Shown piece by piece: positions 1 to 64,000 of a stretch of 64,000 nucleotides of DNA. The stretch is taken from positions 6,200,001 to 6,264,000 of the forward strand of contig OV121081.1 of the NCBI GenBank assembly GCA_921293015.1, given 5' to 3'. Source of the DNA: Phorcus lineatus (Eukaryota; Mollusca; Gastropoda; Trochida; Trochidae). Position numbers and translations under genes: made by a program. Under the pieces are notes generated by a model. The model had not been told where the DNA came from. It worked only from the letters and a program-made list of their open reading frames with translations, and ran no database searches. Every line of letters starts with the position of its first letter. Position 1 is the stretch's first letter.

Positions 1-563
1 AGAATTTTGACTTCCTTACATTTATATCGCTGTTTTTCATTGAAAACAAGATAATTACATTATTTGGAAATTTAAGAGATAAAGATGAAGTTTAGCGGAT
101 CGATTGAACCGAACTCAGGTCATACGGTATTTTGACTCTTATTTAACCGACGTATAAAAGTCATGAAACATATATAGTCCGTGTCACTTTAAGCTCACGA
201 CTAAACAGCTTTAAACTTCTCCAAATGCCAATTGTAATGTAAATGCACTCACAGACCGTTGTCATAACTCTCAAACCTGGCTGTTTGACAATAGATTTAA
301 AGTGAACATCAGTGAAATGCATTAGGCCCTGTGAAAGGACGCACAAGTTCTAGTTGTGAAGGTTTTTTATTTGACAATGGAGTCCCAGATACCGTTAAAG
401 TATATGGTATTATTGTGGACTCGAATTAGTCACCTGATGGCCACATCTCAAAGCTTGAAGGAAGTTGACTTTTTCAACTATATATATGAAAAATCGGACA
501 TATTCCTCTCACACAATGTTTGAGAACACCCCCTGAATAGAATTGTACCTCTGTTAATAGTAA
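1..563. other. non-coding stretch, nothing recognised
   Basis: There is no convincing open frame, RNA gene or inverted repeat here. The only notable point is that it ends where the first copy of the 148-bp direct repeat begins. Confidence 0.5.
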
Positions 564-711
564 ATGGAAAGGCCAGACACTCCATTCACCCCCATCCGCT
601 TTCTTGACCGAATGCTACAATAAATACGCACGCAATTAATATAAAACTTATACAGACATGTTCTCAAATGATTTGCCTTTCTACTCCATCTCACTTAAAC
701 AAATAAATCTT
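564..711. repeat. 148-bp direct repeat, copy 1 (LINE target-site duplication)
   Basis: This segment recurs at 4565-4712 with five substitutions counted by eye and no indels. It directly abuts the T-run at 713-720, which is the poly-A tail of the minus-strand LINE. Position and orientation fit a target-site duplication left by LINE insertion, although 148 bp is far longer than the usual 7-20 bp. Confidence 0.75.
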
Positions 712-803
712 CTTTTTTTTCACTTTATTTCTTTTTGGGCAGGGTACAGCATTTACATACACATTAATTTCATATATAAACAGACCAGATAAACATATTC
801 AAG

Positions 804-1362
804 TTAAATAAACAAGTTGTGGCAAGATGACCAAAATGTGATAAATTTATCATATGTACATTCCGTGTAAGTATTTGATTTGTGTAATTGATAATTACAA
901 TTTAATATAGGTTTCAAACCTGGTAATGTAGGTGATATGTTTGCTAGTTTTCTAGAATAGATATACTCTTTTGTTAATAAAAATATGAAATTTAGAACAT
1001 CGTTTCTTCTCTCTGTGAATCCAAGAATAATTGTTTCAACATTCAAGTTCAAAAGGGTACCTGTTTTCTCTTCAATCCATTTGAGTAGATCATGCCACAA
1101 CTTTTTTTACAAATTTGCATTCGTATATAAGGTGAATAATTGATTCCATTTCAACGTTACAGAATGTACAAAGTGGTGATTCAATGATTTTGTATCTGAC
1201 GAGATCTTTGTTTGTTGTAAGAATTCTATGTAGTATACGATATTGAAACCATCTATGTTTTGCACTATAGTTTGTTCGAAAAGGTATAGTATTATACGCT
1301 TTCCATTGATTGTAACTGAACTCTGAATTTAAATCGTTTTCCCATTTACGTTGATAAGGCAA
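804..1362 (-). pseudogene. LINE ORF2 fragment: C-terminal CCHC knuckle and tail
   Basis: Two overlapping frames complete the LINE protein. Frame 1090-1362 carries HRWFQYRILHRILTTNKDL, then the CCHC knuckle CTFC...HLIYEC (C-x2-C-x9-H-x4-C) near its end. Frame 804-1100 continues with LNFIFLLTKEYIYSRKL and closes at FWSSCHNLFI, about 90 bp before the A-tract. The domain is thought to bind RNA in this family. One frameshift near 1095 separates the two pieces. Confidence 0.72.
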
Positions 1363-1440
1363 TTTTTGATCCGTAATTTCACTGAATTGAAGTTTGTTAT
1401 AAAATATACTACATCCTTTGGTAACCTTAAATAGTATTTC

Positions 1441-1920
1441 TCAGTTTGGGGGCATGAAAGGCAAACCTGTTTGTTTACTAATATTGATCGAGTTTCTTTT
1501 TAAAGAAGTTTTCAAGGAGGATATCAGACCTGCATATTCTACAAAATTTGTTTTAACTCCATATTGATTGACAAAATCATTATAAGATAGAAATGTATCA
1601 TTTTCTGTTATGAAGTCATTTATAAATTTGATATTTGATTGTAAATAATGATCATATATTACAGGTTGATTTCCTATTGTGATGTTATCATTTGCCCAAA
1701 TGTACTGTCTAATAAAAACGTTATTATCGTATCTACAATTTTCTTGTAAATCAGACCAGGCGCCAAATACGTCTTTCCAAAACGGACTGATTAGTTTAGG
1801 GATATACTGTGTCTTAAGATATGATGGTCCCATTACTATTGGGTTAAGTTTTCCAACTGGTTTTGAGGTAAACAACAGGAACTTAACTTGGAATTCTGTG
1901 TATACAATCTCCTCATCCAT
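1441..1920 (-). pseudogene. LINE ORF2 fragment: post-RT region
   Basis: About 159 codons in a frame shifted from the RT. The text (NPIVMGPSYLKTQYIPKLISPFWKDVFGAWSDL) matches the FWKDVLxxW-type region between RT and the C-terminal zinc knuckle of L1/Tx1 elements. A frameshift near 1910 separates it from the RT piece, and a stop at 1441 separates it from the next fragment. It has no independent function. Confidence 0.7.
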
Positions 1921-1976
1921 GATATCTTCTGTGCTTTAATTGTTTCAAATATTGCTGGAACCTTTAGACCACCTTC

Positions 1977-4247
1977 TTAATAAGACTTTGTTAACAAACT
2001 CCTTTTTATTTTATCAGGTTTGCCTTTCCATATAAAGAAGAAACATTTCTTTTGCAAAATGGCAATCGTTTCAAATTTGGGGTTCGCTAGTGATGCGAAT
2101 AAATGATTAAGTGATGGTAGTATTAAATTTTTTAAGACAGTTATTCTGCCTAGAGGTGTAAGGTCTCTCAGAGACCACATTTTCATTGCTTTATCAACAT
2201 TTTTTAGCCTGTCTTTGTAATTTCTTTCTACCATTTCTGCTTTATTGTGTTGAAATAGGATGCCTAATAAAACAAAGGGCCTTTGAGTCCAGTCTAAGTT
2301 ATACTCTCTGCAAAATTGCTGGCTTGAGAACTGTTTTGAACCTATCCAGACAACTTTAGTTTTGTCAATGTTTATTTTAAGACCAGAAAAAGAGGCGTAT
2401 GTTTTAAGCACTTGTAGTGTTTCCCTAAATGCCTGTTCTGATCCATCTAATATTATCGTTGTATCATCTGCAAATTGTGTTAATAGATATTCTAGGTCAA
2501 CCATTTTAATTCCTTTAATTTTTTTGTTATGGCGTAGCATGTGGGCCAGAATTTCTGCTACAATTAGAAATATGTACGGCGATAGGGGATCACCTTGTCT
2601 GCATCCACGTGTAATTTTGAAGAATTCTGATGGAAAACCGTTAACAAGAACGCTTGAATTTATATTATTATAGAATGTTTTCAACCAAAGTTTGATAGAT
2701 GGTCCAAAATTAAAGAAATCAAAACATTTCTCGATAAATGACCATTCTACTGAATCGAATGCTTTTTCGAAATCAATTAATATCAGAAGACCAGGTTTGT
2801 TCATAAACTCTGTGTAGTCCATGATATCATTAACTAGTCTTGTACATTCGCCAATGTATCTTCCTTTCATAAATCCCTTTTGATCTTCACTTATCAATTT
2901 TGGAAGTATTTTTTTAATGCGAGCTGATATTACTGCTGAAGCGAGTTTGTACGAAATGTTCAGTAACGAAATGGGTCTAAAGTTTTTCAGATATTCTTTT
3001 GGTTTGTCCTTTTTTGGAATACATGTAATGAGACCTTGTTTTTGACTTACTGATAATTCACCTGATTTGTAAGCTTCATTTAATGAACTTATAAGAAATT
3101 TATTAATATCTTTCCAAAAGAACTTATAGAACTCGGCTGTGAAGCCTGAAGGACCAGGGCTCTTTTCATTTTTCATGTTCTTCAATGCTGCAAGGACCTC
3201 CACATATTTTAACTCCCCTTCGAGAGAACACGAGTCACTGGCAGATAATCGTGGTATTTGCTTATCTTTGAATAAGTCTTCTAGGTTGATATCATCAACA
3301 GGTTTACTGGTATACAAATTTTGAAAGTATTTCTTGGTATGATCAATAATATCATTTGTATTACTTATTTGGCCTTCTTCTGTTTCTAATTTTGTTATCG
3401 CTTTGTTAAGAAAATTTTGTTTTTCTAGGGATAAAAAGTATTTTGTTGGTTTTTCTCCTTTTTCATACCATTTTGCTTTAGACCTAAGTAAAATTCCTTC
3501 CGTTTTGTATTTATTCAGTTCCAGTTGCTGATCCTTTAGTAAATTTATATCTTCTAACAATTCGATTTTGGATTTTGAATTATCACAAGTGTCTAAGCTT
3601 ACTTCCAAATTCTCAAGAGTTTTGTTATAATCTTCTTCAAGTTTTAATCTTTCTTTCTTTTTATGAGATGAATATTTTATTGTAAAACCTCTTATATTGC
3701 ACAATAGTACTTCAAAAAATAATTGTTTATTTATCTTTAACACTTTATCTCCATCGGCATCTAAAGAATGATACTGGTCTGTAGTCTCCTTAATGATAAC
3801 TTTGGTTTTTTGGACATATTCGGGGTCATATAGTAAACTATTGTTAAATTTCCAGAACCCTATCCCCTTTTCTAGGGATGTGAATTCAATATGCAAAGAT
3901 ATAATCGAATGATCTGATCTATAACTAGGTTCTATTTTGGAACTAATAATGGCTTTCTCCATGCTTCTGCTTACGAGAAAAAAATCTAACCGTGCCTGTT
4001 TCAAGGGCTTTGGTTTTCTCCATGTATATCGTTTTGCGTCCAGATTTGTTTCTCGCCAAGGGTCATATAGATTGAGTTCATCAATGATGTCAAGGACTGC
4101 ATCTTTTGATTTAGGGTTATTTATATGCAAGTAGTTATATGTATCCTTTGATTGATCTTGGACTAAGTTGAAATCACCGCAAATAATGTTAGTTTTAGTT
4201 TCCAGACTTTGTATCTTATTCTTAATGCTATGATAGAACTCGGGCAT
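1977..4247 (-). pseudogene. LINE ORF2 fragment: endonuclease C-terminus and reverse transcriptase
   Basis: A 756-codon open stretch, in this order: endonuclease motifs ICGDFNLVQD (about residue 22) and RSDHSIISL (about 110), a lysine/glutamate-rich linker, then RT motifs GFTAEFYKFFWKDI, FRPISLLNISYKLASAVI, QKGFMKGR, DFEKAFDSVEW (motif A), GCRQGDPLSPYIFL (motif B) and QFADDTTIILDGS (motif C, codons near 2463-2474). The catalytic aspartates of motifs A and C are present. The role in the family is target-primed reverse transcription. The apparent start Met is only the first one after an upstream frameshift. The frame ends at a TAA after LLTKSY; the same frame continues with EGGLKVPAIFETIKAQKISWMRR, so that stop is a nonsense mutation, not the true end. 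Confidence 0.9.
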
Positions 4248-4254
4248 ATCATGA

Positions 4255-4564
4255 TCAATATTTGGTCCGTAAACAGTTGTTAAACTTGTTAGTTTCTTTC
4301 TCTGTTTTTATCTTAAGTATCAGAAAGTTACCGTTTTCATAGTCTTTGATTTCTTTAAGAATTTCGAATTCAAAATTGTCTCTAAATAAAATAGCTACAC
4401 CTCTTGATTGACTAGTAAAAGAACTAAAACGGGTCTCAGAAGATCCCCATTGTAGTTTAATTTTTTTTTCAATCGTCTCGGTAAAGTGAGTGTCCTGAAT
4501 ACAATAAATATTACCATTTCGTTTTTTCATATTTTCAAAAACATCGATTCTCTTTTTCTCATAT
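4255..4564 (-). pseudogene. LINE ORF2 fragment: N-terminal part of endonuclease
   Basis: This is the start of the surviving LINE reading frame. It carries EKKRIDVFENMKKRNGN followed by IYCIQDTHF, the position of the QETH motif of APE-type endonucleases; the catalytic-motif Glu is Asp here. Further on is GVAILFRDNF, a conserved strand of the same fold. The open frame runs on upstream to 4695, but that part is translated from the 148-bp flanking repeat and is not LINE protein. The frame closes at 4255. A frameshift near 4290 separates it from the rest of the endonuclease, because reading the next frame gives LTTVYGPNIDHDMPEF, which continues the domain correctly. Confidence 0.8.
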
Positions 4565-4712
4565 ATGGAAAGGCCAGACACTCCATTCGCCCCCACCCGC
4601 TTTGTTGACCGAATGCTACAATAAATACGCACGCAATCAATATAAAACTTATGCAGACATGTTCTCAAATGATTTGCCTTTCTACTCCATCTCACTTAAA
4701 CAAATAAATCTT
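4565..4712. repeat. 148-bp direct repeat, copy 2 (LINE target-site duplication)
   Basis: Partner of 564-711, offset by 4001 bp. It lies immediately at the truncated 5' end of the LINE. Five mismatches to copy 1 are spread through it, which is compatible with ageing after insertion. Confidence 0.75.
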
Positions 4713-4977
4713 GGGGGTTATTTAATGAGGACGGTCGAAAAACGATTTTCACGCCCAACTTAATGCTGATGGGACAAATGCCCGCCCGTCACCTTGACCT
4801 TACGGGGGTGTGGCCGCAGCGAGAGAAAGGAACTAGCACTTCAGTTCGGCAAGTCAAACGCTCTGTAGGTCCATACTTTCCCGTGTTTATGTACAAATTT
4901 GAAAGCTAGGTAGGCTGAATATAATCTGGATGTCGAAACAACACTGTACAAGGCGCAGGTTACAAATGTTTGATGTC

Positions 4978-5048
4978 GCCACCAGGATTCGAACCCGGGC
5001 AATTGGCCTAATAAACCAGCATGCTAACCACTACACATCACTGTGCTC
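4978..5048 (-). repeat. tRNA-derived repeat (pol III box A/B remnant)
   Basis: On the minus strand there is an A-box-like GTAGTGGTTAGCATGCTGG followed by a perfect B-box GGTTCGAATCC (plus coordinates 4985-4995). The acceptor ends do not pair and the anticodon stem is poor, so this is a tRNA-derived SINE head or tRNA pseudogene rather than a working tRNA. Confidence 0.55.
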
Positions 5049-5267
5049 TACTATTGTTATCTATTAATTTCTTGTTCAATAATTTCTTGCTCTGAAACAG
5101 ACATTGACGTTGCATAATATGTTTTCACGTTTTCCTCCTTGAAAACTTTTAAGCCCTTGGGTAAAATGTTTTCTCAAATTTCAGAGACAGCGGATGCCGG
5201 AAACACATGCTGCCACACAGGTGCTCTCAGCACTGAACAGAAGCATCAACGAGGGGGTTCAGTAAGT

Positions 5268-6180
5268 TTTGCTATTTCAATATAAAACAAACTCGCATAA
5301 CCAATTGTTTACTTTTATTTTCAATATAATAACCCTTCATCTCAACATACTTCTCTTTAAGGCTTTTGATGCAACTTTTGTAGAAGTCCCCCCTTACGAC
5401 GCCTCTATGGACTTCATCCTGGAAGTTCCTTCCACGTAGGGCGGATTTCAGGTTTCTGAACAGGAAGTAGATGCTTGGGGCTAGGTACTAGGTCTTGGCT
5501 GTAGGTTGAGTGATTCAGCTGTTCATGTTTAGCGGCCTGTGCAACTGTAGACTTTTGAACTGGCGCATTGTCATGCAAAAGCTGAACACCAAGTGACAGC
5601 ATTCCACGGCATTTCTTTCAAATTGTTTTTCGAAATTCTTGCATTAGGTTGGCATGATATTGACCATTCATTGAAGTTTTTGGTGGCATGTAATCAATTA
5701 ATACTTAAGCCTTTTGCATCCCAAAAGATCGTGGCCATAACCTTTCCAGCTGATGATTGATTGCGCAACTTAAGTGCAGCCGAAGAACATGGGTGCTTCC
5801 ACTGCTTGGATTTACTTTAATTTCAGGGTCCTAGAGGTGCATCCAGGTTTATCACCTGTCACCAGGCGAAACAGAGACCCGGTTTTATCAGCACTATAAA
5901 TTTCCAGGAGCTCCGCACAATTATCAGTTCTTTGATGGCGATCTTGTGCTCTGAGGTTTCTGGGTACCCATCTTGCAAATACCTTGGACATACCTAAATG
6001 ATCATGAACGATTTTTTTCAACACTTCCAACTGATATCTGGAATTCTAATAACAGTTCAGAAACTTTCACACGGCGGTCACCTAAAATTCTTCTTTTTGA
6101 GTTTGGTGACTTCTTCTCTGACAAACTGTTGAATAGTTAGAAACATCCTTGACCATCACATTGCCCATGTAATTATATAT
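5268..6180 (-). pseudogene. mariner-type transposase remnant
   Basis: On the minus strand the pieces run in transposase order: GDRRVKVSELLLEFQIS (helix-turn-helix area, near 6060); VEVLKKIVHDHLGMSKVFARWVPRNL (5812-6030); VTGDK (first catalytic Asp kept, usual following Glu changed to Lys); LLHDNAPVQKSTVAQAA (second Asp kept); YSQDLVPSPKHLLP, where the family's third catalytic Asp (SDYH) is replaced; then GDFYKSCIKSLKEKYVEMKG at the C-terminus (about 5270-5400). Several frameshifts and stops break it. Family role: cut-and-paste transposition at TA sites. It is dead both by frame breaks and by loss of the third catalytic residue. I could not find clean terminal repeats. Confidence 0.85.
5811..5850 (+). 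repeat. 40-bp inverted duplication inside mariner, arm 1
   Basis: This segment of the transposase frame (coding around SRTLKLK) is present again in reverse orientation at 6183-6222 with two mismatches in 40. Confidence 0.85.
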
Positions 6181-6182
6181 AT

Positions 6183-6222
6183 AAACCTGGATGCACATCT
6201 AGGACCCTGAAATTAAAGTAAG
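6183..6222 (-). repeat. 40-bp inverted duplication beside mariner, arm 2
   Basis: Reverse-complement copy of 5811-5850, placed just outside the N-terminal end of the transposase remnant and followed by a short TA run. The two arms enclose 332 bp. Confidence 0.85.
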
Positions 6223-6235
6223 TATATATATATAT

Positions 6236-8549
6236 ATTTCTGTAGCTTTGAATCCCTCCGTGGTAAGGAACTTGGTCATAGCGCGTTGTTCATGTTTGAG
6301 TGCAGTCATTATTTCTAAATAACTGCTGTAGCTGGAACTTGTTTTGACATGTGTCAATGTTTTGACTAAAGTAACACCTGTTATAAGCTGACATTGTTTA
6401 TGTAAACATAAATGTCCAGCTTTCTAAACTTATTTAACCTCTCTCGTACCATAAGAGGATCTTTTTAATGGTAGAAGCCTACAAAATGGTGTAGATTGAG
6501 CCTTAAATATGTATATGTAATTAAAGCGTTCAGCTGCTGAATAAAAGTCTGTATAAGTCATTGTGATATTTAGTGCAAATACCATCATGCAATAGTGTTT
6601 CCGTTTAATTCCTACATCTTTACCCCCTTTGATGACGCCATAAAGACATATGACAGTATGAGGATTTAATCGTCTTAGTTATGTAATTAATTGTTTTGAT
6701 GTAGGTCATTAATTAGTTGCCGTTTTTGTCATTTCATTCATGCTCTTTGTTCTAAAGACGCACATATGGGTTACAATTTTTTTTTGAGAGCAGACACCTT
6801 TATACACATTGTATTGTGTTCAGAAATAACATTCAATATGAATATCCCTTAGTTGCTTCAAACTCAAAAAGCAGCTAATCAAAGAAGTATTAGATAGCAA
6901 TTATGCAGACAGGATTCACAGCAAACAAACTTCTGGGTCGTATTTCTGTAGTTTATTTGCCAACATTAATTGCTCTAGAAAGAGACATGCAAATTGCAGT
7001 TGCTAAATTGTATAACGATCTTGTGGAGCCAATATTTCATTCCCATTTAAGCATAAGTCAGTTGTTCAATACAACATTTTATATGTCCAAATGAGCAACA
7101 AGTTAAGGACATTGATTGCCAGACAACTTTGATAGCCCAATGTTTTCCTCTCTAACGCCGGTGTAACCCAATTCAGTTCATACCAGATCTAATAGGGTTA
7201 ATTATTTTTTGCTCGAGTGTACGCCAAAGAGGGTGTTAGCCTCCGTTTTGGTGGCAGATGAGGAATCCATAGATTATTTGATGATTCTTTGTATCCTTTG
7301 GTCATTTAACAAAACAATCCTATCTGGAAGAACTGACGGAAACATCTCTATGAATTGAAAGTAACTTCCTTTGTTGTTTATTAACTTTATACACTTGGTA
7401 TGATTATTGATTTATCTGCAGAAAGAGAAGACACTTTTCAAGTGGAATTGTTACGTCACGAAAGTCCCTCTATGTTAACCATGATGCCTTGATGTGCTTG
7501 TCCTTGATAAAACCTATAGCTGCATTTATTTTTAGTGCCTTTGTGATAACAGTGACTCAATAACGTCAATTATCTCTCAAAAGGAGAATATCAACGTTAC
7601 GAAACTGGAAGGGTATGTTAAGATTGGTCCCAAGCTTCGTACGGGCAGACCCTTTTCACTAAAATAGTGACTCATATTGATAAATCGCTATCTTAACGCC
7701 CCAATTTCCAGAGAATACTTGGGATGCATAACCGCAAGATTCGCAAGTCTTCACACTCATTCCCTATAATGAAGCGCAAATAATTTGTAATAGTTTCACA
7801 TCGTTGTAAGTCCTCCTCGTAAGTTCATCCGTGAATTGCGTTATATCCGCACCTCTTCCACTAAGAGTTCTAAAATAAATTTCAACGAGGAAATAGGCAC
7901 GATATTTTGTACACAATTCGGTACACACGGACTACCTGCTGATGAAGAAAAACAATCGTGGACATGGAAATAGCCAGAGATAAAGAGTTGACTTGATATA
8001 GTGTTTTAGGATAAGCTGATTACAGTCGGATGCGATGTGATAGCTATAGCTAATCCAACAAACTCATTAACGGTTTATATTTTGCTAGGTACATCTGCGG
8101 CTTTAACCTGATTAATTTTTTTGTCTACCAATGTGTATATGCCTGGATTCTAGCTAACAGTCTGCTTCAATCCAAGTTTTCTTTGATAATTGCTCCTCTT
8201 TGTTGATTATCATAGATATGTAACATTCTCACTCGTCTCCCCAATGATCAACAACGGCAAATAGGTCTGTGTCTGAAAGTCCAGAATAAAGAATTTTTTC
8301 ATCCATTACTTTAGGTTTGTCTGATTCCAAACTTCTCAAATATCACCTACTAAGTCAAGTCTCTACAAATGTACCGTAGTATTTTTGTTGTTGTAAGTAA
8401 TCGTAGGTGACTTAGGAAATTAAGCAAATATGACCATATGGCTAGAAATATTACCAGCAATGTGAACTTAAAAGTATGACAAGCGTTTTCAATGGGTTGC
8501 AAAGTGTTATCACACACCCAGCTAGAAAATTTATTACTCAACCGTGGTG
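6236..8549. other. non-coding stretch, nothing recognised
   Basis: Only short open frames occur (for example 6903-7094 and 8350-8556), with no domain, splice support or repeat partner in the window that I could see. Confidence 0.4.
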
Positions 8550-8639
8550 AGATCACTCATTAGATAACAATGAGTTGGTAACACACATGTGTGATACCAT
8601 ATCTCGTGCGAACAACCAGAACTACTTTCGAACGTCACA

Positions 8640-9060
8640 TGACACCGTCCAATCACGTGACTTGTAAGTTAGAAAATGGCGACTTTCAAATTTTGCATTC
8701 TCAACGAGACGTGATCTAACATCCAGAAATAAAAAATATACAAGTGTCAATAATCACTCATATTTCTGAAAAACAGCACTATTCACATAGTCTGATGATC
8801 ACTAGTCCAACTTCTGTACCGTCGCAAGTTGTGTTTACCTCTGCCGGCCGTTCCACGCCATACAGCCTGGCCCTTCCATAATCTGTTCCATCCAACCTGT
8901 CGCTTCCCCCTCAACAAGCACACAAACTGAACATGACTTCTTGCAACTCCCGTTCCCTTAGTTCAATATTTGCGGGTCCTATCAACAATTCTGTTACTCA
9001 TGTCAATGTTATCAATCATCCTCAACTGCTGACACTGTACGTTCCACCAACTTTTTAAAA
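8640..9060 (+). other. weak coding-like segment of unknown origin
   Basis: One plus frame through about 8819-9056 reads SQVVFTSAGRSTPYSLALP, a stop, then SVPSNLSLPPQQAHKLNMTS and on to IFAGPINNSVTHVNVINHPQ, ending with a stop near 9056. Composition is protein-like (Ser/Pro/Asn-rich) and less AT-rich than its surroundings, but I recognise no family. It could be a decayed transposon or retrocopy fragment. Confidence 0.2.
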
Positions 9061-9381
9061 CTGACTGACCTAGAAAGAGGTCACATTCCGATGACGTCAC
9101 AACTCACGTATGGAGTGCACAATGGCTTGACATTTTTCGTTGCTTGTTAACATTTGTTATATCAAAGAATTTCTCGACAATGAAATACTTGTTCACCAAA
9201 ATTATTTTTGTTTCATGTTTTTAGGCGAGTCACTAATGTAGACAATTACAATTAGCGAACTATTTTGTTCTGTGTTTTGTTTGACTGATTGATATTCTTA
9301 CGCCTGTTCGCGATCAGCTGATTGTTGTTTTGACGATTAATTTATCAAAATTATTGATACGTGGGGATGAGTAATAAATAA

Positions 9382-9525
9382 AATACTAAACTCATGATAA
9401 TGTGATAAAATTTTCATGCAACTCGTGAATGGAATTTGGTATCAGACTCACTTTCGTTCGTCTGATACCAAATTCCATTCACTCGTTGCATAAAAATGTT
9501 ATCACATTACCATTCGTTTAGTATT
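9382..9525. repeat. palindrome, 66-bp arms, 12-bp loop
   Basis: Left arm 9382-9447 and right arm 9460-9525 are reverse complements with a handful of mismatches. The inner 21 bp on each side, next to the loop, pair perfectly. The loop is 9448-9459. It fits a foldback/MITE-type element or the junction of two inverted element ends. No coding. Confidence 0.88.
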
Positions 9526-10136
9526 CTCTATGTATCATTTTTTTGGTTGGGAAATGTAAGGCAGGGAGGAAATAGGGTAGAGCAGCACAGCCCTGTGTAC
9601 TGCTAGCTCTCGTTGGTAGAGTATTGTTCATTGCCGAATGTGACTTGTCTTCTATACAGCGGTTTTACAGGCGATACAGGTAAAATCCTTTGAAATAACA
9701 TAACATGTCGCAAAACGCTAACATATCACATATCCAAAACAGTTCGTTTTTAGAAGGTGTCACTTGATACAGACGATGCCTCGTCGCGACCATGAAATTT
9801 CATGTGCCATGTAGTCTACGGTGTTTGGCTGGACTTACATAAGGATGTAAATGTAGTCGTGAAAAATGTTTTCGAGTTTTTATTCCTGAATGACGTCGGT
9901 TCTTTCGTCTGCAAGGAATGGATACCAGATACTTTAAACTTATTCTTCTCATAACAGATCAGTATATTGCTTCCTTTAAGACGCGGGGTTTATAGAAATT
10001 CAATTCATTCTGTCCATCACTTTTGCTAGCTTCATCAAACTTGATACACAAATTACGCAGGGTCCCTTTAAGCGCCTTTTGCTGGTTACACCAAATTACG
10101 AATTTTGATTTTGCGGTTGACAAGAAAACAAGACCT

Positions 10137-10344
10137 AAGTGGTGACTTTTTAAGAAAGCCTTTTGTCGTGTGAATATCTCTTTAATCATCGTCACAAAAG
10201 TTGATACATATGTTCATCATGTTCCTAGATGTGACTCTTAAAGTGGTGACTTTTTAAGAAAGCCTTTTGTCGTGTGAATATCTCTTTAATCATCGTCACA
10301 AAAGTTGATACATATGTTCATCATGTTCCTAGATGTGACTCTTA
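10137..10344. repeat. exact 104-bp tandem duplication
   Basis: Units 10137-10240 and 10241-10344 are identical base for base, with a further four matching bases after the second. An open frame 9959-10195 on the minus strand crosses the first unit but is not a recognisable gene. A perfect match implies a very recent duplication or an assembly error. Confidence 0.93.
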
Positions 10345-12740
10345 AAGTCAGATCATAATCTCTATCATTGTCTTTCATAGAAACATGACTTAGACATTCA
10401 CTCTTTGAGCATATATTGTTAACTCTATTAGGAGAGATTGGAAAGTGGCATGGAATCTAGTTTTTATGATATTTTCTTTGGAGGTCCATTTTATGTGTTA
10501 TTGACAGTATCCTCAAATGAAATCATAAGTGATTCCATTGTTGACCTATTTCAACGTTTAATGTGATCACATATGTGCATACATTGTCGGTGATATTGTA
10601 CATTATGCAAATGTACTGACTGTTCCATAGCGTAACCATTGCATTGCAGATAAAGATAGGTACAATATAAGCTGTTAGGTAATGATTTGTGATCTAAATC
10701 CGGACAATGTTCCGCGGCTTGCAAACGTTAAGTTCTTGTAATATCGACAGCAGACAAAACACTGTTACGGATGGTAGTGTTTAATATATAGAGGACATTT
10801 GACATTTCTCGTCGAATACCATGTATATCTCATCGAGTGAAGAAGAAATTCATATTTTCACGAGTGGCACAGCCACGAGTGTAAATATATGATTTTCGAT
10901 TTCACGAGATTTATTTTATTTCCCAAAACCTCGAAATGACCTTAACTATATGAATGGAGTCGATAAATCGCTTCGCCAGCGCGGCCGTTTCATGATATCA
11001 TTCAATTGTTTCTTGACGTCACAGACGACGTCATATGATTTTTGCATTATTTCACTGAGTAGAATACCATTTTAATTTCACTCAGTGAAAAAAAGGTTTT
11101 ATTTTCACCGATAAATGGCATATTTCACCACTGGAAATATTATAAAGATTGTAAAGAAGTTGTCGTACAGGGTCAGATATGCAAATTGAGTGAGTAAATG
11201 TTTTAACCGTTTCAGTCATTTCAATTATTCACCATGTGGATGACAATCACCAAATAGAGAGTTATTCAAATTAAATGTTTTAACATAAATCAACACAAGT
11301 AATCTAATCGATTTTCAAACCGAAATGAAAATAGATAATGATGTCGAGAATGAACAGTTGAATTAAGATAATAATTTTACCATCGTAAAACTCATGCATC
11401 ATGTACGTAGAATGAAGTTTAAAATAAATGAAAATATGTATCATTGTTACCTTAATCTGGTATAAACCATAGGCTCCATTGGTCGGGGATATCTTGAAAT
11501 AATGAAATTGAAAATATCAAATTACGTATTTTCTAAATCGCTTTTATCAGTTACTAATATCTTGAAAACGAGAAGTAGCGTGGTCACCGGGTTTTACCAA
11601 CTCATTAAAAGGATCACAGACACATAATCAAGTTCACAAGACTGTCTGGTTGTGGGGGCGAAGGTTTGATATACTATGGGCCTGAAACTAATTTTGTAAA
11701 ACGTGAAAACAGTTATTAGATGGTATAATTACTTCCTCTTAGAACAGTGGATGTTACAAGATCAGTAGTAGCTTATTTATAGCCGGTGAAGTTGGTCTTC
11801 TATCAAGCCTTATTGGAAAAAAGATCATCTCAGATTTATAAAACTTGCTGATAAAGTACCCAAAACTTAATTGAATTCCTGTCAGCTGTTGTCTGTTATT
11901 TTCATACGTTCTCACGTATTTCGCTATGAAAATTATTTTCTGCTTTAACTTATGTCAAATTTAAGCAACGCAAGGACATTTCGTTTCTGTTACAGATTTT
12001 GATTCTTTAAAGTTTATAAGTGAACGAAGACAAAAAGTCCGAGATATTAAATATATTACGGATGAGGCCACTCTCTTTTGTTCCAAGGATACTGATTTAA
12101 AGTCGGTTAAGTTTTGTATCGACCTAAATGTAAGTTCAATACAGTAAAATTAACTCGGCCATGACATCTCTGGTACCCATTACTAGTGTCTCTTCTCGTC
12201 ATTAACCATTGTTTAGTGCTGTCACAAGGAAACAGTGCTATAGACGACATTTTACCTTTGGTTGGTTTAAACATATTCTTTTCACGTGGAAAGGTATTTG
12301 GAACAAGTTATCCAACTTGAAATACCCTCTCCTGGCTAATGACTTTTATTTTATTCTTTTATTTCTCTTTATGATACAACATGCATTGAAACATATAGTG
12401 ATAAGCATTCTCAACATTGTAGCCACATGTACAGTTAGCAGTTGTTCTAACTCCAATTCTATAAAACTCATAATTCAAAGAACTAACAGTATATCTTAAA
12501 TAAGGTATGAATTATATTTCATTTTCGTTTGCCAGATGAATAGTTTCAGTGTAAAAGCGTACTGTTGAGCTATGCATGATCTAAAATTTGAAAGTGTTTT
12601 CACTTGACGGCAATTGGTCGGTAAAAATCATACCTATAGCATATCGTGGATGAAAAGAAGGAATCTTGTGAATGTTTAGTTATGAGTAAGGAATAGATAA
12701 GTTTTGAGAGTTACCTAAATCATAATTAGTTTTGGAACTT
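10345..12740. other. non-coding stretch with a possible short dispersed repeat
   Basis: No gene recognised. Around 10,790-11,130 there are self-complementary motifs (CGAGTGGCACAGCCACGAGT, GACGTCACAGACGACGTC). Its start, near ATTTGACATTTCTCGTCGAA, resembles 50,205-50,225, so it may be a small non-autonomous element. The frame 12,209-12,499 has no recognisable domain. Confidence 0.3.
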
Positions 12741-15508
12741 AAGCCCAATTCACACTATGCACGATTGTACTACGGTAAAATTACGATTCGATCGTACTGG
12801 TATCGTATTGGTTTTTTTACGATCTGATATGTGAAGACGGTTTCTGTACGTGAGGTACACAATGTGGGTACAATCATTGCACGAAAGATCACGATTGCAA
12901 CACGGTCAGAACACAATCAACACAAACGTAACACAACACTTTCACGATGCAATCACGAGTGGTGTAAGAATAATGCACGTTTTTAAATAAGTTTTAGGGC
13001 AAAAAAGGTAAACCATTGATTTTAATGATCAATGTAGAATTGATATCCATATTGTGATGTATTGCAGCTTTGAAATACAATTTCATTGCGATAAAGACAT
13101 TATTGCGTATCTTACTAATTCTAACATTATCTTCGGACAATCTTCCGGAGTTTTTCTCTCATCTTCTAGCTTTATGCAAATAGCTGCCGAAGGTGTTTCA
13201 CAGGCATTCCTTCTGATCCAAAGCAGTTGAATTTCAAGCACGTACGGACGTTTACATCGTGACATTGAGAAACTTGCCAAGGTGATCGATAATTGAGGAC
13301 ATTATAATTTGCTTCCTAGCAAATTATGAAACATCCGCATTTCTACATGTTGATCATCACATTCCCTTATCTATAGATGCATACCGAAAGTTTGTTCACA
13401 TGCCTGCGTATTTCTAGTGAAAATATCATATTATTTGGCATGTCTTTGAGGCATCAAAGCTTTACGAAAAAGAACCAGATGATGTTCAATTTACGATACA
13501 GAAATGAATGTCCATTGTAGTTCAACGTAAACAGGATCTCATTCCCAACAGTCAACCATAGCAGTTTTGGCAGGTCATAAAAGTGACCAGGAGTCAAAAT
13601 TCCAAAAACAAAAATTTAATTTTTCACTACAAAATCCATATAAAGTGGTCAATATTTTTAAACACAAGTTATGTTTGTTCCCATGCACTAAGTCAATGTG
13701 ACTGTGCTAATTTTTTTCTCAGATATTAGAACTGGAATAGTAACTGTTTAATCGAAATTTCAGGAAATCAGAATTTCGAAAATATAACCCCTTCTGTCGA
13801 TTTCATCATGCCAAACTTCGAATTATTGCATGACAGACAAGACGACTCCAACATCAGTTAAAGAATGGCTTTTTTACGCATTGTCAATTGATCAGTTATT
13901 CTATTGACGTCTTTACAAAACCAAAATTACAATATATTTGCGCTACGATACAGTGGTATGTGAACAAACTCTGGATATGCAGCTGTACAAGAATATCTAG
14001 GCCCAAATTACCATTTTCGAATTCTAGTTCATTAATTGTAATCATTTCAAAAACGTGAGTCTGTGGTAAATGCTTTAAAAATTGGCCTGACAGAGCAATA
14101 CAAGCATCCCCATTGTTATCATTATTACCTGCTTTGTACAAAATGGATTCAGTTTAATTTCTTATTGATAACAATTAGATATGCGATTCATTCTAGCAGA
14201 ACATTATACCACTTACCAATGAAATCACTATTTCTTCGTCTAATGTGTTCGGAAGTTGTTTTCTATTAACTTATTTGAATTTTCGTACGATTGCGTATGG
14301 AAATTCTACATTAGCATGATAAGTCCTATGTGCAAAATCTTCAGAAATAGCATGAACATGTTAAACACTCTTTTTTCTGATATGTCTGATATGTATACTT
14401 TTGCAGTATACAGTTTATACGTCTATCATACCTTTGATTGGCTACCACATTATGTTGCTTGTGATGAATTCTTATTGCATTTTATCATATCTTGAAGTTG
14501 CCGCAGTAATTTGTAACCTTATTTCTTCCCTATCATTTAAAGGTATACTTTCATGTGGAAAATTCTTTGATAGTTTTCACAACTATTGTCCATTTATGCA
14601 TTCTGCACAAAATATAATTTCAAAGATCTAATAAATTCAAAAGTACACAAATGTCTTACATTGAATATCCACTTTGCGTTTTGAGCCTTCATTTAACAGC
14701 AAAGCATCTTTCATAGCCGTGTGTGACGACAAACATGTTATCCATGCATGCGGCGTTTCCATTTGCTGAAATATTGCATTGAAGTCTATGCTACAATATT
14801 TTGGCGTTAGGGAAACCTGCTTGAAGCCCGATAAGAGCTTGTATTAGAAAATTGGTTGTGTAGGAATCAATCTACAACTTGACAAAACAGTCCGTATGCA
14901 CGGGTAGAGAATTTGTTCGACATTCGTTCGTCACCATCGCAATACCTTACCATCATTTGTGCTGACTTGTTGACTGAAAGTTAGACACGCGAATCACACG
15001 TGATGAAAACGTTTGGACGGGAAACGCTCTTGTTGGTGCAAGTTCAACCCAACATCGTGTAAAGATTGTATCCTGATCGTACAGTAATCGTGTGACTCCG
15101 TATTCAGTACGAGCTGTCATCATGGTCCTAGAGTCTAGCACCATAAGGGGTAATTTAACATTACTACGATAATAGAACGATTGCAAGAAGGACAATTTAT
15201 CGATCGTGTTGTGGTCGTGTTGTAGTTGTGCTGTTATCGTGTCCTAAGGCTGAAGCACGATCAACACAATAACTATACATACACTACACAATCACCACAC
15301 AATCACTACACGATCGACACGCCCACAACACGATTTTCTGAAATCAGGAACATGTTTGGTTTTTTAACGAATCGTATCGGAAAAATAGCACGATCAGCCC
15401 AATCACTGTACGGTAACCACACAGTAACAACACAATAATCACACAATAACAACACGATGACTACACGACACGTTCGTACATCGATCGTGCGTAGTGTGAG
15501 TTGGGCTT
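12741..15508. mobile_element. 2.77-kb DNA transposon-like element with 25-bp TIRs
   Basis: The ends are inverted repeats: 12741-12765 begins AAGCCCAATTCACACTATGC, and the reverse complement of 15484-15508 begins AAGCCCAACTCACACTACGC (23 of 25 identical). Inside each end lies a tract of CACGAT, CACAATCA and AACACAAC motifs (about 12,760-12,975 and 15,180-15,480), like subterminal transposase-binding repeats. If the TIR starts at AGCCC, the flanking trinucleotides are TTA and TCA, one change from a PIF/Harbinger-type TWA duplication; this is weak. Interior frames (13083-13280 minus, 13896-14141 minus, 14953-15195 minus and others) match nothing I know, so it is non-autonomous, decayed or of an unfamiliar superfamily. 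Confidence 0.65.
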
Positions 15509-16876
15509 CAATGTCCTTGTAATGTTTCCAAACCACTTTCAAAATATAGACATTTGGTAGATATGTTAAACTGATTCAGACACCTCGTTGAAATTGTTGA
15601 CTGTATATTACAAGCTGTTCTATCACGGACTATTAAGAAAATAAGGAATAGAAATAAAATGTTCTTTTGTTTAGGAATTTTTATGGTATTCCTATTGCGT
15701 TAAGGTTTGTCTTGTAGCAACTTAGTAAAAACTGTAAACTCATTTGTTTTTAATCAATTATTAACCACGTAGAGAAATAAATCTCGGTTTCATTTCGCTA
15801 ATCACCGTTAGGCTACGTCTTGAATGTGTGTTTTTTAAGGCATTCTTTAAATCATGACTTCTTCAAACAATCGTAAATCGATCTTCTTCAAATAATGTAA
15901 TCTTCCTGTTAGTTACGATGTTTATCTGTTAAATTCACTACGGAACTTTAGAAAATGATGTTGCTATTTTGAATGTGATAACCTGCTCATGCTCTTTAAG
16001 TCGCCTGATATTATTAATTTCCTTGTTTGTTGACAGATAATATAATTAAGTAATTTGGTACACAGGGAACAATTTGCTGTACCATAGTGTTAATGTTTAC
16101 CTGAATAACCATATATTGTTGTGTTATTTCAAAGTTTAGAATTTTCTGAGTTGTGAGGAATCAGAGAAACACGATATTTTTAATGCCTGGGACGTAATTC
16201 CTTTATTCTGTGTTTCGTCTTCATTTGATCACTCTCTTTTGTCAAATGCCAAACGTCCACCGAGGTATGAAGTGCAGAAACAAACAATAATGATTTAGTT
16301 TCATTCGAAACACCATACCATTGAGACGGTTTTTAATGATTCAATGATCAAATTCCAATAATGAATGTTTCTGCAAATATCACAAATGAAAGATTGTCAC
16401 TCATATGTATCAGAATGTCTGTAAAGCATGTTTTCGTGATCTCATTTGGAATTTGATTCGTTCTACAGATAAATTTGCACATTCATTGTCTTGACACATG
16501 AAAACGAGTTATTAGATAATTGAACTTCAAAGGAACTGAAAATGAAATTATGTGTGATATTTCCAATTTCATTATCTGACAATGTAATAACGTGTTCTTG
16601 ACATTTAAAACACTTTTCGGAAGCAAGAACCATCATGTATTCATCAAAAGAGTTTGAGATGCTATAATGTATATACTTTATAGGTATGACAACGTATGAC
16701 AGGCCTTTTCTACGAGGAGATGCTCGAAGTGTAGTATTCTTAGAAAGGTCAAGCTCATTGAAAGATGTTCACTATATCAGATTCTTGGCTATTCTGCTTC
16801 GATTACCGTATTTGAAATTTGAAGTACTCTAACTTTCTTCAGGCTCAACAAATCCGTTGAGTTTTAGATATAAGCT
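15509..16876. other. non-coding stretch, nothing recognised
   Basis: AT-rich with no open frame of note and no clear repeat partner in the window. Confidence 0.4.
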
Positions 16877-17248
16877 TCAAGTTCTTTGAGACATTCCATT
16901 GGCTGAAAAAACACATGCTAACAGCTGAGGTAGGCCTTGCCACATTTCCCCAACTTTTGGGTGCTTGTCGTCCAGTCTGTTGTGACGGATCGCGATAATC
17001 CAATGAGAAATGATATGAGAATTACAACTTCCGCCGAAGAGGACACTGCAATGAAAACAGGAATTTTGACGGGGTGGCAGCAAGGTTTTATTAGCAAGAG
17101 ATAGAGACTGGTGCAAGTTAAAGCCATGCGAGGATGACTCTTGCCACGAAGAACCTACTCTCAGCGATACGAAATATTTGGTCTGCCGGAAATCATAGTA
17201 TAAGAAGGAGCTCTGAGGATGCAAATACGCTGATAGAGTATGGTGCAT
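16877..17248 (-). other. exon-like open segment, unknown product
   Basis: Two minus frames are open here: 123 codons at 16877-17248 and 69 codons at 16918-17127. Part of it (about 17,145-17,240) resembles 38,265-38,335 with an internal deletion, so it belongs to the region's repeated material. A plausible acceptor lies within it, a pyrimidine-rich run ending TTTCATTGCAG before TGTCCTC. No domain recognised. It may be an old exon or chance. Confidence 0.2.
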
Positions 17249-17734
17249 CCCATCAACGTCTACGGCTTTTTAATCAGCCGTTGCTTCCATTGTAATAAAT
17301 ACGTGTTTCAAAAGGAAGTAACAATACCCCCTATTTTATCCTATCAAGGGATAACATTGGACGTTTAGTAGATTAAATCATGCACAATCATGGTAATATC
17401 AGCACTGGTCGCAAAACGAATTCGAATATTTGAAAGTTTACATCAACATTGTTCTTTACATTTCGGGTGTAACCGTTCACACTAGGGATGAGATGAACTT
17501 ACATTCATGCTATACCGATTCATGCTTCAATCTACTTAAATGAGCCGTGGTATTTTTAAATCGGTAATGTACTATTGTCTTATTTTCGATTTGACTTAAG
17601 TAGCCAAAGAATATTGATCCGTTATTTAAGACTTAAAGATCGTGCTATTATAAGCTTGGGATGCCTTGCACTATTCAAGATCACACAAGGGGGTCGAAGA
17701 AGAACGACCTGGGAATAACTTACAATCATTATTT

Positions 17735-17780
17735 ACAATCTCTGTGTAGGACGAGACTGATTCTGTTTACCTTCTTCACC
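17735..17780 (-). pseudogene. degenerate copy of exon R
   Basis: On the minus strand this reads AGAATCAGTCTCGTCC then TACACAGAG, matching the 3' end of the exon-like segment at 40,836-41,043. Most of the upstream exon is deleted and the donor GT is lost. The downstream intron sequence (TAATGATTGTAAGTTATTC) is also conserved, which shows that the homology extends past the splice site. Non-functional. Confidence 0.4.
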
Positions 17781-18620
17781 TTGTCATCGCCTTGTTTAAG
17801 CTCGGTTTACATCGTGAGTGATTTGAACAGGCTTGCAGTTCCCTAGATAAATGCAAAGATAAGTTTCTGGAGAGACGTGTCAATAAACAGATGTCAATCG
17901 AGTCACTATCACGTTACACTCTACACATGATATGTACGACCTTTTTCAACTAGAATTTTATCATTAACAGACCGTTTTTATCAAGCGAAAATTACAGATT
18001 ACTGTTGCATATAAAATTAACTATTGAAAGATCTACTTTCATTAAGTATATGAAATTATCAAATGAATTAGATAAGGCTCACACTCTCCCTATTCTTTAT
18101 CGACCCTTATCCAGTTCAAACGAAATTCAGAATCACAAGATAGCAATGATGTCAAGCCGCATAATGCAGACTGAAGACACTCTTAATTATGACTTCATAT
18201 CCAATGTGTATTCTTATCAAGATAGATATTTATTGTTCAGATGTGTTCTTTGATTAATACGTTTCTGACGTTAGATCTAGCTACTGATAAGGAAGACTTT
18301 TTCACTGCTATTATGAAACGTTTTAATATGATTATCAGTTGTAAATTGAAAGATTTTCAGTAAGCCATTGTCTAAATCTATAATAAATGACAGCAGGTGA
18401 CCTGACCTTTACAATTATAGTGAACACACTTATATTTGTCATATTGTTTTCCTAAGCGAGTGATTGTTACAGTTAACTGGTTTATATCTGCAGGATTTTC
18501 TTCTGTCAATGCTGTTATATTGTTATATATAGTTTGAAAAAATATTCTAATGAATTCACACTTTAGCTTCCTTTTTAATATTCATTTCTTTGCCTGCCAT
18601 GACAACAAATTAAAATTCAT

Positions 18621-18622
<2 letters not shown>

Positions 18623-18667
<45 letters not shown>
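18623..18667. repeat. (AT)n microsatellite
   Basis: About 45 bp of uninterrupted AT dinucleotides. It lies inside the repeated module at the position where copy B is interrupted by the 29.70-30.67 insertion. Confidence 0.95.
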
Positions 18668-18669
<2 letters not shown>

Positions 18670-18728
18670 GTTCACAGCATGATAAATTGAAATAAATCTT
18701 TCCCGATTGATACTTCTCTATTAATACA

Positions 18729-18816
18729 TCAATTTGTCTCAAATATGTCCGGGAGCAATTGAGTAAATGGGTTTGATCTTTCTGGCGGTTCAGTTTTCGT
18801 AAACTCCCCGGACATC
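18729..18816 (-). pseudogene. exon P, copy A (candidate terminal exon)
   Basis: After a minus-strand AG (18,818-18,817) the frame set by exon R reads (R)MSGEFTKTEPPERSNPFT and on to DIFETN, then stop at 18,729-18,731. The copy at 30,724-30,823 reads (R)MSGQFDHTELYDRASPFT and on to DIFVTN. Positions M-S-G, F, T-E, R, PFT, DIF and TN are shared despite many base changes, and the frame stays open in both. I infer a short terminal coding exon of an unknown gene family. The local exon R partner of this copy is not clear, so it is probably a relic. Confidence 0.33.
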
Positions 18817-19349
18817 CTGTCGCAGTTACATCCAAGATGATTACGTGATCACCTTCCCCCACCTGTAGATATGGTTTCCTTTTGAAAATCAAATATAAGA
18901 CATAATGAATTTTTTAGACCATCTATTGAAGGTTCTGGGTGCCGTGCTTTCCATTTTCCCTTCATGTCTTATATTGAACATTCTGCTTACGAATTGCTGG
19001 TAACAAAAATAACATCTGGAAATTGTTACAAAGACAAAATAAGTACATTAAAACATATACCTGTATTGTCTATTGTAACTCGGTGTGCCAGTGTTTCCCC
19101 CAAACAATAAATTACATTCGAAAAATAAATTCTTAAAACGAGTTGTAACCATGTGTCCACATTACCAGACATATCGACCTCTCATGTCAACACCTTTTTG
19201 TTATTAGAATGTACAAATCACGTAACTCAGACATAGATTACTTTCGCATGGTCGTATGTCACCAGGGCAATAACTTAGTTCCTTTCATGACTCGCATAAA
19301 AAAAGGATTTCTCCTGGGGTAAAGATGACCTAGAATTGGGGATGCTTCA

Positions 19350-21450
19350 TTCTCTGCCTCTTTAACTGTGGTCTCGTTCGTTGTCTTTTTTAATAAAACG
19401 TTCTATGGGATAACGGATTATTCTAGTGGATAATAGTGCATTCCCTAGTAAACATTCAGGGTGCCAGATGATCATACGCTAAAATAATACTAATTATTTT
19501 TACTAAGTTTGTCAACATTATAAGTCAAGTACATTATGAATTTACAATATGTACGGATATTAACCTAAATGGATTTAAATTGTATATGTAGTTCCCAATG
19601 CATTCTTATTAAACCGTTTTTGGACTCATTTGTCACTGACACTGACTTATAATGTTTGAAGTAAGTCATTTTAGTTTTAATTCATTGAGGAGACATGGAC
19701 ATTCTACAAATTTCGTTAAAAATGTTTGTTTTTGTCATACCTTGTCTGCCATATTGTACCAAAAGCATTCATGCGTACAAAATGAAATCATTGGCGATAA
19801 CCAGGGGGCTGTGTGTTTGAATAATGCAAACTTACTGAGATGGAGATATCTTTGACTCATCCTAAACATATTTAAGAATGTTTTGAAACACGCTTTTTAT
19901 CTTATCGTTGTGGTTTCCTGACCAGATCTTAAAGTAAAATGTATATATTTAATACCAAAGATGTTAAATACAGTGGTAAGTTATAACTTCTAAGTTCGAT
20001 TTTGTGGTCAGATCTGTATGTTCTTGACAATACCTGACATATGAAATCTATAAATATAATGATAACAGAAGCATCATATTGCGCAACCCGTTAATCAAGT
20101 CATACTGACTCAAGAACATATTATTGACAAACACACTTCAAAACATTTTATGCTGTCATATTTTTTAATTTTCTTGACACTTTAAACAAGTGTAAATTGA
20201 TAGTTGTGTTCAGTTCACCAAACCGGTTACAATAGGTATATATCTTATAACTATCGAATGGGCTTGTTATATCACATACACTGAGAATAATAATTACTGT
20301 CACGTACAGAATGTGGTAATTACCAGGGAAACAAAGCTAAATGATTCATGAAAGTTGATATGTCAAATGGAATTACTAAGGTCAAGGGACAATCGCATGC
20401 GACAATAAGAGGATTCAGGTCTGAATATGAGTTATGAGTTTGTTTGCAAATTTGTAGCGACCTAAACATCATTAAGTGTAAAAGCTGTCTTTGCTTCCAT
20501 GGTTGGAAGGGAGGGTAAATACAGATTTCTTATATTTTTGCTATTTTTCTTCAAACTGGTTTCTCTGCCTCCTTTTCCTTGTTTGAGCCGAGGACACTGT
20601 AAGGTCCTGCCGTTTTCGATTCAAGTGTTTGAATTTTGTCCCCTTGACAATGTTAAAAGTGCATTTGGCTATAACACCTACAATGACTATTCCCGAGGAT
20701 TATATTCTTGATTATTGAAGACCAAAATCATGTTTAATTTTCCTCCAAAAATCATGAAATTCGGTTTTTGGGTTATCTGCCGTTGAAGTGTGCAAATTTT
20801 TAAAAATTAACCAAATTCGAATAGTGGCTGTGAAAAAACCATTACGCATTTGCATGCAGATTCTGGGAAAAACTTGTTTGGCCAATGCTTCAGCTTAAGT
20901 GTGAGCTTAAGTACTAAAATAATACAATTTGCAAGGGCGCAAGGGTCGGACATTTCTAAAACATCAAGACTTTGTTATAATTTACTTCTTTGATTGTAAT
21001 TTTTATGGCATCAACAAGATGCAAGCCTCTACTTACATTTTGAAAATGAAACCCTCGTTAATTTGAAAAGTTTTGGATCGTTCTGCACCTTTGAGTTTTG
21101 ATTGGACGCGAAGCTTATTGTGTCATCTACTCAATAAGCTTACCAGCGTAGCGAGTTTGGCTTCATTAGCATTAGCCGTCTTGATTAAATCTTGGCTACA
21201 CGATTCGTGGATTAATAAACATAACATGTCAATAGCAAAAAAGATTCAGTCTGACTGCATAATCCTTAATGATGAATACAATATTATTGCTCTTTGAAAT
21301 CTTGTCTACAATATTCATAACTTTTTGCATAAATTCATAAAGAAAGAAATGATAAAAAAAATTTTCTAAACCATATGAGACAAAAAACCCTTTTCAACAA
21401 TTAAATAAGATCTGGTCAACAGTCTGTAGCTAGCTTATAGCAACGACTTC
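19350..21450. other. non-coding part of copy A, nothing recognised
   Basis: No gene or delimited repeat. Short frames at 19652-19855, 20499-20711 and 21073-21297 (plus) have no recognisable domain. About 20,315-20,345 faintly resembles the conserved block at 21.6 kb (TTACCAGGGAAACA). Confidence 0.35.
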
Positions 21451-21676
21451 TATAGACAGATAATCAAATAAAACAAAGGTTCAGTTGAACAAGTCGGTAA
21501 TAGAAGGAATATATATCTTATTTTACCTCTTTTGTATTTTGTAATCCAGACACTAGGGAGTATAATTACAACAGAGGAGCACGTGTTTACTTCCCGGGAA
21601 ACAGCAGCTAATTAGAATAACCAGGGACGTTGATGTCACAGGTAGGATGAGGCCACGGAAATAACCTGACACCACC
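21451..21676. repeat. conserved block T, copy A
   Basis: The best-preserved stretch between the two duplicated copies, partner at 32,414-32,648. Shared motifs include GAGGAGCACGTGTTTA, GGGAAACAGC, ACCAGGGACGTTGA and AACCTGACACC. No open frame runs through it. Conservation above its surroundings could mean a regulatory role or simply a slow stretch. Confidence 0.7.
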
Positions 21677-21968
21677 AATTTTTTCAAAATTATTTTTTAT
21701 TTGTTCCTTTAAGTAACCTAGTCAATAATGTACAACATAAAACTTAAAGGTTTTACAATAGAAAAAGTTAAGGAAAGATTCCTTTCAGAATGCAATTATA
21801 ATTAGCTATTGAATAATGGGACGAGTGGAAAGCATTTATTATTGAATTTTTCTATCTCAGTATTTTTTTGGAAATGAAATTTTGTCTGGCATAGTTTTGT
21901 TATGGGAATAAAATATACTACTCACAACGAAATAGGGATTACTTTAGTTAAATAGTTAAATTGTTATA

Positions 21969-23503
21969 AACTAATGTCCAAAAGAAAGTACCCAGTGTAG
22001 TTTTTTTAACATAAAATAACAACCAATGCATATGTATATGCAAATCTTTTTGTTCTGAATAGAATATTCAATTCCTCAGCATATGCAGCAAATTTCATTT
22101 GGTACGAAGTCAAAATTACCGTATGACTGTCAATAAAAGACAGGTGGTATCAAAAACTTAATTTCAGCACAAACCAACAAGGCAATTCTTTTGCAAAATG
22201 ACAAGAAATCTTTATTCAATAACGGGTATGGCGACCATGGGCGTTAATACAGGCAAACACACGTCGACGCAGGGAAGAAGTAAGGCGGCGTATGACCTCT
22301 GGTGGGATTTGCTGCCATTCTTCAATCAGAGCTTGTTCCAGTTGCTGGATCGTGACTGGGGGTGCGGGTCGTCTCCTGATTTGTCGATCCAGGTGGTCCC
22401 ATAGGTGCTCGATGGGATTCATGTCGGGAGAATATGCTGGCCATGGCAAAACGTCGATATTGGCGTTGGTTAGGAAGTCGTTTGTCAGTCTTGCCGTGTG
22501 TGGTCTTGCGTTGTCATGTTGAAAAACAACTCCCTGCGGCTGTTGCTGAATGAAAGGAAGCACAACTGGTCTCAACACCTCGTCTCTGTACCTCTGAGCA
22601 TTCAAATTGCCATGAATAATCACAAGCCTCGTCGTCAGATTTCCGCAGATCCCTCCCCATATCATAACGGACCCGCCTCCAAATGGCCTGACTTCCTGGA
22701 CGCAATTCTGGGCCGTGCGTTCACCAACGCGTCGATACACACGCGCTCTGCCGTCATTTCTGAAGAGACAAAACCTGCTTTCATCTGAAAACAGCACACG
22801 TCGCCAATTACGGAGCTGCCAACGTCGGACTTGTCTTGCCCATGCCAGTCTACGACGCTGGTTTTGGAGAGTCAGCTCTACGCCGCGGTAAGGACGACGT
22901 GCTCGGATGCCATGGATTCGTAGTCGTCGGTACACCGTCTGCCGACTGATGACGCGTCCGAGTGCTGTCGAAGCCGTTGACGTCGCCGTGACAAAACGAT
23001 TGCGCAGATGTATTGTGCGGATGTGACGGTCTTCAGCGGGTGTTGTCACGGGTGGACGACCACTTCTTGGCCTGTCTGATGTATTGCCTGTTTGCCTGAG
23101 TCGTTGCATCAGTCTGGTGATCGTTTTCCTTGTGCAGCCGAAGGTTCTTGCAATGACTGTGTTGTTGGCGCCTTGTTGCGCCATACCGACAGCTCTCTCT
23201 CTTTCCACCTGAGTTAAACGTGGCATACTTTTTGTGGTTTTCTTCCTATTGAGGTCATACCGTGTAGCGAGAGCTGATTTATACTGTCGATATGCACGTG
23301 CATTTTGTGCTACAGCAGGAAACATCTTTTTTGGTGTTTTGCAGCGTTGGGGCGATTATTTTTAATTGTTTTGTCATGCGGTTCCGAAAAAAGATGGGTT
23401 TTCACGTATGGAATAAAATCAAAAAAGTTTGTGGACAAAATTTACATCGAAAAAAAAATTGGTGTTAAATTCATGGGTGGGTACTTTCTTTTGGACACTA
23501 GTT
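21969..23503 (-). mobile_element. complete Tc1-family transposon
   Basis: Terminal inverted repeats at 21969-21994 and 23478-23503 (26 bp, one mismatch; consensus core TGTCCAAAAGAAAGTACCCA) are flanked by TA at 21967-21968 and 23504-23505, the expected Tc1/mariner target duplication. Total length 1535 bp. It holds one intact transposase gene on the minus strand. Intact ends, target duplication and open frame together suggest a young, potentially mobile copy. It is absent from the corresponding place in copy B, so it arrived after the segmental duplication. Confidence 0.95.
22216..23226 (-). CDS. Tc1-family DD34E transposase, intact
   Basis: Catalyses cut-and-paste transposition by binding the element's inverted repeats and inserting at TA. 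The frame is open up to a Met at 23325 (369 aa), but I place the start at the internal Met of MPRLTQVERERAVGMAQQG (23226, 336 aa), which matches the usual 340-aa length and the family's N-terminus. Order, numbered from the 23325 Met: helix-turn-helix 1 (about 37-75), DRPRSGRPP (84-92, the GRPR-like linker), helix-turn-helix 2 (about 95-140), first catalytic Asp in LFSDESRF (181), GGGSVMIWGG (217-226), second Asp in FQHDNARPH (271), and Glu in SPDMNPIEHLWD (306). Exactly 34 residues separate Asp and Glu. No frameshift or stop seen. GC content is higher than that of its surroundings. Confidence 0.96.
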   Translation of the reverse strand: MPRLTQVERERAVGMAQQGANNTVIARTFGCTRKTITRLMQRLRQTGNTSDRPRSGRPPVTTPAEDRHIRTIHLRNRFVTATSTASTALGRVISRQTVYRRLRIHGIRARRPYRGVELTLQNQRRRLAWARQVRRWQLRNWRRVLFSDESRFCLFRNDGRARVYRRVGERTAQNCVQEVRPFGGGSVMIWGGICGNLTTRLVIIHGNLNAQRYRDEVLRPVVLPFIQQQPQGVVFQHDNARPHTARLTNDFLTNANIDVLPWPAYSPDMNPIEHLWDHLDRQIRRRPAPPVTIQQLEQALIEEWQQIPPEVIRRLTSSLRRRVFACINAHGRHTRY

Positions 23504-23511
23504 TAGATTGG

Positions 23512-24759
23512 GAGCAATGTAGCCACTTAACGGCCCCGAAACTTAGGTTTCTGGGCCGCTTCTCAGCCCTGTAGAATATGTTAGAAAAGCTTGATAATTA
23601 AAATGCTTAGCCATAGAAAATAATAAAACATTTTTAAAAAAGGAATGCAGAAATCATCCGCTCTTAGGTCAAAATTTTAGGTGTCCGACTTCGGTCAGTT
23701 TGTGCCCTAGCAATAAACGATTGAATCGCGCACAAGTTATTCAACTCGTTAAACGCTCCCGTAGCTAAGAAGGTATATTAAATACATGGCATGACTGACA
23801 TGAATTGTTGGTTTTGGCAGACTAACTTTGCCACACGGAAGGTGATAATATCAGTAACTTCTTGGTTTTAGAAATCGAAGCGGCAACAGGCATATTCAAA
23901 AGATACATTTCAAGCAAAGTAAAGAGAAGGTAAAGTTTTAAATGGAGATAATAAGCGACTTATACATATTGGATTTTGTTGAACTATGAAACCAAGCTCT
24001 TCAAATTGTCTGACTAATGACCTACAACGACGACACCAAGTCGAATAAAAATATTATGCGTTTTTTAAAACATGCATCACTGTTCGTTGCCAACGTAAAA
24101 TGTCTGGCAAATTAACCGACACTGTCCGAGGTAAGGTCAAAACGATCCTCCAAACCTCGGGCGAGTTAATCGAAACAATTAAAACATTTCTCTAAGGTTG
24201 ATCTACAACTAAAATAAATCTAAATAAATTGAGAATCTTACGTTATAGTTTGTAGAAAATACTTGCATTTAATTTTTCTAAATGTGTAAACGCCATGACC
24301 GTAACTGGCCTAATCATACTTTGAATCAAAATTGTTATGGAAACTGTCTGTTGCTAACTGAAAACAATCGCTAATGATAAGATGGTATCAAAGTCGTCAT
24401 AATAAAGCATCAAACATTTTAACGAGTAAATGAAGAAGTAGTCGTCTCTCATTACCTTTATTAGATATGGACTATAGTCTGTGACATCACAACACAAGAT
24501 GGCGGCTGCCATGGACGAAATTAGCGATGTTTTAGAATAAAGACGATTAAGGTTGGTTCTCGTTATCGTAGAAAGTTGTAAATAGGCCGAACTTATAGTG
24601 AAATATCTCCTTTATTGATCGTCCAAAGCTTATATTATGACACAAAAGCTACCAGACGTCCACCAGACGTCGTTTCCAAAGGGCTGAGAAGCGGCCAAGA
24701 AACTTGAGTTTCGGGGCCGTGAAGAGGCTAGGGGCAATGAAGCCCTTGTTGCATTGCTC
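23512..24759. mobile_element. 1.25-kb inverted-repeat element, non-coding
   Basis: Left arm 23,527-23,570 and right arm 24,680-24,724 are reverse complements over about 44 bp with few mismatches (shared core GGCCGCTTCTCAGCCCT and CGGCCCCGAAACT). Outside them GAGCAATG at 23,512 mirrors CATTGCTC at 24,752-24,759. About 20 bp of the left end are missing relative to the right, next to the Tc1 insertion. The interior has no open frame of length. It lacks a counterpart in copy B, consistent with insertion. Superfamily unknown. Confidence 0.7.
24494..24540 (+). other. start-codon-like AAGATGGCGGC motif with mini-ORF
   Basis: ATG at 24,499 lies in AAGATGGCGGCTGCC, a strong animal initiation context that also matches a YY1-type site, preceded by TGACATCA. 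The frame MAAAMDEISDVLE closes at 24,540. It lies inside the inverted-repeat element. It could be a captured 5' exon/promoter fragment or chance. Confidence 0.3.
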
Positions 24760-24769
24760 TTAGCACCCA

Positions 24770-24845
24770 TACTTTACCATGATAAAGAATCATTTATAAA
24801 TTTGTGGTGGTTGAGGCGAAGTTAACATTGACACTGGTTTTAAGT
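24770..24845. repeat. conserved block U, copy A
   Basis: Matches 33,055-33,125 (shared TGGTGGTTGAGGCGA and ACCATGATAA). It marks the right flank of the insertions in copy A. Confidence 0.6.
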
Positions 24846-25249
24846 GGATGAACATAGAAGAATTCAAACGCAGGGGAAACGGTAACAATGTTTATGTCAA
24901 TGACGTTTCATGCAAAATGTTGCAGGCGGGTGTGATGTACCTGTGAATTACAGGATAACTGGGAAGCTTAACTCATATATGGTAACTCCAGTGAGTTTAA
25001 ATTCGCTTATGGAGTTTAATTCCCTTCAATCCCCACATAATTCCCCACTCACTGGTTTCCCATGTTATGTATTTATCCCACTTGTTTATGTATACTTCAT
25101 CTTAATTGTTATTGTTATCTCATTGTTAATCTCCAATTGTTGTTTCTGTAAACACACCTATACGAAATTGAACTTATGGTCTCAAAAAATTATCAATTTA
25201 GATTTGAATCTCTACTAACGCCCATATTGTATGTGAATAACTTCGTTTA

Positions 25250-26960
25250 TCATAACTGTAAAATAGAATTTGTCTGTTTTATGGATCAACATCCTCGTTC
25301 TTGAGACAGGTTATGTCCCCTACTCATGGGTATGAGGGGTTATTAAACCTATATACAAGAAGAGAGGTGACAAAAATGATCCAAATAACTATCGAACTAT
25401 AACCTTACTCAGATGTTTTTGAAAATTATGTACAAGTATTTTAAATGATAGACTGACGAAATTTACTAATATTTATTAATAAAATAATATCGCCTTCTCA
25501 AGAAGGTTTCAGAAAGGGATTTTCAACAATTGAAAATTTATTTGTCATAAATATGCTTACTCAACTTTTCAAATTAGCAAAGAAAAAATTGTAGTGTACC
25601 TTTATTGATTTTTCTAAAGCGTTTGACAATGTCTGGCCAATAGGAATGTGGCATAAGTTACGAAGTAATGTTATTAAGGGTAAATTCCTTAATGTTGTAG
25701 AAAACATTTAATATATATAAAAATATATAAAATATTAAATCTTGTATTGCTGTGAATAATACACAATCGGAATATTTCCAATGTTACTCTGTTGTGCGGC
25801 AAGGTGAAAACTTATCACCCCTTTTGTTTTCATTATTCAGGAATGACCTAGAGTCCCATCTTTGCAAAGCAGGCTCCACGGGAGCTCAATTTGAATACTT
25901 TAGACGCATTTAATGGATATTGTAAGTTTTGGAAATTGTAAGTTAATATCGCAATAACCAAGGTTGTTGTATTTGGAGGTGGATCCGCTAATAAGTATTG
26001 AACACGTTTTGTTTTTAGTGGTCAAGAAATTCAATTCCAAGACTCTTACACCTACCTTGGTATATCCCTCCATAAAAACAGAAAGCTAGGTTTTGCCATT
26101 AAACAGTTCACGCATAATGCAATGTTTTGTCTTCTGCGTAGAGCAAGAATATAAATAGCAATCTACCATTAGATACTCTCTACAAAGCATTTGAAGTCAT
26201 GATTGCACCTATATTATTGTATGGTTGTGAACTTTGGGGCCATGAAAACACCGAAGTCATTGAAAAACTCCATCTTTAATTTCTAAAACTATCAACTGGT
26301 TTAAGAAATTCTGCAGCTAATTTCTTTGTATGTGGTGAGCTAGGAAGAGAACTATTGAGCATAAGAATATCAAAAAGAATTATCATGTTTTGGCACACTA
26401 CACTTAGTACTGAAATTTTTTTTATCTAAAACTATCTTGGAATACCTGATGCATGATAAGATTTATAATGGTACGGAAAAAGATTGGCTTAAAAAATTTA
26501 AGTATATACTGGATGGATGTGTTCTGAGTGACGTGTTCGCAAATCCATATAAATATTCCCCTAAATAGGTCTCGTCACAAGTAGACATGACATGAGAGAT
26601 CACTTTTATCAATCCTGGCGAAGTTCTGTTCTCAATAGCTCTACAGGAATGTATTACAATCATATTAACGATACAACTTCCTTCGAGCGTTATCTCCTAC
26701 TACAAAAATCTTTATATATTCCAATTTTAAAATTAGAACGAGTACGAGTAAGAACGAGTAATCATAACTTACCGGTAGAAATACCTTACCTGAAATGAGA
26801 TCGGCCCGAGAGTATCTATTTATTTCAAAAACTTTATATATATTTTTACATCACATCAGAATTTTGTTAGTTTAGAAGTCATGAATTTGAACAGTCTGAT
26901 AAAATACTATGATAAAATTAAAATGTATAGAATATATCTCACCTAAAATAAGTTGTTTTC
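25250..26960 (+). pseudogene. decayed non-LTR retrotransposon (RT and C-terminal part)
   Basis: Plus-strand pieces in RT order with many stops and frameshifts: GVIKPIYKKRGDKNDPNNYRT, SQEGFRKGFSTIENLFVINML, TFIDFSKAFDNVW (motif A), a motif B form CSVVRQGENLSPLLFSLF, then VFSGQEIQFQDSYTYLGISL, ILLYGCELWGHENTEVIEKL, and the C-terminal signature RVRTSNHNLPVEI near 26,745. Motif C (FADD) is lost in a deletion near 25,890. The C-terminal RTSNH..PIE-type signature is shared with the LINE at 34.2 kb, so both belong to one clade, which I cannot name with certainty. Absent from the corresponding place in copy B, so it inserted after the duplication. Inactive. Confidence 0.82.
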
Positions 26961-26990
26961 TTCTACTTTAGCTTTCGGATGGCAACATCC

Positions 26991-27122
26991 ACGTGTTAAA
27001 TAGCTGGATATTACTATCGGTCCGTCAAACCCTGCTCACTCTCAAATCTACTTAGTAGGTTATTAAAGAAGGAGAAACTTCAAAATAAATGTCTAACCTA
27101 CTTTAAACGTGTGTGCTATGCT
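26991..27122. repeat. conserved block V, copy A
   Basis: Matches 33,551-33,690 (GTGTTAAATAGCTG, then CGTCAAACCCT, AGAAGGAGA and AACCTAC). Non-coding. Confidence 0.65.
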
Positions 27123-27565
27123 TGTTTTGGATCTCAAGACGTTCATGGAAACATCGAAGCACAACTCAATTATCCAAACATCAAATTACCAGACAGAAAA
27201 AAGAACAGATGAATAATTCAAATTACTCTTATCCCATGAAGGATATCTTAGTAACTAAAATGGGACTGTTAAATAAGGACAAATGTAATCAATTTATCTG
27301 AATGGTCAAAACTGACATATGTTATTTCCCTTTTGTTTGAATATTTACACAAATTATAAAGTGCTAAACGGATTCAAACTACACAATTATCAACCACAAC
27401 TCACTGGTGTCAAGAAAGATGGATTCCAGTCAATGTTCTCTTATAGGCAGACCTTTTCCCTGGGTGTAATATTTGATATCACGCAGGCAGTGTAAGATAA
27501 CAGTTTGAAATAGTACCAACAGGCAGTTCCTGCATTGAAATGAAACACATAATTCTGAATGAATT

Positions 27566-27857
27566 GGTGAGGTGAGGTGAGTTGGTATTTAACGCCGCTT
27601 TCAAGATTATTTCACTTATATCGCGGCTGCTAGTATTATTGGAGGGAGAAAGTCCGCAACACCATTTTGGCTGCGCATTGCGGGGAAACCTGCGAGCTTC
27701 GGCTGGAACTAGCGAACCACGGGTAGTACTGCGCTGAATTTCAGTGTAGCATTGCACCCAAACCTACTGCGTGTAGAACAGTTCTCTACTGTAGACAAAA
27801 TTGCCGGATTCGAACCACGAACCCCCTGATCCGAAGCCGTACGCGCTCCCCCGCCCC
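27566..27857 (-). mobile_element. SINE family 1, degenerate head
   Basis: Minus-strand copy of the element at 50,785-51,074. The 3' tail (plus strand GGTGAGGTGAGTTGG...TTTAACGCCGC) is at the left. The tRNA-like head at the right has a deletion removing most of the A-box (GCGCTCCCCCGCCCC). The B-box region is still visible as GATTCGAACC. Flanks resemble a target duplication around GAAT(G)AAT, not clean. Confidence 0.82.
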
Positions 27858-28169
27858 TTGAATAAATGAAGATTATTATCAAATAATAGCACAAATTACT
27901 GGCGAAATTTGTTTTTGTTTCAGTTCATAGTTTGTTAGTCCGATTGCAACCAACATCAAATTGAGACTAATCATTTTTCTCTTTTTAGGTAGACCTATTG
28001 CTATGGTGTGATATCTGGAATTGTGCGTGTAAAGCAGGATAACATTTTGAAATCGTATCTGCTGGTAATAATATGATTTGAACTAACTTCTATTCTTCTT
28101 CTTTTTTATGATAAAACCCTTTACATGACATGTGCTACTTATTTTTCGAATAGAATATTCCAAATATTC

Positions 28170-29010
28170 CGAATGAAATGTGTTTCAATTCACACCCGTA
28201 TTTTACATGTAAGTCTAAAAATGTAATTATAGCAAAACTTCCGACAATAAAAACATTTATTACTATGAGATATCATGTTTAGTATTAAAGATCTCATGGT
28301 CCTATATATTAACATGTATAATCAATCTAGGTAAGATTTTCACTTTCACACATTTTTATATGCTTGAAGACTCTGAGTTACTTCTTTACTTGGGAAATGA
28401 AACAGAAATGTTCAACCTTGCTCTTTTTTTCAACTTTGTTTCAACTCAGTAAGAGTCCATAAAGAATTTGAAAATAATATTATCCAAAATAGCAATAAGC
28501 AAAAAAAATAAATAAACCAGACTTGAGAGACGCTAGAGTAGAACATTATATCACTTATGTGCTTTTATTATGTCCTTGAAATCATTCTTTCTTAAAACTT
28601 GATATAGCTTCTGGGTTAAAATGATGAGTTTTATCTAGTAATGTTTCTGTTAACAGTTATATTTCCTATTTTCATACCTAACAGAGAGTACTGTTAAGTT
28701 CATGTTATTATCTGATTACTCCTCTGATGTAAATACTAAAATACATTTTATTTTCCGAAAATGATTAAGAGATTCAGGGTTTATCACCATTTCCAATCTT
28801 TCTTTACCTGTCCCGATAATCATGATTTATTGAGATACATGTTCACAGTGTAAAAAATTAGCAAAACTCACTTTCACTGTTGTATTGTCCCTTTAAGTAC
28901 GATAATTGTCTTAAATTACCCAGGAGAAATATCAAAAATGGATTTGCCCTTTCTGATGGTTGGATGTAGCTGTATATCCGGAGGTCCTGTTGCAGCCGCA
29001 TACTCATTAG
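28170..29010. repeat. conserved blocks W/X and a broken exon P copy
   Basis: Colinear with 36,902-37,540. It includes CAGTTCTTTACCTGTCC-like and ATGTTCACAGT motifs that precede each of the four exon P copies. The P copy here (about 28,940-29,000, minus) has lost its reading frame. Confidence 0.65.
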
Positions 29011-29699
29011 CTTCTTTCGCTCTGTTATTTAAGACATATAGATCGTGCTTTCATAAGCATTGGGATGCATTGCAATATTGAAAATTGCACAAGGAAGTCA
29101 AAGTCTTTTTAAGTCATAGGGGCAAGCTTGATCGGTGCAGAGTTACTATAACATACATGCTTACCCTGAAAATTCTATATGGTACTTTTATTTCAAATCT
29201 ACTTTTATTATTAACAGAATAATTTTGTATTCATATCCAAGCAACATCCAGCTAAAATTACAAGATTTCTCTTGAAGTACAATTTATATATTTATAATCT
29301 CCTGGCCATAAGTATATGAAGTTATGTTTACAATTAATCGCGATCAAGATAGGAAGGATATAAAACACAAAATGTCAAAAATTATGAGAAAGTGAAACTT
29401 ATTGAATATGAGGATTGATTGTACAGTGAAGGCTTTTCAATCAACAAAGGTCTAAAGTATCGTAGATGAAAGCAGGTGACCTTAAAATATAAACAGTTTT
29501 ATTCCCAATTGTTCGTTGTTCTGTAGTCCCGAGCTAGAGAGAGCTATTAAACAAGTAAACAAGTAAATACTCACAGGATACTCTAGTGTCATCAATATAA
29601 TAAATTCATAATGTATTTAGTTTTCAAAGATATAATTCGCAGTTAAGCTTTTTCAATTTTCAGTTCTTTCCTGACAAAGATTCACAGAGATATAAATAA

Positions 29700-30669
29700 A
29701 TAGCAATTGCTTTGCGTCAATCTGATTGGCTGAACACGGTAATAGAAGTTCAGTTCATACCTCCATAAACTTAATTTCGTGACGTCACATCATTTTAAGC
29801 CACGCCCATCGACGGAACTATTTGTAAACAAGTTACGTTTTTCTAAAAATAGCAACACTTTGTGCAATGCCACTCCTTGAAAGTAGGTAAATAAAAAATT
29901 AACATAATTCAGTATGAAATAATTATTGTTGTCAAAGGTTCTAAAGGTAGTACTTTCCATAATAAACAAGAGACCTCTATCAGAAATTACAACCGATCGT
30001 GTTCCACCCCACAGAAGGCAAATGTCATTGTTCAATGCTCTCGCGGCCGTTGCAGGGAGGTTAGCAAAGTAATGTCGTTAAGTTAATGAGCAGAGTGAAG
30101 CTTGGTTCCTCAACAAGTTTAAGAACTGTGTGCTGTTTAATCAGATTCCGTTAGATCAAGATCATAACACCATCAGTATATGGCATCTATGAGGGTAAAT
30201 TCGGCTGGTTTCCTCTCCGAGTTCTACGTTCGCGATTTGTGTTTACAACTGTGAGAACTAGCAATGTCAAGGCCACGTGTGACGGACGTCCGATAAGTTC
30301 ATGGCCACGTGCGTTGTAGATTTTCATTGGCTGATGAACGTTTTGTAGGCGGGGCTAGGGATCCGATGACGTTTTGATTGACATTTTATCTCTTTCATGC
30401 TGTTGAGCGTTGAATTCCTTCGCATATATAGTGCAGCTCTATTTGGTGCAAATATGTATATTTAGAGCAATAAAATGGTTTAAAAACAACTAGTATGTAT
30501 ATATTTATTTATAAGAATTGACTTCAACATTTATTAAGTTCATGGAGGTATAAACTTAAAAACCGATGTGCAAACTCGGCGTAAATCCGCTACGCGGATT
30601 TACACAGTTTGCACATCGGTTTTAAGTTTATACCTCCATGAACTTAATAAATGTTGAAGTCAATTCTTA
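29700..30669. mobile_element. 0.97-kb non-coding element ending in a large palindrome
   Basis: Comparison with the other copies of the module (18.6 and 37.4 kb) shows that this segment interrupts it; homology resumes exactly after 30,669. Inside, 29,755-29,777 (ACCTCCATAAACTTAAT) recurs inverted at 30,534-30,556, and the right end is the palindrome 30,512-30,669. No transposase. The frame 29,790-30,035 is not recognisable. Superfamily unknown. Confidence 0.65.
30512..30669. repeat. near-perfect palindrome, 76-79-bp arms, 3-bp loop
   Basis: Left arm 30,512-30,590 and right arm 30,594-30,669, centred on TAC at 30,591-30,593. The arms differ by a 3-bp indel and a few bases near the centre. GTAAATCCGC and GCGGATTTAC face each other. 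Such a cruciform-capable structure is typical of foldback ends and tends to be unstable. Confidence 0.93.
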
Positions 30670-30723
30670 AATGTTCATTTATAGCATAATTAAATGAAAT
30701 AAACCTTTCACCTCTGTTAAGCC

Positions 30724-30823
30724 TCAATAAATAAATTCATTTGTCACAAATATGTCCAGTGGGAATTCAGTGAACGGGCTTGCCCTGTCGTATAGTTCTG
30801 TATGATCAAACTGTCCAGACATC
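30724..30823 (-). pseudogene. exon P, copy B (candidate terminal exon, open)
   Basis: Minus-strand AG at 30,825-30,824, then G completing an Arg codon in the phase left by exon R. The frame reads MSGQFDHTELYDRASPFTEF and continues PLDIFVTNEFIY to a TGA at 30,724-30,726. This is the longest open version of exon P. No exon R copy was found between it and the next unit, so it may be orphaned. Function unknown. Confidence 0.33.
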
Positions 30824-30899
30824 CTGCCGTAGATCCACCCAAGTTGATTAACTGATTAACTTCACTCACTTTTAGAGGGAGTTTCATTGCTAAAATCAT

Positions 30900-32413
30900 T
30901 AATAAACATTACCGGTTTGAGACCATTTATCTATATTAAGTTTCTGAATGACATTTCAGTTTTAGAAAAGTTAAAATGTTTTGATGTGTTTCAGTGTCAC
31001 TGTAATTTACAAGATTGATTTTTCTCCCACACAAAATAGGCGTCGTCGTTGTTTTGAACAAACATGGCTGCCATCAAAATATTCAAGAATTCAACAAAAC
31101 AATATCAACTATAGATCAAAAATTAGCAAGACTCATTCATCATCAGGGTAAAACATAAAATCACATGAAACCAATGACTTCAAAACATAATTTATTTTCG
31201 GCAATTGTTACTGCACAAACGTGCATGTCAGATACGTCTTCTGACGGTTTCGATCCAGTTCAGACACGCTCGCTCGAAACATATATGCACAAGGGCGTTC
31301 TCTCCCATACATTGTGTATCTGTATTTGGTTCTCATTAAACGCTCTTTACACAATTCATAGGTTATACGATAAGAGTTATCGTTTTTGATAGTGGCAAGA
31401 AGACTGATTGAAAGCAACATCAAAGAGGGGAAATGTTTTAATTTCAGATTAGTTGACAATATTGACATACAAACATGTTACTTTCTTCTTTATTAATCTT
31501 AAAGATATTGCCCCTTTAATCTGATGAAATCTTACGAAATTTACAGGTTTTCCAATTTCGGTTTCAACATTGTGCCTTCAGTCACTCGCAGGTAAATTAA
31601 GTAGGGCGTGACGGCGCACTAGGTCAAATACGCGTATTTATTAGATTGAGTATGTTTTGTCATGATATATATGTGACTCAGATATCAAAATCATGTAGTT
31701 TATTATTTCGGGAAAACTTTTCGTTTGTTTCTTTGCGTTTTGTAACAGAATTACATTGTGTAGCGTTGTTGACTAATATACTTCCTCAGATGTTTGTTTT
31801 TACACGAGTATGAACACAGATCAGCTGATGGATGTCACTACATCAGTATAATGTCTCTAAATCGTAATCGGTTTTATTTGAATCGGATATGGGTAATATG
31901 TAGAACATATAATATGTATAGAACTTGGTTCGAGAGAATACGGGAAATGCTTCTAATGCACTCGTATAAATAATCTTCATTCATTCAACTCCAGCATATT
32001 TCCCGTAGTCACTCACAAGACTTGTAAGATTAGAAGTGAGTCATATATGTTTTATTGACAAAGGAGACTTGCCACTACACATTTGACAGCCATAGTTTAT
32101 ATCTTATGATACAAAATTTTAAAAAAAACAAATCTGTGCATCTATATATTCATGCTTGCCTTTGAGTGAATTTTAATATGATAGATTTATAGCATTTCAA
32201 ATTTAAATTCTTAAAAAAATTATTGTATAAATAATGAAAGGAAACAATACAAAAAATAAATGATCAATACAATATTATTTATTTTGATTCTCTCTACAAA
32301 ATGCATCAATAGATGTATTCATTACTTCAGAAAAAATGCTACATTGTGTTTTTTCTTAAAAGGAAAATGGACTAAAACGCTTACTTGTATCACTAATTTA
32401 TAATTCAGTCCCT
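30900..32413. other. non-coding part of copy B, nothing recognised
   Basis: Overlapping frames 31165-31389 (plus) and 31208-31468 (minus) are open but show no known motif. No repeat boundaries seen. Confidence 0.35.
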
Positions 32414-32648
32414 TATAGACAGATAATTGAGTAAAGACAAAGGTTCAGTTTAGCAATCGGTAATAGAGTGAATAAATATAATTAATTATACCTCTTTGGT
32501 ATTTTGTAATCCAAACGCTAGGTAGTATAATTCCTTGAGGAGCACGTGTTTATTACCAGGGAAACAGCCGCTGATTAAAAAAACCAGGGACGTTGACGTC
32601 TGTAAAGGGCGTGATAAAGGGCAAGGAAAAAACCTGACACCAAAAGGT
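32414..32648. repeat. conserved block T, copy B
   Basis: Partner of 21,451-21,676; see that entry for shared motifs. Confidence 0.7.
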
Positions 32649-33821
32649 TGTCCGTGACTTGACAGTAATCGTTAGCGTGTAATCATAGGATTTCTATGCA
32701 AATGTGTTCCCCTTTATATTAATATTTTTAATAGCTTTATTAACACTGAAAACACACTCAATTACAATACATTTGTAAATTTCAATTTTTCTTATTTTGG
32801 TTATTGAAAAAATAGTACCGACAATTCGATAGGGATCAATCTAATCAGTCAGCACGTGGGTGATGATTATCTAAAAGAGTGAATAGATAAGGAAGAAAAT
32901 TCATGAAAGGAAGGGGGCATTGTGAAAGACGGAGGGAAGTAATGGTCATATAAAGAGCGACAATTTGGACTGATTTCTACAAGTCGATTTGCCAACACCA
33001 GAGGAAGTTCAGCTCTAGCTGGCATAGCTGTAAGGACCTTTGAAGCCGCATAATATTTCACCATGATAAGGTATCATCAATGGAGTAAAATTATGGTGGT
33101 TGAGGCGACGTTTACATTGAGATGGTTCAGACTGCAAGTAGAAATATATGTAAGAACTATGATAATAGGTAAAAGTAAAGGATCTATCGGTAATGCAGGA
33201 GAAGTAATAATGAATGAATCTCATTTGGCCCAATTATAGTCCACTTACGAAACACTTGCGAATCACCATGTGCAGCATTTGTACAAGCATACGTCATTGA
33301 TAAGAATTTGTAAATAAAATTAAATAATTTCATATACAAGTTATTATTATGCTCATGCAAGGTAACCAATACTCCTGAAATGTAACTTAGGAGTTTTTAC
33401 CTTAACACTTTTTTAAAATCTTTCTATATTTTCTTTACATGTTATCAATTCGAGAAACTAAATTCTGTTTGAAAATACATCATAGTTCCAGAAATTATTT
33501 ATTTGAACAGTCAGGTAAAAATTCCATTAACCTATTGGTTGACAAATATAACGTGTTAAATAGCTGAATATTGCTTACAGCACGTCAAACCCTCCTCACT
33601 CAATTGAAAAGCATTTCAGTATGTTGAAAAAAGAAGGAGAGAAGTTCAAAATAACTGTTTAACCTACGTTAAAGTGTACATATGTGATTACCAAGTGTAT
33701 TCTCGTGGCACTAATGATGAGAAACCGAAAGAAAAATTAATGATAAAAAAATCCATATTAGCAGACAAAACATTGGATGCATTATTCAAGTTTATCTTTT
33801 ATAAGAATAATGAACAAGATG

Positions 33822-33920
33822 CGAGGAATTACGGTTTTTCTGTCCTGAGTGGATTATTGTTATAAATTCCGAGCTTTATCACAATAATTCACGAGGGACA
33901 GATAAACCGTAATTCGGAGC
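33822..33920. repeat. hairpin, 40-bp arms
   Basis: Left arm 33,822-33,861 and right arm 33,880-33,920 pair with several mismatches (GAATTACGGTTT and TCTGTCC shared). Shortly downstream TTTCTTACCCAAG (about 33,950) is mirrored by CTTGGGTAAGAAA at about 36,090, beyond the LINE, so a small inverted-repeat element may have been split by the LINE. Confidence 0.6.
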
Positions 33921-34182
33921 TTCGAGTTGGTTATTTTTTTTCTTACCCAAGTCAACTTTAGCAATATTAATGGTACTTTGTGGAAAATACGTTCGTGAAG
34001 GCGAGTCACAAGTAAACTCGGTCATTGTATTCATTCGCGACCAACAACGATTATGTCATGGCGCAGTTAAATGTAGTCTCTGCATTTCATTACATATTTG
34101 TGGATCACATATCAAGCAAGACAATCCTAAATGAACGAAATAGTAAAACAAACGACATACAAAACATTTTAGGTTTCATATT

Positions 34183-34194
34183 ATTCCATACGAA
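34183..34194. repeat. LINE target-site duplication, left
   Basis: ATTCCATACGAA, repeated exactly at 35,906-35,917 just after the A-tract of the LINE. Confidence 0.85.
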
Positions 34195-35905
34195 TTACAT
34201 ACGATAGTTGAGAAGTGTCTTAGTATAAAAGGAAATAAATTGTACGCCTTGTTTATCGATTTTAAAAAAGCGTTTGATTCGATACAGAGAGCAAAACTTT
34301 GGGAGATAATGGAGGCACACGGCATAAGTCCTAAGATGAATACTTTGTTAAGAAGCATTTATGACAATGTAAAAGTGTGTATCAGGAATAACCATGACGT
34401 TTCAGATTCCTTTACTTGCAATGTTGGCTTAAGACAAGGTTGTATTTTAAGCCCGTTTCTGTTCTCTATGTTTATAAATGAATTTGCTTCTATTATTCAA
34501 AATAGCTCTTCTCATGGCGTTCAGTTACACCCGTATATGACAGAATTGTTCCTACTGTTGTTTGCGGACGATATGATTCTATTTTCGACGAGTATTTTCG
34601 GGTTACAGCGACTTATAACTGAATTAGAACGTTATTGTGATGGTGCAGGGCTAACTATCAATATGGAGAAAACTAAAGTTATAGTATTAAAAAACGGAGG
34701 TAAGCTGTCAAAAAAGGAAAAGTGGTGTTTTTAAGGTCAGCCGCTATTTGTTACGAAATCATATAAATATCTTGGAGTTTACTTCTCAAATCGCCTTTGC
34801 TTCTTAGAGCATGCGAAATATTGTTCCACTCAGGCCAAAAGGGTACTAATTGGTGTTCTTAAAAGTATTAGTAAACTTGTTGATATTGATTACAAATCAT
34901 TTTTCAAAATATTTGACTCGAAAATTCTTCCGATTCTAGTGTATGGATCAGAAGTGTGGGGATTTAAAAATTTTGATGTTATTGAGAAAATACACTTCAC
35001 ACTACACTAGCTAAAGCAAGAATAATAAAATTTTGGATTCGCCTTTTAAATATGCCTTCTATAGATATCCACGACAATGTTACGATATGATGAGTTTGTA
35101 TGATAAGAGAGGAAAGACGAATTGGGTATCAAACATTCGGGAGTTATTAAATACAATTGGATATGGGGATATATGGCAGAGTCAAAATGTTAATTTCCAT
35201 TCAAATTTTGTTAATAATGTCACACAGAGACTGAAAGATATTTTCACACAAGAATGGGCTACGTCAATATCACTTTAAGCAAATGTTTTTGCTACAGAAT
35301 ATTTAAATAATATTTTTACAGAGAGTATTATTTGAGTTCATTAAATATAAGAAATTTCCGGAATGCATTTGCACGGTTTAGGTGCTCATCACACGATTTA
35401 GCAATAGAGACTGGAAGATATCAGAACATAGCAAAAGAAAATAGGATTTGTAAGTTGTGTAATCTAAATTGTTTGGAAGACGAATATCATTTCCTTTTAA
35501 TTTGTCCTATGTATGCTGACCTGAGAAAAAGCCATATTCCTCATTACTATTTCATACATCCAAATAGGTTAAAATTCTCTCTCCTGTTAAATGCTGATAA
35601 TACTATTCTTATTCGCAAGTTATCAACTTTTATTTATCATGGTATGCTACTTAGAAAGAGTTCTATCTAAATTATATAATTGTACTGTATACTTTATTGA
35701 CTGATTTATTGGTTTCTTTACGATAAATTGTGATAACATAGATAGTATTTATGTATATTTGTAAATGTGTTATATGTTTGACATGAATGCATATTAATTT
35801 TTTCCCTGTAAAGGTGTTTTTATATGTTAAATTCTATTTTACATTTGTAACATATTTGTACTATAGGCCTGTGGCCTTTAAGTTTTGAATTGAATAAAAA
35901 AAAAT
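34195..35905 (+). mobile_element. 5'-truncated non-LTR retrotransposon with TSD and poly-A
   Basis: It begins within RT just upstream of motif A (VEKCLSIKGNKLYALFIDF), ends with an A-rich tail (about 35,894-35,904) and is flanked by a 12-bp exact target duplication. Length 1.71 kb. It sits between blocks V and W of copy B, where copy A has no LINE. Confidence 0.92.
34205..35670 (+). pseudogene. LINE ORF2 remnant: RT palm/thumb to C-terminal CCHC
   Basis: Frame 34,240-34,734 holds RT motif A (ALFIDFKKAFDSI), motif B (GLRQGCILSPFLFSMFINEF) and motif C (LLFADDMILF). The catalytic Asp residues are present. A stop follows KKEKWCF, and the same frame continues with KSYKYLGVYFSNRL and ILPILVYGSEVWGF. 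Further breaks near 35,000 and 35,280 lead to 35,332-35,670 with FRCSSHDLAIETGRYQNIA and the CCHC knuckle CKLC...HFLLIC. It is less decayed than the related copy at 25.3 kb. The EN domain and upstream RT are missing through 5' truncation. Confidence 0.9.
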
Positions 35906-35917
35906 ATTCCATACGAA
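35906..35917. repeat. LINE target-site duplication, right
   Basis: Exact repeat of 34,183-34,194. Confidence 0.85.
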
Positions 35918-36149
35918 ATAAAAAACATTGGTTTTTTTTAAGTCTCGTTGACACGGGTACGATGGATTCAATGAATCGATTGAATAGAAATAGTTCTGTC
36001 AGCCAATCAGATCTCGAGTTATTTTTAAAAAAAACTGTAATTCCCGTTACCATTATGAAAACTTTAATACCCGGCATAATTGTGCCCGCTTGGGTAAGAA
36101 ACTTTAATTTATGATATTAATTCATGGCCTTCAGAAATATGTTCTATGT

Positions 36150-36465
36150 GAGGTGAGGTAAGTTGTTGTTTAACGTCGCTTTCAAGATTATTTCACTTAT
36201 ATCGCGTCTGCTAGTATTATTGCAGGGAGTAAGCCCGCAACACCATTGTGGCTATGCATTGCGGTGAAACCTGCGAAAAACAGCTGGAACTAGAGAGCCA
36301 TGGTGATACTGCGCTGAATTTCAGTGTAGCATTGCACCCAAACCTGACTGCGTGTAGAACAGTTCTCTACTGCAGACAAAGTTGGCGGGATTTACGGGAT
36401 TAGAACCATGGACCTCCTGATCCGAAGCTGAACGCGCTAACCACTGCGCTATCCCGCCCCTTGTG
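36150..36465 (-). mobile_element. SINE family 1, near full length
   Basis: Minus strand. The tRNA-like head at the right end reads GGCGGGATAGCGCAGTGGTT (A-box) and has a degenerate B-box; the body is shared with 27.6 and 50.8 kb, and the tail TTAAAC..CAACTTACCTCACCTCAC is at the left. CTATGT at 36,144-36,149 and 36,466-36,471 is a short target duplication. There is a small insertion in the head between B-box and body. Confidence 0.88.
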
Positions 36466-36470
36466 CTATG

Positions 36471-36900
36471 TAAACAAAGGAATATGTTCTTTTTCAATTC
36501 TCAGTAATCAACACTAGCATATTCACTGGTAACTACTATTGTCTCATGCATTGTGCAGACTGACAGCAGAAACCTATGATCTATAGAACAGCTCCCTGTA
36601 TTTTATTTAAGATATAAATGCTGCTGTGATTATATATGGAACGCATTGTTCTAATAACGATCACACACGGACCTTGAAATAAGATGCACTCAGGAGATAC
36701 AAGCATATTAAGAGACTGGTGCAACTGACTCTGCTTCGCATTGCGGTTATACCTTTTGTGACTATTTACACCATGATTGACTGGGGAAAACATACAATTC
36801 AATTCTCTACAAGCTATTGTTGATTATCTTAGTTAAGTATGATGATGAAACAGGACATCTTTTTTATTTTAAATCGAAAGAATATCATTTATTTACAAAA
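36471..36900. other. non-coding, one open frame of unknown meaning
   Basis: Minus frame 36,581-36,802 shares only QLHQSL-type wording with the frame at 17.0 kb, too little to call homology. Confidence 0.2.
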
Positions 36901-37494
36901 TTAAATGTTTCAAATCACATCCTTTTTTAACTTTTAAACTGTAATTATAGCAAGTCATCCAACGACAATAACGTTTATTCCTGTTAAAGATCATGTTTAC
37001 TGTAAACGATTTCCTGGCATGTAATATCTATCACATATTTTCATATGACTTTGAAATATTGAGTAATTTCAATAGTTGTGATATGACCCTATGACAGATG
37101 CTAAGATCAATTTGGTTCCAAATGATTATAGTATGTCTTCAAATCATTACGCTCATCAAACTTGAAATAGCTTCTATGTATGAATGATACGGTTTATCTG
37201 GTAAAGGGTTTCTGTTAACAAATAAAAACCTGCATAATCATCTGATGTCAACACTTTAAGTTAAAATATATCATATTTTACTTATAATACTTATTACTTG
37301 AAAAGAAGTTTATCGCCCTTTTCAATTTCAAGTTCTTTACCTGTCCTGATGTCCATGATTCATTGAGATGTATGTTCACAGTATAAGAAGTAAGGTCGCT
37401 TTCACAACTGTATTGTCTCTTTAAGTAAATGAATGGTCTTAAATATACCCAAGAGAAATATAGTAAATGGGTTTGCCCTTTCTAGCGGTTCTGT

Positions 37495-37516
37495 TTACTT
37501 AAACTGTCCGGATATC
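37495..37516 (-). pseudogene. exon P, copy C (early stop)
   Basis: In the phase of exon R this copy reads (R)ISGQFK then TAA at 37,495-37,497, so the conserved C-terminal 22 or so residues are lost, although the DNA beyond the stop is still recognisable as exon P. It is the nearest exon P downstream of exon R (40,836-41,043). Confidence 0.35.
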
Positions 37517-37728
37517 CTGTCGCGGCTACATCCAAAACGAAAGACTGACCGGCTTCCTTCACTGTTTATGGAGATAGATGGTGTTTCAATCTAAGAAAAT
37601 ATATCGAAATAATAGACCAGTTGTTGTTCCTGGTCTTTATTTCCTTGTTTTTCAAAATGAAGATTCTGCTGAAGAGATGTAGAGAACAAACCGATGGTTT
37701 GAATAATGCCACACGTCCTACTCCATAA

Positions 37729-38111
37729 GGCTGAGTTTCCACCAAGTTTCACGTGACATGTGACATGTCACGTGACAAGAAATAGAAACATATGATTTTA
37801 GTAGGAACCGTTTCCATCAATGTCACTTTTCACGTATCACGTTTCACGCGTGAAATGACACGTTTTCAAAGAATGATCATGTTCATTCTTTTTACCCGTG
37901 TCATGTCACGTTTCTGTCCGATCTGGGGTTTCCCCTGGGTTTTCCAGAGTTTACTTTCCCTCTTGGTAACTCCACGTGATCGTATCGAATGTAAACAGCC
38001 TGTGTATGACATGTGACACAGGTTGATGTGAAATCCAGTGGAAACCCTATATGTCACGTATCACGTGTCATGCGTGACACATGACACGTGAAACTTGGTG
38101 GAAACGCAGTC
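37729..38111. mobile_element. PIF/Harbinger-type MITE, 383 bp
   Basis: The inverted ends share a core, GTTTCCACCAAGTTTCACGTG less its last base (left GGCTGAGTTTCC, right reverse complement GACTGCGTTTCC). TAA flanks both sides (37,726-37,728 and 38,112-38,114), the 3-bp TWA duplication typical of PIF/Harbinger. The interior is dense in CACGTG, ACATGTGACA and TCACG motifs. No coding potential. It interrupts the duplicated module, whose homology with copy A resumes near 38.1-38.3 kb. Confidence 0.85.
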
Positions 38112-38899
38112 TAAGCGTTTTCGAATCCTCGGAGCACCCCCAAAACCCTGATCTCCTTCACGACAAATGCATCGTATAGCTAGTTATATGACTCTCCAAT
38201 GTCACGCCTCGCATCAAGCAATAGCGGCATTTCATTGTGAAAAACATGTACACGCATATACGATAGCCATGAAGAACTACCTGTAAGCGATACATAAGAA
38301 GAGGCTCTAGGGATTCAAGTAAGCTGGTGCAGAACGAATGTTTGAAAGAGAAAAATGGTAAATTTAAAAAAGGTTAGATAAACTATTGAATGTTTTAAAT
38401 GTTTCTCTTTTATTCATATGTTGAAAGTTGACTGTTCGGCACGTTGATGATTTACCATTGAAGGATGAGACGAACGTGAATACCAAACTGAAACTTAATT
38501 GTACAGTTGAATTGATTTAAGGTTATATGAAACAGCCCTGATTTTACTAAGCAGATACATAGGTTTATGTTCACAATGTAAAATGAGCGTTTATAGTAGT
38601 AGTCTAGATTCGGATAATACGGAGTATTCATTGTCTTCACAACCAGACACATCGATCTTTCATGTGGACAGCATTATGTAATTAGAAAGAATAAAGCAAG
38701 TAACTCAATCAGACATCTTAGATTACATTACTTGCACATGGTTGTATGTCACCAGGCTAACCAATTGCCTAATTCCTTTCAGAACTTGCATCACAACTTG
38801 ATTTACTCTTCGCGTAAGGATGACCTACATCTTAGGGAGGTTTTCTTGCTGTAAATAATTCATAAAACCATTATTTCAGATTTTAATCATATGTCTGGG

Positions 38900-40830
38900 T
38901 AGTCCCTTTAAAGAGAATAGAGAAATGAAGTACTTGAGAAGCCGAGTTAAATAATTCTTTGAACCATTTTTAGACGGTAATGTTTTTTGAAAAGGAAGAG
39001 TACATTACTCACATCTGCTGAATGTTCATTAGATAAAATTTCATGCAATATTTTTTTCTGTTAAATGCAACTTATTCAATCTCCGACCTGTCAGAAACTT
39101 AGAATGTTTTACATATTCCTGTGACATATCTCAAGATGATGCTCATAGTTCAATAGAAAGATTGAAGGCTGGGATTTATACACCACTAGGGTCTAAAGCG
39201 CAAAAACTCTCATATCTTAATATCTTTCAAAAATTTAATTTTAAATTAATTATTTATAAATATATAATATTATATTTTAAAAAACAATTCTATTCTGCAG
39301 ATGATATCGCTCGTCGGTGACTATGACATTTCTCCTGAAGAGAGGTATCGTTTTCCCTTTTTGGCAATTCAAGAATAGTAGCTGCCATACCACATATCGA
39401 TTTATATCTACATATATATTCAGCGATATTTTCCATGGGCGAGTATGAAATGAACATCTTGAATTTGGTGCGTTAACATATATTATATCAACATGACGAA
39501 TGAAAAACGCGTAAGGGTACATACGATATACATATCTATTAGCAACAGTTATAATGTGTAACCTAAATTAAACGTCGATGATGAACTTTTTTTCGAGTTC
39601 TGTATCTAAAAATGATGTAACTTATGTGAACATGAACTCGTTAGCTCATCTTTAAACGATTTATGTATTTTGATTTTATTAATGGACATAATCATCTATA
39701 AAATGTTTTACTGGTGAAATTTGTTACCTCACGTTTATTCAAAGCTCAATAATAATGTTGAACATAGAAATGACACTGCTTTTACAGTTTCACTGTTCTG
39801 ATGAATCGTATCATGAATGCGTTCAGGTCACTGTACGCAGCTCGATAACAGTCTGTTGTTTTAATATGGACGCAATCGAAATACGTATTATTCTAGAAAT
39901 GATTGTTTGACATTGTCTTCTTTACGTTAATTGAGTAGATTTATGATATATTCCAACATGAACTGAAATTATTCTATGAACTATATAAATATCAATATCT
40001 AAATGTATTCAGGAATATATTTAAACGGGTGTTAGAATTCACTTATTCTCTCAATTCCCCGCTCGGTTTCTTATGGTAATAACATTTACTTCAAATATGA
40101 CCTGTTTGAGGTAATAACGTTGGTATAATAAAACGTGTTCAGTTGATGGACAATTGCCACATAAAATTTCACATAACTCGATCCAAAGTTATGTATACGT
40201 CGAACAAAGTACATGACAAATACAAATAACAGATATCTATCAGACAAAATATTGATCAAACGTCTGAACAGAGCACAGTCGAACACCTTGTCAAAATTGG
40301 GAAAACGTAACTAAACCATTTAGTTATTGGAACTGTCTGTTGCCCAAAGGGCGCCAGGAGTTAACCGTATTGAAGGAAATAACGCAGACGACTGAATCCT
40401 GAAGCACCGATGGGAGGATGTGAATGTCGCAGCAGGATGGAGAATATTGTATTTTCACCAATTCAATTCATCTTAAATTCCCTTCGCGTTTCAAGGTGAT
40501 TGTGAGTCTTTACTTTGATGTGATCAACAAAAAGGACCAGATTAATTGCAGAAATATCTAATTTGAATATGAACGTTGGAGATTATTTATATTTCTAAGA
40601 GGGTTTTATAATGTCCCGTGCATTGTTGAATGTTTAATCTATTCACATATAGACTTCATCATATACAATATTAACTATTGTATTTTGGATAGTGATAAAA
40701 CGGTAAATTTGATTACATCTAGTTTTCATTAGAAATTCTTCAATCGAACTACAAATATTAATCCATCCTAAGAGAATGTAGATTGTAGACAAGAGGATGG
40801 AACAAGACAGCTTGAGAATAACTTACAATC
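38900..40830. other. non-coding stretch, nothing recognised
   Basis: Includes a strongly AT-rich patch at about 39,235-39,290. Frames 39,277-39,522 and 40,086-40,286 (minus) show no known motif. If the R to P splice is real, most of this is its intron. Confidence 0.35.
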
Positions 40831-40835
40831 ATTAC

Positions 40836-41043
40836 CTTGTGTAAGACGAGACTGATTCTATATTGACTCCGTCTTGCGTTGTAATGACAGTGCCCTTCTT
40901 ATGTGTTGACATTCCGAATGTATGACAGGCAAGAGTGCAAATCCTGGCCAAAGGCCTATCGTCTTCATATGCACCAAAACATATTCTGTATTTCTGAGGA
41001 CAAGAAAGTGTACCTAATACTTCCCCTGATGTTACGTCATACA
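40836..41043 (-). CDS. exon-like segment R of an unknown gene
   Basis: A 208-bp minus-strand segment bounded by AG (41,045-41,044) and a good donor AAG|GTAATG (GT at 40,835-40,834). The frame reads YDVTSGEVLGTLSCPQKYRI, then CFGAYEDDRPLARICTLACH, and ends GVNIESVSSYTR, leaving two bases of the last codon. It is rich in Cys and charged residues, with balanced composition unlike the AT-rich surroundings. No Met start, and an in-frame TGA lies just upstream of the AG, so it should be an internal exon. The AG lacks a good pyrimidine tract, which is a weakness. A broken copy of its 3' end lies at 17.74-17.78 kb. The product is not recognised; AxIC..CHTFGM faintly recalls scavenger-receptor Cys-rich wording but is not enough to name it. 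Confidence 0.35.
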
Positions 41044-41680
41044 CTGTTCAACTTTTGCTAAGGACCATATGATATTTTATATGAAAAGAGTTCGATTTTA
41101 ATGTACATGTGTGCCGAACACACACAGTCATTCAGTTTGAAGTCATTTTACTAGAAGGGGGCCTGCAAGCTAAATATGCAGCCACCCTTTTTTTCTCATG
41201 GATACGTCCAAATAACGGACCTCTTTCTAAACAGCTCAAACTAACCTGCAACTAGGACGATGTCAATTTCATCGTCAAGGATTTCGATATGCACGTGAAT
41301 GTAGAACATTTTACGAGTTACGTGATCCTGCTCGCACAAGCACACAGGGGTGCAGGTTATACAAACTGCAACAACATGTATGTGTGTTTACAACTGAAAG
41401 GCTCATGTAAAACGGGCCTCAATGAGAGCTCCTTCTTTACTTCACTTTCGCTTGTACTCGTAATTTCTTTCTAGTCTTTTCGCATGCAGCAGTTTACCGG
41501 ATACTATATTCTTACTAACAGTGTCATCCACCAAACCTTCTGCACATCGAATAAACCACACACTGTTAACTCACATTCTACTACTGCTACTCGAGAATGT
41601 TATACTTATTCGCAATTATGTTGCTGGAAAGTTCTAAAAGATGGTAAACCTCAAATGTAAGTTTCACTAGATTATCAGAC

Positions 41681-42567
41681 AACTAAGTATACATAGAGAA
41701 CAAAGTTAAGCACCCCCTATTTTCAAAATTGCAAAATGCATCTGTGGAGAAAAATACGACAATATGACTAAATGGATCCCCTATGAGACATAGAAACTAA
41801 AGTTTTTCGTGACTTCGTATCTATAAAATCATCATACATGATGACATTTCGAGAACTTAAGATAAAAAAACGTAATGGTACTGATTTTTCACCCAAAATA
41901 ACTATCGTCCGTTTGTCAAAAGTATGCGATGGATTCTGATGTTAGTTGTCATGAACAACAATTTTGTTAACAGGTAAACTTTTACACTTTAAAAAATCAT
42001 GTATCCTTCACAATAAGGACATTATTGGGTTTTGAAATTTGATAAGAATTTTCCATAATTTTTAGAAAATGGCCATAACCAGACGATTTTGGAATAAAGT
42101 TGGTCTTCTTTAACTTTGATTCAGTAACCCTATACTTCATTTTGCTTTGTAGTCGTTGTTACGGTTAAAACTGCCCGATTTAGTCCCTTTTTATGAATGG
42201 GTCATTTTCCAAAAAATGAGATTTTGGAGGTCCATACTGCTGTAACTAGTGACTTTTGCTTAAGAGATCCATAATGAGGTTTGATCAATGGAATAGAAAT
42301 AATGGAATAATACACATTAAAACAAAAAATATTGACTTTCTGAACATATTCACCTTTTGATCTCAAAACTACCAATTTGTATAACTGCAATTATTCAAAA
42401 TATCCGAAACGATATCTTAATGAAATTACGTTCTTAAATTGCAAAATTATGATTCTATCATATCATACACTTACTTTTATTGCAATGTGGTCCTCTTTAT
42501 TCTTAGACAAACCTTACTGGTGGAAAACTTGGGGGTGCTTAACTTTTTTCCTTATGTATAGATAAGT
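41681..42567. mobile_element. 0.89-kb TIR element, non-coding
   Basis: Left end 41,681-41,724 and right end 42,523-42,567 are inverted repeats sharing TATACATA, AAAGTTAAGCACCCCC and TTTTC with small differences. No long open frame inside (42,202-42,390 minus and 42,377-42,565 plus are unremarkable). Superfamily and target duplication unclear. Confidence 0.75.
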
Positions 42568-42569
42568 TT

Positions 42570-43290
42570 TCTTATATACGGTGAGTGAATGCCTTCTCAA
42601 ATGAAATCGAAAGCAAGTGTATAAAACTGCTAACATATTAGTTCTCTTAATGTAAGGGTTTTTCATTAAATGATCACCTTTGACGTCTTCTTTGTGTCGT
42701 TATTCGACAGGGAAGCTGTCAAGATTTAGCAAGTTTAACTTGAAATCTATACAATATTGATATTCCCCATGAAAAGAACTTACTGATTACAATTAAAATA
42801 CTGAAATTTGATTCGAAAAATAAATTGGATGTCATATTGCTTTCAACTGAATAAGATTTTTCTTTACTACATGTAGCACAATCAGCAGGCACACACTTCG
42901 AAAGATTCAACAAGAAGACGAGACGTGTATTTTCTTGGCTTCTATTTCTTCCAAGTACTCTATATTACTCTGGCCGTCGATCTTTCTCGCCCGCTTTCCC
43001 TGGGCACCCTCACGAGACTCAACTCTCTCAGTCCCGTGGCTGAGACTCAACCCTCTCTCCAGAACAATGGCTGAGAACTGAACTTTTCTCTACAATCAAA
43101 CCTGTGTCTTAAATACTAAACAGACTCAGTTGTCAACACAATGTAACTTGACAACTGCTAATGGATTATTTCTTAATAACATACTTTTCATAACTATGTT
43201 ACATACGTTTAACAGATGAATTCTTTCACATATTTTAATTTGTCGATATTTTAACATCATGCAACAATCGTTGCTATTTAATTTCAACTG
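42570..43290. other. non-coding; 42.92-43.11 kb is compositionally distinct
   Basis: Around 42,920-43,110 the sequence is CT-rich and higher in GC, with repeated CTCAACTCTCTC and TGGCTGAGACTCAAC motifs. It could be an LTR or a promoter fragment of a retroelement read on the minus strand, but I found no partner copy, primer-binding site or TG..CA ends. Confidence 0.25.
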
Positions 43291-43293
43291 TAC

Positions 43294-43567
43294 ACGATAC
43301 CTTGTCGTGGTTTGGTTTTCGTGCTTCAGAGATCCTGAGAGCTATGCCAGCTGGAGCAAACATGCATCTTGGCAGGGGCACCCACCCTGGACAGTTCGAC
43401 AGGTAGAAGCCAGGCCAAATTTGAGTCCTTCAGAAACTTGCTTTCTCTCTCTCACTATGCCTTTCTCTCAGTCTTTTCCCTATCCTTTCACTCCACGGAT
43501 GCTAGTCATCCATGTTTAATAACTGAAATAATGTTCAAAACACGTTGAACTCCAACTCACTCACTCA
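43294..43567 (+). mobile_element. SINE-like family 2
   Basis: Same body as 44,862-45,179: CGATACCTTGTCGTGG, AGCTATGCCAGCTGGAGC, GGGGCACCC, GACAGGT, then CTTTC/CCTTT-rich text, and the tail CGTT(G/A)AA..CCAACTCACTCACTCA. No tRNA head recognised. Diverged from its relatives. Confidence 0.8.
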
Positions 43568-44850
43568 AGTGTTATGAATCTTCATTTGACCAGTTTCATG
43601 TTTTTTCATATACATGTATATGGTATATTTTGCGGAGGTTATTTTGAATATTGTGGGAAAGACGAGATCAATAGTCTGAATAACGGACGTCTTTATTACA
43701 TAGGAAAGATACGTCATATTGCTTAATTACATAAAGGGTTCGAAGCTTAATTATATCTCCAAGTAGAATGACTAAACAAAGTCAAAAAGTGCATTCGACA
43801 AGTATTTATATTGAATAACAAGCCCTAAGAACACAGGAACAGACATGCCGCGTTGTGTAACTTTGGATATTGGACCAACATCGGCGAACAGAAAGATAAG
43901 CTTACAGAACACCTCTGAAGTCGTGGCACGTATAAGTCAATCGTAAGTGTAGAGGAACCAATGAAGAGCTTAAAACTGCATCTTTTTTTAGTTTGCCACA
44001 CAGATAATTCTCGTGTATCGTTAGGAAATGTGACGGGTATGAAGTGGAGCTATTGATTGAGGTCAATCTATTTATAGATGGCAAGCATCTTCAGGCGCGA
44101 TTTCCTTCTTCATTTGGAAGGATAATCTTATTTATAGATCACTAAATACATCCTTTATTCCAACACACCTATATTTGCTTATCAATAGCCCCTGATTTCA
44201 CATAACATAACACTCCATAGCTTCAATTACATTAGCACAGCCCACGTGTCCGCCGTTAATGAATGAATTTGCCGCTCACCGATTCCCGGAGGAGAATAAG
44301 ATGGTGATTATTTTCTGATATTGAAGACCAAATAAGAGCTTGCATTATTCCACTTCATAGCGACAAATTGCATTCATCCCTTCGAATCGCTATCCCTCCG
44401 TGTCACTCGAGTAGAGTAAAATTACTCCTTGGTTTGTTCATGCATATTCCATTCATAACGTCATCGATCTGCCGGCCTGATCTTTAATTGCATTAGATTC
44501 GTGTCGAACTGGATTTGTGACTCACACCATCACTCTATGTGATTGTTATGCTAACTTCATGACACTATATTCATAAATGGGCTATTATAATGTTATGTAT
44601 ATGTCCTGCCTTATCAATTTAAAACTAATCTGTATGATTATGATCAATTTGATAAAAAATGGGACAAAAGGACGGACGCACATAAACACATTTGGACGAA
44701 GGGTAGGAGCTGAAGCCAATATCCCGTGTTCAGTAGGTAGCGAGAAACAAAATATACATTTTGATTGTAATGGGCGTCATATACTAAATCTTTATGATTG
44801 ATACAGTCACTTAGTTATCTTTAGAATTTATTGGTACGAATGTGTTCATA
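43568..44850. other. non-coding stretch, nothing recognised
   Basis: Short frames only (43,902-44,084 minus, 44,577-44,801 plus), none with a known motif. Confidence 0.35.
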
Positions 44851-44861
44851 TTAGCATAAGC

Positions 44862-45179
44862 CCACCGATGGACTCGATACCTTATCGTGGTATGGTGGTT
44901 TGAGTGCTTCACAGATCTCAAGCCCTATGCCAGCTGGAGCTTATATGCCCCCGGTAGGGGCACCCAAGCTTGACAGGTCGACAGGTAGACGCCAGACCAA
45001 ATTTGAGTTCTTCAAAAACCTGCTTTCTATCTCTCACTTTGCCTTTCTTTCCGTCTTTTCCGTTATCCTTTCGATCCCTTTCTCCCTGATCTGTCCACTC
45101 TCTTTTGGATGCTTGTCATCCACGTGTTTATTAACTGAAATATTGTTCAAAACACGTTAATCCCCATCTCGCTCACTAG
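44862..45179 (+). mobile_element. SINE-like family 2 with 10-bp TSD
   Basis: A full-length reference copy flanked by TAGCATAAGC at 44,852-44,861 and 45,180-45,189. An 86-codon frame (44,900-45,160) runs through it. The inverted copy at 51.68-51.98 kb keeps an equivalent frame (shared VGAP.LDRSTGR.QTKFEFF.NLLS), but these frames are probably incidental to a non-coding repeat. Confidence 0.88.
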
Positions 45180-45189
45180 TAGCATAAGC

Positions 45190-45990
45190 ACTTTCGTCAA
45201 AGGAACATGTTTCTAATACTTGCAAACAAGTGACAATAATGGCGTTATTGATAGATTTTACTAACGCTTTACCCCACCTTTCCATTTCAACTTTTCATCT
45301 GACAAACTGCAAATGATACTCATTCTTCCAATCAATATGCTTTGTTATGAAATATGTTTTAAATGATGAAGTTGATTGGAAGCATGGGTCCATTGTCAGT
45401 TTTTTGTGCATCTTGGTCATCACACTGTTATTGACAATAGGTGTTTGCTCCGAATTGCTATGAGATTTAAAAATATAGATTGCATCTAGTATTGATGACG
45501 GATTTTTAAGCTAACCGCCCCACAGTTCACATTGTTTCATCGAAGATGCTTTTCACAAGGAGATCTACATGCTTTTCCATTGTGGTTTATATGGTTTGTA
45601 TACAGGGGCTTGTCGCATGTGATTACCAAATGAAACCATAGACATACGATCCTAAGTTAATATATACACATACATAGGCTAACTTTCGATATCACAGGTA
45701 ACCAAGTTGTGAACTGGTTGTGGGATATTAGTAACTGTTCACTACATGGAGCAGATACCGAATTTTACCTGACACATGTACATGAAAGTGCCACAGCTAA
45801 GCGGTATATAAAGCGGACGTAAAATAACTACAAAATGCTCTGAGATTGTTGAGATGCTGTCACGTATTCTCATAATACGTTACTCATTTATTGTAGATAG
45901 CATTCATTTTAGAACTCATTGACCTTTCAAGAACCAGATTTACAGGAATCACCTTTAAGCTTGGTCTTTAGATCTTTGGTCTTTGTGAAA
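45190..45990. other. non-coding stretch, nothing recognised
   Basis: No open frame, RNA gene or repeat that I could support. Confidence 0.4.
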
Positions 45991-45992
45991 TG

Positions 45993-46107
45993 ACTCAAAT
46001 TTGGTCTGGCTTCTACCTGTCCAGCGTGGGTGCAGGATCATGTTAGCTCCAGCTGGCATAGCTCTCAGGGTCTCTGAAGCACGCAAACCACCACACCACT
46101 ATAAGGT
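45993..46107 (-). mobile_element. SINE-like family 2, partial
   Basis: Minus-strand fragment covering the AAATTTGGTCTGGCTTCTAC to CACACCAC part of the element. The 3' tail is missing. Confidence 0.8.
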
Positions 46108-46429
46108 GAAAGCATATTTAAGAAGACGTCATAACACTTTCATGATCACTGCTATACCGCATACTCAAATAGAAAGAATCGTATAGCTACGCAATCATTG
46201 TGTCACATTCTCATTATAACATTACGGACAGTAACTACTCTTCATTTCACCCTGAGCTCACACATGTTGGGAAACCGATAATGGATTACAGTCAGTGATA
46301 TGTTAAAAGCCATGTTCCCTAATGTCCTTTTTGCATTTCGAGCAAACGAACATGATTCAGGATTTCAAAATATAAGCCTATCAACTCTGCAACAACCCCT
46401 TATGCCCTTTACTGAAACTCCTTCTCAAC

Positions 46430-47280
46430 CAACTTCAGTAGTTTTTGTTGACTCTGTGGTCATGCCTTCTTTTTCAAGTACATCACGTTACTCTGGTAGA
46501 GTCAATGCGTCCGTGTCTACGCGTTTTGTCTCGAAAGCAAGCTGGGAGCTCCTCGACCCTGATGTCAGGCCGTTTTGCCTGCCGTAGTGGAAGAGGCCAT
46601 GCTTCCAGATTGACGTGTTTATTTTGCTCAACATGAAGAATGACCTTACAGTCCCAAGAGTGAAAACATTTACGGGGCATGATGCATAAATACGTAGGGG
46701 TAACGTTAACTCTGCCGTACTCGATCTCCTTTCAACCAAGCGAAAGAAACGTCCTTAACCACTGAGTACTTATGTTGTAGCGTGAATCCGGCGTGACTTC
46801 AGCGCCCCAATAACCAGGGTCCTTGAACAATCCCCACAATTCGCTGCAAATACTTATAATTGTTACCTGGGATTCATTCAGATGGACTCTGGCAGCTTTG
46901 AGAGTGTTTTGATTTCATCGCCTGTGAAGTTCCTCGACACCAAGCATCCTTTAAGTGGAGCAGAAGGTGCAGCTCATCAACAACATGATTTCGAAGTGGA
47001 ATCGCAAGGAGGGGGCAAATACTTAACACCAAATGCGAGGGTCTTTCTCCCTTCTCTGGCAATGGTGTTTATTTCGTCATAAAAAGTGACAGCGTGATAG
47101 GCTTCTTGGCACAGAACAATGTCGAGATTGTGTAGCCCATTGCTACAAATGCAACACATTTGGTAGGAGACGACAACAAAATTTGATGATCTGCTGACTC
47201 TTGTGCCATAACGTGATATTTTCACTGCTATTTCTTTGGAAGAGAGTGTTTTGAGTTCAAAACATTGTGAAATCACTTTA
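46430..47280 (-). pseudogene. decayed ORF, possible transposon-derived protein
   Basis: Several overlapping minus frames are open and compositionally protein-like. 46,977-47,276 ends EINTIAREGRKTLAFGVKYL and PPPCDSTSKSCC. The next frame (46,874-47,062) has LLAIPLRNHVVDELHLLLHL followed by KDAW. The xxDELHLLLRxxD wording is one I associate with a widespread uncharacterised, probably transposon-borne, invertebrate protein family; this is recollection, not a search. Frameshifts separate all pieces and no start or end can be set. Confidence 0.35.
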
Positions 47281-48049
47281 TGAAGCTAACATAGGACCTC
47301 ACAACGATGCTTGTCACCCGGTTGACAGTTAATTCACTCAATGTTTCTGTTCAGTAACGTATTACATTATGTGTTATTGGTTCCTCTGAGAAATGCTGGG
47401 AAAGTTCGTGGTGTTTATCATCACTGATGGCAAACCTGTCAATGATGCTGACTGCACATCGAATTTTCTCTTTTTTGCCGCCTAAAAATTTGGGAAACCA
47501 TCATTGAAGAGTTCAAGTTTAGAGTTCTTTGTCATTAGCCAAAACCGTTAGTGAGTGATGCCTTAAACCGATGGCATCGAGAGAAGGAAAGTGCCTTTTT
47601 GGTATCTCCTGATATTGATGTAAACCTTCTGCTCTGTTTGTTTGGAAATCATTTCATCCAAGTCCTTTATGTGAGAGGGGTCTTTTCCTCGTATAATAAA
47701 ACACACTTTGTTTTCGTATTCATCCAGAGACTTTTTATATACTTATATTTTGTCCTCAAACAGAAAAAAAACAAGTCACACGTAGTGGATTCATTCATTT
47801 ATAACTCACGATTGGATATCCAAAAAGTCCCAAAAAGGGCAAATGCGTCATTTTCTTCGAAATAGCAAAGCTTTGAACTCATGTGTGTTTTGTTTTCGTA
47901 AATGACACCATGGGTATTCACTTTATTTTTTTTAAACATATCCTCTTTTAGGTAATGAAATGTACATTCATAATTGAACAATGTGTCACATGAACGGACA
48001 AGCCAATAAAAGTTTTAAAAACATGGTCCTTTAAAAACGATTACCATTT

Positions 48050-48319
48050 CGCGGTTCACTCTTTCGAGCGCTTCACTCTCTTGTCCCCGATCCTGGACAT
48101 GTTACGTCTATAGCACGGGTAAATCTATCCTAAGACGCAGTTGTCGCCCTTGGTCGACGTGAAATTAGTCTGTCGTTGACAAATAGTGTCACGGTATGAG
48201 GTCAATAGACTACTGATGACGGACTTTGAATCGTTTAGTCTTCGTGCCACAACGGTCTGTGTTGTGCCGACCCGTAGCATGCAATGTAGTCTTTCATCTC
48301 GCGTCTCAGGTCTGTGCAT
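48050..48319 (-). pseudogene. Tc1-type transposase remnant (N-terminal HTH)
   Basis: The minus frame RDERLHCMLRVGTTQTVVAR then RLNDSKSVISSLLTSYRDT matches the first helix-turn-helix of Tc1-family transposases (compare AVGMAQQGANNTVIARTFG in the intact copy at 22.2 kb, a different subfamily). It degenerates after about 60 codons. No terminal repeats found. Confidence 0.72.
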
Positions 48320-48329
48320 ATGGAAAAGT

Positions 48330-50243
48330 TTATAACAAGAGTTCTAAAACAAACCAAATTGATGTTTGCACATTCCAATTCCCCATGCTTATGACGTGAA
48401 ACGTGCATATGTCAGGTTCAAGCCCAATTATTACCACGTGCATGTTGGGAATGTCAGTACTGTGTTTGGACAATAAGTTTTACAGGAAGCTATTGCTGTC
48501 AAAGAGTAAATAATGATTTCCTGTATAACCATTTGTAGTCACTAGAACAATGCATGTGAAGTAAAATACCCCTTACTGTACTGTTAGTATAGTAAGGAAG
48601 TAATACATAGCAAGTAATTGACCGAAAACCATCACTCTCAAAAACAATTCGTAATAATTCCAGAGACAGTGCATATCTATTTCTAACGATTTATACTAAG
48701 GTAAATAGAAAAGGAAGTAATTTGCTAATTATGTATGTTTTCATGCTTTTAAATTCATTCTAAAAAACTGGAAGTATATAATGCAACGTTGCATTAAATC
48801 TGCTTGAACTGCGATATCGACAATAGTCAAATATTGCAAAGAGAGTACACGCTGTTGTCAATGTAACAGCAATGCTTATTCTTGTTTAAATAATCGGTGA
48901 AGTTCATTTTTGTTTTCTGGTGAGCGATTATCAAATATTCAAAAGCTGCACATTTTCCTTTATTTTAGTTCAGCAGTTTATCAACAATCATTACTTTCAA
49001 TGTCCTTAAATGCCGACTCTTTTGACGATTATTTTGTTATAACACCTTAGCGACTCCGGTCGGTGAATAAGAAAATAATGATTTTAAAAAGTTTGCAAAG
49101 CACTTGAAAGCACATTTTTGAGTATAACAATCGCAGGTTAAGAGAATGGTATCATGACATTGCATAATCTTTCCAACTTTTATAAAAAAAAATACCAGCA
49201 AAATATATTACAATATGCTTGTTAAAATGACACAGTAATTGTTTCATAAGTTTTGAATGTGGCTGCAATAAGAGCCAAAAAACCGTAATTTCCACGTTCA
49301 AGTCAAGTTGCATCGATTGTTGTTATGAAATGATTGAAGCAACATGTTGTTTCAACTCTTAACAATACAATTGTTATCTTCTTTCTGTTCTTCATGAAAG
49401 TATACTGCATTCAGTTCCCTTGTCCTCGTTGTATGTTCAGTGGTGTAATCTCCTGCATGATCAAGTTACAAGAGAAAACTTTGCAGGTTTTAATCACCGG
49501 AGATTAATCCCAAACCCCTGTCTAGATAGGTAGGCTTGATTCGACAAGGTTGAGCTTCGGGGCTTCTATTTTAGTCCTAAAGAACAGGTTTATAACATGA
49601 ATTATCTAATAATATTGGGAGGATCATTAAATGTAAGTGGTATTGATAAGCACTGTAAAGGGTGATACCGTTCATTGCGGAAACCTTGTTTTTAGACGCC
49701 TTCCCTGTTGCTACCGAAGAAAACATGTAATTGGACAACCTAGTTGTGTAATATGGACCGCTTCAGAATAGACGTTAACAGATAACGGGGATGCACTTGA
49801 TCATCTTCATTACAGCAAGAAGTCAGGAAACTGTCATGAGATCGCTGGTGTATCGGTGTTCCTCCTTTAATGAATTATGCAGATAAAACTCTCATCACTT
49901 TCACTTCAACCTCACATTCCGATTGATCAACAAATCTCTTATATCCGGTGCGTTGATTAATCGTTGCTGATAAGAAAATAGCGTCAGCTAGTTATCTCGT
50001 TTGGTGCCGATAATAAATGATACATGTCATGAACAAATGAACTTTGAAATCCAGTCATGCATATGATTTAATTAAATCACCTCAAACACTATACCCGTGT
50101 GCCAGTTATATTTTAGTGTAATGGCAGCACATTGAAAACATAAACACAGGTCTATTTATCTGATGGCAATAGCCTGAATGTCGCATCAACACGTCATATA
50201 GCATCTAGGATATTTGACATTTCCAGTCGAATATGTTCTTAAT
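48330..50243. other. non-coding stretch, nothing recognised
   Basis: AT-rich with no long frame. The last 40 bases before 50,244 resemble the start of the 10.79-kb repeat (ATTTGACATTTC.AGTCGAATA). Confidence 0.35.
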
Positions 50244-50410
50244 GCAGTAAGGTTTGGGTGCAATGCTACACTGAATTTTCACCCATGGTTTGCTAGTTCA
50301 AGTCAATGCTCACAGGTTTCACCTCAATGCATATCTACAAAACTGTTGTGGGCTTTCTCCCAGCAGTAATCCAAGCAGCCGGGACATAAGTGAAATTCTC
50401 TTGAAATAAT
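50244..50410 (+). mobile_element. SINE family 1, body fragment
   Basis: Starts GCAGTAAGGTTTGGGTGCAA and runs to TTCTCTTGAAATAAT. The tRNA head and the 3' tail are missing. More diverged than the copy 500 bp downstream. Confidence 0.78.
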
Positions 50411-50784
50411 TAAAATGCGAAAGATGTCAATTTGAGAATTTTGTTTGCTGTCATGAAGCTCTATTGGAATGAGAACCTGAATCACAAAGAATTCTATTTC
50501 CAATCTAGAAATGTCTCGGTTGTTCCTTCCTTTGAAGTGCGGTTCGAAAGTAATATGAGTCTTCAGAAAAAAAATGTGACAGGAATAAGCTGCTTTTAAG
50601 TTCATAGTTTTTGGATGGTGTTGTGACAACACCGATCGGGGCTTTTGCTTGAAGCCGCAGACGCAAACTCAACTAAATCTTGCCAGAACCACTTTGTTAA
50701 CACGGAATATCATTAACTTTTAATTGGCTTCTGACGTTTATTGCCGTGTACGAGTGACAAGGACTGGATGTACTATATTGATCA

Positions 50785-51074
50785 GCGGCGGGATAGCGCA
50801 GTGGTTAGCGCGTTCGGCTTTGGATCAAGAGGTCCGTGCTTCGAATCCCGCCAGGGGCTCAGCAACTTTGCACAACTGTTCTACATACACGCAGTAAGGT
50901 TTGGGTGCAATGCTACACTGAATTTCAGTGCAGTACTATCCATGGTTCGCAGGTTTCACCGCAATGCGTAGCCACATAGGTGTTGCGGACTTTCTCCCTG
51001 CAGTAATACTAGCAGCTGCGAAATAAGTAAAACAATCTTGAAAGCATCGTTAAACCCCAACTCACCTCACCAAC
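50785..51074 (+). mobile_element. SINE family 1, complete, 14-bp exact TSD
   Basis: Target duplication TACTATATTGATCA at 50,771-50,784 and 51,075-51,088. The head (50,787 on) is tRNA-like: GGCGGGATAGCGCAGTGGTT with A-box, then TTCGAATCCCGCC, whose end pairs with the first seven bases; the T-stem 5' side is eroded. The tRNA-unrelated body follows, then the tail CTTGAAAGCATCGTTAAACC and CCAACTCACCTCACC. Transcription by RNA polymerase III from the internal boxes is expected for such elements; movement depends on a partner LINE. Confidence 0.93.
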
Positions 51075-51089
51075 TACTATATTGATCAA

Positions 51090-51679
51090 TGAAACTGCTT
51101 CTTGACATTAGATATGTATGGCGATTGCATGATAAACTCAAATCGCCTTTTAAAATATCAGATCCCTAAAAACAAGATATTAATAAGACACCTTTTATAC
51201 CCCGGTTTTGGATAACCGCCTAATCCGACTCGGGAAAGAATTGACAAAATCATCGAAGCATGATTCGAATCCAAGCCCAAGCCTTCTGTTTTTGTCAGTG
51301 TTTTAAGCTAATTCAATGGCCAAATAGGGGCAATGTTTATACTGTTTTATTTAGGTTTGGTTAATATAAATTCATTTCGAACATAGGTGTTGACAGATCC
51401 ACCACCATTGAAATAAAACGTATTGTTATATAATGTATTTATCGATTTTGACTCGAAACAGTTTTTAACTGTACGGGATACAATGTTATATATGTTTACT
51501 GTGCTGACACTCATTGTACAGAAATATTCTTTTCCTTTACTAAAATGTCGTGACAACTTCCTACTAAAAAGGATGATTCTTTTGTAGTTGTCTAACATAT
51601 ATTTTTATCTTACATTACATCTCACACCATGTGGCTGTGTCTCTGTCTTTGAATGTAAACATCAACGATGTAATGATCT
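51090..51679. other. non-coding stretch, nothing recognised
   Basis: One minus frame (51,347-51,598) without recognisable motif. Confidence 0.35.
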
Positions 51680-51983
51680 CGCGAGTGAGTGAGCTTGGGT
51701 TTAACGTGCTTTCAACAATATTTCAGTTATTAAACACGTGGATGACAAGCATCGAAGAGAGAGTGGACAGGTTAGGGACAAAGTGATCGGAAGGGTAAGG
51801 GAAAAGACGGAAAGAAAGGCATAGTGAGAGACAGAAAGCAGGTTTAAAAAGAATTCAAATTTGGTCTGGCTTCTACCCGTCGACCTGTCCAGCGTGGGTG
51901 CCCCTACCAGGAGCATGTTGGCTCCAGCTGATCCTTGAAGCACGCAAACCACCACACCACGTTAAAGTATTGAGTCAAGAGGT
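51680..51983 (-). mobile_element. SINE-like family 2, full length
   Basis: Inverted relative to the 44.9-kb copy. The tail GAGTGAGTGAGCTTGGGTTT is at the left. Flanks GATGTAATGAT (51,667-51,677) and GATGTAATAAT (51,984-51,994) are a target duplication with one change. Confidence 0.87.
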
Positions 51984-51994
51984 GATGTAATAAT

Positions 51995-53240
51995 AATGAC
52001 GCAAGCGTTAGAGACATCGCACATAATCCTAAAGAATGATGGTTACCGTTCCAAACGAAATACTTTTCCAAATGATTGTCATCATTGGTAAAAGGCATGA
52101 GCCCAATCTCCTTTTTCTTAAATTATTGGTTGAATATTAACTCTACAAGTTCATTGGTTCATAATGATTGGACGTCGTGACAACAAACTAAGTAGCAGTT
52201 GAATGCCAAGAGTTTCACAATTTTCGCTAGTTACCAACGGGTCCAAGGCGTTAAAATCCAGGAGGTGTAATTAGATACCATTAAATTAAGAATTGAATTT
52301 GAATGCAATGGGATTACAAAATCAGCACCTTTTTGTCATTAGACTCTTTAACCAAGTCCGATTGTTGCGACAACATTAGGCCGACATGGTTGTTGATGTA
52401 CACATGCTATGGGATATTGCGTATAGCATCGTCTTTCAAAGTCAATACAATGTACTAAAATATAATAAATATCAACTATCTACGGTTTGCGTTGCTTGGA
52501 TGACTTTTATTATGAATAAACACTAGCTAAAAGAGCGAGATTTGCTTTTCTCTTTTCAATAAGGAGGTTGTAGGGGCGCCGCCAATCATGGAAGGCGGAA
52601 TGAATCACATCTTCGTGACCTTAAGCAGCTGGTGTTTTAAGAAGGGGGCATTAAAGTTGTTTATCACTGTTTATTCACTGTCAATTGGAATACATTTTGA
52701 TTAATCACGAAAGTTGCCATGGGGCATGTCAGTCGAACTGTAGATGAACTTGTTTTCATTTTCGTCAATCCTTCTACATGGACGTATTTTGATACGAATA
52801 GCGTCTTCTATACACCGAATGTCTAAAATAATTCTCAACACATTCAGGCTGTGCACATCTTTCAACTCCTACTTTTCATGATTCAGTAAAATGTATTCCA
52901 ATTGGCAGTTGTTTTGAAATACAAGAAAAATGATTTATCATCATCTGTCTCCAAGTCACAAAATTACGGAGTGTGGGCATTAAACAAAGTGGTTTGTCTT
53001 TGTGACACACTGGAAGATTTGGGAATGTTTGTCAGAGCGTCATAAGTACCTTAGGTCGCCCCTTGTAGAGGTAGTCTCAAAACTATCTATTTTAAGGATG
53101 ACATACGCATGCTTCTAATCAGGAACTACCCTGATCTGTCAAAAGTGGCAGTAGACGAAGTGAGTGAACTAATCATGGGAACTGGTCAATAAACGTATTT
53201 TGTGGCCGTTCTTTGAACTCGTCGTCTACTAAAACAAACC
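51995..53240. other. non-coding stretch, nothing recognised
   Basis: No frame, RNA gene or repeat that I could support. Confidence 0.4.
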
Positions 53241-53244
53241 GATC

Positions 53245-53370
53245 GCATACCTCAGGAGGCAGTAAAACATAGAACCCTCGACTGTCCAAGTGCAATTCAA
53301 GACCTTAATCCCATCGACCACATCAAGAATGCGATTGGTCGGCAGAGCAATCAAATAAATCAGCATGTGT
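53245..53370 (+). pseudogene. Tc1-type transposase remnant (C-terminal)
   Basis: The plus frame TDRIPQEAVKHRTLDCPSAI followed by QDLNPIDHIKNAIGRQ matches the RTLDWPAxSPDLNPIEHLWD block of Tc1 transposases. The catalytic Glu position is Asp (NPIDH). Upstream parts are unrecognisable. A different subfamily from the intact copy. Confidence 0.75.
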
Positions 53371-53379
53371 GTTCCTTTA

Positions 53380-55330
53380 AGTGAGTAATCAATTCAGAAA
53401 ACTTGTATTCGTATTTTGAATACACAACTACATCGCATTTTACGTATAGGACACATGTTATAAAGTTTAAGAGTGTTTGGTAAGATTGTATCCTCGGTAT
53501 TTAAGAATGCATATGTACATTTCTTTACCACAGCTTATCAAACCACTTTAAAGCTTTTGAGGTTAAAAGTTCTTCCACTGCAGGCAATAGGTTCGATTCA
53601 GGTTATATGATAACCATATCTTGATGACTTGGGCAGGTTTTGTTGTAGTCTCTTGAATGTGTCAATAGAGGTTTGTCATAAAATTAACGTACTTTGGTCT
53701 AATGGTACAAACCGGTAGTCTACGTCTGCTCATGAAAATACATAGAATCAATTTGATCGATTTAAAGATAACATTTTTAACTTTGTCATTGAATGCTCTC
53801 ACACAACTCAATGTCAAATCTGCGAAATTGAATTTGATGGTGAAGAGCCCATTCGCTATTATTTCACCGGTATGCTGTCAATACTTACGTGACCTAGCTT
53901 TCATTGAATATTTTGGGTCGTTTGAAGCTTAATTAAATGGCAGGCCTGAAGTAATTGTATAAAATCTCAAAGACCAGCCTTCAAAGGAGGTTGCATTGTA
54001 GACACAATCTGTTAAGCGACCCCCTTCAGAATTGATTTATGCAGCTTAAGATTCAAAAGACATAGAAAGAAGAAACGGATCGTCTCTTTAGTTCAGAGTT
54101 TAGTTAACTAAATCAATTTACCCTGTCTCTTATGTTATGTGTGGTGTTTTATGAGCTGGTTTTTTTCGAATAAAATTACTTTATACACTAGAACGATTTC
54201 ATCAGGGAAATGGCTTGCCATAATGTCAGTCAAAATAAGAGCGATATCCTACTCATAAATATATACTTTTAAAACATCAAGACTTCCTTCATTTTGACCT
54301 TTAATTGTTGGCAGTTGTCAAACCCACCCTTGCTATCCAACCTTCAGTATATTACTTTTATTGCAAGGCAATTACGATTATATACATAATACTCAGTTCC
54401 ACTCAGATTGTCGGAAGGAGACATTACATAATATGGAACGCTAACAGTATTTCCGATGACAGGGTTATTGGATTCCTAATTCTTACATGTTTATTTCTTG
54501 AATATATTCCGAAATATTAATCACTCTCCAAAGTAACGGAAATTATTGCAGACAACTAGAATTAAAGCGAATGCACAATCTGTTTGAAACATTACTTTTC
54601 TGAGAATATTTACTGGGCTCGTTGTTGTATACATTACAGGAAAGACAACTGTTACGCGAAAAGACAGTATTTGTGTGGGAGAACTGCATCTATTAGTTTG
54701 GTAAAATATGAAGGAACCAAGAGATATACGAGTCTGTAAGTCGGTTACATGTAGCAGTATTTACATAATGATATAATTGCTTGGAGATAAGTATACCTAA
54801 ATGATCTAAAATCCTTAAGAAGCATATCTCATAATGTCCGGCATATGCAACTCATACAGCAACCGTTAATGCTCGTTGAACATAAAGTCTCCATTTCATC
54901 AAATTGACGCCAAATTGATTCTGTATTTCAGTCTTACAGTTAAAGTATTCAAACATCATCGAAACTGATTAAAGTACATATCATATATTTCCCTTGTCGA
55001 TAACTCACATACCAGCCGTTTATTTAAAAGACATATGATATCTGAATTACAATATCGTACCCAACGTTATTGATTGAAAGTAATTTACCATTAAAGAATA
55101 TAGCTATGAGACAAAAGACTTTACAGCTATTGTGGGTCAATAATTAAAACACGATGTCCTACAGAAAACTCAAATTAACAGGTGATCGAATTTAACGACT
55201 GTTTTTGCTTGTATGGAAAGTTTGGCGATATAGGGATATTCCTTTTATCGCTTTTCTCTGTCGTTACAAGCAACAGGTGGGTGAACCTCAGGTGAACAGT
55301 AAAAGTAGTTTCCCAATAACTTAACGTCTA
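53380..55330. other. non-coding stretch, nothing recognised
   Basis: Frames 53,702-53,932 and 54,305-54,520 (plus) show no known motif. Confidence 0.35.
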
Positions 55331-55335
55331 TCTTT

Positions 55336-55430
55336 CACCCTACCAGGTGCTTTTTAGCTCCGGCTGATACAGCTCGCGGGGTCTTTGAAGCACTCAAACC
55401 ACCATACCACGACAAGGTATTGACTCAAGT
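55336..55430 (-). mobile_element. SINE-like family 2, 5' fragment
   Basis: Minus-strand piece, CCCTACCAGGTGC through AGCTCCGGCTGATACAGCTC to CCACCATACCACGACAAGGT. Confidence 0.78.
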
Positions 55431-55453
55431 GCATCCTGCTAAATCAGCGTTTA

Positions 55454-55668
55454 TGGATCCGCTCCTTCCTATTACCCTGATATATTTAGGGCTAAACCCC
55501 TCGTATGGCTGGCGGCTTGATATTGGTGGTTATGCTCACCTATTAATTAAGGATCTTGAAGCTACTAGCTTGAACGCAACAGATTTTTCCATCGGGGTTG
55601 TAGCTAGCAATAAGAGGGTTTGGGCTTGAAAGAGATCAGGGTATTAGGAAGGAGTGAGAGCGGATTCA
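55454..55668. mobile_element. 215-bp MITE with TA target duplication
   Basis: Arms of about 55-60 bp are inverted repeats (left starts TGGATCCGCTC, right reverse complement TGAATCCGCTC; both continue CTTCCTA(A/T)TACCCTGAT). TA flanks both ends (55,452-55,453 and 55,669-55,670), consistent with Tc1/mariner mobilisation. The open frame through it is incidental. Confidence 0.85.
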
Positions 55669-55670
55669 TA

Positions 55671-57814
55671 TACGTTGAATTAGCAGGAAGACTTTAGTGG
55701 TGGAAAACATACAATGATTCTTCACGAGTGCTGTTTGTGTGCATTCATTGTTGACCATCATAAATAACTCATGTTCAAAAGAATAACGTTTCAGTAAAGA
55801 TTAGTGAATCCGTGTTAATGATACTGACTGAATATTGTAGGAGGTTTGAAAATTTTCTATTTGGAAGCATGCAACAATATTTGGCAACCTGAATGCATGT
55901 TAGACAGACGGGACCGTCATATTCATGACAGCTGAGATGGTATGAGATTCAAGAAAGATGTCAGCTGCATTTTTAGTTTTATTGTCATCTATTTTAAAAG
56001 TATTTACTGTCTTACATGAATATACAGCTTACACAAAATATCCGAGTAACAGTATATTTTTTCTTGCCGGCGGTATACTTGTATAAGTTTTATAGCTGTT
56101 AAATAGAAATTGATGTTATTTTTTGCATCGGATCATACGTGTTTCGTGTAAATACTCAAACATCTACAGGTATTTAGTTTAATACCATATACATGACTAA
56201 TATGTCTCATGAATCGACAATGCAGAGGATAACTACCGAATTAGGCAAGTAAGTTATCGTTACATATTTCATATTATTTGAGTATGTGAAATAAAAAAGT
56301 AAATGTTTATCTTTATCTGTACTCTAGCTACTGACTTCCCATTCTGGCGTCTAGTGCTAATAAATTAAGAGAATTAACTACCAAGTAAGAAATAGATTTA
56401 TTGATCTATTATCCTTGTTCTTTAGTATAAAACAACTTTGCTTTTTTCAACAAGCGTTAGCCCATCATGTAAATTCACCTGTCTTAAATAATATCGATTG
56501 GGTTTTGCTTATAACATGACCCATGCACTGTCTTGGTGATTAATGGACTCTTCTGATCTATAGCCGTTTAAATTTCTACCTGAAACATCTGCCCGTTCTG
56601 TTTAAATTAATATCATATATATTCCATTACTGAAGTCTTCAAGTCGACCAGACGTCTCTTTCTTGATAAATTCTGAATTAAAATGGTCCTGCATTTTATA
56701 AGATCAGAATAGAAGGTCTGGAAATCGGTAAATCTGGCCCCTGTCTAATCAAGTTAGTACTAATCGGGACTTATGATCACATATATTTAGACTCGGGTGA
56801 TTAAAAACTACTTAGATCCTCCTATGTCAAAGGCGCTGGTCATGCTGCAGATTAAGTCAGTGTACCTGCAAAGGGGAACCAGTACAAGTGGGTTTTTTTC
56901 TTCAAGACAGTAAAACAAGACATTATGCATGCACAATTACAGCTTCGTTCTTGAGAGAAACAACATGGATCTTTGATTCATATGGAGTAATGCTATTAGT
57001 GACTTTGGTGTTTTATTAATGAACTTAATTTTGCTAATATTGATGTTCATTAAATTTTCTTAATTCATTTCAGTGCCCTCATCACACATGAAAGAAAACT
57101 TTGCCTTATTTGGACTTTGAAAAATGTTACGAGTTATCATCGATTTTGCTATTTTCAGAGAGATTTTATTCTTAAAGTTTAATATTGTTATCCATATAAC
57201 TCATAACTGAATTTCTTCATTAATCAAATCAAACAGTAAAACATTAAACACGGTAACAACATCTGGTTGGTGCAGCAAGTTTATGTACAGGCATATGTTG
57301 AATAACCCTACATTTGCACACTTACAAAAGTAGGGGTGACATTTCCACATGAAATGGACGGATTTTGTTTCAAAGTTGGTGTAATTTAACTTCTATGTAC
57401 TGTCGTTAAATGTGCTCTTATCTTCAAAGTATACGTAAAGTTAAGTTTATGTGAAAACCGTGTATTAGTCCATTAATGTTTTCCAAAGTGTGATATCTTG
57501 AAAAACATCTCATTTTCATGTATGAGAATATACAAATGTAATCTTGCTTTCAGTTATGACTAAACCATGATCGAAGTAACTCGTTTTGATTCATTATAAA
57601 ATATATATATCATCCGATTTAGTTATTACCAAGACGACCTGTAAAGGAATTCTAATTCAAAGTATTTAAATGTCTTATACGCTGTATAATGAGACGAAGT
57701 CTGTGAAAAATAAAAGTGTACTATTTTCCGAACAAACGATATCATAGAATGTAGTCATTTTGGAAATAGTTATTTAGGAATGATAGTAAACATACTAATG
57801 ATAAAGAGGTAATT
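55671..57814. other. non-coding stretch, nothing recognised
   Basis: AT-rich, no frame of note, no clear repeat. Confidence 0.4.
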
Positions 57815-57842
57815 AAGGATTCAGCAGAAATGCTGAATCCTT
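57815..57842. repeat. perfect 12-bp-stem hairpin at the start of a probable repeat
   Basis: AAGGATTCAGCA, loop GAAA, TGCTGAATCCTT. It is followed by a TTATTATTATTT-type tract and non-coding text to about 58.4 kb. I know similar hairpin-plus-TTATT-rich leaders from dispersed invertebrate repeats, so this may be one terminus. Confidence 0.7.
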
Positions 57843-58530
57843 ATTGTTATTGGCGTGTTTTATTATTATTTTTATTCCACCGATTTTGTCATCACGATTC
57901 AGCCAATACCGCTCAAGCGATTACAGCCAAACTTGCCAGCCTAGTAGAGCTTCATGAGACGAAGCCACAATAAGCTTTTGGGCTTAATCGGCTTAAGCGT
58001 TAAAGGCACAGTACGATCCAAAGTGCGAAAAATTAACATGGGAAAAGTTTTCAAAATGCACTTAGAGACTTGAAACTTGTTTTAAAAGATGCGCAATAAA
58101 ATTGCAAGCAAAAAAGTAAATCATGTCAAATTCGTAAGTCACGTGGTTTGGGCGCCATCTTGAATTTACGCACTTTTTAGGAATGTCCGACCCCATGCAC
58201 TTTTGAGCGATCACTACACTGCTGCTACTTGCAGTAGAGAGATGATACTTACACGGTTACACGGCTAAATGATTGGTGTAAAACAAGTTTGTCTTGGAAT
58301 TCGCAAATTCCTAATACTTCTACCACAATAACCACTCAAAGTCAGTGAATTTTCAAAAATCGCCAACTACAAGGGCAGATGACTGAAAAACCTACCCGTC
58401 GAATTTCATGAATTTTGCATGAGAGGTAAACATGATCGAGGTCTTTAAGAATCAAGAATAAAATGGATCGCGAACAGTCATTTCAGTTCACACAAGGGAG
58501 TGAAAGTTTGCATCATACTATATGTCAATT

Positions 58531-58800
58531 AAGTGCGTTAGCAAGGGTTATATTGCAAATAATTGAAGGAAAACATCAATATTGAAGAACGGTCAAGACG
58601 TGTGACATGTGCAAATGCAGGTACATGCGCTCCTGCATGTGTGAAAGGGCAAAAGTTGACAGAAATACTCTACATTGCTCTTGTAGCAAGATTCGCTGAG
58701 TGCGTTAGCAAGGGTTAATTTGAAAAGTTGAAGGAAAACACCCTTCCTGTCAAGACATGCGACATGGGGCAGAAGTTTGAAGAAATACTCTTCGATGTCT
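58531..58800. repeat. imperfect tandem duplication
   Basis: The unit starting AGTGCGTTAGCAAGGGTT near 58,535 recurs from about 58,698 with a shared order of motifs (GAAGGAAAACA, GTCAAGAC, GAAATACTCT). The second unit lacks about 60 bp. Confidence 0.75.
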
Positions 58801-61060
58801 TATGAATTATCACGTAATTTACAGTCTAGAGAAGGCCGAAATGGCTTTATGCAGCAGAAGTCCGTACGACTGGACGTATGGACAGCGTGCGCGAGATGAC
58901 CAAATGCACACAAGTGCGGCAAGAGCTGTCAAAATCTGATCAGACAGGCAGAGAAGCGAGCAAAAAAGCCTGCCTGACTGACCTGAGCTGAGCTGAGTGA
59001 CTGACATAGTCTTGATTATTTATATATATAAAGATCCTCAACCTATGTACCAGCATTCGGGAACTATATTCCAGTGTCGGCAAAGCACTTGATCTCGCCA
59101 AAGGAAAACACTAGCCCTTGTTCAACTTTCACACCTCTACTGCCTCCCCTGCAGATACCCCTTACATTTTGATCTTGTTGCTTTCTTGCCTCAACTGGCA
59201 GCAGGCCGTGTACATCGAGTAAACCTCACTTCCGCTCCTATGTCTCGCTACGTACTGTAAACGTATACAAAACCTCATTTTCCTTCACAATACGGCTTAA
59301 TCAACTGCAGTGTACTAAAAATGTCTTCAAAACGCTATCTAAACTTGCAAAAGCACTTAGTTTGCCCCCAAGAGCCACGGGTGCTCATATTTTGCTGAAT
59401 CCTGTCATTGTCGTCGCTTGCGACTATATTTTTACTTTGATTTTGGTTTCAATGTTCCGTAGTATTACTATTCTGTAATTAGGCAAATTTACTGTTCAAG
59501 TACGAATAGGGCCTTTTCTAGAACTTAAGAAATTGAATTTTTAAATAAACCGTATACACTATGATATAAATGAATATTGTTTTCAGCTTAACCATTTCGC
59601 TGAAGTTGTCATTTCAGAAAGGCATGGTAATGTAGATGAAATTATTTCGGTTTACTTCATACATTGTTCTTTATATTAGACTATTCTTAATTTAATAGGT
59701 TAAAAGCCATAATTAGTTAAGCCTAGATCTGCTTCTTTGGAAATATTTCTTGAAATATCTTTTGATTCGTTAATCTTTATCCAAGTACATAGCTTGATCT
59801 GAACATGTCTAATTAGAATTAGCCTCAATGTAATTGATAACTGACATTTCTCTTTTCAAAAGATTTTGAACTCAATAGAACAGCAGTTAGTCGAGTGGAA
59901 AGGATCAAATTAGCTTTTTCATCTCCGGCACGAATAAAAATGGGGCAACCATTGATTGGATGATTTGGCGTAAGTATAATTTCACTTCGCGCATCAGAAC
60001 TATATTTTTCATATTCAGCTTTTAATGTTATTTAAAATCTTTTTTAAATGCTCAAGTCTCGTAATTGGTTTTTTAAAAGTGCAAATGTCTCTATATCTTT
60101 TGGCACATAACCGTATATGATGAAATAGTGGGGTTTTAATTTTTTAGAGGGGTCTCATTGAGTTGACCAAACCAGGACAGGATATTTTTCCAAATTTGAG
60201 ATCATTGATAATATACCTATCCAATTTATACTTGATTCCAAAAGGTTTTGTTACCTCACATTAATTTACATAGCACATATTTTCATTTCCTTATTGTAAA
60301 AAGGAGAGTATTGCATTAATAATCAGTTTTCTTAAATCTTGAGGTCTTGACGTTAGGCATCTCGTTTATTTCCTTTAATAAAAGTAGAAGTCTTGTGCCC
60401 TTCAGTCCTTCGTCTATATTTAGAAAGTTACCAAATTTCTAAAGAATTCTGTCCTCAGTATTAGGTATATAAAGAATATAAACTCAAGATTTTGAAAAGT
60501 TGCTCGTATCAAATACATGTACTTTTTTTTTAAATCCGCAAAATTAAAAAAACATAATACTTTATAGAAAGAATTGAATATTTTATTAACTAGTTACATT
60601 GAAGTTCCTTAAGAATTGTGATTATTTGATGAAAGCGTCAACTTCCAAATCGGTGTTTTCCAGACATTTACTTGCAATAAAAGTGAAGAAGTGTATTGTA
60701 TGGTATTGCGTTTATCGTGCTTGTGTGTTCTTGGATGATAAATGCTTGATATTGACGATACCAAGCACATACAGGCATAATATAATCTATATTTCATTGA
60801 ACGTGTTTTAGGATATAGATTTTGATTTTCAAAACTCAAGATTACACTTCTACCGAACAAGCCAACGAAGGATACTTTTTATTTCGTCAGGTCATTTGAT
60901 GTAAAAGCATTAATACAAAATCAATTTTGTCATACTGTTTGAAAAGTTCAACCACCCTGACATCAATTTGAATTGTTCTTCTCGTAAACCTTACTCGTCC
61001 ACTTCATCTAGATCTGTAACTTCAAAAGATAAACAAATCATAAGAACACGATTAAAAAAT
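58801..61060. other. non-coding stretch, nothing recognised
   Basis: Overlapping frames 60,599-60,811 (plus) and 60,609-60,860 (minus) have no recognisable motif. Confidence 0.35.
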
Positions 61061-61063
61061 TTT

Positions 61064-61143
61064 TTGTTTATGTGACGATGTGAGAAAGGTCTCTGTTAAC
61101 ATATCAGACAATTTTAATGGTATTAAATGTTGATCGTCGAGAA
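61064..61143. repeat. direct repeat flanking LINE remnant, left
   Basis: About 75 bp, TTGTTTATGTGACGATGTGAG to TTGATCGTCGAGAA less the last bases, matching 62,768-62,843 with substitutions and small indels. Confidence 0.6.
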
Positions 61144-61229
61144 TACGTCCTTTACTACTGGCCGAAGTGTGGCTTTCGAAGACTTAATCGACATGCAGAA
61201 AAGTTTCCTACAAAATGTTAATGTGGAGT

Positions 61230-62570
61230 TTGCTCTTAAACTTAAATGCGGATTTCGAGAAGGTTATTCTGCTTCAGTGTCAACCTTCATCATTAAAAAA
61301 AACAATCTCTCCGTATACACAGAGAGGGTCCAGTATACAGCGCCTTTTTAGACAATGAAACCTTCGATCGGATCCAGCATAATGGACTGCTAGTAAAACT
61401 GTACCTATACAAGGTCGCATCTTGTAAACCAGAGTTATGGACATTCATCTGCAATCCATTCTCTTAATGGATGTAAAAGCCGAACGTTCAACATTAAACA
61501 AGGTGTAGGACAAAGGAGAGTACTCTCAGCTTTCATGTTCCTGGTATCAACGACCTTATCAAAGATATAATGTCGATAAATTTGTTCGTGGTGGATATTA
61601 ACATATCCATAGTACACTTCTAGTCGACGACAAAACACTGCTCAGCCCCAAGCCAAACGGACCACATGTCTTGTTGAACTCTCTCCAGATATATTTGCTG
61701 CGTAATGGCATCTTATCTACAATGCAGATTAAAGCTGTGTCATTGTTTTCAAGTAATTATACCTTGTTCATTCAATGCCTGTAAGTTGTAAACAATTATC
61801 ACTGAAACAGAATATAAAAAAACATGGATCAAATTCAAAGATTATTTTAGAGATTAATTCACAACTCCCATAGACGATCGTCAACGCTCTCAACTTTGTT
61901 AAGATTGGGGTTATGGAACAGTTATGGAAATATTGAACTACTCATGCTATTCGGTCGATTTTGTCGGGACCTACGACAAAATGGGCGCAGAGGAGGCAAC
62001 AATAAAAGGGTTCTTTTACTCAGAATACTCAGAATAGGACAGCTTGTGGTAAATAACATATGTCCTAGATGGTTTACCCCTGATCTGATACAAATATAGC
62101 GGAAGTACGGTTAATGGGCGTCAGTGAATGAATTCATGAAGACAGGCTCTTTTCCTAGTTATATAGAGTGGAACAGAGTTGCGAATGAGAAAATAGCATA
62201 GGAGGAAATATATGTGGTTATCAATGCTCAATCAGACGCCAGAAATAAGTCGTTATGCAAGTGTTCACAATGCGTCAGCTCCACACAGACTCTGGGTACA
62301 TGTAAACTATGTTCACAGTCTATAGTTGAACTTGGTATACTACAACTGTAAGCGCCATATCTCTAAGATATGATATTTAATGTGAAGAAATTGTGAAACA
62401 CCAACACCTTTACTGCACTTTACTTTCTAAGGGCAATGGATCGTTTGAAATGTTATTTGACAGCATGACTCTCGAATGTTACATGCAATTCGAAGGTTGT
62501 GATGATGACGATTACCACAAATATAGGTGGTATCACGCTTCTAATGGTAAACCTGACACTGCATGAGTGG
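61230..62570 (+). pseudogene. highly decayed non-LTR retrotransposon (RT to C-terminus)
   Basis: Plus-strand pieces in order, with frameshifts and stops between nearly all: FLDNETFDRIQHNGLLVKLY (motif A region, near 61,340-61,410), NGCKSRTFNIKQGVGQRRVL then SAFMFLV (motif B), LLVDDKT-like motif C remnant near 61,620, LLRLGLWNS..LLMLFGRFCRD (61,896-61,970), and WLSMLNQTPEISRYASVHNA then HRLWVHV (62,213-62,310). Catalytic residues are largely lost. This wording differs from the 25.3 and 34.2-kb LINEs, so it is a third lineage. Clade not determined. Confidence 0.72.
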
Positions 62571-62767
62571 GCTGTCTCCATTGAGATTAAAGATAAATGT
62601 GTCACCTCCTGGAACCTACAAGCACTGTTTAATCTATGAATCTACTTGTGAAATAAGTCAATATGTCCATGTAAATACTGTCAATCATTTGTTCTGAGTT
62701 ATTTGTTGTACTCTTAATGGAAGAAATAAATGTTAAGGCCATTCATTCTTTCATTCAAATGCAGATG

Positions 62768-62843
62768 GTTTGTTTGTGTGACGATGTGAGTCTCCATTAA
62801 TATAAATGACCATTTTATTTATATCATATATTGATCATTGAGA
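62768..62843. repeat. direct repeat flanking LINE remnant, right
   Basis: Partner of 61,064-61,143, offset about 1.7 kb. Confidence 0.6.
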
Positions 62844-64000
62844 AACGGCTTTGTAAATTTACATTTTGTAAAAAGGATTTATACCCAATGAAAACAGTAA
62901 ATCTATAGATCATCCTCGAAAATTTGTCCTCGAAAATACACAGGATTATATCGTGCCCAATTTCCGGAATTGCCCATTCCCTCGGTTTTGGCAGTCGCCC
63001 GCTCCTTTCAAGGTGATAATTTAATGAGAGCGTCACCTATATGACTTCATTCATCTGTCGAAAGGTAGCTCCATACACTGTTACACATTATATATATTTC
63101 GTTACTTAAAACTGTGTCAATGTATTATTACATGATGAAATGAAAAGTTTTTTTACACAGTAAATTTTCTGATTATTTATCTAGTTACGCATCTGTTGTC
63201 AGTAGTTTTGGCGAGCATTTAAAGGATAAAGCTGATAAGACACTACTAGTGCTAAAGCAATTAGAAAATCATTGCTTGATAACGACACAAGAAGCTGTGT
63301 CGAAACGTCGCATTCTAAGAATATAGAAGTTGTCATCCATATATTCGTCTCTTATCTCAATTAGGAAATGTTTTATTATCGAACTTAATGATTGGAGTGA
63401 TAGATATTAGGTACTATTTTGTTTATGCCTTTTTTTCTTTTTTAAAGAGTTGTTTCATTTTTTCCGAATAAACTTAAATTTTACGTTTTGCTTCTTGGCC
63501 TGCAGTTGTTGTGAAGTACAAATGCATAACAAATAACAAGACCAATCGCATTCAATACCCTTACGTAATGCATGTGCCTAAGTGCCAAGTAAAATTAATC
63601 CTACAAACTGTGTGTGGTTTTAGAGAATACAGAATCGAGAATCACTGAACAACACAGTCAAACTGATCTTTTCATCTTATCCCAGAGTGAATGAATGAGC
63701 AATTATTGACACCTTTAAGTCCATGAGATTTGTTGCACAATCATCGAGAAGCTACCATTGATTGGAATCGGTAAGCACTTTTGCTCAAACCCTGGGAATA
63801 GGAAATTCTAAATATGTGAACATACATGCGTATGAATAGTTTGTTTACATTTTACTTTTGAGAACTGTTTAAACACAATATTGTGCCATGAAACTAATAC
63901 CTCTCAACAAAGAAAATGATATAGATACGGTTATTTGATCTTCAAGTACTGCTCTTGTAGCATACAGTGTATGAAGCGACATTGCTTATATCAATATATA
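62844..64000. other. non-coding stretch, nothing recognised
   Basis: No supported feature. The motif AAGCTGTGTCGAAACGTCGC near 63,290 has the look of a dispersed repeat end, but there is no second copy in the window. Confidence 0.35.

Follow-up and report, generated by a model that had tools for sequence, protein, structure and literature searches.

The locus is very probably an old tandem duplication, with copies A (17612-29003) and B (29015-37533), of a unit that already carried two related modules, M and M'. It lies in a window of 64,000 nucleotides, the whole stretch of DNA that was analyzed, and features are on its forward strand unless stated otherwise; no strand is assigned to the 1.21-kb element, the MITE, and the two older repeats described below. 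As in a tandem segmental duplication, the two units are adjacent direct copies with colinear blocks, and they meet at ∼29004-29020. The original prediction, in which an old duplication in tandem arose locally and private insertions came later, is supported by the colinear blocks, their local occurrence, and the tree of the modules. Its simple two-copy picture needs amending: two colinear units are present, but there are also four copies of M, three copies of N plus an inverted N fragment, and a fifth, partial copy of P.

Colinear Blocks and Their Significance

At least six blocks were predicted to recur with order and orientation kept, and all six named pairs are direct repeats and colinear. 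Identities are 82% for block P (17618-17699 and 29021-29103), 74% for the pair 18314-18403 and 29393-29482, 81% for N (21451-21674 and 32414-32642), 78% for U (24769-24839 and 33053-33127), 79% for V (26991-27112 and 33551-33677), and 70% for 28139-28299 and 36864-37017, which is followed by 28779-28954 and 37308-37483 at 77%. A more sensitive search lengthened the pairs; the longest run (27567-29003 and 36148-37533) contains a nonhomologous SINE. Block P extends over 17612-17699 in A and 29015-29103 in B (80-81% identity), block PQ over 17928-18070 and 29193-29336 (91 of 141 positions identical), block U over 24731-24889 and 33001-33176, and block V over 26831-27232 and 33399-33800.

The reversed-sequence null of the sensitive search had a maximum score of 53.3 bits (the next was 43.4), and several short blocks that fall below this maximum on bits alone were retested with shuffles. 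No shuffle out of 200 was as good as the observed alignment for PQ, T-left (T is the left part of N), V-right, N1, or the P remnant, nor any of 500 for U (110 of 154 identical). V-left (29 of 200), T-right (11 of 200), and the part of U to the right of 24839 (114 of 200) failed. Windows for shuffling were picked after the matches were known, and results are uncorrected for the numbers of pairs (18 in the block retest, eight in the empty-site test, and seven in a stricter follow-up that took in U, V-right, and some of the empty sites); shuffles in the last two were Markov-sampled and do not exactly preserve composition. A weak match between 17622-18153 and 36603-37137 (51 bits) is under the null maximum and was left unused; a short P-like piece inside it, 36603-36679, is only suggestive (E = 0.0011). 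Other weak matches between the locus and its surroundings were at or below the null of their own search (53 bits) or in repeats, and were dropped.

Modules and Their Tree

Module M occurs four times: M1 (18314-18957), M2 (28068-29014, ending at the junction), M3 (29393-30963, interrupted by a palindrome-ended element), and M4 (36794-37713). Block Q follows M1 (19112-19351) and M4 (38591-38847), with 176 of 239 positions identical (0 of 200 shuffles). N2 (21266-21685) and N3 (32257-32653), both delimited here with their left part T, match each other, and A has an extra copy, N1 (20140-20409; 170 of 259 identical to N3). An inverted N fragment lies on the reverse strand at 17251-17329 (nhmmer E = 6.6e-6, with a model made without that fragment). 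Past unit B, the partial P-like copy at 40787-40930 is identical to 17683-17832 at 104 of 139 positions and reached E = 7e-6 with an nhmmer model likewise made without it.

In the module tree, M1 groups with M3, and M2 groups with M4 (bootstrap of 100 on the core). Quartet sites favor this pairing over the two alternatives by 12 to 3 and 2 in 163 core columns and by 46 to 15 and 13 in 561 columns of a longer alignment. Such a tree is expected from the tandem duplication of a unit already holding M and M'. M2 is farther than M4 from the outgroup (27 versus 9 sites, P = 0.003; 59 versus 30 in the longer stretch, P = 0.002). M3 and M1 show no clear difference in this respect (28 versus 17, P = 0.10; 58 versus 55, P = 0.78), nor do N3 and N2 (23 versus 29 sites).

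The four M modules, N1 beside N2, the inverted N fragment, and the P remnant at 40.8 kb would also fit a once longer tandem array, now reduced to a remnant, or several local events in place of a single two-copy event. However, searches by profile and by sequence revealed no further copies of P, M, or N in 104 kb. Beyond the locus, the top profile match not due to dispersed repeats was to Q, with an E value of 0.007, and a reversed control reached 0.023. The tree of M also agrees with one duplication of a two-M unit. We regard the longer array or multiple events as possible but doubtful, and a single duplication of a unit with M and M' as the better account.

Local Occurrence

The blocks could instead belong to dispersed repeat families and share the same order twice by chance. 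The SINEs in the two copies are such a case, and U and V each include some dispersed sequence: sequence at ∼32997-33074 lies beside U and, in copy B, runs into that block up to 33074, and the V core at 33551-33603 has dispersed copies, some of which extend to about 33467-33669. V stands as a block pair because V-right, beyond the dispersed part, aligns between 27100-27250 and 33670-33815 with 95 of 129 positions identical (0 of 500 shuffles as good).

Genome DNA searches matched N2 to N3 only and 28.08-29.52 kb to 36.9-37.5 kb only (both candidates scored in each case). M4 with Q matched this locus only among the best 40 of 551 candidates, and M1, Q, and N1 did so among the best 40 of 127. The sensitivity of these searches is limited, as they missed copies known in the window (N1 and the partner of P). 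Within that sensitivity and among the candidates scored, M, N, Q, V-right, and the U core occur at this locus only, and the outcome named as refuting the prediction, blocks dispersed in other orders, was searched for and not found. With at least six blocks in one order, a chance arrangement of dispersed repeats is very unlikely, and the blocks are treated here as local parts of a tandem duplication.

Divergence of the Copies

Over nine block pairs, 491 of the 1,878 aligned sites (26%) are mismatched between copies A and B, and, by hand estimate, about half of their element-free sequence aligns (∼45% of A and ∼55% of B). Divergence is uneven among the nine blocks (chi-square = 28.7, 8 d.f., P = 0.0004; P = 0.07 without N); 36 of 231 sites differ in N and 455 of 1,647 in the remaining eight blocks. 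Selection may have kept some modules, above all N, as a clustered noncoding regulatory array, on which reading the unevenness would reflect constraint as opposed to chance, gene conversion, or where the alignments were made to end. We consider this unlikely; most likely, the segment has no function as a unit.

That the assembly placed two haplotypes end to end is hardly credible. The copies are adjacent on one contig, which is nothing specific to such an artefact, and a divergence of 26% together with different nested insertions is far beyond allelic levels.

Private Elements and Independent SINE Insertions

The transposons named in the original prediction are present: a Tc1, an element with terminal inverted repeats (TIRs) of 1.21 kb (1.25 kb as first described), two LINEs, a palindromic element, and a MITE. 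Private to A are a Tc1-type element on the reverse strand (21967-23505), which has a 379-aa frame, HTH and DDE domains (PF01498 and PF13358), and the terminal inverted repeats and TA target of Tc1/mariner elements, read by eye; the 1.21-kb element (23520-24730), which has 57-bp TIRs and is hAT-like only through flanking repeats of 8 bp that differ at one position, also read by eye; and LINE A (approximately 25293-26781), a fragment with relatives in a dispersed family. Private to B are a 980-bp palindrome-ended element of a dispersed family (29692-30671) and LINE B (34195-35904), which is flanked by a perfect 13-bp repeat, TATTCCATACGAA. B also has a MITE (37726-38114; TAA flanking repeat by eye). 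Each copy has an older repeat with approximate bounds, in A between N1 and N2 (20530-21313; a dispersed repeat) and in B at 30964-31986. The latter is 67% identical to another copy that lies downstream, at 77893-79050 when the numbering is continued past the end of the window.

The best full-length or near-full-length relatives differ by ∼0% for the Tc1, ∼1% for the palindromic element, ∼4% for the MITE, ∼5% for LINE B (1-2% in parts), and ∼8% for LINE A. The private elements belong to dispersed families, and with values of 0-8% against the 26% between copies, most of these elements clearly postdate the duplication. The 1.21-kb element is not clearly younger because its relatives are only 66-89% identical, in pieces over 150 bases.

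The strongest match between A and B is a pair of SINEs (27567-27861 and 36148-36460). A shared insertion was rejected, as the flanks are not homologous; the stretch from V to M' yielded nothing that could be aligned on either side of the SINEs. In 237 columns, 12 changes are in the A copy only and 13 in the B copy only; two departures from the consensus are common to both, and neither is absent from 10 other SINE copies. By these comparisons, the SINEs are two independent insertions.

Spacing and Empty Sites

Private elements were predicted to explain the changing spacing of blocks almost entirely, which overstates their share: by hand count, their removal reduces the summed absolute differences over seven intervals from 8,853 to 2,344 bases, or by about 74%. 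Without the Tc1 and 1.21-kb elements, the interval from N to U is 323 bases in A versus 399 in B, compared to 3,083 versus 399 before. The difference in the interval from M to N worsens, from 1,015 to 1,254 bases. A net ∼1.3 kb is left over, mainly from M to N, where N1 and Q are present in A and absent in B.

Each insertion was also expected to have an empty site in the other copy. Six cases were tested, each an insertion or a pair of insertions, and only the palindromic element has a clear empty site, seen in all three sister modules. The first alignment spanned the MITE site, but under the stricter check the left flank alone is homologous; 37 of 500 shuffles were as good for the right flank, and a restricted splice did not span the site. 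For the Tc1 and 1.21-kb elements together, the right flank is homologous (0 of 500 shuffles) and the left is marginal (15 of 500). The sites of LINE A (38 of 200 shuffles as good) and LINE B (its alignment does not span) are unusable, as is that of the older repeat of B at 30964-31986, for which 12 of 200 shuffles were as good and the alignment fell on a repeat.

Coding and RNA Content

Islands of ∼80-400 bases between poorly alignable stretches are exon-like, as they would be if a protein-coding gene had been duplicated in tandem and the conserved blocks were its exons. Yet ten block pairs contain no open, frame-preserving homologous exons: by hand count, one of 60 frames is open in both copies (in P, 88 bases), and 73 of the 86 gaps have lengths that three does not divide and break the frame. 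Mismatches are spread over all three phases, as judged without statistics. A Pfam scan of 10 window frames found no match in 16880-17269 or 17954-18250, and a match to TMEM72 at 24904-25215 was under the cutoff (E = 0.003). From their sequences, the blocks look noncoding, and a duplicated gene is highly improbable.

Conserved RNA structure was considered and rejected, with weak consensus folds for M (−6.2 kcal/mol) and N (−4.0 kcal/mol). In the window, Rfam gave a single match, to a tRNA (50787-50853).

A Model for the Locus and Comparison With Known Systems

We infer that the ancestor was a noncoding segment of a few kilobases in the order P-M-(Q)-N-U-V-M', in which M and M' would have been older duplicates of each other, predating duplication of the unit. 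The segment would then have been copied in direct tandem, presumably by unequal exchange or end-joining, to give A and B; no repeat at the junction tells these two apart. Afterwards, the copies would have diverged at many sites and lost parts of their sequence, and each would have gained its own transposons, in some cases very recently.

As a decayed noncoding tandem duplication, the locus is real but ordinary and adds one more case of a familiar kind. It provides a resolved example of such decay in a transposon-rich genome and, for one young family of elements (the palindromic), an empty site that is clear in paralogous sequence. It also carries a caution, in that the top-scoring match between copies misleads, being two independent SINE insertions.

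Like known tandem segmental duplications, the locus has adjacent, colinear, direct copies, a junction, and later private insertions and losses; it differs in the age of its copies, which are old (26% divergence over aligned sites), and in that roughly half of what remains without the elements can still be aligned. Paralogous, or related, empty sites serve to date transposon insertions, and the site of the palindromic element, seen empty in sister modules, is of this kind, whereas the sites of the other private elements tested here cannot be read reliably. At the level of listings and abstracts, the literature searched held nothing specific to this type of locus, nor the phrase "related empty sites." Bivalve genomes are described as having many recent transposon lineages (PMC10294476), and if the source of this DNA is a mollusc, as features of the genome may suggest, the SINE, LINE, and Tc1-type elements of this locus would be a point of resemblance.

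Tandem Units and Their Local Distribution

Self-comparison of the window (bases 6,200,001–6,264,000 of its contig; 35.5% G+C; genome of 958 Mb in 74 contigs) identified 31 repeat pairs of at least 60 bases (E 1e-5). All six block pairs on which the original prediction based a tandem duplication are among them, direct and colinear. The remaining pairs include a SINE, a second dispersed repeat at ∼43–55 kb, a short, exact tandem of 108 bases with a spacing of 104 (10137–10348), and a 151-bp direct repeat (561–711 and 4562–4712; 96% identical) on either side of a LINE-like frame of 776 codons (1980–4307, minus strand). A more sensitive search lengthened the known blocks and added others. Because the two best matches of its reversed-sequence null scored 53 and 43 bits, short blocks were retested with shuffles and profiles.

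Unit A (17612–29003) contains blocks P, PQ, M1, Q, N1, N2, U, V, and M2, and unit B (29015–37533) contains P, PQ, M3, N3, U, V, and M4; T is the left part of N2. The units join at ∼29004–29020, where the end of M2 meets the start of unit B's P. A block Q lies beyond M4 (38591–38847), a P-like remnant is present at 40787–40930, and an inverted N fragment is at 17251–17329. Within unit A, N1 and N2 form a second, smaller direct duplication (20208–20389 vs. 21479–21660; 120 of 175 positions identical).

In whole-genome DNA searches, N2 matched only itself and N3, and 28.08–29.52 kb matched only itself and 36.9–37.5 kb. Among the best 40 of 551 candidates, matches to M4 and Q are confined to the tandem locus; other matches of that query are to a MITE (37726–38114) and to 38147–38229, neither inside M4 or Q. 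The query of 18.4–21.5 kb found the tandem locus and one dispersed repeat at ∼20393–20897 (best 40 of 127 candidates). Dispersed sequence also adjoins U (32997–33074) and lies within V (33551–33603, or ∼33467–33669 in some copies). V is retained as a block because its part to the right of the dispersed sequence is identical between units at 95 of 129 positions, with none of 500 shuffles as good. The same is true of U, taken as 24731–24889 (110/154 identical; 0/500 shuffles). The DNA searches overlooked copies present in the window, namely N1 with the N2 query and the partner of P, so absence of block copies elsewhere is weak evidence. A profile search of 104 kb around the locus found no further block copies; the best other match outside dispersed repeats was Q, with an E of 0.007 compared to 0.023 in the reversed control. 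Within the sensitivity of the searches, the predicted duplication is real, old, and local.

Order of Events and Decay

The M modules predate the tandem duplication as two separate types, M and M′, because the quartet supports M1 + M3 versus M2 + M4 at 12 sites against 3 and 2 in the core (163 columns; bootstrap 100), and at 46 against 15 and 13 across 561 gap-free columns. Over nine block pairs, 491 of 1,878 sites differ between units, and K2P distances of ten pairs range from 0.18 (N) to 0.49 (PQ). Of 60 frames, a single one, within P (88 bases), is open in A and B alike, and the lengths of 73 of 86 gaps are not divisible by three (ten pairs, counted by hand). N diverged less than the remaining blocks, whose divergence is consistent with sampling (p = 0.07). 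M2 is more changed than M4 (27 vs. 9 sites, p = 0.003); site comparisons gave no clear rate difference between M3 and M1 or between N3 and N2. The low divergence of N and the M2/M4 asymmetry hint weakly at uneven constraint or conversion.

Spacing and Empty Sites

Changes in spacing between units had been attributed almost entirely to private elements, the transposons present in one unit only. Summed by hand over seven intervals, absolute differences fall from 8,853 to 2,344 bases when elements are removed; ∼74% is thus explained and the remainder is not. The fit is very good for N-to-U (T-to-U) spacing (2,684 to −76), and M-to-N spacing is unexplained (1,015 to 1,254).

The pair was also expected to supply an empty site for dating each insertion. 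For the palindromic element (29692–30671, inside M3), all three sister modules, M1, M2, and M4, have one. An empty site for the MITE looked good in a first alignment, but under a stricter check only the left flank is homologous (0/500 shuffles as good, vs. 37/500 for the right flank), and a restricted splice did not span it. Tc1 and the adjacent 1.21-kb element have a homologous right flank (0/500) and a marginal left flank (15/500). Sister-copy alignment yielded no reliable empty site for LINE A, LINE B, or the repeat at 30964–31986. Units A and B therefore date one insertion cleanly, not every one.

The strongest match in the window, a SINE pair (27567–27847 and 36148–36438; 85% with gaps), could be taken as homology between units. 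Comparisons of flanks found no homology on the left (193/200 and 167/200 shuffles as good) or right (77/200). Identity between SINE A and SINE B is ∼89% (25 differences in 237 compared columns), lower than the ∼92% that each shows to a third copy, L036; in a tree, B groups with L036 (support 92). When ten other copies are included in the comparison, 12 differences are private to A and 13 to B, and the two departures from consensus that A and B have in common also occur among those ten. By eye, the short repeats at their flanks are unlike, TGAATRAAT for A and TGTKCTATG for B. The SINEs are therefore two independent insertions, and the best-scoring match is a false friend. Elsewhere, an Rfam tRNA match (RF00005; 50787–50853) overlaps a SINE copy.

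Ages of the Private Elements

Tc1 (21967–23505; 1,539 bases) has at least 13 full-length copies at 100% after rounding, among the best 40 of 938 candidates, and a 379-aa transposase frame matching HTH_Tnp_Tc3_2 and DDE_3, indicating very recent activity. The palindromic element (980 bp) is 96–99% identical to at least 39 other copies (best 40 of 1,341 candidates); its family is very young. Its 3′ end is predicted to fold into a hairpin of ∼160 bases (−113.9 kcal/mol), and the six insertion sites inspected are A/T-rich at their ends, with no clear target duplication. LINE A is at best 92% identical to other copies over >800 bases. LINE B has a perfect 13-bp flanking repeat and is 95% identical to one copy across its length, with parts 98–99% identical to others. 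The closest MITE copy among the matches listed is 96% identical across its length. The 1.21-kb element (23520–24730) has better conserved ends than most of its body: its 57-bp terminal inverted repeats are 82–98% (mostly 91–98%) like those of relatives, and its body 66–89% in pieces over 150 bases. Clustered relatives lie on several contigs, for example at 30.68–30.82 Mb of contig C15. On these identities, all private elements except the 1.21-kb one are closer to outside relatives than unit A is to unit B.

In sum, the locus holds a local tandem duplication of non-coding DNA, now old, whose copies have decayed and filled with unrelated transposons; it is a fresh instance of an already familiar phenomenon.
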